From contig NC_087388.1 of assembly GCF_963675165.1 (NCBI RefSeq), positions 750,800 through 814,799 on the forward strand: 64,000 nucleotides of DNA. The letters run 5' to 3'. A program made the position numbers and the translations under genes. Of this stretch, positions 1-64,000 are shown in pieces (positions within the stretch are counted from its first letter, which is position 1; the number at the start of each line of letters is the position of its first letter). This DNA comes from Halichondria panicea. Its lineage: Eukaryota; Porifera; Demospongiae; Suberitida; Halichondriidae. A model generated the notes under the pieces. The model ran no database searches. It saw only the letters and a list, made by a program, of their open reading frames with translations, and was not told where the DNA came from.

Positions 1-255
1 AATTGTGCCCCCCCCTATACATGTGTGTAACTGTGCCCCCCCTCCCCCATACATGTGTGTAATTGTGCCCCCCCCTATACATGTGTGTAACTGTGCCCCC
101 CCTCCCCCATACATGTGTGTAATTGTGCCCCCCCCTATACATGTGTGTAATTGTGCCCCCCCTATACATGTGTGTAATTGTGCCCCCCCCTATACATGTG
201 TGTAACTGTGCCCCCCCCATACATGTGTGTAACTGTGCCCCCCCATACATGTGTA
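1..255. repeat. CTDP1 intronic minisatellite
   Basis: Tandem units of about 30 bases, each a C-rich run followed by TATACATGTGTGTAA-like sequence, group into a 60-base higher-order unit in the first 120 bases. The array runs up to the TAG acceptor at 254-256 that precedes the first visible CTDP1 exon. The open frames across it (CNCAPPPYMCV-like) are repeat artefacts, not genes. Confidence 0.9.
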
Positions 256-256
256 G

Positions 257-1046
257 GTCCCATGTGGTGAGTGTAGAGATGAGGTGTGAGCACAGTGTGG
301 TAGTCTATGACCTTTGTACTGACTGTGGACTCAACCTACGCAAGTGAGCAAAGTAGCATTACAATGCATGCGTGGATACCTAGACATTACAGTTAATTAA
401 GGCAAGTCATAATAATTCATTTGTTTGGACTTGTGTTAGCAGGCCACCCTCTATAATACAGCCAGGTTAATGGGCCTCAAAGTCTCTCCATAGCATGTGT
501 TTGGGCCTGTGTTAGCATCCCACCTCTTCATTACAGCCACTGTTGGTCTGCCCACGGGTCCACTATATATCTACATGTTTACATATGTAGGCCATCATGT
601 TGTTATTGCTACTCTCGATCACCTTCATGTTTATGTGCATGTACGTACTGAGTATTTTAATACTGTTGTGTTTGCAGAGGTAAGAGTGGTCCACCGGTGC
701 GACCAGGTGGCCCCACCTCTGACAGGATCAGTATGGTGCACGGCATACCAGAGATACAGATCAGCAGAGAGGTGAGGTCATCTCTAACCATAGTACAATT
801 GAACTCCCTAGGAGCTACAGAATGCATATCTTGCCTCATTGAACTTTCACGCTCTAGACCAAATTTATGTCCCCCCACTACTGTATGATAAAAACACATG
901 CTACTACATTTTATCCTCATCACTTATTGACGAACGTTTAGGTATTTGGTGTACCTCTACAAGAGTGAGAAAACGGCTAGCCTCCTTCACAGGCTTACTT
1001 TATTTATATCTTCGCTCCCTAGAATGTATATGTGATACCCCCCCCC

Positions 1047-1081
<35 letters not shown>

Positions 1082-4010
1082 GGAGGCAGAGTTGCTTGGT
1101 AACAAAGACAAGCTGCGGCTACTCTCCAGTCGGAAACTTGCCCTGATCATAGACCTGGACCAGACACTCATACACACATCAGTGGACCCCAACGTTGAGC
1201 CTGGACTACCCGTAAGTACCTCCTCTCCTAGACAGCTGTAGTTACACTCATAGCTCCTAATCTCGAGAAGATTCTAAGCCAATATTAAGAGCTTTCAAAC
1301 CCCCCTCTCTCGTTAAGATGATGATTGTATGTACAGTACATAACTGCATTTGTTTCTTATGGTACTGTTTAGACATAGCTACATGTACCATATTACTAGA
1401 ATGTTTTGCGAGTGAAAAACCTTTTGTGAATGACCGAGCCAAATGAGCAGAAATTTTGACAATTTGCTATTTAACTTTTACGATCTGGCAAGGATCGTGA
1501 TGTCATACAGTACAAGGTTTTTGCGATTATATTTTTACGAAGCGATCAACGCACACAAAATTCGTTTATGTTTGATGCTCGCAACATCCTACATGTTAGT
1601 AATACAGTACGGTATACCTGTTTGCTGAATGTACCCTGAACCTGTGTGTAAAAGTCAGACTGTTGCCCCAGGTTATCTGAAACACCTAGCAAGTGACTAG
1701 ATTAGCTTAGGTTGCTAGTGCCACTGTAACAATGTTTTGCTAGGGAAAACTATCCAGTATAACAATATCCCTCCCCCCCCTCCTCCCTGTACAGGATGTG
1801 TACGGGTTTAGGCTCCCTGGTCACTCGATGCTCTACCATTGTCGTCTGCGTCCTCACGCTCGCCAGTTCCTACTCACCGTGTCCAAGTACTACGAGACGC
1901 ACGTGTTCACCATGGGGACCAAACTGTATGCTGCCAGTGTGACTCATATTCTGGACCCAGACAAGAAGCTGTTCCACGGGAGGATCATCTCGAGAGACGA
2001 CTGCTTTGATCCTCACTCCAAAGCTCTTAGACTCAAGTACGTGTAGGGGTAGGGTGTGTGTGTGTGGATGAGGAGAGGGTTATACATGTAGTTCAACAGT
2101 TACTATTGTTTTGTTGTGATTCCAATAGAGGTGCTGCATTTTTAAATATTTCTGTAGCTTGTGCACTAAGCCACTGATAATTAGATATACCTTTTACCAA
2201 TACCTTTTACCACCCACACAGGTCTGTGTTCCCGTGTGGCGATGCAATGGTTGCCATTATCGACGATCGAGAAGATGTTTGGAGGAACTGTCCTAACCTC
2301 ATTCACGTTAAGCCGTACGTCTTTTTTGCTGGAACGTCCGACATCAACGCCCCACCAGGGTCACACCCTTCACGCCCTCACACAAAGAACACCCCCTCCA
2401 CAGCATCACATGTTACACACCCTCACACATCAACAAACACAAATACCGATTCGAACCTCACCAGCCCCTCCAAGAATGCCTCCCCTATTCAACTGTCTCC
2501 TACCAAACACATACCTGTACAAAAAGTTGAAGGTCCCTCTCAGTCCACCATAGACCCGGCGGTCCAATCCGAAAAAGTTGACTCCAGTTCTTCGAGCAAC
2601 TCAGATAGTGATCGTGACGACACGAGCAGTAGTAGCAGTAGCAGTGTGGACGATACTGTGTTTGATGCTCTAGAGAACAGTCCAACAGAGCCTTCAAACA
2701 ATGAGCTAATTTCAGCCGAAGCCCTGCAACTCCCCACTACAGCTGAGCCTCTCATCACCACGCCGACCTTTGACCTGATAAAGGACAAGAAAGTCGACGT
2801 TCAAATCACCACATCGACCTTTGACCTGATAAAGGACAAGAAAGCCGATGTTCAAATCGCCACGCCGACCTTTGAACTGATAAAGGACAAGAAAGCCGAC
2901 GTTAAAGTTACAGCTGGAAGCATCGAAATCGATCCCAAAATGGATTTATCCGAGAGTGATGCAATGGACACAGAGGTTGATAGCCAAGCAGTACTAATAC
3001 CTACGGAAACACCCCCTATTAAAGGCAAAGCTCGAAATATTGAAGACCCAGATCACTTTCTCCTTGATTTGACGGAGACCCTGAAGCGAGTTCATAAAAT
3101 GTTCTACTCTGAGTTCAAAGCAACGAGTCAGCAATCCCATAACCTCGCTACTCCGGACTTGAAGCAAATTATTCCTGAAATACGTCGTTCTGTTCTAAAA
3201 GGCACGAAGATCCTGTTCACTGGAGTGATTCCAACCAACCTGCCAGTGGAGAAGTCTCCTGAATGGAACACGGCGAGGGCATTTGGAGCATCCATTCACG
3301 ATCGATTTGTATACGGGCTGACTAGCTCCAACCCACGCAAAGCCATACAAGCCACCACACACGTTATAGTCGGGAGACCAGGTACCTCCAAGTTACGTGA
3401 GGCTAGGAGAATCTCCGGTATTAAGATTGTGAGCCCCAAGTGGTTGTGGAGCTGTGCTGAGCAGTGGAAGTTAGTTGATGAAAGGGGCTTCCCCATTCAA
3501 CTCGAAGACCAGGAACAGATCCATATCAAACCACTCATAAAATCTCCCAAAATAACCACTCCAGGACACCGAACTGATTTGAAAGACAGTACTCATACTC
3601 GTTGTGAAGATGATGTATTCGACCAAGACCTGGCACTTGCCGAGAAAACGTCTCAAAAAAGTAGAATTCCTGAGAGGCAATTGTCCATAGGCTCTGTATC
3701 TGACGAGGAGCTAGAGAGGATGAATGCTGAGGTGGATGCTGAGATAGACGTGTCCAGTGGATCCAGCTCTAACGAAGGTGATGTCTCGAGGTTGGTGGAA
3801 GCTATGGACGAGGATGTCTCGCTATCGTATGACAAGTCCGCCGGGAGTAGTCTGATTGGAGAGAATGGTCGTAAACGAAAACACGACGATGTGTCCAGCT
3901 CGTCTGATAACAGCCCCCATTCTCTGGGACTACTCGATGAATCAGTGGATGTGAGTGAGAGCAGCGATGGAGACAGTGGGGACGAACTAGCTAAACTGTT
4001 AGGAACATGA
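257..4010 (+). CDS. CTDP1: RNA polymerase II CTD phosphatase FCP1, 3' part
   Basis: FCP1 removes phosphate from the C-terminal domain of RNA polymerase II in the nucleus, recycling the enzyme. Visible exons are 257 (or 277)-343, 678-771, 1083-1211, 1795-2036 and 2222-4010, all GT-AG and in frame, giving about 780 residues of the C-terminal part; upstream exons are outside the window. The first exon carries a C-H...C-C zinc-like segment (CEHSVVVYDLCTDCGL). The third carries the catalytic FCPH motif DLDQTLIHT (DxDxT), and the fourth and fifth the rest of the phosphatase domain (RLRPH, LDPDKKLF, FPCGDAMVAIIDDREDVW). The last exon also encodes a BRCT domain at 3196-3500 (KGTKILFTGV to SPKWLWSCAEQW) and an acidic, serine-rich tail ending at TGA 4008-4010. 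FCPH plus BRCT is diagnostic of CTDP1. Three 17-residue tandem repeats lie between the domains. The first exon start is uncertain between two AGs. Confidence 0.95.
1040..1082. repeat. poly-C/(CA)n tract at splice acceptor
   Basis: A C run followed by about 16 CA repeats ends directly in the AAG acceptor of the CTDP1 exon with the catalytic motif. It takes the place of an ordinary polypyrimidine tract. Confidence 0.85.
1389..1614. mobile_element. MITE, TACCGTATTACTAGAA family
   Basis: About 225 bases in a CTDP1 intron. The left end is CATATTACTAGAATGTTTTG and the right end is near-complementary (...AGTAATACAGTACGGTA). The interior matches the copies at 5010-5222, 16957-17161 and 37660-37876. 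There is no coding capacity. The local open frame (1443-1628) is inside the element and recurs in the 16990 copy, so it is not a gene. Confidence 0.7.
2754..2906 (+). repeat. 3 x 51-bp in-frame coding repeat in CTDP1
   Basis: Three consecutive 17-codon units at 2754-2804, 2805-2855 and 2856-2906 each encode an I-T/A-T-P/S-T-F-D/E-LIKDKK-V/A-DV-Q/K motif. They lie in the low-complexity linker between the phosphatase and BRCT domains. The motif mixes hydrophobic and lysine residues. The function is unknown; it could be a short linear binding motif. Confidence 0.9.
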
Positions 4011-4900
4011 TTTTATGCAATGCATAATTATTATTCGTTGTTGTGCTGTTATTGTGCAATGTCTGTTTTGTTTGTTGTTTATAATCCGCGGCTATCAATC
4101 GGAACATAGGTAAACTTTTTCGGAAAATAGTCGCCTTTCTACCTCCGGGGAATTAGGCGTGGTCTCCGTCTAAGTGAATGCGTGGGTGTACGTGGCAGTA
4201 GTACAAGTAGCCTCCTTCACAAGGCCTAAACAATTAGGAAGAGCGGCCTGGAATCGAGGCTATAGTATAAGTAGCCTCCTTCACAAGGCCTGCTACTGAC
4301 TGTTCGCGCATCCGCAAAATTATTGGATAATATTCCCGTAATGTTTCCCATTAAACTGAATTTTACCCGAATTATATCCTGAATAACATATACAGACAAA
4401 GAATACTCTTCATAAAGTCAGACACAGAGCTATATAGCTAGCTAGCTAGAGACAGAGCTGTATTGGTTACAGCAGCAATTTCTTTCTGATAGAGTCGACT
4501 TTCACCAAGGTTAAGTTAGTGTCAGATGGGGGTGGCCTATCCATATAGGCTATTGTCAGCCTTCCCCTCCGTTCAGAGGATTGTTATTCACACTGTTGCA
4601 GGCTGTGAGTCCTTTGTTAACATAGTAGGCTAAGGGTAGCTATTAGAATGCTATCACACGGGCTAGAAACCTTCACAATCACACTTCTTTCCACTTTCTT
4701 CAATCCACTTCCGTTCTTTGTGACGTCATTGTTTTACTGAGCAAGTACAATGGTATCCGAATTACCCACTTTCTGGGTAATAGATGGCGCATCTCTTCTA
4801 GGAAGAGCGGCCTGGAATCGAGTAGTATAAGAAGAGATGCATCCATTCACAGATCCATTCTTTACAACCTTATGCATGCAATAGAGTGATAGAGTGCAGC
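4011..4900. other. CTDP1-SkelA intergenic region with inserted element
   Basis: The first 190 bases are shared with the duplicated locus at 18466-18680. About 4200-4832 is an insertion missing from the SkelB upstream region; shared sequence resumes at GCATCCATTCACAGATCC. The insert contains direct copies of AGCCTCCTTCACAAGGCCT (near 4209 and 4269) and of GAAGAGCGGCCTGGAATCGA (near 4238 and 4801). The latter resembles the ends of the inverted-repeat element at 5997-7071, which suggests a related transposon. The SkelA promoter must lie here; no clear TATA box was recognised. Confidence 0.6.
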
Positions 4901-7900
4901 ATGTATTGGAGTGTGTTTGTCACCGTCCTGCTTGCCTTTTCCTTCAAGGCTACTAATGGTGAGTGAAAGGATTAGCTATATACTAGGCCTATAGCTAATA
5001 CAATATTGCTATACCGTATTATGCGGGTGAAAAACCTTTGCAAATGAACCAAATCAGCAGAAAATTTGATCTTTTGCGATCTATAACTATTGTGTTCTGG
5101 CAAGGATCGTGTGTATTTACTAGTAATAATTTAGGTTTTGCGGGTTTTATTGATGCGAATTGATCAACCCTCGCAAAATTTGCAAATGTTTGATGCTCGC
5201 AAAACGTTCTAGTAATACGGTATTGAGAATGTCACACTAATATTGACTGACTGTGGAAAATTGACTCTTTATATGTACATCACATACATGTTGTACACCT
5301 ATTGTGTATTCAATGTATCGATGCAGGTCAGGTCAAGGACATACTGATTGGTACACTCCCCAACTTCCAACACGGCATAGAAGGGCAGCTGTATCTAAGG
5401 GATACAAAAACACTTGTCATTGAGAACTTCTCCTATGATGGACTCGGAGTAGGTATGTGGGCTGCATGAATCCCCATAGCAAAGATCAGATGCATGCATA
5501 TCAAAGATCATAGCAAAGATCAGATGCATGCATAACAAAGATCATAGCAAAGATCAGATGCATGCATAACAAAGATCATAGCAAAGATCAGAGCATGATT
5601 AGGGGTTGGTAGATTATGCTCAAGATATTACCTATTATGCTACTCTTTTATGCTCAAGTAAACAGCCTATTATTCTTTTCAAATAGCCTATTATTCCCAC
5701 ATTATTCCTCCAAAGCACAACATAGGACCCATGTCGTCACACAAGTAACATCAAACTATAAATAATTGCCATGTGACTCTATCTACTATAATAGAATTGC
5801 AAGGAGATAATTAACCACCAGCACTTCCAAATGTTTATACTATGACTCGTACTGACCTGTATTTGTGTGAAACCTGCCTATTATTCTAATAAATATGCCT
5901 ATTATGCCAGCATAATTCTCAGAGCATGGACAGGATGTATAGCAATGCAAAGATCATAACAAAAGATCATAACAAAAGATCATAGCAAAGATCTAACCTC
6001 GATCCCAGGCCGAGTTTTCGCTTTTATATTTATAACGGTTAGGCGAACAACTAGGCCTGGTACTAGTTGTCTGCGCATGCGTCAAATTTTCATTGTATTT
6101 GTGGTCAGCAAAAATAATTATTTAATAAATCGAAATTTGTACACAGAAAATGCACGGAGTGAGTACACAAAAGATGCACATAGGGAGCTGCTTCACAAGG
6201 GCCTGGGGAGTTGCCAGTTGTGCTGCAGCACGATTACAGTGACCCAGGGCAACTTTAGGATGATTAAATGCCTTCAAATTACATTTCAAAAATATTTAGC
6301 AGGCTGCTGGACTTCTCTGATTCTAGGCCCCAACTCGTAACTCAGTTAAATTTTGCTTAAGAAAACGTAGATTCTCTTGATGCCTCTGAGGTACCCAGCA
6401 ACGCTCGAACGAGCAGGTCATGCATACTCCAGTCCTGTGAGTATAGGACAATATTAAAAGAAACCAAAGACGGTTAAACCCTTACCTCAAACTGTCCAGT
6501 CTCGTCCGTTAGTATAGCCAAGAGGAGCACTGTTGGGATAGCTGGATATTAGCCATTGCTCCTGTACAGAGAAGTACGTGTAGATCTATACATATTAAAT
6601 TTCTCGTATTAAACAGGTTATAGTGTCATTGTCGACAAGCTGAGGATGGCAGCACCAAGTTCTCTAGCTCACACTCTTTACTTGATCCACCATATTAATG
6701 ATGAAACTATAGTCTACCTAGATCTTGCCAAACATGAACAAGACTTGATAGCATATAGGGCCCACACAAAAATATCTGACCTTAACAAGCTTGACAAAGC
6801 TTCTATACCTCTTCCCTTGTTGTTCAGTCTTCAGAATAATGTTTTCTAAGCTTCAGAGAAGAGAGAAGCTTCAACTAAGAGCCATTCCAATTGATTCCAA
6901 TAATGATAAAACGGGAACTGACTTCTAGTACACGATAGTTGTCACGAAAGTGAACGAGAATATCCATTCGTCAGAATCTGACGAACGACTGACGCATGCG
7001 CAGACAACTAGTACCAGGCCTAGTTGTTCGCCTAACCGTTATAAAAGCAAAAACTCGGCCTGGGATCGAGGCTAAGCAAAGATCATGCATGATGCATGCA
7101 TAACAACGATCATAACAAAGATCATAGCAAAGATCAGAGCATGGATCAGAATGCATAGCAAAGATCATGCCTTGGATGTATATAATTATAGCACTAATAG
7201 TCCACTGCGAGTTGTGTGTATATATATATGGAAGTATTATTGTGTTTAAAATAAAAATGAAAAATGTTGTATTTTTGCAACACTGTGTTTTGTTTTGTAT
7301 ACGGTTTTATAATGAGAATTGAGCTTGCATGCAGTGCACAAAATACTTTTAGCTACCGTATAGCGTGTATATTTTGAGGGTATATACATGTACCGCGAAC
7401 ATTTATAATCGCGAATTTAATATCGCATGCATGCATGCATGCTGTAAAAAGGCTGCTATTCCACGAAAATTAAATCTGTGAAAACCTTTCTAAAGGCATT
7501 TCCGCGAAAATTTATACCCTCGAAATAATACCCGCTATACGGTATATAGGCCATTATTGGTTGGACATTATTATCGGTAATTTGGACAAGAATTTTCATA
7601 CACAGTATTTTACAGTGCACTTGGCGTTGCAGCATGCATACATGGCCGTATCTCCTGATCTGGCAACTTTTAACACGTTACATGGAAGATTGAGCACACC
7701 CGCACTGGCTGACCATATGCTATTTTGCTAAGCAGCTTGACATGTTAATTGCATGGAAATTGACCAGTGCATATGGCAGCTGTGCCTCATAAACCTGTGC
7801 CAACATAAACAGTTTTACTTTTGCAAATGCAAGTATTACAAATGGCTATGTATAAATAAAGTCCAAAGTGAAATATCATGCATGCATTTATTTGACCTCT

Positions 7901-10900
7901 ATATACAGACACCTTTCTTTACTACTTCAAGCCTGGCCAGCAGGCTGTGCACGGTCAAGGGATCGTCATTCCTGTGCCGGGTGGAAAGTAAGAAGCACCT
8001 ATATACAATGTATATATACATTCTTTGAGTGCCACAATTGATCCCTTAAAAATTACCTTCCTTCGTATGACTTTTGTGTTATCTGCACAGCCCTGCTGAT
8101 GGTAGCTTTGTGAGAGGACGTCGCTATAGTAGAGAGCAGTTGGTGATTGATTTGCCCGAGGGCACAGATGCGTGTGACATTGGGGAGCTGACCATTTGGT
8201 GTCGACCGTTTGGAACATACTTTTCATCCATCACGCTTAATCATGACATTTTATTTGTGAGTCCTGCATGCAAGTTGTGTAACCAGTACAGCTGTTGTAC
8301 TCTTTTGAAGTGGTTGTGACTGCATGTGAAGTCACGGCACACTCACTTGTATAGGGTTAATATTTGACATGACCATATATGGCTATAATATAGGCACAAT
8401 CATCAGAAATTCTAACCATGCATGCACATTCGCTTCAGTTGCACAATGCATGGAATTGAAGTCACGGCACACTCACTTGTATAGGGTTTAATTATGTGAC
8501 ATGACCATATATGGCTATAATATAGGCATAATCATCAGAAATTCTAACCATGCATGCACGTTTGCTTCAGTTGCACAATGCATGTAATTGACTACACTTG
8601 AATGCAGTTTAGAGCCACTTAACTTGTGGTTTACCATAGAACGCGCTGTATAGTGAGTGCCTATTTTTATAGCTACTATACTATATTCATCTACATGCAC
8701 ATGCAGCGCTGTGATAGACCATAGATCTAGTATTATATCTATGGATAGACCTAGCAAAATACCACAAAACCACCATACAATGTTGCTATGCATGCAACCA
8801 GGCAGGAGTATGCTCCTGATGCAACCAACCTGTGTCCTGAGCCATGCAGTGATGGCTGTAACACGATAATTTTGTACTGTGCTTTGTGGCAAGTTTGAGG
8901 CAAATGGTAATCTGACTTGAGGTTATAATTATAGTGTTACAGTTTACATAAGACCTACTGAAGTGGTTTACTCAGTTGCACTTATCTCAAGTACAATTTA
9001 CCAAAATCCCAAGCGAGCTGCAAAGGGCAGCACCAGAGATCAAAGACATGCACCTTTGAGTTGTGTAATTTATGCAAACCACCAACCTGTATGGGCCATC
9101 TGGCCATCTGGCATATACCCACGCAGGCTCCAGACTGCCCTTAGATGGCCCTTATAATGATCCATCCAAACATTTTTATGGCTGTTATATACACCAGATG
9201 GTACACCCACCCTGCCTTACATCTATAACTGGGAGGCCATATAGATGGCCCTTATAATGATCCATCCAAACATTTTTATGGCTGTTATATACACCAGATG
9301 GTACACCCACCCTGCCTTACATCTATAACTGGGAGGCCATATAGGGTAATTTTCGTTGGCGCAAATTTTCGTATGAACTGCTACCCAATTAAGTATTTGT
9401 ACAGCTCAGGATAGTTACGTCGAACGTACTAGGTAGAATAATTTCTTCTTAGTTTTAATTGCATGTGATGCTCTACAATACGTAATAATTATACAAAAAT
9501 GTCCACCATACGAAATCTCGCTATACGGTATTCTATACTTAAAGCAATTGTAGGTATGTTTGTAGTTGATAAACAGTATACTGAGATCATAATTATATAC
9601 ACAGTACTATTTTGTGTATTTTCACAGGAGGAGCGTGCAGGACCCGATGAAGAATGTCTCATCAAGGTAGGACTGCGTTTAGTATATACTACGTATAATT
9701 ATAATCATAGTCACGGTGCACAAATAAAATGCTGAGTCGATCATTTTAACATATACGTACAATCTGCATGCATACACTAACATTCACTTACTGATATGTG
9801 GTCTCTCCATTACAGGGAAGAGGTTGGTTAGACCCCCAGCGGTTCAGTAGTATTGTGGTAAGCTAAGCTAACTTACCATTATTGCCCTTCTTCCCCCAGT
9901 TCCTTCCACTGATAAGCCATCAGTTGAGACTACTACTAAAGGTTAGTTGACACTCATAGCCATGTGCATAATGATATGTTTCATAATTGCTTCCCCCCGT
10001 AACTCATTCAGAAGAAGCTGTCACTACTGAAGGTGAGATATGCACATTGATCACATAATTATATACATGTATATAGCTTTAATAAACTATATAAGAGTGT
10101 GTCCCTATGCACCCTCACCTTGTATATATAGTGTCTGACATTGAGAGGGTAATCGTACCTCCTGTCCAGGTCCCTGCGATCAGTTGAACTGCCCTTCTTA
10201 CACTACTTGTGAGATGATTCCAGGTGTAGGTACAAATTCATCTATATCCATGTTTCCTTTCTGCCTTCCGTCCTGTGAGCTGGAGAATGGTGGATGTGCT
10301 GAAGACGAGATCTGTTCTCTTGTGGAACAACTTTGCCCTTCTAATGGGCCTTGTCAAACTACTGTGCAGTGCTCTCCTGCAGGTAATCAATTGTTAATGG
10401 AGCTAGAGTTTATAATTATAAGAGTGTCTCCACCACTTACCGTGTCTGACATTGAGAGTGTATTCGTACCTCTGTCCAGGTCCCTGTGATCAGTTGAACT
10501 GCCCTTCTTACACTACTTGTGAGATGATTCCAGGTGTAGGTACAAATTCATCTATATCCATGTTTCCTTTCTGCCTCCCGTCCTGTGAGTTGGAGAATGG
10601 TGGATGTGCTGAGGACGAGGTCTGTTCTCTTGTGGAACAACTTTGCCCTTCTAATGGACCTTGTCCAACTACTGTGCAGTGCTCTCCTGCAGGTAATCGC
10701 TTGTTAATAGAGTTAGTGTAAAAGCTCCTATAAGAGTGTGTCCCCATGCACCCTCACCTTAATTGTATATATAGTGTCTGACATTGAGAGTGTATTCGTA
10801 CCTCTGTCCAGGTCCCTGCGATCAGTTGAACTGTCCCTCTTACACTACTTGTGAGATGATTCCAGGTGTAGGTACAAATTCATCTATGTCCATGTTTCCT

Positions 10901-13900
10901 TTCTGCCTCCCGTCCTGTGAGCTGGAGAATGGTGGATGTGCTGAGGACGAGATCTGTTCTCTTGTGGAACAACTTTGCCCTTCTAATGGACCTTGTCCAA
11001 CTACTGTGCAGTGCTCTCCTGCAGGTAATCAATTGTTAATGGAGCTAGAGTTCATAATTATAAGAGTGTCTCCACCACTTACCGTGTCTGACATTGAGAG
11101 TGTATTCGTACCTCTGTCCAGGTCCCTGTGATCAGTTGAACTGCCCTTCTTACACTACTTGTGAGATGATTCCAGGTGTAGGTACAAATTCATCTATATC
11201 CATGTTTCCTTTCTGCCTCCCGTCCTGTGAGTTGGAGAATGGTGGATGTGCTGAGGACGAGGTCTGTTCTCTTGTGGAACAACTTTGCCCTTCTAATGGA
11301 CCTTGTCCAACTACTGTGCAGTGCTCTCCTGCAGGTAATCGCTTGTTAATAGAGTTAGTGTAAGAGCTCCTATAAGAGTGTGTCCCCCATGCACCCTCAC
11401 CTTAATTGTATATATAGTGTCTGACATTGAGAGTGTATTCGTACCTCTGTCCAGGTCCCTGCGATCAGTTGAACTGTCCTTCTTACACTACTTGTGAGAT
11501 GATTCCAGGTGTAGGTACAAATTCATCTATGTCCATGTTTCCTTTCTGCCTCCCGTCCTGTGAGCTGGAGAATGGTGGATGTGCTGAGGACGAGATCTGT
11601 TCTCTTGTGGAACAACTTTGCCCTTCTAATGGACCTTGTCCAACTACTGTGCAGTGCTCTCCTGCAGGTAATCAATTGTTAATGGAGCTAGAGCTCATAT
11701 AAGAGTGTCTCCACCACTTACCGTGTCTGACATTGAGAGTGTATTCGTACCTCTGTCCAGGTCCCTGCGATCAGTTGAACTGCCCTTCTTACACTACTTG
11801 TGAGATGATTCCAGGTGTAGGTACAAATTCATCTATATCCATGTTTCCTTTCTGCCTTCTGTCCTGTGAGCTGGAGAATGGTGGATGTGCTGAAGACGAG
11901 ATCTGTTCTCTTATGGAACAACTTTGCCCTTCTAATGGACCTTGTCCAACTACTGTGCAGTGCTCTCCTGCAGGTAATCAATTGTTAATGGAGCTATAGA
12001 GCTCATAATTATAAGAGTGTCTCCACCACTTACCATGTCTGACATTGAGAGTGTATTCGTACCTCTGTCCAGGTCCCTGCGATCAGTTGAACTGTCCTTC
12101 TTACACTACTTGTGAGATGATTCCAGGTGTAGGTACAAATTCATCTATATCCATGTTTCCCTTTTGCCTCCCGTCCTGTGAGTTGGAGAATGGTGGATGT
12201 GCTGAGGACGAGGTCTGTTCTCTTGTGCAACAACTTTGCCCTTCTAATGGGCCTTGTCCAACTACTGTGCAGTGCTCTCCTGCAGGTAATCAATTGTTAA
12301 TGGAGCTAGAGTTCATAATTATAAGAGTGTCTCCACCACTTACCATGTCTGACATTGAGAGTGTATTCGTACCTCTGTCCAGGTCCCTGTGATCAGTTGA
12401 ACTGCCCTTCTTACACTACTTGTGAGATGATTCCAGGTGTAGGTACAAATTCATCTATATCCATGTTTCCTTTCTGCCTCCCGTCCTGTGAGTTGGAGAA
12501 TGGTGGATGTGCTGAGGACGAGGTCTGTTCTCTTGTGGAACAACTTTGCCCTTCTAATGGACCTTGTCCAACTACTGTGCAGTGCTCTCCTGCAGGTAAT
12601 CGCTTGTTAATAGAGTTAGTGTAAAAGCTCCTATAAGAGTGTGTCCCCATGCACCCTCACCTTAATTGTATATATAGTGTCTGACATTGAGAGTGTATTC
12701 GTACCTCTGTCCAGGTCCCTGCGATCAGTTGAACTGTCCTTCTTACACTACTTGTGAGATGATTCCAGGTGTAGGTACAAATTCATCTATGTCCATGTTT
12801 CCTTTCTGCCTCCCGTCCTGTGAGCTGGAGAATGGTGGATGTGCTGAGGACGAGATCTGTTCTCTTGTGGAGCAACTTTGCCCTTCTAATGGACCTTGTC
12901 CAACTACTGTGCAGTGCTCTCCTGCAGGTAATCAATTGTTAATGGAGCTAGAGCTCATATAAGAGTGTCTCCACCACTTACCGTGTCTGACATTGAGAGT
13001 GTATTCGTACCTCTGTCCAGGTCCCTGCGATCAGTTGAACTGCCCTTCTTACACTACTTGTGAGATGATTCCAGGTGTAGGTACAAATTCATCTATATCC
13101 ATGTTTCCTTTCTGCCTTCTGTCCTGTGAGCTGGAGAATGGTGGATGTGCTGAAGACGAGATCTGTTCTCTTATGGAACAACTTTGCCCTTCTAATGGAC
13201 CTTGTCCAACTACTGTGCAGTGCTCTCCTGCAGGTAATCAATTGTTAATGGAGCTATAGAGCTCATAATTATAAGAGTGTCTCCACCACTTACCATGTCT
13301 GACATTGAGAGTGTATTCGTACCTCTGTCCAGGTCCCTGCGATCAGTTGAACTGTCCTTCTTACACTACTTGTGAGATGATTCCAGGTGTAGGTACAAAT
13401 TCATCTATATCCATGTTTCCCTTCTGCCTCCCGTCCTGTGAGTTGGAGAATGGTGGATGTGCTGAGGACGAGATCTGTTCTCTTGTGGAACAACTTTGCC
13501 CTTCTAATGGGCCTTGTCCAACTACTGTGCAGTGCTCTCCTGCAGGTAATCAATTGTTAATGGAGCTAGAGTTCATAATTATAAGAGTGTCTCCACCACT
13601 TACCGTGTCTGACATTGAGAGTGTATTCGTACCTCTGTCCAGGTCCCTGTGATCAGTTGAACTGCCCTTCTTACACTACTTGTGAGATGATTCCAGGTGT
13701 AGGTACAAATTCATCTATATCCATGTTTCCTTTCTGCCTCCCGTCCTGTGAGTTGGAGAATGGTGGATGTGCTGAGGACGAGGTCTGTTCTCTTGTGGAA
13801 CAACTTTGCCCTTCTAATGGACCTTGTCCAACTACTGTGCAGTGCTCTCCTGCAGGTAATCGCTTGTTAATAGAGTTAGTGTAAGAGCTCCTATAAGAGT

Positions 13901-15454
13901 GTGTCCCCATGCACCCTCACCTTAATTGTATATATATAATAGTGTCTGACATTGAGAGTGTATTCGTACCTCTGTCTAGGTCCCTGCGATCAGTTGAATT
14001 GTCCTTCTTACACTACTTGTGAGATGATTCCAGGTGTAGGTACAAATTTATCTATATCCATGTTTCCTTTCTGCCTCCCGTCCTGTGAGCTGGAGAATGG
14101 TGGATGTGCTGAGGACGAGATCTGTTCTCTTGTGGAACAACTTTGCCCTTCTAATGGACCTTGTCCAACTACTGTGCAGTGCTCTCCTGCAGGTAATCAA
14201 TTGTTAATGGAGCTAGAGCTCATATAAAAGTGTCTCCACCACTTACCGTGTCTGACATTGAGAGTGTATTCGTACCTCCTGTCCAGGTCCCTGCGATCAG
14301 TTGAACTGCCCTTCTTACACTACTTGTGAGATGATTCCAGGTGTAGGTACAAATTCATCTATAACCATGTTTCCTTTCTGCTTCCCATCCTGTGAGTTGG
14401 AGAATGGTGGATGTGCTGAGGACGAGGTCTGTTCTCTTGTGGATCAACTTTGCCCTTCTAATGGACCTTGTCCCACTACTGTGCAGTGCTCTCCTGCAGG
14501 TAATCTAATAGAGCTACTATTTGCCTTCATATTTTTATTATCTCAGCTATAGGTACTCGATCCTCACATGCATTTATCTTACAGATCCTTGCAGTACATT
14601 TAGATGCCAAAGGGGCTACAGGTGCCAAGTGTACGAGCCAACCAATGAGGCGTACTGTGAGCCAGCATGTGACCTGTTCAATGGCGGGTGTACTACAGGA
14701 ACCTACTGTATTCTTCGCCGGGACCGTGATTGCAATGAGGGGCCGTGTCCATCTCTAAAAAGCTGTTGTTTTTTCCCACGCTGTGACATGCACGTCTGTA
14801 GCGCTAGGGAAACCAGGAGAAGCCCATGCATTATTGAGTGAGAAGCTATAGCCTTACCATCCTCACCCCTTTGATTTGTGTCCCTTGTGGAAATATTTGA
14901 CATTCAGTTTTATTGCTATAGTGTATACATGTATAGTATATTATGTGCATACATTAGAAACATTTCGATACATTAATAATAATGCCTCTCTCAATTCCGC
15001 CACATGCAGTGCAGAGGATTCCCAATGTGATGAAGAGGAGTGTCCATTTACTTACTGTCGTAATTGTTACTTCTCGTCCCAAAATCAGCCATTGCCAGGC
15101 AACTGTGGGACATGTAATGAAAACAGTGTCAATAATAAATGTACTAAAAGATGGGCAACTTGCACCAGAAGAGCACATTTTGCTGCTTATGGACAGGTAA
15201 GATAATACATGCAGTAGAAATGACGTCTCTCTAAAACGGCAATAAAGCGAGAGGCTCCTAAGATTAGTTTTTGTACTGTAATATGACATTGTACTATATA
15301 GCTACTTACATTAGCTAACTACATTAATGTATAAACACACACACACATCACAAGTGTGCACACACAACCTCCCTCCCCACACATGCAGCCATGGCCTAGT
15401 CAGTCTTCTCTAAGGAAGGAGGAGGACTTTCGCTGTCACATACCTCCATGTTAA
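4901..15454 (+). CDS. SkelA: secreted DM13 protein with 14 ten-cysteine domains
   Basis: Predicted secreted protein of 1341 residues. Exons: 4901-4958, 5327-5452, 7909-7987, 8091-8256, 9628-9666, 9816-9822 (7-base microexon), 9900-9941, 10012-10032, fourteen 213-base Cys exons from 10170 to 14499, 14585-14837, 15010-15196 and 15389-15454. Residues 1-19 are a signal peptide (MYWSVFVTVLLAFSFKATNG). Residues 20-156 are a DM13 domain: GTLPNFQHG, FSYDGLG, FLYYFKPGQ, IPVPGG, DLPEGTDACDIG, LTIWC, and a closing EECLIK. A Thr-rich linker follows, then 14 repeats of 71 residues (180-1173) and a Cys-rich C-terminal region with CEPACDLFNGGC and CDEEECPFTYC. DM13 occurs in Skeletor-type extracellular or redox proteins. 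Unlike SkelB and SkelC, this copy has no second DM13, DOMON or cupredoxin-like part. The start was chosen by agreement with paralogues. The exon chain is predicted by eye, and the microexon is its weakest link. Confidence 0.82.
5010..5222. mobile_element. MITE, TACCGTATTACTAGAA family
   Basis: About 212 bases in SkelA intron 1, with ends ATACCGTATTATGCGGG and CGTTCTAGTAATACGGTAT. The interior (GGCAAGGATCGTGTGTATTT, GATGCTCGCAAAA) is shared with the copies near 1389, 16957 and 37660. It has no coding capacity and is absent at the same place in SkelB (18821-18993). Confidence 0.75.
5477..5600. repeat. AAAGATCATAGC minisatellite in SkelA intron 2
   Basis: Tandem units of about 34 bases built from CATAACAAAGATCATAGCAAAGATCAGATGCATG-like sequence (a degenerate ~17-base half-unit). 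Related tracts continue at 5940-5992 and 7075-7165, on either side of the 5997-7071 element, so that element inserted into this minisatellite. Shorter related tracts are at 19145-19240 and 36485-36570 in the paralogues. Confidence 0.75.
5997..7071. mobile_element. 1.07-kb foldback/TIR element, non-autonomous
   Basis: Terminal inverted repeats of roughly 85-90 bases: the left end CCTCGATCCCAGGCCGAGTT continues through TAACGGTTAGGCGAACAACT and GTCTGCGCATGCGTCA, and the right end is its near-exact complement ending GGCCTGGGATCGAGG. It is flanked on both sides by CTAA (5993-5996 and 7072-7075), a likely 4-base target duplication. It sits in SkelA intron 2 and is absent from the corresponding SkelB intron. 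Internal open frames of 87 codons (6077-6340) and 67 codons (6646-6849) match nothing I recognise, and no transposase is visible. Confidence 0.85.
7354..7544. mobile_element. MITE, TACCGTATAGCG family
   Basis: About 190 bases with ends TACCGTATAGCGTGTATATT and AATACCCGCTATACGGTA, which are inverted. Inside are inverted CGCGAA/TTCGCG-type segments and a GCATGC run. The same element occupies the orthologous intron of SkelB (19398-19585) and, more decayed, of SkelC (38969-39178), so it predates the paralogue split. Confidence 0.8.
8326..8584. repeat. ~131-bp tandem duplication in SkelA intron
   Basis: The segment starting TGAAGTCACGGCACACTCAC and ending CAGTTGCACAATGCATG occurs twice, near 8326-8456 and 8457-8584, with few differences. 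SkelB has a single copy at 20818-20930. It is non-coding. Confidence 0.85.
9143..9343. repeat. 101-bp tandem duplication in SkelA intron
   Basis: The segment GATGGCCCTTATAATGATCC...GGGAGGCCATATA is present twice, at 9143-9243 and 9244-9343, almost without change. SkelB has one diverged copy (about 21473-21570). It is a recent local duplication. Confidence 0.85.
9344..9533. mobile_element. MITE, CGAAAAT/ATACGAAA family
   Basis: About 190 bases with ends TAGGGTAATTTTCGTTGG and CATACGAAATCTCGCTATACGGTA, enclosing CAGCTCAGGATAGT. Relatives are at 21745-21914 in SkelB and at 49632-49796 and about 50949-51100 in the ankyrin gene. No coding capacity. Confidence 0.7.
10170..14499 (+). repeat. SkelA array of 14 Cys-domain exons
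   Basis: Fourteen exons of exactly 213 bases start at 10170, 10480, 10812, 11122, 11455, 11761, 12073, 12383, 12715, 13021, 13333, 13643, 13980 and 14287. Each begins after TCCAG (TCTAG for the 13th) and ends CCTGCAG|GTAATC, phase 1-1. The encoded unit has ten cysteines with landmarks PCDQLNCPSYTTC, FPFCLPSCELENGGC, EDEICSL and LCPSNGPC. Introns of about 93-130 bases are repeated along with the exons. The block from 11455 to 12714 (four exons, 1,260 bases) is repeated at 12715-13974, and the pair 10480-11121 at 11122-11454. The single-exon open frames seen inside it are parts of one gene. Confidence 0.93.
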
Positions 15455-15895
15455 TGAACTGGCATTGTCACTCTGACAGACTATAAGAAACAATTTATAT
15501 GGTTATATTAGAAAGAGAACTGAGAATTCGCTCTTTGAGTACATAATATACAATTAATGTCGAACAGTGCTATTTTGCCAAAACATTCTCAATCATGTAT
15601 AAAGGTGTTAGCTATTTAACATTTAACAGCACACAGAAGGTCATTAGTAGCAGCAACAGGGTACGTAGTTCGTAAAGTCACCAGAGGAGGTATGACATCC
15701 GCGTGTTGCAGGAAGCTAATTTTTGAAGCCCACATTCCTTTCTTAAAAGTTCCACTGTTGTGTGTTACCTAAACAAGCACTGAGACATTTATAGCTGCCA
15801 AAAGTCTGATTCCTGCACAGTTTGATCTAGGTTATAGAACTCTTGGTTATATAGTTATTAGCAGGTTTCAGCTTCACGAGGGATACCTGGAGTTG

Positions 15896-15916
15896 TCCCC
15901 CCCCCCCCCCCCCCCC
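15896..15916. repeat. poly-C tract
   Basis: Run of about 21 C residues downstream of SkelA. A matching tract lies at 35823-35841 downstream of SkelB, so it was already present in the duplicated block. Confidence 0.9.
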
Positions 15917-15942
15917 TGTATTGTACCGCATGCTATAGCCTG

Positions 15943-16004
15943 TCTCATGAATCAGCTGCCCTTCTTTTGGAGAGACTGTGAGGTGCGGCTGATTCATGAG
16001 ACTA
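15943..16004. repeat. short foldback element
   Basis: A hairpin of about 60 bases with arms CTCATGAATCAGCTGC and GCGGCTGATTCATGAG, and ends the same as the larger element at 16332-16648. An equivalent copy lies at 35849-35911 after SkelB, so it inserted before the block duplication. Confidence 0.8.
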
Positions 16005-16202
16005 GGGTTAGCTTTGTTTGTGATGTGCTATTGAACTTTGACCCGGATATAAACTTGAATGTGCTTGACCACGCCTTCTACCTGTTGGAAGGCGTGGTCT
16101 CTTTCTAAGTGAATGTGTGGGCGTACACAGTGTTGACAAAAAGAGATGATGTCCATCCATTCTTCACAACCTCATGCAACCTAGTACCTCATGGAGTGCA
16201 GC

Positions 16203-16875
16203 ATGTATTGGAGTGTGTTTGTCACCTTCCTACTTGCCTTTTCCTTCAAGGCTACTAATGGTGAGTGGAAAAGGATTATCAGCTAGGGCTGCCTAACCAA
16301 GCTGTTAATATTGGACTGACTATTGGCTAGATAGTCTCATGAATCAGCCGCACCTTTGGTGTCCGTCTGAGCACTCTTTACATGAACTCATGGGCCACGT
16401 CGGATTTCCAACATGACCAATGAGATTGCTCACAAGCATCAGGTGACTTGAATAGGAGGCAGCAAATAGTGAAACTTTACATGCGGTTGAGCAGCAAGCA
16501 GTGATGTGGCTGAGCAGAGATAGCGGATGTGGTTGCATTTCTATGGTTTTGTTAGCTTGTACAGTGACGTAATACATTCCATTGTAAAATGACTTCACGT
16601 AAAGAGTGCTCAGACTGACACCAAAGGTGCGGCTGATTCATGAGACTATTGGCTAGACTGAACTGATGTGTCTTGACTCTTTATATGTACATAGACTACA
16701 TGTACACCTAGAACAGGTGTTTTCAATGTATCAATTTGTCTATGTATGCAGGTCAGGTCGAGGACATACTGGTTGGTACGCTCCCCAACTTCCAACACGG
16801 CATAGAAGGGCAGCTGTATCTAAGGGATACAAAACACTTGTCATTGAGAACTTCTCCTATGATGGACTCGGAGTA
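16203..16875 (+). pseudogene. broken 5' fragment of a SkelC-like gene
   Basis: Holds only the signal-peptide exon (16203-16260) and the first DM13 exon (16752-16875, with a GT donor after it). Both are closest to SkelC, including the flanking sequence and an in-frame upstream ATG shared only with SkelC. The DM13 exon has lost one A in the ACAAAAACAC run (near 16830), shifting the frame before FSYDGLG. No later DM13 exons follow; about 80 bases downstream the sequence changes to CTDP1 intron. It is a non-functional relic of the tandem duplication. Confidence 0.9.
16332..16648. mobile_element. 317-bp MITE with 9-bp target duplication
   Basis: Inverted ends of about 45 bases (TAGTCTCATGAATCAGCCGC... 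/ ...GCGGCTGATTCATGAGACTA, continuing through CACCTTTGGTGTC and GAGCACTCTTTAC). It is flanked by perfect TTGGCTAGA repeats at 16323-16331 and 16649-16657. The SkelC intron has a single TTGGCTAGA near 36231 and no element, which is the empty site. A 9-base duplication is typical of Mutator-like transposons. Confidence 0.92.
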
Positions 16876-16956
16876 GGTACATGGGCTGCATGAATCGCCA
16901 TAGCAAAGAAGATGCTCATGCATGCATAACAAAGATCATTAGCAAAAATCATAATG

Positions 16957-17161
16957 CAAGTGAAAAACTTTTGTGAATGACCGAGCCAAATGAGCAGAAA
17001 TTTTGACAATTTGCTATTTAACTTTTACGATCTGGAAAGGATCGTGATGTCATACAGTACAAGGTTTTTACGATTATATTTTTACGAAGCGATCAACACT
17101 CGCAAAATTCGCTTATGTTTGATGCTCGCAAACATCCTACATGCAGTAATACAGTACGGTA
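16957..17161. mobile_element. truncated MITE copy at the duplication junction
   Basis: Matches 1411-1614 of the CTDP1 intron copy. The left end (TACCGTATTACTAGAATGTTTTG) is missing: homology begins at AGTGAAAAAC, where SkelC-like sequence stops. The right end TAATACAGTACGGTA is kept. It therefore marks the duplication breakpoint. Confidence 0.85.
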
Positions 17162-17283
17162 TACCTGTTTGCTGAATTTTGTACACTACCTGTGTGTAAA
17201 AGTGCAGACTACCACTATTGCTACAATGTTTTGCGAGGGAAAAATTATCATGCCCCTCTCCCTTCCTCTCTCTCCCTGTACAG

Positions 17284-18465
17284 GATGTGTACAGCTTCAG
17301 GCTCCCTTGTCACTCGATGCTCTACTATTATCGTCTGCGTCCTCACACTCGCCAGTTCCTACTCACCGTGTCCAAGTACTACGAGACGCACGTGTTTACC
17401 ATGGGGACTAAACTGTATGCTTCCAGTGTGACTCATATTCTGGACCCAGACAAGAAGCTGTTTCACGGGAGGATCATCTCGAGAGACGACTGCTTTGACC
17501 CTCACTCCAAAGCTCTTAGACTCAAGTACGCCTGTGCTGTGTGTGTGTGTGTGTGTGTGTGGTTAGTGTGTGTAAGCGTGGGTGTGTGTGTGTAAGCGCC
17601 GCGGTGTGTGTGTGTGGGGGGGATGTGGATAGAGAGCTTCGGTAGACAGTTACTATAGTAATTCCAAAAGAAGTGCTGACAATTTTTAAATATTTCTGTA
17701 GCTTGTACACTAAGCCACTGATAATTAGATATACCTTTTACCAATACCTTTTACCACCCACACAGGTCTGTGTTCCCGTGTGGCGATGCAATGGTTGCCA
17801 TTATCGACGATCGAGAAGATGTTTGGAGGAACTGTCCTAACCTCATTCACGTTAAGCCGTACGTCTTCTTTGCTGGAACGTCCGACATCAACGCCCCACC
17901 AGGGTCACACCCCTCATGCCCTCACACAAAGAACACCGTTCAACTCAAAGACCAAGAGCAGATTCATATCAAACCACTCATAAAATCTCCCAAAATAACC
18001 ACTCCAGGACAGTGAACTGATTTGAAAGACAGTACTCGCACTAGTCGTGAAGATGATGTATTCGACCAAGACCTGGCACTTGCCGAGAAGACGTCTCAAA
18101 AGAGAATTCCTGAGAGGCAATTGCCTATAGGCTTAGGCTCTGTATCTGACGAGGAGCTAGAGAGGATGAATGCTGAGATAGATGCTGAGATAGACGTGTC
18201 CAGTGTGACCAGTAGTGTGGGCTCTAACGAAGGTGGTGTCTCGAGGTTGGTGGAAGCTATGGACGAGGATGTCTCGCTATCATATGACAAGTCCGCCGGG
18301 AGTAGTCTGATTGGAGAGAATGGTCGTAAACGAAAACACGACGATGTGTCCAGCTCGTCAGATAACAGCCCCCATTCTCTGGGACTACTCGATGAATCAG
18401 TGGATGTGAGTGAGAGCAGCGATGGAGACAGTGGGGACGAACTAGCTAAACTGTTAGGAACATGA
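17284..18465 (+). pseudogene. CTDP1: truncated CTDP1 duplicate
   Basis: Copy of the last two CTDP1 exons (17284-17525 and 17766-18465) and the intervening intron. It lacks the exon with the DLDQT catalytic motif and everything upstream. Relative to the parent, 2394-3494 (1,101 bases, 367 codons, in frame) is missing, removing the 17-residue repeats and the whole BRCT domain. A CGA codon has become TGA at 18013-18015, in the same frame as the remaining acidic tail. No start or promoter is evident. It might be transcribed, but it cannot encode an active phosphatase. Confidence 0.92.
17536..17622. repeat. (GT)n tract
   Basis: Interrupted GT repeat directly after the donor of the CTDP1-duplicate exon. 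The parent intron has only a short GT run at the same place, so it expanded after duplication. Confidence 0.85.
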
Positions 18466-18762
18466 TATTATGTAATGCGTTATTATTCCATCGTTATTGT
18501 TGTGTTGTTTGTTATTGTGCAATGTCTGTTTGAAAAAAAATTTTGTTGTTTATAATCCGCGGCTATCAATTGGAACACAGGTAACCCCGCGGTTATAATT
18601 CGGAAAATAGTCGCCTTTCTACCTTCGGGGAATTAGGCGTGGTTTCTGTCTAAGTGAATGCGTGGGGGTATGTGGCAGACAATTTGTACACAAGAGAGAA
18701 TGCATCATTCACAGATCCATTCTAATTCTTTACAACCTTGTGCATGCAATAGAGAGTGCAGA

Positions 18763-21700
18763 ATGTATTGGAGTGTGTTTGTCACCGTCCTACTTGCCTT
18801 TTCCTTCAAGGCTACTAATGGTGAGTGGAAGGATTAGCTACTAGGCCTAACCAATATACAATATTGCTATATTGAGAATGTCACACTTTTTAATTGACTG
18901 ACTGTAGAAAATTGCCTCTTCATATGTACATCACATACATGTTGTACACCTATTGTGTGTTCAACGAATATTATGTATCGATTGTCTATGCAGGTCAGGT
19001 CGAGGACATACTGGTTGGTACGCTCCCCAACTTCCAACACGGCATAGGAGGGCAGCTGTATCTAAGGGATACAAAAACACTTGTCATCGAGAACTTCTCC
19101 TATGATGGACTCGGAGTAGGTACGTGGGCTGCATGAATCACCATAGCAAAAAGGATGCTCATGCATGATGCATGCATATCAAAGATCAGAGCAAAGATCA
19201 GAGCATGCATGGATCCAGGATGTATAGCAAAGATCATGCATGCATGCCTATATTATAGCACTAATAGTCCACTGCGAGTTTTGTGTATGGAAGTATTACG
19301 ATGTTTATTGTGTTCAATACTTTTGTTGTATTTTTGCAACACTGTTTTGTATACGGTTTTATATTGAGCTTGCAGTGCACACTGAAATACTTTTAGCTAC
19401 CGTATAGCGTGTATATTTCGAGGGTATACATGTACCGCGAACATTTATAATCGCGAATTTAATATCGCATGCATGCATGCATGCTGCAAAAAGGCTGCTA
19501 TTTCACAAAAATTAAATCCGCAAAAACTTTCTAAAGGCATTTCCGCGAAAATTTATATCCTAGAAATAATACCCGCTATACAGTATATAGGCCATTATTG
19601 GTTGGAGGTAATTTGCTAGGACAAGAATTTTCGTACACAACATTTTATAGTGCCATATATGGCCGTACTGATGTCAATGCTCTGACCACACAAGACCTAT
19701 AGTTTGGGAATGTCTTCAGCAGAAAAAAATCTCCGTGGAAACCATTGATATCATAAACAATGAGGTCAGTATAGACAATGGATTTTCCTGTACTCTCTAT
19801 CAAATCCTGTTCTTGTTCCTGTTTCTTTTTGTCAAAGAATATAAATTAAAGAGAGTTTTACACTGTTGCCGTGACATCTGGCCTCCACATTTTTGTGGTC
19901 AAATGCATAACTCTAATTTTGCAAATGAGCTGCAATAGCAATTGATTGGCGCTAAATAGACCACACACGTGTGTGGACAGAACAGTGCAAATCAATTTTA
20001 GCCGCTAGCTGCACAAAAATTAATAATATCTCCTGATCAGCATCTGGCAACTTTTACATGTACATGGAAGATTGAGAACACCCACAATCGGCCGCACTGG
20101 CTGCATGAACATGTGCTATTTTGCTAAGATACCGGCACTCGCCATGTGTTAGCGGCTTGACGTGTTAATTGCATGGAAATTGACCAGTGGCAGCTGTTAT
20201 TTTGTACACTGTTTATAATTAAGCTGGCTTCTGAACTCAGAAATGATCATAATTATGCATGGAGCAAATGTAAATGCCTCGTAAACCTGTGCCAGCATGA
20301 AAAGTTTTACTTTTGCAATTACAAGTATTACAAATAGCTATGTATAAATAAAGTCCACAGTGAAATATCATGCATGCCCTTTATTTGATCTCACTATACA
20401 TGCAGAAACCTTTCTCTACTATTTTAAGCCTGGCCAGCAGGCTGTGCACGGTCAAGGGATCATCATTCCAGTGCCGGGTGGAAAGTAAGCAAGCAACTGC
20501 AAAATATAGATTCTTTGAGTGCCACAATTGATTCCATAAAAATTACCTTCCTTTGTATGGCTTTTGTGTTATCTTCACAGCCCTGCTGATGGTAGCTTTG
20601 TGAGAGGACGTCGCTATAGTAGAGAGCAATTGGTGATTGATTTGCCCGAGGGCACAGATGCGTGTGACATTGGGGAGCTGACCATTTGGTGTCGACCGTT
20701 TAGAACATACTTTTCATCCATCACGCTTAATCATGACATTTTATTTGTGAGTCCTGCATGCAAGTTGTGTAACCAGTACAGCTGTTGTACTCTTTTGAAG
20801 TGGTTGTGGCTGCATGTGAAGTCACGGTATAAACACTTGTATGCACTAATTAATTGACATGACCATGTATGGCATAGGCATAATCATCAGAAATTCTAAC
20901 ACGTTTGCTTCAGTTGCACAATGCATGTAATTGCATGACTACACTGAATGCAGTTTAGAGCCACTTAAATTGTGGTTTACCATAGAATGCGCTGTATAGT
21001 GAGTGCCTATAGCTATTCCTACATTCATCTACACATGCAGCGCTGTGACAGACCATAGATCTAGTATCTATGGATAGACCTTGCAAAATTCTAATAATTA
21101 CCACAAAACCACCGTACATTGTTGCTATGCATGCAACCAGGAGTATGCTCCTGATGCAACCAACCTGTGTCCTGAGCCATGCAGTGATGGCTGTAACATG
21201 ATAATGTTGTACTATGCTTTGCGGCAAGTTTGAGGCGAATAGTAAATTGACTTGAGGTATATAGTGTAATTACAGTTTACATAAGACCTACTGAAGTGGT
21301 TTACTTATGTAAACAGTTGCAAGTGCAATTTGCCAAAATCCCAAGTGAGCTGCCATGTACAAGGGCAGCACCAGAGATCAAAGGTGCCTTTGAGTTGTGT
21401 AATTGATGCAAACCACCAACCCGTATGATGGGCCATCTGGCATATACCCACATGCAGGCTCCAGACTGCATGGCCCTTATAATGGTCCATCCAAACGTTT
21501 TTATGGCTGTTATAATATATCAGATATGGTATACCCACCCTGCCTTGCATCTATAACTGGGAGGCCATAATTATATGACACAATCTGGACCATCTCTTGA
21601 CTTGACTTGTGTCAACCAGTGACTCTGGTAGCTGCTCCTGTTATAGTTGATGGAGTGTAGTCAGTATCAGTAGCTGCTCCTGTTATAGTTGATGGAGTGT

Positions 21701-24700
21701 AGTCAGTATCAGTGACTCTGGTAGCTGCTCCTGTTATAGTTGACACTTAATGGCGGGTTATTTTTGTATGAACTGCCGCCCAATTAAGTATTTATACAGC
21801 TCAGGATAGTTACATTGAACGAGAATTATTTCTAATTTTCGTGTGATGTTCTACAATACGTAATAATTATACAAAAATGTCCACCATACGAAATCTCGCT
21901 ATATACGGTATTAGCATTTGTAAGTATGTTTGTGGATGATAAACAGTATACTGAGATTATATATACAGTCATGCACAATACTATTTTTGTGTATTATCAC
22001 AGGAGGAGCGTGCAGGACCTGATGAAGAATGTCTCATCAAGGTAAGACTGCGTTTAGTATACTGACTATATAATCATAGTCACAGTGCACAAATAAAATG
22101 CTGAGTCGATCATTTAGCACATACAATCTGCATGCATACACTAACATTCACTTACTGATATGTGGTCTCTCCATTACAGGGAAGAGGTTGGTTAGACCCC
22201 CAGCTGTTCAGTATTATTGGGTAAGCTAAGCTAACTTACCATCATTGCCCTCCTTCCCCCAGTTCCTTCCACTGATAAGCCATCAGTTGAGACTACTACT
22301 AAAGGTTAGTTGACACTCATAGCCATGTGCATAATGATATGTTTCATAATTGCTTCCCCCCGTAACTCATTCAGAAGAAGCTGTCACTACTGAAGGTGAG
22401 ATATGCAGATTGATCACAGATACATGTAGCTTAAAAAAATGTGGACTACAAATTATCTTGATGACGATACGATACTAATGGTTAATTTTCCATTTCACTG
22501 TCCAGTTTCAGGTCCCTGCGACGAGTTGAGCTGTCCCTCCCACGCTACTTGTGAGACATATACAGATCCATTAGGTGGATCAGATGCTGCCTTCTGCCTC
22601 CCGTCCTGTGAGCTGGAGAATGGTGGATGTGCTGAGATTGAGGCCTGTTCTCTGGAACAAAATATTTGTTTTGCTGATGGACCCTGTCCACCTAGTGTGA
22701 AGTGCACAGGTAATTGCTTGTTATTGGAGTGCCTCCACCACTCACCTAGCTTGTGTAAAGTCTGACATTGAGACCATGTTTGTATCTCCTATATCCAGAT
22801 CCCTGCGACGAGGTGAGCTGTCCCTCTAACAGTACTTGCCAGAGGCTTATATTTCCAAAGCCGATCACTTCCTCGAGTTTTGGCTTCTGCCTCCCGTCCT
22901 GTGAGTTGGATAATGGTGGATGTGCTGAGGACGAGGTCTGTTCTCTTGTGGAGCAAACTGTTTGCTTTGCTGTTGGACCCTGTCCATCTACTGTGCAGTG
23001 CTCTTCTGCAACTACAGAAGGTGAGATAAAACTTGTTTGTTCATTTCCTCTCTCATATTGAATGCCCCCCTCCCCCCACAGAACCCTCCACGGGTGTAGA
23101 GGTTGGATCATTCCCGGAAGATTCATTGCACAGTATCACAGGAACTATCTTTATACTGGACACAAAGACACTCCTCATCAAAAACTTTGGCTACGATGGC
23201 CTTGGACCAAGTGAGAGCATGAGTCTGTGAAACATATAGAGTTGGCTTGGTTACAATGAATGCATGTTTATACGTTGTCATGTCCACTGCAGGTGCCTTT
23301 TTCTACTACTACCCTCCTGGTCAGGTTATAGACAAGAACGGTGGAGGTTTTTTCATACCAGTACCCGGTGGAAGGTGAGTCACACTCACATACACTATCT
23401 GCATAGCATCTCTGTTGAACATCGATCTTGTATACGTAGTTGCCTTACCTTCATATATACCATCAGTGTACACATGCAGTGATTGTTATTGTTTCTATTG
23501 ATCTCCTATAACTCTTGTTGGTAGAGAGGATGGAGGGTTTAAGATTGGACGTAGCTACTTTAATGAAGACTTCCTGGTCCCACTGCCTGAGGGCGTGGAT
23601 GCGTGTGACATTGGCACGTTCACAATCTGGTGTGAGCCATTCACTGTCTTCTTTGCAGTCTTCTCCTTTCCAACTGAAAGGATATTTGTGAGTGAGGCAT
23701 GAGGTAGCTTAAGAGGATTTAAAGCATGTATTGAATTGTACTTCTATAATAGAGTTATCAGTTCACCAGTCTATAAGAGATTAAGTTACCTTTGGAAATT
23801 ACTTAGTTCAAGTACGTAGTTTTCTTTGTTTGTGGCACGTAGTGCATGGTGGTGATTATTTACACTCACAGCACATTCACAGCACACTCCTCTCTCCCTA
23901 CTATATAGGTGCAAGGAACTGATGAGTGCATTATTCAGGTAGGTACTCACATGCAGTCTCACACACTGCCACAAAGAAGTGTAGTCACACTGTACTTGTG
24001 TACACCCTCAGCTAGTCTTCATCATACTGTTCATGACTTACTGTACCCCACCTCTCACTCCCTGTACTCATTCTTCTGCAGTCTGGGTTGGGGACACTAG
24101 TACCATTCAAGTGTCCCAATGGAAGGAGCGTCGGTTCTGCTAAGGATTGTGATTTTGACAACTGTGCTGCCCTTGACGACCAGCTACAGCTGTCCTGGAC
24201 TGTCAGAAATGATATGCAAATGATTGACTTTAGACTCTGCGGCTGTCTAAGTAGTGATCCAAAGTCAGTTGCAATTGGTGTTAGCTTGACACAATTGAAT
24301 CATTATAATTACACGTGTACAGCCTGAACCAGTACATGGGATTCGGACTCAGTGGCAGCACCAGCCGGACACACATGATTGGGGCAGACCCTGTCATTAC
24401 GTGGGTTGATGAGACCACTGGACCACAAGCAGTCGACTATTTCCTCACTGGCTACTTCCAGGTATAGAACAACAAGTGTGTGTATGTGTGTATGCAGCTA
24501 AACCTGTGGGAGAACCATGTGGTATAGTTGTAGCTTTGACGTAACAGCAGGAGCACATTACAGTACTCCTGCTGACAGCAAGCTGTTACGTATTAAGCCA
24601 CAGCTATGAAAGTGCAACTTAATTTATGGTCTTCAAATATTGTCCCCTCCCCTCTCCTGCAGTGTCGAGATGGTCGCGGTGCATGCCCTGACGAGGACCA

Positions 24701-27700
24701 TTTCAGTGGCAGCTGCTCCAATGACATTGTCTCTGTGAGTGGATCCAGACAGGGAGGGCAGCAGTGTGTCATCTATACACGACACTTCTCTACCAGTGAG
24801 TGTGTTTTATTAGAATTAACACTACTGAAGACCATGCATAGTTGACCAATTTTACATTACAAACTTTTGCAAAGTTGAACTTCACAAGCCTCTTGGCAGG
24901 ATGGCTGTACATATAATATAGGTCTGCTTGCACATGTTGTGTTTGTGTACGTGCAGATGATAGTACGTGCGATATTCCCATCGACCCCCTCAACATGGAA
25001 CAGTACATTGTGTGGGGAGTGGGCGGACTCGGAGAGACTGCTTTCCAACACTTTAAGAGAGCATCAGGTGAGCTAATTGTACAGTTGAGGCCCATAACCA
25101 ACACTACGTGCCCATAACCAACACTACGTGCCCATGTAACTTATAGCATGGATAACGGAAGGTAGAGCTTCGATCCCCTCGAGTTATTATTCCCTCGGTA
25201 CGACTCTACAGATGTTTATTATTGAGAGGCTGCATGAAACGTCCAATTTCGAAACTAAAGATAGCCCATGCTTATTGATAGTGCTACAATTTCGTGTGCT
25301 TAATCAGTGATTGCTTTTTTGCCCAAATTTTCCACTTACATTGTCATGATACACTATACCCTCTCTCTCTATGCAGCGTCTGATCCTCCCATCCATTTTG
25401 GCAGGGCTCCAGTTAACATGTGTCCCCATGAGGTCCAGTGCCGACAGTGCAGTGAACCATTTGAAGCAGCTGTGATTGAGGCTCTTGAAGACACCACCTT
25501 CTCTGTTAGCATAGGATCCTCTGGTGCTGACCGAGGCTATGAGGCCATTACTGGTGAGAACTTGTACATGAGATATAGTTATAGTTAGTGTTATCTGTAT
25601 CCCCTATTCATATGGCTACTAATTCGGGAGCGTTAGTTTCCTTTCTCTTACTCATCTACGTTGTAGATTAATATAATTCTATCCCACGTGCAGGTCAAGT
25701 GGGATGGGGCATTGCTTACTACATCAATAACACCTTGGTACCTGAGCTGATGGTACAGAGAGGACAGGCCTACTTGTTCATTGTGGAGGCAGGGAATAAC
25801 CCTGATAACCCAGCCAATTATCACCCCTTCTACATCACTGACGATATTCACGGGAGCCGAGTATTCAAGACACCTGAAGAGAAGATGGTGAATATTCAAT
25901 AGAATTTCAATATTGTATTTGTTAATTTCCCGTGTTTAATTTTTTTTTCAGGCTGAGACTGTATTTGCTGGTTTTGATCAAAGTGACAACGTTACTGCAG
26001 GTATTATATTAAATGATCCATTTGCTACATTGTTGCTATGTCATCATGCACTATCACGAAGTCATGACGCAAAACACGTCTGGCAATAGACTAACATAAT
26101 AATTATATCCGAATTGTCCAATGGAGAAAGAGCATGATGTATACGCATAAAAAGTCCAGTCAGGGCATTGTTCAGCACTGCTGGAGTTCTGCTTTGCAAC
26201 CATGCAGGTTTTAAATTGTCCGAGGCCCTTCTCACTCTATAGATGACTTCACGAAGCATTTATAGAAGCTGCTTTTTTTGTTGGGGGCTGAAGCTGTTTT
26301 GCAGTAGTGTATATAGAGGCAAGCTCCTTTGGCTTGATTGTGGTTGTGGTGATAGGGTGTATGGATGGGAGTTGTTTAGCAGTAGCAGTGGTGGGGGGGT
26401 GGGGCTGTTTTCCAGTAGTGCGTGGAGTTGGTGTGTGTCAAGCCATTCGTCGGTCCATGTACAACAGCTCTAATTGAAGGTGAACTTAGTCTTAGTTCAG
26501 CGAGGTTCACCATCAGCGAAGCTTTTACAACTACAGATGGAAATCTCTGATTAGCTATAATTATAAATACCAATGTAACTCTGCAGATACTGCAATGACT
26601 TGCCTAGAAGAGAGAAAAGATGCTATGTCAAGGGTTGTCTCTGTTATTTTGTTCAGATCTATTTTTGTATTCTTCCCTCGGGTTTCTCCTATATATGCCA
26701 TAAATTCCTTGTGCCCGTGTTAAAACTTATTGCGTGTGGATAGCGGAAGGTACATATAGAGCTCGATCACCTTCAATCTATTATTCTCCCGTACAGCTGG
26801 TCGATTGTGTGCATGCAGAGAGGGTGCCGAGGCTGCCAGGGTGAGGGAGAGTTGTGGGAGTCGCCAGGAATACGAAGAGAGTCAAGACTGCAGCTGTGAA
26901 GAAGGGGAGCCAGCCGTTCTAATTTGGATTCCTGACGAAAACACTCCAAACATTGTCTACTATCAGGTGTGGGGGGCTAGGGCTATAGAGGCCAACGTTG
27001 AAGGATGAGTTTAATTGTAGAAGTTCAAAATAATAGAGAAGTTGCAATTTTTTTGCTCTTTCTAGTCTTTTAAATGTTTATATCAACGGTCCCCCCCTTA
27101 ACTATCATTATTTTTGTTTGGAGAACAACGTGTTTAGATTTTGCATGTGTGTGTGGGTCTCATGCACTTGTGTGTTGACTGACATCATTTGACTCCCTAC
27201 AGTGTGCCATTCACCTCAACCTGGGATGGAGGATCCGTGTACAAGATGCCCCAGGTATAGGCACATAGACCACTAGCATTTGAACCACATAATTAGTAGT
27301 GGTGACAATTATAATTTCCCTGTCCAGTTTCAGATCCCTGCGATGAGTTGAGCTGTCCCTCCCACGCTACTTGTGAGACGTATACAGATCCATTAGGTGG
27401 ATCAGATGCTGCCTTCTGCCTCCCGTCCTGTGAGCTGGGGAATGGTGGATGTGCTGAGGACGAGGTCTGTTCTTTGCAACCAAATATTTGCCTTGCTGAT
27501 GGACCCTGTCCACCTAGTGTGCAGTGCTCTCCTGCAGGTAATCGTTTGTTGACTAGTATAACTTAAATATATTTATAGATATCCTAAAAGTGTCCCCTCC
27601 ACACACCTCATGTATGGTCTGACATGAGAGTGTGGTCGTATCTCCTGTCCAGGTCCCTGCGACGAGTTGAGCTGTCCCTCCCACGCTACTTGTGAGAGGT

Positions 27701-30700
27701 ATACAGTTCCATTAGGTGGATCAGATGCTGCCTTCTGCCTCCCATCCTGTGTGTTGGAGAATGGTGGATGTGCTGAAGGCGAGGTCTGCTCCCTGCAACC
27801 AAATATTTGCTTTGCTGATGGACCCTGTCCACCTAGTGTGCAGTGCTCTCCTGCAGGTAATCGCTTTTTAACTATAGTAGATCTCCAAAGAGTGTCCCCT
27901 CCATGCATGCATGCACACACCTTGTGTATTGTTTATATTGATTATTACTGAGAGTGTTCCCTGTCCAGGTCCCTGCGGAGAGTTGAGCTGTCCCTCCCAT
28001 GCTACTTGTGAGACGTATACAGATCCATTAGGTGGATCAGATGCTGCCTTCTGCCTCCCGTCCTGTGAGCTGGAGAATGGTGGATGTGCTGAGGACGAGG
28101 TCTGCTCCCTGCAACCAAATATTTGCCTTGCTGATCGACCCTGTCCACCTAGTGTTAGGTGCTCTCCTGCAGGTAATCGTTTGTTAATAGAGTTAGTATA
28201 AGAGCTCCTATAAGAGTGTGTCCCCACCTTAACCTTGTATATAGTGTCTGACATTGAGAGTGTATTCGTACCTCCTGTCCAGGTCCCTGCGATCAGTTGA
28301 ACTGTCCTTCTTACACTACTTGTGAGATGACTCCAGGTGTAGGTCCAAATTCATCTATATCCATGTTTCCTTTCTGCCTCCCGTCCTGTGAGTTGGAGAA
28401 TGGTGGATGTGCTGAGAACGAGGTCTGTTCTCTTGTGGAACAACTTTGCCCTTCTGATGGACCTTGTCCAACTACTGTGCAGTGCTCTCCTGCAGGTAAT
28501 CAATTGTTAATGGAGCTAGAGCTCATATAAGAGTGTCTCCACCACTTACCGTGTCTGACATTGAGAGTGTATTCGTATCTCCTGTCCAGGTCCCTGCGGC
28601 GAGTTTAACTGCCCCTCCTATGCTACCTGTGAGATGATTACACGTCCAGGTCCAAATTCGTCTATATCCATGTTTCCCTTCTGCCTCCCGTCCTGTGAGT
28701 TGGAGAATGGTGGATGTGCTGAAGACGAGGTCTGTTCTCTGGTAGAGGAAATGTGCCCTTCTGATGGACCCTGTCCACCTAGTGTGCAGTGCTCTCCTGC
28801 AGGTAATATTGTTAATGGAGTGTCTCCTCCACTCACCTTGTATATATTATAGAGTCTGACATTGACAATGAGAGTGTATTCGTATCTCCTGTCCAGGTCC
28901 CTGCGATCAGTTGAACTGTCCCTCCTATGCTACCTGTGAGATGATTACACGTCCAGGTCCAAATTCGTCTCTATCCATGTTTCCCTTCTGCCTCCCGTCC
29001 TGTGAGTTGGAGAATGGTGGATGTGCTGAGAACGAGGCCTGTTCTCTTGTGGAACAACTTTGCCCTTCTGATGGACCCTGCCCACCTAATGTGCAGTGCT
29101 CTCCTGCAGGTAAGCACTTGTTAATAGAGCTAGAGCTCATATATATATATAAGAGTGTCACCTCCACTCACCTTGTGTAGTGTCTGACATTGAGTATCTC
29201 CTGTCCAGGTCTCTGCGATGAGTTGAGCTGTCCTTCTCACGCTACTTGTGAGACGTATACAGATCCATTAGGTGGATCAGATGCTGCCTTCTGCCTCCCG
29301 TCCTGTGAGCTGGGGAATGGTGGATGTGCTGAGGACGAGGTCTGTTCTTTGCAACCAAATATTTGCCTTGCTGATGGACCCTGTCCACCTAGTGTGCAGT
29401 GCTCTCCTGCAGGTAATCGTTTGTTGACTAGTATAACTTAAATATATTTATAGATATCCTAAAAGTGTTCCCTCCACACACCTCGTATGGTCTGACATGA
29501 GAGTGTGGTCATATCTCCTGTCCAGGTCCCTGCGACGAGTTGAGCTGTCCCTCCCACGCTACTTGTGAGAGGTATACAGATCCATTAGGTGGATCAGATG
29601 CTGCCTTCTGCCTCCCATCCTGTGAGTTGGAGAATGGTGGATGTGCTGAAGGCGAGGTCTGCTCCCTGCAACCAAATATTTGCTTTGCTGATGGACCCTG
29701 TCCACCTAGTGTGCAGTGTTCTCCTGCAGGTAATCGCGTTTTAACTATAGTAGATCTCCAAAGAGTGTCCCCTCCATGCATGCATGCACACACCTTGTGT
29801 ATGGTTTATATTGATTATTACTGAGAGTGTTTCCTGTCCAGGTCCTTGCGGAGAGTTGAGCTGTCCCTCCCACGCTACTTGTGAGACGTATACAGATCCA
29901 TTAGGTGGATCAGATGCTGCCTTCTGCCTCCCGTCCTGTGAGCTGGAGAATGGTGGATGTGCTGAGGACGAGGTCTGCTCCCTGCAACCAAATATTTGCC
30001 TTGCTGATCGACCCTGTCCACCTAGTGTTAGGTGCTCTCCTGCAGGTAATCGTTTGTTAATAGAGTTAGTATAAGAGCTCCTATAAGAGTGTGTCCCCAC
30101 CTTAACCTTGTATATAGTGTCTGACATTGAGAGTGTATTCGTACCTCCTGTCCAGGTCCCTGCGATCAGTTGAACTGTCCTTCTTACACTACTTGTGAGA
30201 TGACTCCAGGTATAGGTCCAAATTCATCTATATCCATGTTTCCTTTCTGCCTCCCGTCCTGTGAGTTGGAGAATGGTGGATGTGCTGAGAACGAGGTCTG
30301 TTCTCTTGTGGAACAACTTTGCCCTTCTGATGGACCTTGTCCAACTACTGTGCAGTGCTCTCCTGCAGGTAATCAATTGTTAATGGAGCTAGAGCTCATA
30401 TAAGAGTGTCTCCACCACTTACCGTGTCTGACATTGAGAGTGTATTCGTATCTCCTGTCCAGGTCCCTGCGGCGAGTTTAACTGCCCCTCCTATGCTACC
30501 TGTGAGATGATTACACGTCCAGGTCCAAATTCGTCTATATCCATGTTTCCCTTCTGCCTCCCGTCCTGTGAGTTGGAGAATGGTGGATGTGCTGAAGACG
30601 AGGTCTGTTCTCTGGTAGAGGAAATGTGCCCTTCTGATGGACCCTGTCCACCTAGTGTGCAGTGCTCTCCTGCAGGTAATATTGTTAATGGAGTGTCCCC

Positions 30701-33700
30701 TCCACTCACCTTGTATATATTATAGAGTCTGACATTGACAATGAGAGTGTATTCGTATCTCCTGTCCAGGTCCCTGCGATCAGTTGAACTGTCCCTCCTA
30801 TGCTACCTGTGAGATGATTACACGTCCAGGTCCAAATTCGTCTCTATCCATGTTTCCCTTCTGCCTCCCGTCCTGTGAGTTGGAGAATGGTGGATGTGCT
30901 GAGAACGAGGCCTGTTCTCTTGTGGAACAACTTTGCCCTTCTGATGGACCCTGCCCACCTAATGTGCAGTGCTCTCCTGCAGGTAAGCACTTGTTAATAG
31001 AGCTAGAGCTCATATATATATATAAGAGTGTCACCTCCACTCACCTTGTGTAGTGTCTGACATTGAGTATCTCCTGTCCAGGTCTCTGCGATGAGTTGAG
31101 CTGTCCTTCTCACGCTACTTGTGAGACGTATACAGATCCATTAGGTGGATCAGATGCTGCCTTCTGCCTCCCATCCTGTGAGTTGGAGAATGGTGGATGT
31201 GCTGAAGGCGAGGTCTGCTCCCTGCAACCAAATATTTGCTTTGCTGATGGACCCTGTCCACCTAGTGTGCAGTGTTCTCCTGCAGGTAATCGCGTTTTAA
31301 CTATAGTAGATCTCCAAAGAGTGTCCCCTCCATGCATGCATGCACACACCTTGTGTATGGTTTATATTGATTATTACTGAGAGTGTTTCCTGTCCAGGTC
31401 CTTGCGGAGAGTTGAGCTGTCCCTCCCACGCTACTTGTGAGACGTATACAGATCCATTAGGTGGATCAGATGCTGCCTTCTGCCTCCCGTCCTGTGAGCT
31501 GGAGAATGGTGGATGTGCTGAGGACGAGGTCTGCTCCCTGCAACCAAATATTTGCCTTGCTGATCGACCCTGTCCACCTAGTGTTAGGTGCTCTCCTGCA
31601 GGTAATCGTTTGTTAATAGAGTTAGTATAAGAGCTCCTATAAGAGTGTGTCCCCACCTTAACCTTGTATATAGTGTCTGACATTGAGAGTGTATTCGTAC
31701 CTCCTGTCCAGGTCCCTGCGATCAGTTGAACTGTCCTTCTTACACTACTTGTGAGATGACTCCAGGTATAGGTCCAAATTCATCTATATCCATGTTTCCT
31801 TTCTGCCTCCCGTCCTGTGAGTTGGAGAATGGTGGATGTGCTGAGAACGAGGTCTGTTCTCTTGTGGAACAACTTTGCCCTTCTGATGGACCTTGTCCAA
31901 CTACTGTGCAGTGCTCTCCTGCAGGTAATCAATTGTTAATGGAGCTAGAGCTCATATAAGAGTGTCTCCACCACTTACCGTGTCTGACATTGAGAGTGTA
32001 TTCGTATCTCCTGTCCAGGTCCCTGCGGCGAGTTTAACTGCCCCTCCTATGCTACCTGTGAGATGATTACACGTCCAGGTCCAAATTCGTCTATATCCAT
32101 GTTTCCCTTCTGCCTCCCGTCCTGTGAGTTGGAGAATGGTGGATGTGCTGAAGACGAGGTCTGTTCTCTGGTAGAGGAAATGTGCCCTTCTGATGGACCC
32201 TGTCCACCTAGTGTGCAGTGCTCTCCTGCAGGTAATATTGTTAATGGAGTGTCCCCTCCACTCACCTTGTATATATTATAGAGTCTGACATTGACAATGA
32301 GAGTGTATTCGTATCTCCTGTCCAGGTCCCTGCGATCAGTTGAACTGTCCCTCCTATGCTACCTGTGAGATGATTACACGTCCAGGTCCAAATTCGTCTC
32401 TATCCATGTTTCCCTTCTGCCTCCCGTCCTGTGAGTTGGAGAATGGTGGATGTGCTGAGAACGAGGCCTGTTCTCTTGTGGAACAACTTTGCCCTTCTGA
32501 TGGACCCTGCCCACCTAATGTGCAGTGCTCTCCTGCAGGTAAGCACTTGTTAATAGAGCTAGAGCTCATATATATATATAAGAGTGTCACCTCCACTCAC
32601 CTTGTGTAGTGTCTGACATTGAGTATCTCCTGTCCAGGTCTCTGCGATGAGTTGAGCTGTCCTTCTCACGCTACTTGTGAGACGTATACAGATCCATTAG
32701 GTGGATCAGATGCTGCCTTCTGCCTCCCGTCCTGTGAGCTGGGGAATGGTGGATGTGCTGAGGACGAGGTCTGTTCTTTGCAACCAAATATTTGCCTTGC
32801 TGATGGACCCTGTCCACCTAGTGTGCAGTGCTCTCCTGCAGGTAATCGTTTGTTGACTAGTATAACTTAAATATATTTATAGATATCCTAAAAGTGTTCC
32901 CTCCACACACCTCGTGTATGGTCTGACATGAGAGTGTGGTCGTATCGCCTGTCCAGGTCCCTGCGACGAGTTGAGCTGTCCCTCCCACGCTACTTGTGAG
33001 AGGTATACAGTTCCATTAGGTGGATCAGATGCTGCCTTCTGCCTCCCATCCTGTGAGTTGGAGAATGGTGGATGTGCTGAAGGCGAGGTCTGCTCCCTGC
33101 AACCAAATATTTGCTTTGCTGATGGACCCTGTCCACCTAGTGTGCAGTGTTCTCCTGCAGGTAATTGCGTTTTAACTATAGTAGATCTCCAAAGAGTGTC
33201 CCCTCCATGCATGCATGCACACACCTTGTGTATGGTTTATATTGATTATTACTGAGAGTGTTCCCTGTCCAGGTCCCTGCGGAGAGTTGAGCTGTCCCTC
33301 CCACGCTACTTGTGAGACGTATACAGATCCATTAGGTGGATCAGATGCTGCCTTCTGCCTCCCGTCCTGTGAGCTGGAGAATGGTGGATGTGCTGAGGAC
33401 GAGGTCTGCTCCCTGCAACCAAATATTTGCCTTGCTGATCGACCCTGTCCACCTAGTGTTAGGTGCTCTCCTGCAGGTAATCGTTTGTTAATAGAGTTAG
33501 AGTTAGTGTAAGAGCTCCTATAAGAGTGTGTCCCTACCCTAACCTTGTATATAGTGTCTGACAATGAGAGTGTATTCGTACCTCCTGTCCAGGTCCCTGC
33601 GATCAGTTGAACTGTCCTTCTTACACTACTTGTGAGATGACTCCAGGTATAGGTCCAAATTCATCTATATCCATGTTTCCTTTCTGCCTCCCGTCCTGTG

Positions 33701-35349
33701 AGTTGGATAATGGTGGATGTGCTGAGGACGAGGTCTGTTCTCTTGTGGAACAACTTTGCCCTTCTGATGGACCTTGTCCAACTACTGTGCAGTGCTCTCC
33801 TGCAGGTAATCAATTGTTAATGGAGCTATAGAGCTCATATAAGAGTGTCTCCACCACTTACCGTGTCTGACATTGAGAATGTATTCGTATCTCCTGTCCA
33901 GGTCCCTGCGGCGAGTTTAACTGCCCCTCCTATGCTACCTGTGAGATGATTACACGTCCAGGTCCAAATTCATCCTTATCTATGTTTCCTTTCTGCCTCC
34001 CATCCTGTGAGCTGGAGAATGGTGGATGTGATGAGGACGAGGTCTGTTCTCTGGTAGAGGAAATGTGCCCTTCTGATGGACCCTGTCCACCTAGTGTGCA
34101 GTGCTCTCCTGCAGGTAACCTCTTGTTAATGGAGCTAGAGTTCCAATAAGAGCGTCCCCACCACTCTAGTCTCACCGTGTGTAGTATCTGACATTGAGAG
34201 TTTGTCCGTATCTCCTGTCCAGATCTATGCGACCAGTTGAACTGTCCCCCCTATGCTACTTGTGAGATGGTAGGTCCAAATCCATTCTCTTTATCCGGTT
34301 TTGCCTTCTGCCTCCCGTCCTGTGAGTTAGAGAATGGTGGTTGTGCTGAGAATGAGGTATGTTCTCTGGTAGAGGAAATTTGCCCTTCTGATGGACCCTG
34401 TCCACCTAGTGTGCAGTGCTCTCCCCCAGGTAATCTAATAGAACTACTATATATACCTTCATATTTCTGTAATCTCAGCTATAGGTACTCGATGCTCACA
34501 TGCAATTATCTTACAGATCCTTGCAGTTCATTTAGATGCCAAAGGGGCTACAGGTGTCAAGTGTACGAGCCGACCAATGAGGCGTACTGTGAGCCGGCAT
34601 GTGACCTGTTCAATGGCGGGTGTACTACGGGAACCTACTGCATTCTTCGCCGGGATCGAGCTTGCAGTGAGGGGCCGTGTCCATCTCTAAAGAGCTGTTG
34701 CTTTTTCCCACGCTGTGACATGCACGTCTGTAGCGCCAGGGAGACTAGGAGAAGCCCATGCATTATTGAGTGAGAAGCTATAGCCTTACCATCCTCACCC
34801 CTTTAAATTTGTGTCCCTTGTGGAAATATTTGACATTCAGTTTATAGTAGGTGCATGCATTAGAAACATTTCGATAGTCATGACTTAATAATAATGCCCC
34901 TCTCAATTCCGCCACATGCAGTGCGGAGGATTCCCAATGTGATGAAGAGGAGTGTCCATTTACTTACTGTCGTAATTGTTACTTCTCGTCCCAAAATCAG
35001 CCATTGCCAGGCAACTGTGGGACATGTAGTGAAAACAGTGTCAATAATAAATGTACTAAAAGATGGGCAACTTGCACCAGAAGAGCACATTTTGCTACTT
35101 ATGGACAGGTAAGATATACAGTAGAAAGGACATTTCTCTAAAACGATGAAGTGAGAGGCTCCTAAGATTAGTTTTCATACTGTAATATGACATTGTACTA
35201 TATAGCTACTTACATTAGCTAACTGCATTAATGTATACCACACACACACACACACATGTGCACACACAACCTCCCTCCCCACACAGCCATGGCCTAGTCA
35301 GTCTCTAAGGAAGGAGGAGGACTTTCGCTGTCACATACCTCCATGTTAA
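18763..35349 (+). CDS. SkelB: DM13-DOMON-Skeletor protein with 25 Cys domains
   Basis: Predicted 2621-residue secreted protein. Exons: 18763-18820, 18994-19119, 20406-20484, 20581-20746, 22003-22041, 22180-22186, 22263-22304, 22375-22395; Cys 22512-22709 and 22799-23020; DM13-2 at 23082-23210, 23293-23374, 23525-23687, 23909-23938; DOMON 24082-24263, 24323-24461, 24663-24795; Skeletor region 24957-25067, 25377-25553, 25694-25887, 25952-26000, 26797-26966, 27203-27254; 23 Cys exons 27334-34429; then 34517-34769, 34922-35108, 35287-35349. Residues run signal 1-19, DM13 20-156, two Cys units 180-319, DM13 320-454, DOMON 455-605 (FRLCGCL, YMGFGLSG, MIGADPVITWVDE), cupredoxin-like region 606-856 (VIEALEDT, FIVEAGNNPDNPANYHPFYITDD, VYYQCAIHLNLGW), and Cys units 857-2454. 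DM13-DOMON followed by the HPFYITDD/YYQC.H.NLGW block is the Skeletor arrangement. Drosophila Skeletor lacks this Cys array. Start and microexon as in SkelA. Confidence 0.86.
19398..19585. mobile_element. MITE, TACCGTATAGCG family
   Basis: Orthologous to 7354-7544: inverted ends TACCGTATAGCGTGTATATT and ACCCGCTATACAGTA in the same SkelB intron, with scattered substitutions. Confidence 0.8.
21617..21745. repeat. ~51-bp minisatellite in SkelB intron
   Basis: Three partial units of GTAGCTGCTCCTGTTATAGTTGATGGAGTG / TAGTCAGTATCAGTGACTCTG. Absent from SkelA and SkelC at the corresponding position. Confidence 0.85.
21745..21914. mobile_element. MITE, ATACGAAA family
   Basis: Orthologous to 9344-9533, with the left end partly lost (GGCGGGTTATTTTTGTATGA) and the right end CATACGAAATCTCGCTATATACGGTA kept. 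Confidence 0.65.
27334..34429 (+). repeat. SkelB array of 23 Cys-domain exons, higher-order repeats
   Basis: Exon starts: 27334, 27653, 27969, 28283, 28590, 28897, 29209, 29526, 29842, 30156, 30463, 30770, 31082, 31398, 31712, 32019, 32326, 32638, 32957, 33273, 33593, 33902 and 34223. Two types alternate: short (204 bases, ETYTDPLGGSDAAFC) and long (213 bases, NSSISMFPFC); the last is 207. The order is SSSLLL, SSSLLL, SSLLL, SSSLLL, with the final L (34223) diverged. Units start at 27334, 29209, 31082 and 32638; the first two are about 1,873 bases and the third is 1,556. Introns are repeated with the exons. All exons are phase 1-1. Confidence 0.93.
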
Positions 35350-35848
35350 TGAAGCATTCTCACTTTGTATAAGAAACAATTTATATAGTTCAGTATATTA
35401 GACTGAAGGAGAACTGAGAATTCGCTTTTTGAGTACATCAATATACAATTAATGAACAGTACAGTGCTATTTTGCCAAAACACTCTCAGTCATATATATA
35501 AAGGTGTTATTTACCACTTAATTAATTTATTAACACCACATGTACCGGCTGGCTTCTAAGAATGTCGCTATAGGTACAAAAATGACAAATAGCAACAGTT
35601 ATAAGGGTACATAGTTCGTAAGGTCACCAGAGGAGGTATGACATCCGCGCGTCGCCGCAGGAAGCTAGTTTTGACGACCCGTTTTGAGGTCCATATTCCT
35701 TATTCAAGTCAGTTCCATTGTGTGTTACCTAAACAAGCACTGGGCCGTTTATAGCTGCCAAGAGTATGATTGTGCACAGTTTGATGGTTATAGCTATTAG
35801 GTTTCAGCTTCAGGAGGGGTTGCCCCCCCCCCCCCCCCCCCAGTGTTG

Positions 35849-35911
35849 TAGTCTCATGAATCAGCCGCCCTTCTTTTGGGAAGACTGTGAGGTGCGGCTG
35901 ATTCATGAGAC
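35849..35911. repeat. short foldback element
   Basis: Arms TAGTCTCATGAATCAGCCGC and GCGGCTGATTCATGAGACTA around a loop of about 22 bases. Equivalent to 15943-16004 and preceded by the poly-C tract at 35823-35841. Confidence 0.85.
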
Positions 35912-36103
35912 TAGGGTTAGCTCTGTTTTGTGATGTGCTATTGAACTTTGACCCGGATATAAACTTGATGGTATATATGTCTTCTACCTATTGGAAGGCG
36001 TGGTCTCCGTATAAGTGAATGTGTGGGCGTACACAGTGTATAGTAGATGATGTCCATCCATTCTTCACAACCTCATGCAACCTAGTACCTCATGGAGTGC
36101 AGC

Positions 36104-39100
36104 ATGTATTGGAGTGTATTTGTCACCTTCTTACTTGCCTTTTCCTTCAAGGCTACTAATGGTGAGTGGAAAAGGATTATCAGCTAGGGCTGCCTAACCA
36201 AGCTGTTAATATTGGACTGACTATTGAATTGGCTAGACTGAACTGTTGTGTCTTGATTCTTCATAATTATGTACATAGACTACATGTATACCTAGAACAG
36301 GTGTTTTCAATGTATCAATTGTCTATGTATGCAGGTCAGGTCGAGGACATACTGGTTGGTACGCTCCCCAACTTCCAACACGGCATAGGAGGGCAGCTGT
36401 ATCTAAGGGATACAAAAACACTTGTCATTGAGAACTTCTCCTATGATGGACTCGGAGTAGGTACGTGGGCTGCATGAATCGCCATAGCAAAGAGGATGCT
36501 CATGCATGATGCATGCATAACAAAGATCATAGCAAAGATCACGATGCATGCATAACAAAGAGCATGGATGTATGCAAAGAGCACATGTGCAGCATATAGC
36601 ACTATAATATAGTCCACTGCGAGTTTTTTGTGTATATAATGGATTGTGTTCAGTACTTTCGTTGTATTTTTATGCCTCGAGGCGTAGCCGCACGAGGGAT
36701 ACGGTAAAGCTGACTGTGTGTGTGTGTGTGTATTCCAGCAGTAACTGCTCAACGGTTGCAATGCGACGAAAACTAACAGCTTCTATAGGCTTCTAGCCAC
36801 GTTCTCTTGGATTTTGATTCGTGGATTAGCAAACTAAAGCTTCTTTCTCGAGTTATGGCTAGTTTGACTCACATTGAAGGCTGTTGCAGTCTCTTCAGAA
36901 TCTTTCATAGCATCATCTGTTCGCACAAACTTTCTATTCAACATATGAGTTAGCCTTGCACTAAAGCGCTAGCTTTTTGTTAGCTACAAGACTCAGAAAA
37001 TATCTGTTAAAACAGCTAGCTAGCAGTAGCCATTTGTGAAATTGATCTCTTTGGACACACCCTTTAATTATTCCTGTGGATGTAATGCGCATGCGCGCTC
37101 ATTCCCCATGTGTGAGAAAATAATATCCAAGATCCAGGTCCAGATCCTCCTGGCAGAATCATCTTTGTCTTGAGGGCCTGGTAAGCCACAAAACACTACC
37201 ATATAACAACATAGATAATGCATGTACACAGGTCTTTTCTTCTTAGATATTATATACACTGAACTATACAGATCCTGGAAGAACTCTTTCTTGAGGTCCT
37301 GGTAAACCATGCACATAATACAATAAATAACAAAAATAGATGCATGTAAATAAGTGTTTTCTTCTCAGTGATTTCTTCTCAGTGACTTTATATAGATAAG
37401 CTAACTTTAATATAAAATTCATTTATAGATAACACTCTAATACTTTTGAGGGAAAGCAAAAACATGGCGAGAGGCATTAGCACAGCGCCAGCTTGAACAC
37501 TAGTTACACACTGTGTTTGTGTACATGCATAAATGTAGAATTGTCGGGTAAAGCTTGTTCAAGTAGTCACGTTTGCACAAAATAATTGCTATAGGCCATT
37601 CAAGCCACGTTGGTTTAGTTGGTAATTCAATTTTTGATAGGAAGATTGCAGTGATTTGATACCGTATTACTAGAATGTTTTGCGAGCATTAAACATTTGC
37701 GAAGTTTGCGATTGATCAATTCGCAACAATAAAATCGCAAAACCTAAATTATTACTAGTAAATACACACGATCCTTGCCAGAACGCAATAGTTAGATCGC
37801 AAAGGGTCAAATTTTCTGCTGATTTGGCTCATTCGCAAAGGTTTTTTCACCCGCAAAATATTCTAGTAATACGGTACCAACATCGCATGTAGGGTTTTAT
37901 GATAATGTGCCCTCGTGTGACATCATGGCCCACAAGTATTTTTGTGGGCAAATACACATACTCTATGTAATTTTGGAAATTAGAGCTATGCAAAAAACTA
38001 TTGATTGGTACCCTAAAATGTGACAGAAGGGCCACTTGGTGAAGTGCACTATATACTCAGCACAAAAAATAAATATATATATATCACCTGATCTAGAACG
38101 TTGGAAAGATTGGGCCACACCCAAAGTGATTGATCGGACGCACTGGCTGGCTCGGCATATTCTATATTGCTAGGCCATGCACTTGTGTTATAATTGCTGC
38201 ATGGAAATTGGCCAATTGCCAGCCGTTATTTTATACACTGATTGTTGAGTGTAGTGAAATCAGGATTATAATTATGTGCATGGAACCAATGCAAATGCCT
38301 CATAATTAGTGCTTGCAACAAACCTGTGCCAGCATGCAAATTTTTGTTTTTGTAAGGTTTACCATTACCGCAGTACTTTATTTGATCTCACTTTATACAG
38401 AAACCTTTCTCTACTACTTCAAGCCTGGCCAGGAGGCTGTGCACGGTGAAGGGATCTTCATTCCAGTGCCGGGTGGAAAGTAAGCAAGCAACTGCAAAAT
38501 TATGCATGCAGAGAAGGTTCGACATGCGTGCATTGATGTCATTTGCGGTCAGGTGATAACGTCCAAGGCCAATGCACAGCACTTTTAGTGATTTTTCGTG
38601 CACGCATGTCTGACCTTTGTATGCTCATACTGCACCATATACATTCTTTGATTGCCACAATTGATAACTATATATACACGCAGTTGCCACATAATCACGT
38701 TACCCTCCCTCATATGGCTTTTGTAATTGTGTTATCTGCAGCCCTGCAGATGGTAGCTTTGTGAATAGACGTCGCTATAGTGGAGAGCAGTTGGTGATTG
38801 ATTTGCCTGAGGGCACAGATGCGTGTGACATTGGGGAGCTGACCATTTGGTGTCGACCGTTTCGAGTATACTTTTCATCCATCACGCTTAATCATGACGT
38901 TTTATTTGTGAGTTATGTCATCAGTACAGCTGTTGGTTGGCATGTTTAGTCATGGTTTGATCTCACATACTGTATAGCAGCAGATATGTTTCGAGGGTAT
39001 AAATTTTTGCGGTTTTCGCTGATAAAGCATGTACAGCAGACATTTATATACATGTACCTAATATCGCATGCATGGATACATGCTGCAAAAAGGCTGCTAT

Positions 39101-42100
39101 TCCGTGAATATTAAATCTGCGAAAACCTCTCTAACGGTAATTCTGCAAAAGCTTATACCCTCGAAATATACCCGCTGGTCTTATGGTACCTATTGTTTGT
39201 ATACCTTATCTTGATGACCTCGACCACGAATTCATGATGGTGTAGCTAGCTTACCTATCTTGTTTCTTAACAGTACGTACATAGGACGAATTAATCTCAG
39301 GTATGCATGTCCACAATCAAAATCTGATTTATCTGTAACACAATGCTGTTGTTACAGTACCAGCTGTACCAGAGATAAGGCGCCTTTGAGTGGGTTTATG
39401 TAAATGAACTGTCTGACCACCAACCCCCATCTGGTATATATATGGCTGTTATGCCATCTGCATGGCATATACCCACGGGCTCCAGACTGGCCTCTATGGT
39501 CCATCTTTATGGCTTTTATATCATGCAGATGGCATGCAGGGGCGTACCTAGAAATTTTACGGGAAGGAGGCAACACCCCCGCAAAATGTTTGCCCGGAAA
39601 CCACACTCACTAATTATCGCGTAGAAGTGCATGCAAATGGCAGTAAACTGCTATTTACCTGCTCTTCTTCTCCAACAAAAGAGTGATAGAGCTCATTTTC
39701 TGCTCATTCTATAAATACCTAGTTAGCTAGTTATCCAGAAGTTGGCTAGCCAGAGCTATTAAAAGCTAGTGAGGTGAGTCACATAACACTTGTAGTTTAA
39801 TAGTACAGGAGGCAAGGGCCTCCTCTGCCTTATTGCTAGTTACGCCCCTGGCATGCATGTATATACATGTACATCTAGGCCACAGTGGCGTAGCCAGGAT
39901 TTTAGGAAGGGCCGGGCTCAAATCGGTTGAGCAGAGTCAGAGCAGGCGCTGAATAACACGAAATAAAAAAAAAAAAGGTCATCACCTTTTCCTCAGCATG
40001 CAGTCAGCATGCACATTAGATGGCCCCCTGCCCACATATCCATTGAATGACATCATTCTAGTAACTATGCATGCGTACAGTGCAGAATAAATCGACAGAT
40101 CACAGTGATTCAAGCTAAGTTGGAGTTGATGGAGCACAAAAGGGTGGGGCTCTAGCCCCGTCAGCCCCCATCTGCCTACGTCACTTGCTTTTCAGATGTT
40201 TTACGGCTCTATCCAAGTCGACGAGTATACTAGTTCTAAACCAGCTGTAGTTGCGCTTACACAAATATTATCTTTTCTTAAATCTAAATGTGCTATGTTA
40301 AGCCGATGCAAGATACGTACAACATCCACTAATGATCGTGTATACCATACACCCTTCACCTGGATATCAGGGACACTTGGTGGGGTCATGCATGCATAGG
40401 TTAACTTTTATAACTACCATGTATAGCGCAACATTTTCAAGGCACTTAAATTTCATGCAATGACCTCTAAAAGTATTTCAGGGAACGTGGGTATAGCTAT
40501 CTTACTGGAAGCACTCCCAGGCCACGCCTTTAATCTTTGCACATAAAAGAATTCGTGTAGGATTGCTAACCTACGAAAACAGCGAAAGTTAAGCCCCTAA
40601 CAAATTTCATGCTATACACTTAAAAGCATTTGTAGGTATATATGTAATATTATGTTTGTGGTTGAAAACAATAGTGTCATAGAGCATTTAATACTTGTTA
40701 CTTGAGATGTGGTATTTTCACAGGAGGAGCGTGCAGGGCCCGATGAAGAATGTCTCATCAAGGTAGGACTGCGTTTTAGTGTATACTACGTATAATTATA
40801 GTCACAGTGCACAATCCTATACATGTACACTGTTGACATTTGTGGTTTCCTCTCCATTACAGGGAAGAGGTTGGTTATAATAAGACCCCCAGCTGTTATT
40901 TTTGTTGGAAAGCTAAGCTAACTTACCATCATTGCCCTCCTTCCCCCAGTTCCTTCCACTGATAAGCCATCAGTTGAGACTACTACTAAAGGTTAGTTGA
41001 AGCTCTCAGTATATATATATTTGTACTATGGTTGCACCAAAGATCAAAGGCTTCAGTTGTAGTTTATACTACTTATACAACCTGTCTGACCACAGCCATG
41101 GTATATGGCAGTTATACCCTAGTGTATAACTGCCATATACCATGGCTGTGGTCAAACTACATGTACAGCTAGAACTGAATACAGTATCCCACCTTTGCAA
41201 CAAAATTGACACACTGTTTCAATTAAAACAATGACACACTACTCAATTCAATCAAATATTAGCAATATTAGAGTTAGAGAGAATTCAATACAAAACAGAC
41301 TACTATACTAATGATTTTAGTCAACATAAAAAGAGCCAAGTTCGAGCGATGAATAGTTCCAAAAAGGAGGTAAATTTGGAAGAACTCCGTGATCGTGAAT
41401 CGAACGATACTGGTTTGTTTGTGTTGCTTTTTTTCAACTTTCAATATTGGTTGTCACAACCTGCTTATTACATTGCTGCATGGGACCAGGAGCAGTAAGA
41501 AGGGTCCAGACTGCCAAGTGTTTCTCAGACTAAAGAGACTGCACTGCACTGGGCCAGTACAGTAGGCTTGTGGAATGATATTTTGGGGTACATTTGCACT
41601 CTTTGTAGACAAGTAGCACCAGTGTACTTTCTTGAAGTGCCTTCTATAAAGATGCAGAAACACAGCCTTCACAATTGCTTGCTTGAATCATAGACGCTTG
41701 CTTGAATCAGCCATCGCTTTTTAAAAAAATAGCAAATTCATTGCATAGCTATAGCAACAGTGACGTCAAACAGTAGTTATAAGCATATTCATTGAAGAAG
41801 CATGACAGGAAGTAGCTAAACATAGTAGTACAGTTCTAAACATAGTACAAGCCAGTTAAACTATGGCCTCTCGTGGTATATTTGCTTTACACGCTCGAGT
41901 AATCAGATAAACCAACTCGGCTGCGCCTCGTGGTTTATCAGATTACTCTCGCGTGTAAATCAAATATACCACTCGAGGCCATTGTTTAACTATAACATAT
42001 AGCCATGTGCATAATGATATGCTTCACGATTATACCCCCCCCCCCTGTAACTCATTCAGAAGAAGCTGTCACTACTGAAGGTGAGATGTGCATATTGATC

Positions 42101-45100
42101 ACATTATATATGTTTATTCATTTCCTAGATCTCATTAATGAATTCTCCCCCACAGCACCCCCCACAGGTGTGGAGATTGGAATGTTGCCCCCCAACTCAG
42201 ACTACAGTATTTCAGGAACTCTCTTTATACTGGACACAAAAACACTCCTCATCGAAGACTTCAACTACGATGGCAATGCACCAGGTGAGAGTATTACTTT
42301 AATAGTTTACCTGAATGCATATGAGCTGGTACGTTGTCATGTCAACTGCAGGTGCCTTTCTCTACTACTACCCTCCTGGTCAGGTTATAGACAAGAACGG
42401 TGGAGGTTTTTTCATACCAGTACCCGGTGGAAGGTGAGTCACACTCACATACACTATCTGCATAGCATCTCTGTTGAACATCGATCTTGTATACGTATAG
42501 TTGCCTTACCTTCATATACCATCAGCGTACACATGCAGTGATTGTTATTGTTTCTATTGATCTCCTATATACTCGATCTTGTTGGCAGAGAGAACGGAGG
42601 GTTTAAGATTGGACGTAGCTACTTTAATGAAGAACTCCTGGTCCCACTGCCTGAGGGCGTGGATGCGTGTGACATTGGCACGTTCACAATCTGGTGTATG
42701 CCATTCACTGTCTTCTTTACAGTCCTCCCCTTTCCAACTGAAAGGATATTTGTGAGTGAGGCATGAGGTAGCTTAAGAGGATTTAAAGCATGTATTGAAT
42801 TGTACTTCTATAATAGAGTTATCAGTTCACCAGTTTAAGAGATTAAGTTACCTTTGGAAATTACTTAGTTCAAAATCGTAGTTTTTTTTGTTTGTAGTGG
42901 TAGTGGTGGTGATCATTTACACTCACAGCACATTCACAGCACGCTCCTCTCTCCCCACTATATACTATAGGTGCAAGAAACCGATGAGTGCATTATTCAG
43001 GTAGGTACTCACATGCATGCAGTCTCACACACTGCAGCAAAGAAGTGTATAGCCCCACTGTAGTTGTGTACGTTCACCCTCAGCTTGTCTTTATCGTATC
43101 AAGTTGTACATGACTTACTGTACCCCACCTCTCACTCCCTGTACTCATTCTTCTGCAGCCTGGGTTGGGGACACTAGTACCATTCAAGTGTCCCAATAGA
43201 AGGAGCGTCGGTTCTGCTAGGGATTGTGATTTTGACAACTGTGCTGCCCTTGACGACCAGCTACAGCTGTCCTGGACTGTCAGAAATGATATGCAAATGA
43301 TTGACTTTAGACTCTGCGGCTGTCTAAGTGGTGATCCAAAGTCAGTTGGTGTTAGCTTGACACAAAATTGAATTATACATGTATATTCTTCCGTTCCATA
43401 CAGCCTGAACCAGTACATGGGATTCGGACTCAGTGGCAACACCAACCGGACACACATGATTGGGGCAGACCCTGTCATTACGTGGGTTGACGAGACCACT
43501 GGACCTCAAGCAGTCGACTATTTCCTCACTGGCTACTTCCAGGTATAGGACAACAAGTGTGTGTGTGTGCAGCTAAACCAGTGACAACAATGTGGTATGA
43601 TTGTTGTGGCTTAACTTAATTAGTGTTTTTTCGTGTAACATTTTTCTTTTGAAATCGGATTACAAGTTATATTGTTTGATCTCTCAATCTTTTGCTCCCC
43701 TTCCCCTGCAGTGTCGAGATGGTCGTGGTGCATGCCCTGACGAGGACCATTTCAGTGGTAGCTGCTCCAATGACATTGTCTCTGTGAGTGGATCCAGACA
43801 GGGAGGGCAGCAGTGTGTCATCTACAAACAAAGCTTCTCTACCAGTGAGTGTGTTTATAAAGCTGCTGTAGACAACATTCATGAGGACCAAGTAATGTGT
43901 ATAGCAACTCAATTGTTCCAGATAGTTGACCAATTTTACATTATGGAATAGCTTTCCCTTAATGTGAAGCTGGTAAATATTATTACAGTATGCTTGATTT
44001 GTAGTGTATATGTCTTCATGTGTTTGTGTGCAGATGACAGTACGTGTGATATTCCCATTGACCCTCTCAACATGGAACAGTACATTGTGTGGGGAGTGGG
44101 TGGTCTCGGAGAGACTGCTTTCCAACATTTCAAGAGAGCATCAGGTGAGCTACATGTACTTGTACTCATTGTATATTATCATGATACACTACCCTCTCTC
44201 TCTCTATGCAGCGTCTGACCCTCCCATCCATTTTGGTAGGACTCCAGTTAACATGTGTCCCCGTGAGGTCCAGTGCCGACAGTGCAGTGAACCATTTGAA
44301 GCAGCTGTGATTGAGGCTCTTGAAGACACTATCTTCTCTGTTAGCATAGGACCCTCTGGTGCTGACAGAGGCTATGAGGCCATTACTGGTGAGAGCTAGT
44401 GCATGAGATACAGTTTAGTTAGTATCTGTATATAGTGTTACGGCTACTTATTTGAGAGCATTGCTTATAGTGGCATGCAGCAGGCATGTAGTTAAATAGC
44501 TCTAGAGTACATGTAAGTGGAGAAACTGTTCAGTATACAAAGCTCATATTTACACTTCACTCTAGCAGAAAATGTATGTGGCAGATGCTGTTAATTTTCT
44601 GTTTTGTCATTAGATTTTTAGACTTTCTCATCTAGGCCTATACTGCCCTCCCTCGCACAGGTCAAGTGGGATGGGGCATTGCTTACTACATCAATAGCAC
44701 CTTGGTACCTGAGCTGGTGGTACAGAGAGGCCAGGCCTACGTGTTCATTGTAGAGGCAGGGAATAATCCTGACAACCCAGCCAATTATCACCCCTTCTAC
44801 ATCACTGATGATATTCACGGGAGTCGAGTGTTCAAAACACCTGAAGAGAAGATGGTGAATATATTATACATGCCATGACTCGTATTTATTAATTTAAATT
44901 TTTTTCAGGCTGAGACTGTATTTGCTGGTTTCGATGGTGACAACGTTACTGCAGGTATGATTGCATGCATGTGGGTACGTAGTGGAAGTTTAAACTTTGA
45001 TCACCTTCAATCTATTATTCTCCCGTACAGCTGGTCGACTTTGTGCATGCAGAGAGGGTGCCGAGGCTGCCAGGGTGAGAGAGAGTTGTGGGAGTCGCCA

Positions 45101-47106
45101 GGAATACGAGGAAAGTCAAGAGTGCGGCTGTGAAGAAGGGGGAGCAGCCATTCTAATTTGGATCCCTGACAAAGACACTCCAGACATAGTCTACTATCAG
45201 GTGTGGGGGGCTAGGGCTATAGAGAGGCCAACGTTGAAGGATGAGTAATAGAAGTTGCAATTTGTAGGCTCTAGGAGTCTCAGGGCTCTTTTACATGGAT
45301 GTACTTGTTAGTTTTTAACGGTCCCTAATAGTTTGGTGTTTGTTGTATCTATACATGTACGTGTGTGTATATATAGATCTCATGAACTGTATATACATTG
45401 ACTGACATCATCATTGTTTATCTCTACAGTGTGCCATTCACCTCAATCTGGGATGGAGGATCCGTGTACAAGACGCCCCAGGTAGATATAGGCACATTGA
45501 CCACATAGCTTACATGTATGTGAACTACAATAATAGTGAACATAACTCTAATTTCCCTGTCCAGATCCCTGCGACGAGTTGAGCTGTCCCTCCCACGCTA
45601 CTTGTGAGACGTATACAGATCCATTAGGTGGATCAGATGCTGCCTTCTGCCGCCCGTCCTGTGAGTTGGAGAATGGTGGTTGTGCTGAGGACGAGGTCTG
45701 TTCTCTTGTGGAACAAACTAATTGCCTTGCTGATGGACCCTGTCCACCTACTGTGCAGTGCTCTCCTCCAGGTAATCTAATAGAGCTACTATATACCTTC
45801 ATATTTCTGTCATCTCAGCTATAGGTACCCGTTGCTCACATGCAATTATCTTACAGATCCTTGCAGTACATTTAGATGCCGAAGGGGCTACAGGTGTCAA
45901 GTGTACGAGCCGACCAATGAGGCGTACTGTGAGCCAGCATGTGACCTGTTTAATGGCGGGTGTACTACGGGAACCTACTGCATTCTTCGCCAAGATCGCA
46001 ATTGCAGTGAGGGCCCGTGTCCATCTCTAAAGAGCTGTTGTTTTTTCCCGCGCTGTGACATGCACGTCTGTAGCGCCAAGGAGAACAGGAGAAGCCCATG
46101 CATTATTGAGTGAGAAGAAAATATCCATATTATACACCATAGCCCTATACCCACCCTCCCCCCTTTGTGTCGCTCGTTTAAACAAGGGAATGAATATTTC
46201 ATATTCAGCCATACTAATAATAGTACCAAGAATAGTACTCTTGATAGCACCCATAGAACTTGTACATTTAGTAGTATAACAATTACGGGTAATATAGTAT
46301 GGCTAAAAGTGCAATATGGTACGCCCCGTGCAATTAGTAACCTTGCCATTGCTTGCATGCATGCATGCTACTCGTGCTATTAATCCCTTATTGCACGAGT
46401 AACCATACTATTGATTTTTAATCGTGTATGATGAAGTTCTCATTAACATTTTCAGTCGCGTCTGTTATTCGAAAACAATACGTTAATTGTCATTGATTGC
46501 ACGCTGTCAACGACGACGTGCAATTATTGGACTGGATGTGATACGGGATTAATTGCTGTACACTCTGGACCAGTCACTATAATAGCACATTATAATAATT
46601 ATTATAATAATTTATACGTTATATACAGACCTTAATTAATAATAATGCCTCTCTCAATTCCGCCACATGCAGTGCAGAGGATTCCCAATGTGATGAAGAG
46701 GAGTGTCCATTTACTTACTGTCGTAATTGTTACTTCTCGTCCCAAAATCAGCCATTGCCAGGCAACTGTGGGACATGTAGTGAACACGATATCTTTAATA
46801 AATGTACTCAAAGATGGGCAACTTGCACCAGAAGAGCACATTTAGCTGCTTATGGACAGGTAAGATATACAGTAGAATTAAAGATGATCTCTCTAGAAAA
46901 GACAAGGGATCGAGGCTCTATTACTTGTTTTCATACTGTATTGTACGTACCATTAACTGCATGGTCATTATTATTAACCCCACCACCCACCCCACACACA
47001 CACACCCACCCACCCCACACACACACACACATAGGCATGGCCTCGTCAGTCTCTAAGGAAAGAGGAGGATTTTCGCTGTCACATACTTCCATGTCCATCA
47101 CTCTGA
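36104..47106 (+). CDS. SkelC: DM13-DOMON-Skeletor protein with one Cys domain
   Basis: Predicted 954-residue secreted protein. Exons: 36104-36161, 36335-36460, 38401-38479, 38742-38907, 40724-40762, 40863-40869 (microexon), 40950-40991, 42060-42080, 42156-42284, 42352-42433, 42589-42751, 42971-43000, 43159-43340, 43404-43542, 43712-43844, 44034-44144, 44212-44388, 44661-44854, 44909-44954, 45031-45200, 45430-45481, Cys 45565-45771, 45857-46109, 46673-46859, 47035-47106. Residues: signal 1-19, DM13 20-156, linker, DM13 180-314, DOMON 315-465, Skeletor cupredoxin-like region 466-715, one Cys unit 716-784, Cys-rich C terminus 785-954 ending CHILPCPSL. Two in-frame stops just after the microexon donor (40878 on) mean that segment must be intron. 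An in-frame ATG at 36092 would add four residues; 36104 was chosen to match paralogues. Introns are enlarged by inserted elements. Confidence 0.87.
36480..38400. other. SkelC intron 2, element-rich
   Basis: A 1.9-kb intron with no gene seen. It begins with the AAAGATCATAGC minisatellite (to about 36570). About 36670-37650 is unrelated to the SkelA and SkelB introns and includes two CCTGGTAA(G/A)CCA-containing segments near 37170 and 37300. A MITE lies at 37660-37876. From about 38080 it again resembles the other paralogues. Confidence 0.6.
37660..37876. mobile_element. MITE, TACCGTATTACTAGAA family (best copy)
   Basis: 217 bases with good inverted ends TACCGTATTACTAGAATGTT and ATATTCTAGTAATACGGTA. 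The interior is in reverse orientation to the 5010 copy (CACGATCCTTGCCAGAACG). No coding capacity. Confidence 0.88.
38908..40723. other. SkelC intron 4 with several transposon remnants
   Basis: No gene seen. It contains a decayed TACCGTATAGCG MITE (38969-39178). A segment flanked by GGGGCGTACCTAG and CTAGTTACGCCCC (39540-39850) looks like a short TIR element. A second one runs from GTGGCGTAGCCAGGA to TGCCTACGTCACTTG (about 39885-40185). The local open frames near 39352-39624 and 40196-40399 lie inside or beside these and resemble no protein. Confidence 0.6.
41087..41154. repeat. 68-bp perfect hairpin
   Basis: Arms of 31 bases (TGACCACAGCCATGGTATAT...) complementary without mismatch around a 6-base loop CCTAGT. 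It lies in the SkelC intron between the two linker exons. Confidence 0.93.
41872..41992. repeat. ~120-bp imperfect foldback
   Basis: Arms TATGGCCTCTCGTGGTATAT... and ...CAAATATACCACTCGAGGCCA, with inner inverted GTAATCAGATAAACCA / GGTTTATCAGATTAC. Probably a foldback MITE. Together with 41000-41870 it makes this SkelC intron about 1 kb longer than in A and B. Confidence 0.8.
46110..46672. other. SkelC penultimate-region intron with inserted foldback
   Basis: This intron is 563 bases, against 172 in SkelA and 152 in SkelB. The extra sequence includes an imperfect inverted repeat at about 46296-46411 (AGTATGGCTAAAAGTGCAAT / TTGCACGAGTAACCATACT) and a very AT-rich stretch near 46580-46620. No gene seen. 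Confidence 0.65.
46980..47031. repeat. (CCCA/CA)n tract before last SkelC exon
   Basis: C- and CA-rich repeat ending at the ATAG acceptor of the final SkelC exon. SkelA and SkelB have shorter CA tracts at the same position. Confidence 0.85.
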
Positions 47107-47366
47107 TTTATTCTAACAGACTATAAGAAACATTTTAGCTATAATTTTAGAGGGAGAATTGAGAATTGCTTTTGAATAAGTACATTCGTAAGTATAAATT
47201 ATGAACAAATGAAGTTAATTATTGTCAAAACAATGCTATTTTGCCAAACATTTTGTAAAAGTTATGTAACAGCACACAGCTAGCTTCTAAAAAAGGTCGT
47301 TAGGGACAAAAAAACATGTAGTTCGTAAGATTCAATGTATAAGGACACAGTAATAGCTACATGTAA

Positions 47367-50300
47367 CTAGTGAGTCAGGTTGCTAGGGGAGACCAGGGGT
47401 ACATGGGGGTGGGGCACATCAGTCTGTACGAGGCCTCCTGCAGAGAGAGAATAATAATTAAAATCAAAGATCTAGGCTATACATGAACCTTGCATATTTT
47501 CTCAAAACTGGGCCATCATGCAATCTTTGACTGGTCATGACTTAAGCAATTTCAAAGCTACGAACGATCTTATAGGCCTAAAATCATTTTACACAATTAA
47601 TGCATACAACTGAATATTTGAAGGCAGGACTATACCCAAGGGGAAGGATTGTTACAATTAAGCCTAATAGCTATTCCATAACTGGATTCAATTGAGGGCT
47701 GAGAGCATATTTTATAGGCTCTATTCAAGCAGCTTCTACTGCAAAGAGTGACAAGTATACGGATTGAATAGCAAGGTGGCACCGTGATCAGGGCGAGTTT
47801 TGTACAGTAATGATATAGCGGAAAGAGCAAATCCATACCACCTTCTATTGACAGACAGTGTGTGTGTGACAGATGCACTCACCAACACTCTCCTCACTCC
47901 CGGCAGACACCCATTGCTCCCTCTGTGTCAGCCAGAGAGACTCAGCCTCGTGGCGTTGTCGACAGAGGAGAGAGAACTTGAGCTCTCGAAACTTGTCCCA
48001 CACATCTTGAACTAGACCAGAGAGCAGACGAGAGTCGATGTCATCCTCTCCTGGCCTGGGAGGGGGTGGGGAATTCTCACAGCTGTACAATATGAGAGGT
48101 TTTGTATATACCCACCTTTGTTCAGTCTCTAACTTGAGGTACCGTGACTCAATGGGCGTGGACAGTGGGAGGAGCTTCTCAAGGATGAGAGTACATGCGC
48201 TGAGGGGGGCGGGGCCCTTCTTGGCTCTCTGTTGAGCACGGCACAATTCTTGAATCAGAGATAAACGTAGCCGTTCCTGAATAGAAAAAGTACAACTGTC
48301 AATTTGAAACCGTACATTCTGTATGCGTGACTATAACATAGTGCCATTGGTGATATAAATGTACTGTATACGGAGGGCCATGGCTACCTGTTCCACACGA
48401 TGAGTAGTCACTAGTCGTATTCTCTCAGTTTCCTGCTCACTGAACTGCTTGTGGAGGGTGGGTGGCAGTGGGGGGTACACCACCTGCAAATGGGGTTAGG
48501 GGGGGGGGGGGGTAAACAGTAGACACTGTCTATAATTATACTAGTGCAGTTTGTATGAGGACGTGGCGGTGAACACAAGTACATGTACACAAGGGGGGGG
48601 GGGGGGAGGTTAGTTACAAGGGAAATGTCTATAGATAGTGAAACCTGTCTATAGTAAACATAGGTTCAAACACATGCTATGGAGACTTTGGGGCCTATTA
48701 ATCTGGCTGTATTATAGAGGGTGGCCTGCTTATACATATACATGTAACACAATATACAGGCTGCACTGTACATGTAGCTTATATTTAATTAAGACTACAT
48801 GTACTATCAGGAGTACTCCTAGTACTATTAATACAACACCGTGCCTTTGGACTGATTGGTGTGATGGGCTCTCGTAATTGGAGGTCATGTGATGGAATGA
48901 AAAGGGGGAGGTCCGCATGTTCGTTAGTTTTAGGGGTGTGGCTCTTCCTCTGCTGTACCACTGCTGACCTTACCACAGGACGATGCCTCATTTTAGGAGG
49001 CTGCATGAGGAATGAAAAACAATGGATATTATGGCCTGACAGCAATAACTACGTACCTAAGAGTAAACATACGTACAATGGAGCCACCTCTGCCAACTGC
49101 AATATGAAGCCAGGCACCCATGTCCCAAATGATCAATTTGTGCACAAAAAACAACCCCTCAACAAACTAAGGCCACCTCTGTATAAAACTAAAAATGTGT
49201 TCTCTGAAGGTATCCATTATTAATAGGAACTCTACTGTACTCTACCATCAAGTCGTATGGCTTACCACAGAGACAGAGTCTTGTGAGTACGATCTCTTGA
49301 GTCTGTTCTCGTGTATGAGGTGTGCGGTAGCGGCCCTGGGGCCCTCGGGGGACGGGGGTCCTGATAATGATTTGCTGGACAGTAGTCTTGATACGCCCCC
49401 AATGGGTGGAGAGGTGCGGCAGGAAAAGACGAGAGGAAGAGAGGTACGGTATGAGATGACAGTATCATTTTGTTCGGGTGTAGTTCCTATCGGTAGGGTG
49501 TGGTCACTATTGGGTGTCGCTATGTAACTTGAGCCGTCCTCACTCTGCATTCTGATTGGTCCGTGAGTGACGTGCAGGGAGGGTGTGGTAGGTGGTGAAC
49601 CTGAGCCATTAGTAAAATCATAATAGATACTGTATAGCGGGTTATTTTCGTATGGTGGAAATTTTCGTATATTTCGTATTGAAGGAGCATCATACGAAAA
49701 TTAAAACTCAATGTCACTATCCTGAGCTGTACGAATATTTAAAGGTAGTTCATACGAAAATGTGCACCAACAAAAATTACCCACTATACGGTATTTGTAC
49801 AAACGTTCTGTGCATAATTTAACAATTTCTCACTTTTAATGTTGTTCCAGTCAAGACTGATGTTAAAGGACTCAGACTCCGCCTCTTCCTGGGTTGTTTT
49901 CGTTGTGTCTGTAGTGTCCATGGGGGGCTCACTGGCAACTGACTGCAGTCCTGGTGACATCACATCTGTGCAGCACATTCAGATACATACATGTATGATC
50001 TACTACTAATACAGTGAAACCTGTCTACAGGTACTATATTGCTCAGCCTTGGGCAGACGATAATAAAGAGGTGGCCTAGTTACTACTGGTCCAAACACAG
50101 GCTATGGAGACTTTGGGGCCCATTAACCTGGCTGTATTATAGAGGGTGGCCTGTTTACTGTAGGGAGACCACAATAGACAGGTTTCACTGTACAATGAGA
50201 ATAGGGTGTACGAAACGAAATACTTTGACACTCACACACACACCACACACACACGTACCTTTTGGGTCTTCACTGCTTTCTCTTGTCCTGAGTCCACTTG

Positions 50301-53300
50301 ACGATACCTTGACAATGGATAAGGGAATTGACAACACCATCTCATCAGTAGCAGCTTCTGGACTCTGACTCGAAATAAGCCCCGGGACTTCTAATGGAGG
50401 GGAGCCCTTGTCCTCACGTACTTTAGGAACATCCTCTTGAGCTATCTTGTTGTCAGGGGGTGTGGTAGGGGGTGTAATATTCTCCCCCTCCCCCTCAAGA
50501 AGCGAACTGGCTGTCATCTCTGTTAGCTGATTATCACTATCTATTTCTTTCGGGGGTGAGGAGTTTTGTTGAAGACCTTTATCGTTTGTTTCAATTTTTA
50601 TTTCAACCTTTGCTTCCTCTCTTGGCAATAATGCCACGTTTGTCTTGTTATTGGGACCATCTTTCTCACACTCTTTGTTACCTATCACCGTCTCGAGGTC
50701 GCTCTCAGATGAGGAGATATCACTAAATGACACACCCCTCAGTCTCGTCTTCTTTACCGGCATAGTGGGTGTGGTCATACTAATGGGTGTGGTCACTGGT
50801 GGCCTCTCAGGGCTGAACACTGCAGAGTACTCGTCTTTATCGGCAATACCATTGTCGTCGTGGTTACTCGAGTTCCTACATACAAAGAACTTGTCAGACA
50901 TGTACTGTACACAAGCGTCTGTTTCTTATACTTTATTTTTGTAATACAGGTTATTTTCATAATTATGGTGGAAATTTTTGTATTTTTCGCATCAGTAGAG
51001 CACCTACGAAAATTAAAACATAATTTTTCCGGTACAATAATTATATAGATTCAACGTCACTATCCTGAGCTGTACGAAAAGAAATATTTAACGGTAGTAA
51101 GATTAGAGTTGTGATTATAAATTGCTACGTACATGACCCTATCAAAGAGCTACTATAAACAAAAACAAAACGCAACAAAAGTTATAGACAATCAAAGATA
51201 GTTCCGAAAAAACAAACCTGATTTAGAAAAAACACCCACTTATATATAGCCCATACGTTTTGTCAGAAAATGGAAAATTTGAGCCTGAAATAAATCACTG
51301 ACTAACCCCACACCATCACACTCTATCAAAGATCTACTAAAAAAACAAAAAACAAATTGAAATCGGAGGTTTGCAACACAAGTTATGAACGATCAAAGAT
51401 ACGCAAGAACTGAATGTACAAAGCATTATATAAACTACACAATGTACATGTACCTGCGTTTAGGACAAGGGTTGTCATCGTTACTGTTAGACTCTGAGTG
51501 GTCCTGATCACATGACTTGAGGAGGTCCATGATGCCTGGATGTGTGCAGATATCGATGGGAGTATGCCCCTTGTCGTTAGCACGATGGGGGTTTCCCCCA
51601 TGCTGCAGCAACACTCGCACAGTCTACAGAAAAGGAAAGAGACAAATCTAATTCTTACACTTTTATCATTTCATCATTATTAAACGTCCTGCCTAAATGA
51701 TCTACAGCAGTTTAAGCAAGCTTCGATCTACTACAAACAACAATATGTTTTACATGTTTTCATTTCATAAAGTCCCAAAATTCAGCAGAATTATTGCTAT
51801 GGGGATGATGATATTATCAAAACACACTCTGGCAAATCCACTACATGTGCAGCTGTATACATGGCTACTATAGGCTCACCTCCAGGTGTCCATTCCCGAC
51901 GGCATCGTGTAGAGGTGTGTCACCATCCATCCCCGCTATCCCAACGTCAGCACCATGGGACAACAGTTCCCTGGCAATTGTACTGTGTCCATAGTTACAG
52001 GCCTCGTGGAGTGGAGTCCAGCCTACAGGGGGTGGGTGGTATTATACTGTATCGTTATTAGTACACCATACTCAGTAGGTGACACTATCCATATGCCCTG
52101 TATATACTCCACAGGAGCCTAATATTAGTCTAGCATACACACCAGAGTTAACCCATACCAATAACAGCAACCACCCTACATTAACAACGGTGTGGCAGCC
52201 AGACTACCACCACGTAGCTACCAACACACATCTACAATGTACCAGAGACGAGAATTTTGCCTGATACTGAAACTGTGACAGTGAAAGATGATCTCACCTG
52301 CGTGGTCAGTTGCCATGACATTGGCCCCTTGTCTGAGTAATGTACTCACTCCCTTGAGGTCACCTTTGATGGCCACCAAGTGAAGGGGGCTTTCTCCACG
52401 CTCGTTCTTACGTTGGAGTCTCCTGGGCGTGGTCTCAGGGGTTGCCGGACCAACCACCACTGCCGGGGACCCTGAAGGGGGGCAAAGGTCAAGGGGGTGG
52501 CAATTTATGGAGACAGTATATTGTAGTGGTAGAAATAATTATATGCGAGCATAAAATTATGTGTTTTGGATTGAAAAATTTATGCGATATTCAATTAACT
52601 TATTTCCTGTTAAACCCACAACTTTAATTGGGATTGTACATGTGTAGGCCTCGAATTAATTGTGCGATACAAAGTATGTGCTGATATGATAGCGACTCGC
52701 ATACTTACAATGCACATAGAACTTTATTATACAGAGCCTTTATTAGTTAGTATCATGCATTGATTTCTAGCACTACGGTATAGGTACCTGGTGACTGTTG
52801 CTTGGAGGGGTCAGTCATCTGCAGTAGTAGAGCCATTTGTTGTCTCTCAGTCAGGGGGGGTTTGAGTAGGGACGTGGCCGGTGATCCCATTCTACTCAGG
52901 GCTGTACCAGATGACGAGCTACGTCGCCTCTTCTTCACCGAGCCACCATCTGTGGGTTGGGGGTTGGTGTGTGTGTGTGTGTGGAGGGGGGTTAGTGTAT
53001 GCAGTGGGTTAGTGTGTGTGGGGCCAGGGGGGTTACTGTGTGTGGTGGGTATGGGGGGTGTGTATGTAGAGGATAGAGGTACATGTATGTATGTGTGCGG
53101 AGGGGGAAAAACTGACAATTTTTGTACATGTATGTATTTAGAACCCACAATATTCAATATTAATATGCATGTACATGTACATGTAGTTCGTACAGACCGT
53201 CTGGTCTTGAGGGTGTGCTGGCTGGAGTGTTGTCGGGATACTTCCGCTTTGTACCCTTACCAGGACGCACTGGAGTCTTGAGCACCTGCATATTAAACAT

Positions 53301-53530
53301 GCAATATCTAATTATTCAGCTATGCAGGTATAATAAATTATACGTCATGGTAGACATTATACATGTACATGCTGCATGCATGCAAGTTTACATGTATGTA
53401 CTGTACATGCACATTATTTTAAATATACATAATTGATTCTTACCTCCTCAAATCTCTCCTCTGCGACTGTCTTCTCTGTGGAGGGATCATTGGAAGGAGT
53501 CTTCTGGTCCATGGCACGCGGTGTGGCCAT
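47367..53530 (-). CDS. ANKRD11/12: ANKRD11/ANKRD12-like ankyrin protein
   Basis: Exons in transcript order: 53530-53444, 53285-53198, 52949-52788, 52471-52298, 52022-51880, 51623-51454, 50875-50259, 49965-49834, 49600-49266, 49000-48974 (donor GTAAGG; a longer form to 48840 would not keep the frame), 48483-48388, 48276-48116, 48055-47883, 47437-47367. About 811 residues. [14 protein letters not shown] near residue 93 is the signature before the ankyrin block of ANKRD11/12. Ankyrin repeats follow ([59 protein letters not shown]). A Ser/Pro/acidic middle leads to a C-terminal domain with [39 protein letters not shown] and a tail near VPHPHVPLV, also matching ANKRD11/12. Vertebrate relatives are nuclear co-regulators that bind HDACs and coactivators, and have more than 2,000 residues; this one is much shorter. 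The start is at [10 protein letters not shown]. Confidence 0.88.
49632..49796. mobile_element. MITE, ATACGAAA family
   Basis: Ends TACTGTATAGCGGGTTATTT and AATTACCCACTATACGGTA, with inner inverted TTTTCGTATG / CATACGAAAA. It lies in an intron of the ankyrin gene, close to an exon boundary (49600). Confidence 0.85.
50949..51100. mobile_element. decayed MITE, ATACGAAA family
   Basis: Matches the 49632 copy (GGTTATTTTCATAATTATGG, CACTATCCTGAGCTGTACGA) with degraded ends. It lies in the next upstream intron of the ankyrin gene. Confidence 0.65.
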
Positions 53531-53695
53531 ATGGCAAAGGGAGTCGAAAAAGAAACGCAAATTAGACTTCTTTCCTAAATAAAGCCCACCTAGTTACTCC
53601 GGATACAGAGAAGCTAGCTCTATGCTCCATTCTATAGCCATGGACAGCCTACCTACCTAGATCTCTCAAGTCCAACATTGCGCCACTTTGAAATC
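53531..53695. promoter_or_regulatory. bidirectional promoter of ankyrin gene and RPGRIP1L
   Basis: 165 bases separate the two start codons, which point away from each other. No TATA box was seen. GTGGCCATATGGCAAAG at 53521-53537, overlapping the ankyrin-gene start, looks like a degenerate RFX X-box (two half-sites around a short spacer), as expected for a ciliary gene such as RPGRIP1L. The match is imperfect and unproven. Confidence 0.55.
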
Positions 53696-55724
53696 ATGGC
53701 TGGTGAGATATACATAAAGTGCATTGCATTATCACACACACCCCAACACTATGAACACACTACCCTCCTCTAACTAATCCACCCATACAGCCTCTTCTGG
53801 TGTGAGGAGAGATATACGTGATCAGAAAACGCGTGTAGCAATTTCTCAAATGGACAAGTTGGAGCTCGAAGACCGACACTATAGGCTCATGGAGGAAAAT
53901 CTGGTATGTCTAATTAATATGGATCAGCGGCTGCCATTGTAATACGTACTGTGCATTTCAGGCCTTGAAGAAATATTCAAGATCTCAGGAGGAGAAAATA
54001 AAGAAGTGAGTTGGACTAGCTAGAGGTCTGTGGTTGCCATGTATACTGTACGTACGTATCTCCGATGGTGTGTACGAGACTGTTTGGTTATAACTACAGG
54101 ATGGCCACTAAGTTGCTTCGATTGACCTCTGATGACAAGCGAGAAGCAAAGAGAGAGGGAGTATTTCACAATGGTGAACAGCTAGATACTGCACATGTAC
54201 AGCAGTACATCTTAGACTACACTGTACACACTGTATGATGTGTTTAACTTAGTCAGCTGTATAGGTACAATATCGTTATACATATAGCTACTCCTTAAAC
54301 ATGCCTTCATTTACAATGCACACTTCACGTATCTCCTCACAGCTGTTCATCACCATGGTGACCTAGAGTCGGAGCTGGACGATGCTCTCTCCAGGAACAG
54401 AGACCTGGAAAAACATATCACCTCCCTTAAGAGCAAAGTACGTACATTATCTAGTCTCAGTCTCTGCACAAATGGATTTGCATGAGTAGAAGTTGCGTTG
54501 GAACTGTACGTGCAATCACCTCAGGCAAACGAGAAAATTATTTTCAATTGGCCATAACTTTTGTTCTATTTTTCCAATTTCAATAATACGTACATGTAAT
54601 AACTATTGTGATTTTCTGAAAGCTTAGAGTTAGCTCTTTCTGTCGGTATGTTTCGCTCACAATTTTCGATCAGACCCAAATTTGGCATTTTCCCCCACTT
54701 ATAACCCACGCTTTTTTCTCAAAAACAGACCCAATAATGAACTTTGATTTTATTATTTCATCTTATAGAGCTCTTCGTAAGCTTTCAGGAAATCATAAAA
54801 CCATTGAAATCAGACCATCTAAACCCAAATTATGGCTACTCAAAGATATAATTTTGTTTCTTAGGTGATGGTACTGAAACAGCAGCTGGAGAGTCATGGG
54901 AAAAGACACACCCCCTACGACCGAATACAGTCCAGAATCAGCTCGGTGAGTAATTGTTTGTTCTGTGTGTACTACTAGACTGACCTTTGTACTGTATGCA
55001 GGGCATCAAGAAGAAAGGTCAGAGGTCGATGTCTACTGAGGACATATCCACTGACAAAAAGTGAGTATCATAGTTTTGCATGAATATATACACTATCTGT
55101 GCCCCCTCCCTTTTCAGGCCGGCTGCTCGGGATGCTGCTACTCAGTCGTCAGTCTCGTGTCACAACATTCTGGAGGAGGTCAGGAGGGACAATGAGGACT
55201 TGTGAGTGTACAGGCTCGGGGGGACATACATGTACATATACACTAGACCCTGTTGTGTGTGTGTGTGTGGGGGGGGGGGGGGTGAGGTGAGGGGGTGTAG
55301 TGCCAAATAATGAATTTTAGGTGTTTGTATAAATTATTGTATAAGATTGTTTGCTTGTTTCAGGGAGGATCAGTTGCTTCAGTTGCAGCAAGATGTGTCT
55401 GCCTTGAGAGCAGAGAAAGAGAGGACTAGAGAACAGGTGTGAAGGAAAACTAACCTAATACTTTGTAGGAGAGCAATAGTTGTCTTTTAAAATTACGTGT
55501 GTATACAAAACTGTGTAGTTACATGTACATGTACAGTATGTATTGAAATCTGTTGCCTTAGTAACAGTTGTCTTATTATACATGTACAAACTGTGTAGTT
55601 GCAGTGTAAGTGTATGTACTGTATTCTGTTTCCTTTCTTAGCAAAAACTGAGACGTGCTCAATTTGAGATAGAGAAACTTCAGCTACAAGACGAACTACA
55701 GTCTCAGATCACCACCCTGCAAAG

Positions 55725-55772
<48 letters not shown>

Positions 55773-58700
55773 ACTCCCATTTTGTATTAGTTCATTTGGT
55801 TCTCCCCTATGTACATTTTTTTGTATGCAGAGAGCATGGTGAGAGTGAGCTGAGCCTGGTCAAGTGTAGGAGGGAACTGAGGGACAAGAACTCTAGACTG
55901 GACACACTCAATAACAAATTCACCTCTCTGGAAAGAGTGGGTTAATTCATTGCCTATAATTATGGAGTCATTGTGTTTTTTCTGTACAGCTAGTACATGT
56001 AGGTATATATATGCATGTGTGGTTAGGGTTAGGGTTAGATACGCATTTGTAGTGGCTGTTTTGCTTGCACTAAGTGTGTGTTTTTATATTCCTCAGAACA
56101 ATGATCTATTGAAGGCCAGCCACTCGAGGGTACTTCACGAGATGGAAGCTCTTAGCCAACAACTGAAAGAGGTCGGTACAGCACGTATAAATATAACTGT
56201 GTAGTCTCATTTACCTCACCCTCACACAGGAACGTGGTCGTACGTCCAAGGTTGAGAGCCAGTTGCATGACTCCAGGCTATCTCAGAGGACCATCACTGA
56301 GCTACAGGGAATGGTGGAGGAGCTGAGAGGAGAGAAGGATCGTCTGAGGGAGGCCAACGATAGGCTAGCAAGAAGGTGTGTGTGTGGGGGAGGGGCTAAT
56401 TAACTCATCGAGGTACCTTTGCATCTATGTGTTGTGAATTTGTACATGTACGTAGATGTTAAATCATGCACTGTTTGTACATACAATGTATAGTGGTCGT
56501 CTTTATTTGCATTTTGCTTTGCTGTGTGTTTGACAAAATGACTCTACTATCGCTCATAACATGACGGCAGTTAGTTAGTTACTGATGAAACTTACAGCAT
56601 AGATAGAGCTAAGAAAGTACGAATACCATAATTATTCTATGAACATATTTTACATCCTTGCTCTTTGTGCTCCTCCCCCCTGTAGACAAGACGAGGTAGT
56701 GAGTAGTATAGAGGGTCAGTCGAAGGATCAACTGAAGACCAGCCAGCGAAGACTGAAAGAACTAGAGTCTGAGCATAAGAGAGAACTGAGGGAGAAGGCA
56801 AAGCTGGTCGATGAGCTGACAGTGGAGAGACGTGAGTGGTTGGTGTTAGTGATGGCTGCTTTAGGGGGAACTGTGGCTACTGATAACATAAATGATATGT
56901 ACTGTACACTTATATAATTTCGGATATGCAGAGACTGTACAATGTACATGTATGTGTGTACATACAATCATGTACTGTATGTGTGCACACTGTAAACAGT
57001 ACAGTGTATCATTATGAGGTTGCTTTCCTGGCAGAGTTGAATGAGAGCTTGGATAGTGAAATGCAGGAGCTGAGGACCACCTATCTGCAATTGAAGGAAG
57101 ACTATGATCAGATCAAAGACAAACTGAGCTTCTTCAACAAGGTGTGTGTGTGTGGGTGTGGGTGTGCTTGTGTGTGTGTGTGTGTGTGTGGGTGCGTGCA
57201 TGCTTGTGTGTGTGTGTGTATTTATACACTTTCTTCTTGATATCAATGTGTGTGTGTTTACAGTAGCTATACCCTCCCCTTAGGAGAGCTCCCTGGACTG
57301 GAGCGAGGTTGAGGAGGCCCTAGTGATGGTACGACATGGCAAAGCTACGGGAGGGGGTGTGGTCTCATTTCTGCCAGAGGACAAAGGGCAACAGGAAGTG
57401 TCAGAGTTGAGGGCTAGTCTGGCAGACACTATTAATGAGCTGGAGAAGACCAGACAACTGCTTCAGATGCAGCACACCATCAACAAGGAGTACAAGAGCG
57501 AGGTACATGTACTGTCTAGGCGTACAGTCACAGTCACAGTCTCTACATGTATGTATCACAGTTTACAGTGTATGTTTATGGCCATGGGTTAGAGCTAGGT
57601 ACAAGAGTTGAGGTACATGTAGGTCTACAGTAACAGTAACTTGTACACTTTTGACATCTATTGACTACTTGACATTTATCGACTACTTGACATCTATCGA
57701 CTACTTGACATCTACTGCTACGTATACTTACATCTATCAGCTAGTTGACATCCATCAACTACTTGACATCTATCAGCTACTTGACATCTATCGACTACTT
57801 GACATCTTCTGCTACGTATACTTACATCTACCAGCTAGGTGACATCTATCCACTACTTGATATCTACCATCACACGTCCACCACTCACCACGTACGTCGC
57901 GTCTAGGTCTAGGTGTATTTATATACGAGCAAGATCAAGAGTATGGAACGCCGTTTGTGACAAAATTCAGGCAGAATGTGATAGGCGTGTGCATCCAATA
58001 TAAAATCGATTTTTGAAGATCGATTTTTAATAATCGATTTTTTACAGTTGATTTTTCGATTTACACGTGAACGATCTTTGACAATCGATCTGATAATCGA
58101 TTTTTGAAATTCGATTTTTGATAATCGATTTTTGATAATCATTAGATTTTTGATAATCTATTTTTGATAATCGATTTTTGATAATCGATTTTAGAACTGC
58201 TCTGAAGGTGGGCTGGGGGGGCCCCTGTCTAAAGCTGTATCACGTGATACTATCCATTGAAGAATTACTCTAGTATGGAACGCCGTTTGCGACAAAATTC
58301 AGGCAGAATCTGATAGGCGTGTGCATCCAATATAAAATCGATTTTTGAAGATCGATTTTTAATAATCGATTTTTTACAGTTGATTTTCGATTTACACGTG
58401 AACGATCTTTGACAATCGATCTGATAATCGATTTTTGAAATTCGATTTTTGATAATCGATTTTTGAAATTCGATTTTTGATAATCGATTATTGAAATTTG
58501 ATTTTTGATAATTGATTTTTAATAATCGATTTTTGAAATTCGATTTTTGATAATCGATTTTTAAAAATCGATTACAAAAATCGTGATATACTAGCCTCGA
58601 ATCCAGGCCGATTAAAATGGATTCAAGGCTACAGTTAGGCCGCCCTTGAAACTCAGAACATGCACAAACTCCTTCTCCGCGGCCTGGAATCAAAGCTTGG

Positions 58701-61700
58701 CTTGGTTAGCTATCTCACATGATAGACTATAACGCAAAAGCGAAACATTATTGTTTTTTTGGAACCATTAAAAAGGAGGGCCATAAGTCACAGTAAAAAT
58801 CATTAATTTTAGAACTGCTCAGTTGGTGCTATCTTATTTAGTTTCTTCATGCACCCATTTTTGTATGCTTTCTCGCCAGCACTGTTTTATTTGGCCATCT
58901 TGTGTGTGCTTAGAGAAAGAGCTGAGAAAGAGTTTGGTGATTCCAGATAGAATAGAAGTCATGAATAGTGCAGTCTCTATGCATCACAGCAGGAGTTCAG
59001 TGTATGTGCATGGAGTAAGGAGTATTCAAAATTGCATTCTGTAGCTATTTTATGGAGCTCTGTGTGTTTATATGGATGGTCGCCTTATAATATTCTAGTA
59101 GCACAGAAAATCATGATGACATTACATACTGTCAAACTCGACAGGTTGAGTCTACCAGGGATAGACTGGTGGAGAAGGAACAAGAACACAGCTCACAGCT
59201 GCAAGAGTACGCACAGCTGTTGGACATCAAGGCTGCCAGGATTAAGAAACTAGAAGGACAGTTGAGGGAGATAGCTTATGGCACACGTCAGATCAAGCTG
59301 GACACGGGGAGGTTCGAATATGGAGGGGAGGAAGAGGTCAGCGTGGAACTGGAGAGAGGACAGAACTTATTGCAGTTCCAAGTGGGACAGGTAAAGTGAT
59401 TACTGTGTGTGGGTGTGAGGATCACTAATCCTACCCTACCTAGCATGCACTTCCAAGCACATTCACTCAATTTTTATTTGGTTATTTCCTGCTGTACAGG
59501 TTTCTCTATCAAGTGAGGCCATTTCTCAACTCCATACATCCTCCCCTGGTTTGTTCATCACTCTCAACTTCTCAGACTATGAGGCCCTGGTTACACCTGT
59601 CAAGCAAGGCTCTAGGTAACTTTGTTGTACACAAACTTGGTAAATAGTGCATAATTGGGTTTTTTTTTTCCATTGAAATGTAAGCCCCAATAAAGGGGCC
59701 ACAAACAAATTCAGTGCATACTCATTGAGTGTCCCCCTCCACGGAAATCTTTAGTAAAAGGCGAAAGATTTATTCGCTTTGAAGGGAGACCAGAGTGATG
59801 TTTTTGGAGATTTGCTTGTTGGCTTTTATAGGCACAGGATATTCCACCTTTTGTGGTTTTGTGTGGTTAGCACTAGCCACTGAATTCCATTTGACTATGA
59901 ATATCATAATAACTGCAGGCCCCACTTTGGCTTCACTTCTAACTATGTGGTGACTGTGGATGACTCTTTCCTAAAGCACCTACAAAAGGTAACAGTGTGT
60001 AAGCAGCTTTACTTGCAAACATGTCCTGTAGATACTTGATACTTTCCATTGTAAAACTTGTCTCAACTTTTATTGATTACCCTTGCTTTTTTCCCTCAGA
60101 GTTTGCTGTAAAACTTGTTAAAGTGTCCAACTTTTACTTGCTTTTTTCCCTCAGAGTTTGCTCAAGTTAGAGTTGAACCAGGGCCTTGGCTTCAAGTACC
60201 AAACTTTAGGCGTGGCCACTGTCCAATGTAAGGAGCTCATAGCCGCATCATCAGGGGGCAAAGTTCACGGGAAAGTTTCACTGACGGGGGTGGATGGTCT
60301 TCGTGAGTGTGTGTGCGTGGGGAGCGTGGAATACTGGATGCGATTCAAGCACCCTGTCACCCAGTCTCTTAGACTCTATCAGGTAATGCATTCACTGTAC
60401 AGTAGCAGAATATTGCAGTATGATTATACCGAAAATGCTTTCTCATTTTTTGTGCACATGATAGTTTTGTTGGTGCTATACATGTGTGATACATTGTTAC
60501 AGTGCTGTGTGGATTCTTGTGCAGAGTATGTTGTCTGGTATTTTTTTCAATTTTGTATTGATATATTCTCTCTAGGAGCGCAGTAAGGCTGTAGCTGCTA
60601 TTGACGAGGAGCCTCACACAGTCACACATCTCACACCCTCACACCACCACCACCCACCAGAGGACCCGGACTTCAATGAGCTAGTCATCTCAGTCAACAA
60701 GGCTCACGGTTTTGACTGCCAACAATCTGGTGAGAGTAATACTAAAAGAAGTGCATACTCTCTTCTCTATAATCAACCAGAAATAGTACAATATGACCTT
60801 ATTATTGAGGCTATGTATGCTCTACTTGTTGTACAGCTGAGTCTCCGAGTTGCTATGTGATGTACAAGTTCTACACGTTCCCTGATCACGATACTTGTAT
60901 TGTTGCCCACTCCTCGGCCCCCGTGTTCCAGGACAAGCACACCTTCCCTCTCTCTATGAACCAACACCTCAATCACTATCTACAAACCAAGGTACAACAT
61001 GTACATTGGTTTACTCTCCCTCTCTCTTCTTCCCCCACTATCTCCTACTCTCTTCCTCCTTTCAGTAAAAAATTGATATTACAGGGTCCCTGCCTGTAAT
61101 GTCCAGGTCCTGTACTACCACTGTTAGTATGCGGTTCTAGTGTACCCATGTACTGTACATTAATCATCTATACGTACATGTAACTGTGTAAGTTTTAAGG
61201 TTGTGCGTGTGTATTGTTCCGATGCATGCAGAGTTTGGAGGTCTATGTTTTTGATGATGCGTCCACTGAAGAGGGCTATGTTGGGATGACACGCCTACCA
61301 TTGCTTGAGTTAGCCGAGGGACAGCCCATCACAGGAACGTTCCAACTACATGATGTAAGTCGCACTGTACATATCGTTATTATTATAGTCTAAACAGTAT
61401 ACGTACATACTTCATATTGTACTCTACACGAAATATTACCAGTGTTTTTATGAAGGCCTTTTTTGCTACAGATGAAGGAGAAGGCTGGTGGGTTTTTGGA
61501 TATCTCTCTTCGATGGAAGCACGTCTATCACACCCCCACACCCCCACTCACTGTCACACAGCCTCACACCCTCACTACTCACACACCCCTACAAGTTATC
61601 CAAGCTCCTACCACCAAAAGCATTGAAAATCAAAGCGAACCACTTGAGATTGGTAATCTACCTTCAAAACAACAACTCAAAAACAATTCATTCCCCACAG

Positions 61701-63708
61701 AGGAACAACAGAAAACAGCAGAACCGCCTTTGAAAAAAATCGAACCTACAAGCCGAAAACAAAATGATAAGAAAGCACCTCATGTATCTGTGGGAGAAAC
61801 CCCAGCCCCCTCTGAATCAGAGAGTGTGTCATTGCCGTCTGCTAGCTCACCGAAGGTCACTAAGAGAGTTGTGAAAGTATCTCGTAGCAAAGTCCCTCCG
61901 AAAGGTCAGAGTGCAAAACGAAGCAAGGGTATTTTGAGACTGTCCAAGACTGCTGGCGAGGACAACAAGCTCCTCCCATCTTTAAAAAACTCCCTCCCAC
62001 CTCTGAAACAGGAATCACCATCGTGTGTTGACAAACAAACTGAACAGTTGAAAACAGATGTACCAACAAAGCCGCCTACAACTACTGAAATAATTTCCCC
62101 TATACCTAAACAACTAGCCAAAAATGGCCCTACTGAAACAGTACCTCACAAAGCTCCACCCACAGACTCCCCAGAGAGCGATGATGACTTCAGCTTGACT
62201 GAAACTGAGTCACTGATGAGCTCTATAACTGGACTGGAGTCAACCAAACCCCCCACTCCTGAAGTATCGGCAGCTAGTAGTCAGTTATCACTCACGACCA
62301 CGGATGACACACTCACTGCCTCCATCGAACCTATGCTGGAGAGGAGTGGACACGGTGGACCTCGTGAGGGTAGTGGACCTTGTGATGATAGTGAAGACGT
62401 GGAAGAGGAAATCGAAGAAGTATTATCTGAGGATGAGGAAGACACAATGTTTGAAGACCCTCTACATCAGTCATTAGGTAAACACATTCTTTAAGAACAT
62501 TGTCTGTTGATTCCTGTGTTTGTTTGTACGTGCAGGAAGTGACGATGTCCTGAGTGATCTCTCGGAACATTCCAGTGATGAACTCCTCCTATCACATCCC
62601 ACACTCAAGCCTGCAGATCTCCCGCCCCCTTCACCGTCACATGATCAAATGAGCGAAGACGATTGGTCGGAAATAACCCCCTCAGTAACGGATCAAGCTG
62701 ACAGCAACCCGATCACTTTAAACACTCTAACAGGAGCTACTAATTCTATAGACAATTCGTCCCCTTTTCCCAGACCCACCATATCTATTACAGTCGAGTC
62801 TTTTACTCTGGAGGCAGACAGCTCTCTGGAAGATGACTCAAGAGCGTGTAATCTCTTTGTGGAGTACCAGTTCCTGGACTTTGATTTTGGAGAGCTGGAG
62901 ACGCCCACCTCGTTACCCAAGCCAGCTCAGGGGGAGAGCATTGCATTCAATTTTGAGAAAGGTGCAGTAGGTCGCTGTACTCTGTACAATAATGTCTCTA
63001 GCTCTCTACATGCACATGCGTTAAATTGTACTATGTAGTATTCCAGTTTTGTATATAATTATGTGTGTATGTTACTGATGAGTTAAATTTGTCTGGTTTG
63101 CAGTGTTTCAGTTAAGCTCTCACCAACTTGATTTGCTGGCTGACATGCTAAAGCCTGGAGACCCATCAGAAGGAAGGTACGTGTGTATATAGAAGCTACA
63201 TGTATTATGTAACTCAAAAACAGTGTTAAATAAATTAATATAGTTTTATTAAACTTTCTCCCCCCCTCCTAGAGTTGTGTTTACGGTGGTGGCTGACCCA
63301 GAGGAGCAGGAAGGTGACTGTGTGGAAGTGGGCACGGCTGAGCTGGACCTCAACAAGGTGGGCTACTGGTAATAATCTACTCAGTTGCACATGCACAGTA
63401 CATGCAATATTGTGAGATCTATAGAATAATTATGCTCTCAATGAATTGTGTGTTGTTTGAATGAATCATTGTTATTGCCTTTCATATGATTATAGATATT
63501 GCAAAATGGTCAAGACTTGCACAGTGAATGCATTGATGGTAAGATATAATATAGTATGCTTAGGAGTGGGTTTGACATTGTTTGATTTGATTATTCCCTC
63601 CGTGCAGTGGTGAGCTGTGATGATGCTGAGACTGATGCTGAGACTGTGGGGTTCCTCTCAGTGACTGTACTAGCTCTACAAACCCTACAAATACTGAACT
63701 CACATTAG
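53696..63708 (+). CDS. RPGRIP1L: RPGRIP1L (fantom) ciliary transition-zone protein
   Basis: RPGRIP1L is a scaffold of the ciliary transition zone. Exons: 53696-53702, 53791-53903, 53962-54005, 54100-54173, 54343-54437, 54865-54945, 55002-55060, 55118-55201, 55364-55436, 55642-55724, 55831-55936, 56097-56171, 56230-56375, 56686-56831, 57035-57141, 57284-57502, 59145-59390, 59500-59615, 59919-59988, 60155-60382, 60576-60729, 60837-60991, 61232-61354, 61472-62477, 62536-62961, 63104-63176, 63273-63357, 63496-63538, 63608-63708; in frame, 1445 residues (human about 1,300). Residues 1-545 are coiled coil, with LELEDRHYRLMEEN near the start and TPYDRIQSRI. Then YAQLLDIKAARIKKLE...YGTRQ, a first C2 domain (about 587-775, GSVEYWMRF), a second C2 (775-890, CYVMYKFYTFPDHDT, VFDDAS), a Pro/Ser/acidic linker (890-1203), and the RPGR-interacting C-terminal C2 (LFVEYQFLDF, SLPKPAQG). 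A possible ATTAAA poly(A) signal is near 63726. Confidence 0.96.
55266..55283. repeat. poly-G/(GT) tract
   Basis: GT repeat followed by a run of about 14 G residues in an RPGRIP1L intron. Similar G runs are at 48501-48511 and 48592-48606 in the neighbouring ankyrin gene. Confidence 0.8.
55726..55769. repeat. (GT)n microsatellite
   Basis: About 20 uninterrupted GT units immediately after the donor of the RPGRIP1L exon ending at 55724. Confidence 0.92.
57143..57220. repeat. (GT)n microsatellite
   Basis: Interrupted GT repeat starting at the donor of the RPGRIP1L exon ending at 57141. Open frames across it are repeat artefacts. Confidence 0.88.
57648..57870. repeat. 17-bp minisatellite in RPGRIP1L intron
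   Basis: Units of TTGACATCTATCGACTAC repeated about ten times. A longer period of roughly 120 bases is made by an inserted TGCTACGTATACTTACATCT segment that appears twice. No protein is expected. Confidence 0.9.
57945..58585. repeat. duplicated ATCGATTTTTGATA palindromic array
   Basis: Two blocks start with the same ATGGAACGCCGTTTG...GGCGTGTGCATCCAATATAA lead (57953 and 58275), followed by many units of ATCGATTTTTGATA and ATTCGATTTTTGA. The units are self-complementary around ATCGAT, so the whole array can fold on itself. It lies in a 1.6-kb RPGRIP1L intron. The minus-strand open frame at 58265-58693 (KIDYQKSNFKNR-like) is the repeat in translation. Confidence 0.9.
58590..58700. mobile_element. 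short GGCCTGGAATCGAGG-type element
   Basis: AGCCTCGAATCCAGGCCG at the left and CGCGGCCTGGAATCAAAGCT at the right are inverted, about 100 bases apart. The ends resemble those of the 5997-7071 element and of the insert at 4200-4832, suggesting one transposon family. Confidence 0.6.
60082..60162 (+). repeat. 55-bp tandem duplication with decoy splice acceptor
   Basis: CTTGCTTTTTTCCCTCAGAG plus TTTGCT occurs at 60082-60107 and again at 60137-60162. The second copy supplies the acceptor of the RPGRIP1L exon at 60155. The first is an equally good acceptor (AG at 60098-60099) but reads S-L-L-stop. Confidence 0.9.
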
Positions 63709-63890
63709 CTGTCCTTGGAATGTACATTAAATTTGTGTTTTGCATTGCAATAATATTGTCTCTCAACATGGCGTGGTCTTTACAAACTTTACCAGCCCCA
63801 CCCCTCTTTCTTGGGGTCTGGGAAGGGGAATACCCATAAAGCTTTGTTAGTTCGACGACCATTTACAACTCGCCATAAACCGCATGCTCC

Positions 63891-63989
63891 ATGATGATGG
63901 CTTACCTAACCTCCCTGTGTCTACTGGCCCTCACCCTTGCCCCCACTCAAGCTCTAGTGGTCACACTCACCAGCAGCAACTTTGATCAG
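63891..63989 (+). CDS. secreted PDI/thioredoxin-like protein, first exon only
   Basis: 33 codons before a GT donor at 63990. MMMAYLTSLCLLALTLAPTQA is a strong signal peptide, followed by LVVTLTSSNFDQ, which resembles the first beta strand of protein disulfide isomerase thioredoxin domains (V-x-L-T-x-x-N-F-D). The CxxC exon would lie beyond the window, so the family call is tentative. The start is only 182 bases after the RPGRIP1L stop. The first of three consecutive ATGs was used. Confidence 0.6.
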
Positions 63990-64000
63990 GTACATATAAA

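Follow-up and report, generated by a model that had tools for sequence, protein, structure and literature searches.

Knickkopf/Skeletor-like genes carrying arrays of a ten-cysteine unit in the sponge Halichondria panicea

Introduction

Do neighbouring exons of Halichondria panicea that encode DM13 and DOMON domains and long runs of a ten-cysteine unit form single genes, and what kind of protein would such genes specify? The question arises from a stretch of 64,000 nucleotides of contig NC_087388.1 (positions 750,800 to 814,799; hereafter the window), for which an earlier note had proposed a Skeletor-like family of three neighbouring paralogues with a common signal peptide, DM13 domain and Cys-rich C terminus. 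The accessible Knickkopf/Skeletor literature is centred on insect cuticle. As described in the accessible part of one study, the insect Knickkopf family (Knk, Knk2 and Knk3/Skeletor) has a signal peptide, two DM13 domains, a DOMON domain and a further domain after it, a conserved region of about 200 aa; TcKnk, TcKnk2 and one TcKnk3 form carry a GPI anchor or TM segment while some forms are without one, colloidal chitin is bound strongly by insect Knickkopf, and the role described is protection of chitin, not cross-linking (PMC4140639).

Results

Exon models were curated by hand on the genomic sequence. In the spliced models, 4901-47106 comprises three head-to-tail genes, A, B and C (Table 1), extending from the ATG of gene A at 4901 to the final base of the gene C stop codon at 47106, with GT-AG at all junctions and open frames. 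Each protein begins with a signal-like N terminus, as judged by hydrophobicity. These models bear out the three paralogues proposed earlier as well as their composition: 14 units and no DOMON in A; 25 units with DM13-2, DOMON and cupredoxin-like parts in B; and a single unit with the same parts in C, where Pfam agreed with the spliced model. Gene A is also without DM13-2 and the cupredoxin-like part, and the array of B is split 2+23. This split goes beyond the earlier note, as do the fourth paralogue, the unit-free paralogues, the probable origin of A by deletion and the occurrence of the C-terminal Cys module in other matrix-type proteins, all described below. The least certain part of gene A is the 7-nt micro-exon at 9816-9822; a longer exon 5 (10 more 3' bases) was dropped in favour of a better donor plus this micro-exon, and the choice is uncertain.

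Table 1. Positions of genes A, B and C and their parts in the window
Feature	Positions	Strand	Remarks
Gene A	4901..15454	+	25 exons, 1341 aa; all junctions GT-AG, frame open; signal peptide, DM13-1, linker, 14 ten-Cys units, terminal unit, Cys-rich C-terminal module
A exon 1, signal peptide MYWSVFVTVLLAFSFKATNG	4901..4958	+	hydrophobic core; B, C, D have the same exon
A DM13-1, three exons	5327..8256	+	Pfam DM13 above cut-off
A linker, exons 5-8	9628..10032	+	includes 7-nt micro-exon 9816-9822
A intron 8, middle, containing junction	10065..10089	+	sequence matched to neither intron type
A array, 14 unit exons of 213 nt	10170..14499	+	each phase 1-1
A terminal (diverged) unit and start of C-terminal part	14585..14837	+	
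A C-terminal Cys module, two exons, then stop	15010..15454	+	
Gene B	18763..35349	+	49 exons, 2623 aa; signal peptide, DM13-1, linker, 2 units, DM13-2, DOMON, At5g54830/cupredoxin-like, 23 units, terminal unit, C-terminal module
B units 1 and 2, between the two DM13 domains	22512..23020	+	
B DM13-2, three exons	23082..23687	+	
B DOMON exons	24082..25067	+	conserved Met of HMIGAD, His of QHFKR
B post-DOMON and At5g54830/cupredoxin-like exons	25377..27254	+	conserved His of NYHPFYI, Cys-x2-His of CAIH
B main array, 23 unit exons	27334..34429	+	apparently amplified block-wise, five or six units at a time
B terminal unit and C-terminal Cys module	34517..35349	+	
Gene C	36104..47106	+	25 exons, 956 aa; signal peptide, DM13-1, DM13-2, DOMON, At5g54830/cupredoxin-like, one unit, terminal unit, C-terminal module
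C DM13-2	42156..42751	+	
C DOMON exons	43159..44144	+	
C post-DOMON and At5g54830/cupredoxin-like exons	44212..45481	+	
C single ten-Cys unit	45565..45771	+	
C terminal unit and C-terminal Cys module	45857..47106	+	

Single-exon Pfam scans gave partial matches to DM13, DOMON and At5g54830, some of them below cut-off. As such scans are insensitive, domain calls were based on the spliced models. Spliced C matched DM13 in two stretches (7.3e-25), DOMON (2.2e-11; 44.5 bits against a cut-off of 32.7) and the At5g54830-like family (PF25489; 5.5e-11; 43 bits against 27), and the N-terminal 250 aa of A matched DM13 (6.6e-13). The Skeletor-like label of the earlier note therefore stands, with all three families above cut-off in C; a Pfam check of the assembled proteins for DM13 and DOMON, which it had suggested, succeeded for both domains in C and for DM13 in the N terminus of A. 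Two DM13 domains and a DOMON domain were assigned to B, and to a paralogue outside the window (D), through exons homologous to those of C. The architecture of B, C and D fits that of the insect family, in which the conserved region after DOMON may correspond to the At5g54830/cupredoxin-like part. Gene A has one DM13 where the insect family has two, and from its sequence would be at most a Knickkopf/Skeletor derivative. Plant At5g54830-type proteins, which have a DM13-DOMON architecture, share the PF25489 domain with C, which adds a ten-Cys unit; unlike these plant proteins, spliced C had no Pfam match to the cytochrome b561 family. The core of C had no match in a PDB sequence search. Exon-wise family searches were likewise insensitive, the window matching the DM13 model twice and the DOMON model once, below cut-off. 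This one DOMON match, in gene C, was the only one in the window among the 22 listed for the genome, none of which lay at B, D or unit-free paralogue E; it contains a stop, since it extends into an intron.

B, C, D and E have every one of the conserved motifs (DM13 Cys, DOMON Met/His, cupredoxin His and Cys/His), and A has the DM13 Cys only. We take the conserved Met, His and Cys of the DOMON and cupredoxin-like parts to be candidate heme or copper ligands.

The genome contains at least eight Knickkopf/Skeletor-like loci, and units were found at four of them (A, B, C and D). Paralogue D lies at a distance of 2 Mb; its core exons and their phases agree with those of the window genes, and it has a 12-unit array. 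Its core is identical to that of B at 435 of 537 residues and to that of C at 439 of 536 (dN/dS 0.32 and 0.27, respectively), and its dN/dS against A, B and C ranged from 0.27 to 0.38. This conservation of the core exons makes a chance origin unlikely. Three of the four unit-free loci were read (E, G and H), and their single exons matched DM13, DOMON or At5g54830 in 4 of 10 scans, all below cut-off. In the position that the array occupies in B, C and D, G and H have a short hydrophobic tail, which by its hydrophobicity is GPI-like; E has no hydrophobic tail within the stretch read. A, B and C have hydrophilic, Cys-rich ends, with no GPI- or TM-like segment by hydrophobicity. Because two of the three unit-free paralogues read have GPI-like tails, we propose from these sequences that the units and the Cys-rich C-terminal module may replace a membrane anchor. 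Several insect Knickkopf forms terminate in a GPI anchor or a TM segment (PMC4140639), whereas A, B and C end in the ten-Cys array and the Cys module.

Exactly ten cysteines were found in each of the 40 window units (A 14, B 25, C 1), every one encoded by a single phase-1-1 exon, with the spacing C-4-C-5-C-(14 to 17)-C-3-C-6-C-5-C-(6 or 7)-C-5-C-5-C and without a stop or a lost Cys (0/40). A, B and C each have one extra, diverged unit that opens the shared C terminus. A six-frame search of the genome returned 63 unit matches: 42 in the window (all 40 units and two of the three terminal units), 12 in paralogue D and 9 on the contig labelled C1. Several units are 100% identical, including non-adjacent ones. 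The array is a clean example of symmetric exon duplication altering protein length, and unequal recombination within it would change that length.

The unit matched no Pfam family, and a PDB sequence search with the unit plus the terminal region gave no match. Weak signals were obtained for EGF_3 in 3 of 28 members (best 0.0083) and for EGF_Pikachurin in one (0.017); membership in EGF_3 was rejected, a single unit scoring 12.6 bits against a cut-off of 28.5. The second half of the unit, C-x6-C-x5-C with NGGC, is similar to EGF-like domains (PF12947; MSP1-19 fold), but judged against typical EGF-like Cys spacing it differs beyond the third Cys. A structure predicted for the unit (pLDDT 85.5, pTM 0.61) had no strong fold match among the families listed: the best VIA-align hit was EGF-like (Z 3.0, 33 residues, 1.1 A), and the best Foldseek E value was 0.19, with nothing under 0.001. 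In style the unit resembles, we would guess, sponge and cnidarian mosaic proteins. Its first half shares C-X4-C-X5-C with avian eggshell membrane CREMP (C-X4-C-X5-C-X8-C) and slime-mould SP75 (C-X4-C-X5-C-X6-10-C) (PMC3068167), and here as there the motif stands in tandem arrays of matrix-type proteins. A profile of the unit matched PDB 9pgb over four modules with a whole-sequence E value of 1.7e-5, no individual stretch being significant. The third loop of CREMP and SP75 is shorter than the 14-17 residues of the window units, which add a six-Cys second half; several units of D and the terminal units have loops of 9-10, within the SP75 range. Membership in the CREMP/SP75 group was rejected, since what is shared is a motif and not the whole repeat.

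The C-terminal Cys module was found at 14 places in the genome by search and at one more by eye, thus at 14 or more, and it also occurs in other mosaic, matrix-type genes. In Pfam, one member of the 14 matched Macin (0.0038) and one a RING family (0.0047), but these matches were isolated and weak and were rejected; against the PDB the best profile match (0.35), a MYND-domain protein, was treated as chance. As a part common to 14 or more genes, the module offers an entry point to an as yet uncharacterised system of matrix assembly.

The structure of intron 8 bears on the origin of gene A. Bases 10033-10064 match C intron 8, with 10033-10055 also matching B intron 8, and bases 10090-10169 match the inter-unit introns. 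Since this intron begins as a linker intron and ends as an inter-unit one, gene A looks like a deletion derivative, in which the DM13-2/DOMON/cupredoxin cassette would have been lost through an intron-to-intron deletion. The converse, that A is the ancestral form, was rejected because the core parts are kept in C, D, E and further paralogues and because A intron 8 is chimeric. A weaker match (79%) was also seen between bases 3-40 of this intron and the intron preceding the unit of C. A and B are not the closest pair everywhere: B is more similar to C than to A in exons 2 and 3, in intron 6 and in the intron that precedes the terminal unit. The dN/dS of A against C in the N-terminal exons was 0.52.

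Discussion

The best overall explanation of these sequences, and one we consider reasonably probable, is that the genes are tandem Knickkopf/Skeletor-type members encoding secreted matrix proteins with a redox or polysaccharide-binding head on a disulfide rod. Through a swap of tails, a membrane-anchored protein would have become a secreted one; the head would bind matrix polysaccharide, e.g. chitin, and/or pass electrons, the array would serve as a stiff disulfide spacer, and chains would be joined through the C-terminal module. The protein of A would probably be a purely structural rod. A DOMON-domain protein is reported from the skeletal proteome of the sponge Vaceletia (PMC4633127). DM13/DOMON proteins with such Cys arrays were not found in the accessible literature searched. 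With disulfide-array genes beside paralogues with GPI-like tails, this one genome provides a natural comparison of the roles of head and tail.

Neutral expansion of the array by unequal crossing-over between symmetric exons, with little effect and with A as a dispensable by-product, is rather unlikely. Blocks of identical units are consistent with such a process, as are dN/dS values near 1 in some of 12 hand-picked unit pairs (B3-B6, 0.96; B2-C1, 1.01) and the presence of only one unit before the terminal unit of C. However, none of the 40 units has acquired a stop or lost a cysteine, and A has kept an open frame across 25 exons, with few non-synonymous changes relative to B at its two ends (6 N/9 S and 5 N/13 S).

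Greater doubt attaches to the idea that the head oxidises its own tail, the DOMON/cupredoxin part causing the array and the C-terminal modules of neighbouring matrix proteins to become cross-linked through disulfides or tyrosines. The candidate ligands conserved in B, C, D and E, the 250 cysteines in the 25 units of B and the sharing of the C-terminal module with other matrix-type genes would all fit such an activity, but A has an array without the head, E has the ligand motifs without units, and the protective role described for insect Knickkopf is of another kind. Just as speculative is the wider proposal that an anchored Knickkopf-type redox/chitin protein gave rise to extracellular rods of adjustable length, whose head would cross-link its own and neighbouring Cys modules and whose copy number would vary between individuals and tune matrix mechanics.

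It is less probable still that assembly of near-identical repeats has distorted the copy numbers. The units that are 100% identical could have been collapsed or expanded, but paralogue D has a separate 12-unit array, and the repeated blocks differ in length (1,873, 1,556 and 1,881 bp in B; 1,260-1,261 bp in A).

It is very improbable that two independent transcription units, one for the DM13/DOMON part and one for the Cys array, happen to lie side by side: array exons are about half of the 49 exons of B, but the last core exon in B, C and D is stop-free and has a GT donor in phase 1, the first unit of B and that of C begin in phase 1, the first unit of D is preceded by AG, units 1 and 2 of B are flanked by core exons, and the signal-peptide exon, among the matches listed, occurs only at 4901, about 16200, 18763 and 36104 and at none of the arrays. 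The assignment of both exon sets to one gene is supported by splice phases that agree in B, C and D and by the lack of any stop between the DM13/DOMON and Cys exons.

Candidate chitin synthase genes, which would fit a chitin-binding head, were also seen in the genome. The GH18 signal was weak, and 6 of 14 control genomes matched as well; the chitin synthase model, which also matched in 4 of the 14 controls, gave four matches, and the two of these that were read have EDR and QRRRW motifs.

Gene models and unit counts

The cysteine-rich exons of the window are densely serial in stop-to-stop frames, and a six-frame search of the whole genome (131 Mb in 39 contigs) with one ten-cysteine unit gave 63 matches, of which the 64-kb window holds 42. 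Models of the tandem genes A, B and C were built with the block of paralogue D as evidence and subsequently curated by hand. In the curated models every junction is GT-AG and all frames are open, the least certain element being a 7-nt micro-exon in the linker. The span claimed in an earlier note begins at the model ATG of A and ends at the stop of C, and the ten cysteines that it assigned to the repeated domain were found in 40 of 40 units. Unit counts may have been distorted by assembly of near-identical repeats.

In B, C and D the DM13/DOMON/At5g54830-cupredoxin-like core finishes with an open exon whose GT donor lies in phase 1; the unit exon after it in B and C also begins in phase 1. Over the core exons D shares 435 of 537 residues with B (dN/dS 0.32) and 439 of 536 with C (dN/dS 0.27); the B–C core value was 0.35. 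For the N-terminal exons dN/dS was 0.19 (A–B), 0.52 (A–C), 0.29 (B–C) and 0.33–0.38 for D, and 12 hand-picked unit pairs ranged from 0.21 to 1.01.

Features of the window and of related loci (positions without contig name refer to the window, which lies on contig C12)
Feature	Location	Remarks
Genes A–C	4901-47106	ATG of A to stop of C
Gene A		25 exons, 1341 aa, curated model
Gene B		49 exons, 2623 aa, curated model
Gene C		25 exons, 956 aa, curated model
Unit matches, window		42: 40 units, two of three terminal units
Unit matches, paralogue D block	C12:2.74 Mb	12
Unit matches, C1		9
Micro-exon in A	9816-9822	7 nt
Orphan exons	16200-16878	between A and B; signal-peptide exon and first DM13 exon
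Phosphatase frames	17200-18462	between orphan exon copy and gene B
Phosphatase frame	17200-17592	between A and B; Pfam NIF, 1.2e-15
Adjoining frames	17725-18012; 18016-18462	no Pfam family match; presumably FCP1-like
609-aa open frame	2181-4007	BRCT domain, 1.3e-5, over cut-off
51-base tandem repeat	2754-2903	in BRCT frame
RPGR1_C frame	62511-63035	RPGR-interacting protein C-terminal, 3.4e-11
Paralogues F and G	C12:0.325-0.333 Mb
Paralogue E	C12:0.50 Mb
Paralogue H	C12:0.93 Mb
Core-like fragments	C16:5.577 Mb (L019); C16:5.593 Mb	81-85% over 26 residues of one gene-C core exon
Second exon-like frame	L019:733-909	by eye
Gene cluster L004-L007	C1:14.746-14.798 Mb	ten-cysteine units and C-terminal module of A–C
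DOMON exons of other genes	C1:14.859-14.920 Mb	start ~65 kb from L004-L007
Retroelement-like frames	L007, reverse strand, about 6900-9880	gag/pol type, by eye
Three C-terminal-module genes	C12:4.740-4.780 Mb and 4.830-4.846 Mb	at most about 106 kb from two chitin synthase matches

Relation to Knickkopf and Skeletor

Spliced C exceeded the Pfam cut-offs for DM13 (7.3e-25, two stretches), DOMON (2.2e-11) and the At5g54830-like family (5.5e-11), in agreement with the Skeletor-like DM13/DOMON character proposed earlier. A single DM13 (6.6e-13) was present in the first 250 residues of A. The layout of C matches that of insect Knickkopf/Skeletor proteins as given in PMC4140639 in its two DM13 domains and DOMON, and its At5g54830-like part may correspond to their conserved C-terminal stretch. 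The same paper describes some forms as ending in a GPI anchor or TM segment, names Skeletor as the fly orthologue of Knk3 and reports that colloidal chitin is strongly bound by TcKnk. B, C, D and E all have the DM13 motif TIWC or IIWC, the DOMON motifs M-x-G-(A/S)-D and (Q/K)H(F/Y) and the YHP and C-x2-H motifs of the cupredoxin-like part; of these, A retains only the DM13 cysteine. We take the motifs of B–E to be possible ligands. A–C represent a variant form of the Knickkopf/Skeletor kind; in the part of the literature that was covered we recognised no description of DM13/DOMON combined with a ten-cysteine array.

One DM13 exon and one cupredoxin exon, used as genome queries, gave 11 and 9 matches respectively, which identify at least eight such loci, A–H; two dispersed fragments similar to gene C core exons lie on C16. 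Ten-cysteine units were found at four of the eight (A–D; search at E up to 0.1, counts being lower bounds). In paralogue E, other sequence and a frame rich in Ser/Thr come after the core parts. Paralogues G and H become strongly hydrophobic soon after the cupredoxin C-x2-H motif (maximum Kyte-Doolittle over 15 residues 3.01 and 2.41; below 0 in A, B and C), as a GPI signal would. Of ten exons from E, G and H that were scanned singly against Pfam, four showed DM13, DOMON or At5g54830, all under cut-off.

The ten-cysteine unit

One cysteine spacing is shared by 25 of the 40 units and a second by 12, the other three each having their own. When 25 of the 40 units were aligned with the three terminal units (28 sequences), nine cysteine columns proved invariant, the eighth cysteine being displaced in the terminal units. 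No Pfam family exceeded its cut-off in a scan of the unit; EGF_3 was touched weakly by three of the 28 members (best 0.0083) and EGF_Pikachurin by one (0.017). Among PDB sequences the unit profile matched the four-module eggshell-membrane CREMP (9pgb, 1.7e-5) through four weak stretches that lie in the unit's first half, none of them significant alone. The CREMP/SP75 motif is given in PMC3068167 as C-X4-C-X5-C-X8-C or C-X4-C-X5-C-X6-10-C; its first two spacings also occur in the window units, whereas its third loop (X8 or X6-10) is 14–17 residues in them. The predicted unit structure (pLDDT 85.5, pTM 0.61) consists mainly of two strand pairs and a short helix, and its second half matched the EGF-like MSP1-19 weakly (Z 3.0, 1.1 A, 33 residues). 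We interpret the unit as two joined halves, one of CREMP/follistatin type and one EGF-like.

Origin of the arrays and of gene A

All unit exons are of phase 1-1, so that gain or loss of a unit leaves the reading frame intact. Units of A are on average 97% identical among themselves and up to 97% identical to the B unit 6 subtype. Several sets of non-adjacent units are identical (A2/A4/A8/A12; B7/B13/B18; B8/B14/B19), indicating duplication in blocks. Neutral drift would be an unlikely account of array length.

In most parts compared, A is closest to B; in aligned columns of introns 1–7 identity was 0.90–1.00 for A–B versus 0.74–0.92 for A–C. B is nevertheless closer to C than to A in exons 2 and 3, in intron 6 and in the intron that precedes the terminal unit, and conversion among the three genes is therefore possible. 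Intron 8 of A is chimeric. Its start matches intron 8 of C for 32 bases and that of B for 23, and the final 80 bases match from end to end the introns before A3, A5, A9, A13, B6, B12, B17 and B23. A therefore most likely arose when the linker intron was joined to an inter-unit intron, with loss of DM13-2, DOMON and the cupredoxin-like part. The orphan exons look like a remnant of another tandem copy; the DM13 exon is frameshifted and its matches resume in another frame.

The C-terminal cysteine module

The second-last exon of B as query gave 14 matches; apart from those of A–D, four lie on C1, and the other six are spread over C12 and C3. A further copy, outside these 14, was seen by eye in L006 on C1. 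Thirteen of the matches and the L006 copy were aligned, and seven cysteines are invariant. The C1 genes with the module have VWC- and TIL-like frames by eye; Pfam found VWC, TIL and Kunitz in L006, the sole C1 stretch scanned. Inspected by eye, five of the six others have frames that are Thr-rich or resemble Kunitz, EGF, sushi or TIL domains, and the sixth (L014) showed nothing clear. The module looks like a tail common to matrix-type proteins, without a named family.

A putative matrix protein

Alongside the observed domain order, exon structure, conserved cysteines, candidate ligands, differing paralogue tails and chimeric intron of A, we propose a model that we hold to be reasonably probable, in which A–C are matrix proteins. 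They would be secreted into the matrix, the head would bind polysaccharide, perhaps chitin, and transfer electrons, the units would form a disulfide rod and the C-terminal module would join chains. The tail exchange among the paralogues would have led from a membrane-anchored to a secreted protein. A version in which the proteins cross-link themselves appears improbable.

Four genome matches to the chitin synthase family exceeded the cut-off, the same model also ringing in four of 14 control genomes. Both of the matches read contain EDR and QRRRW and one contains SWGTRE, motifs that we presume to be meaningful in this family. Taken with the Kunitz, TIL and VWC domains of L006, the chitin synthase matches point to an animal genome. 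For GH18, three of four matches were over cut-off and six of 14 controls rang, so the indication of a chitinase is weak. The closeness of the three module genes to chitin synthase matches may be due to chance.
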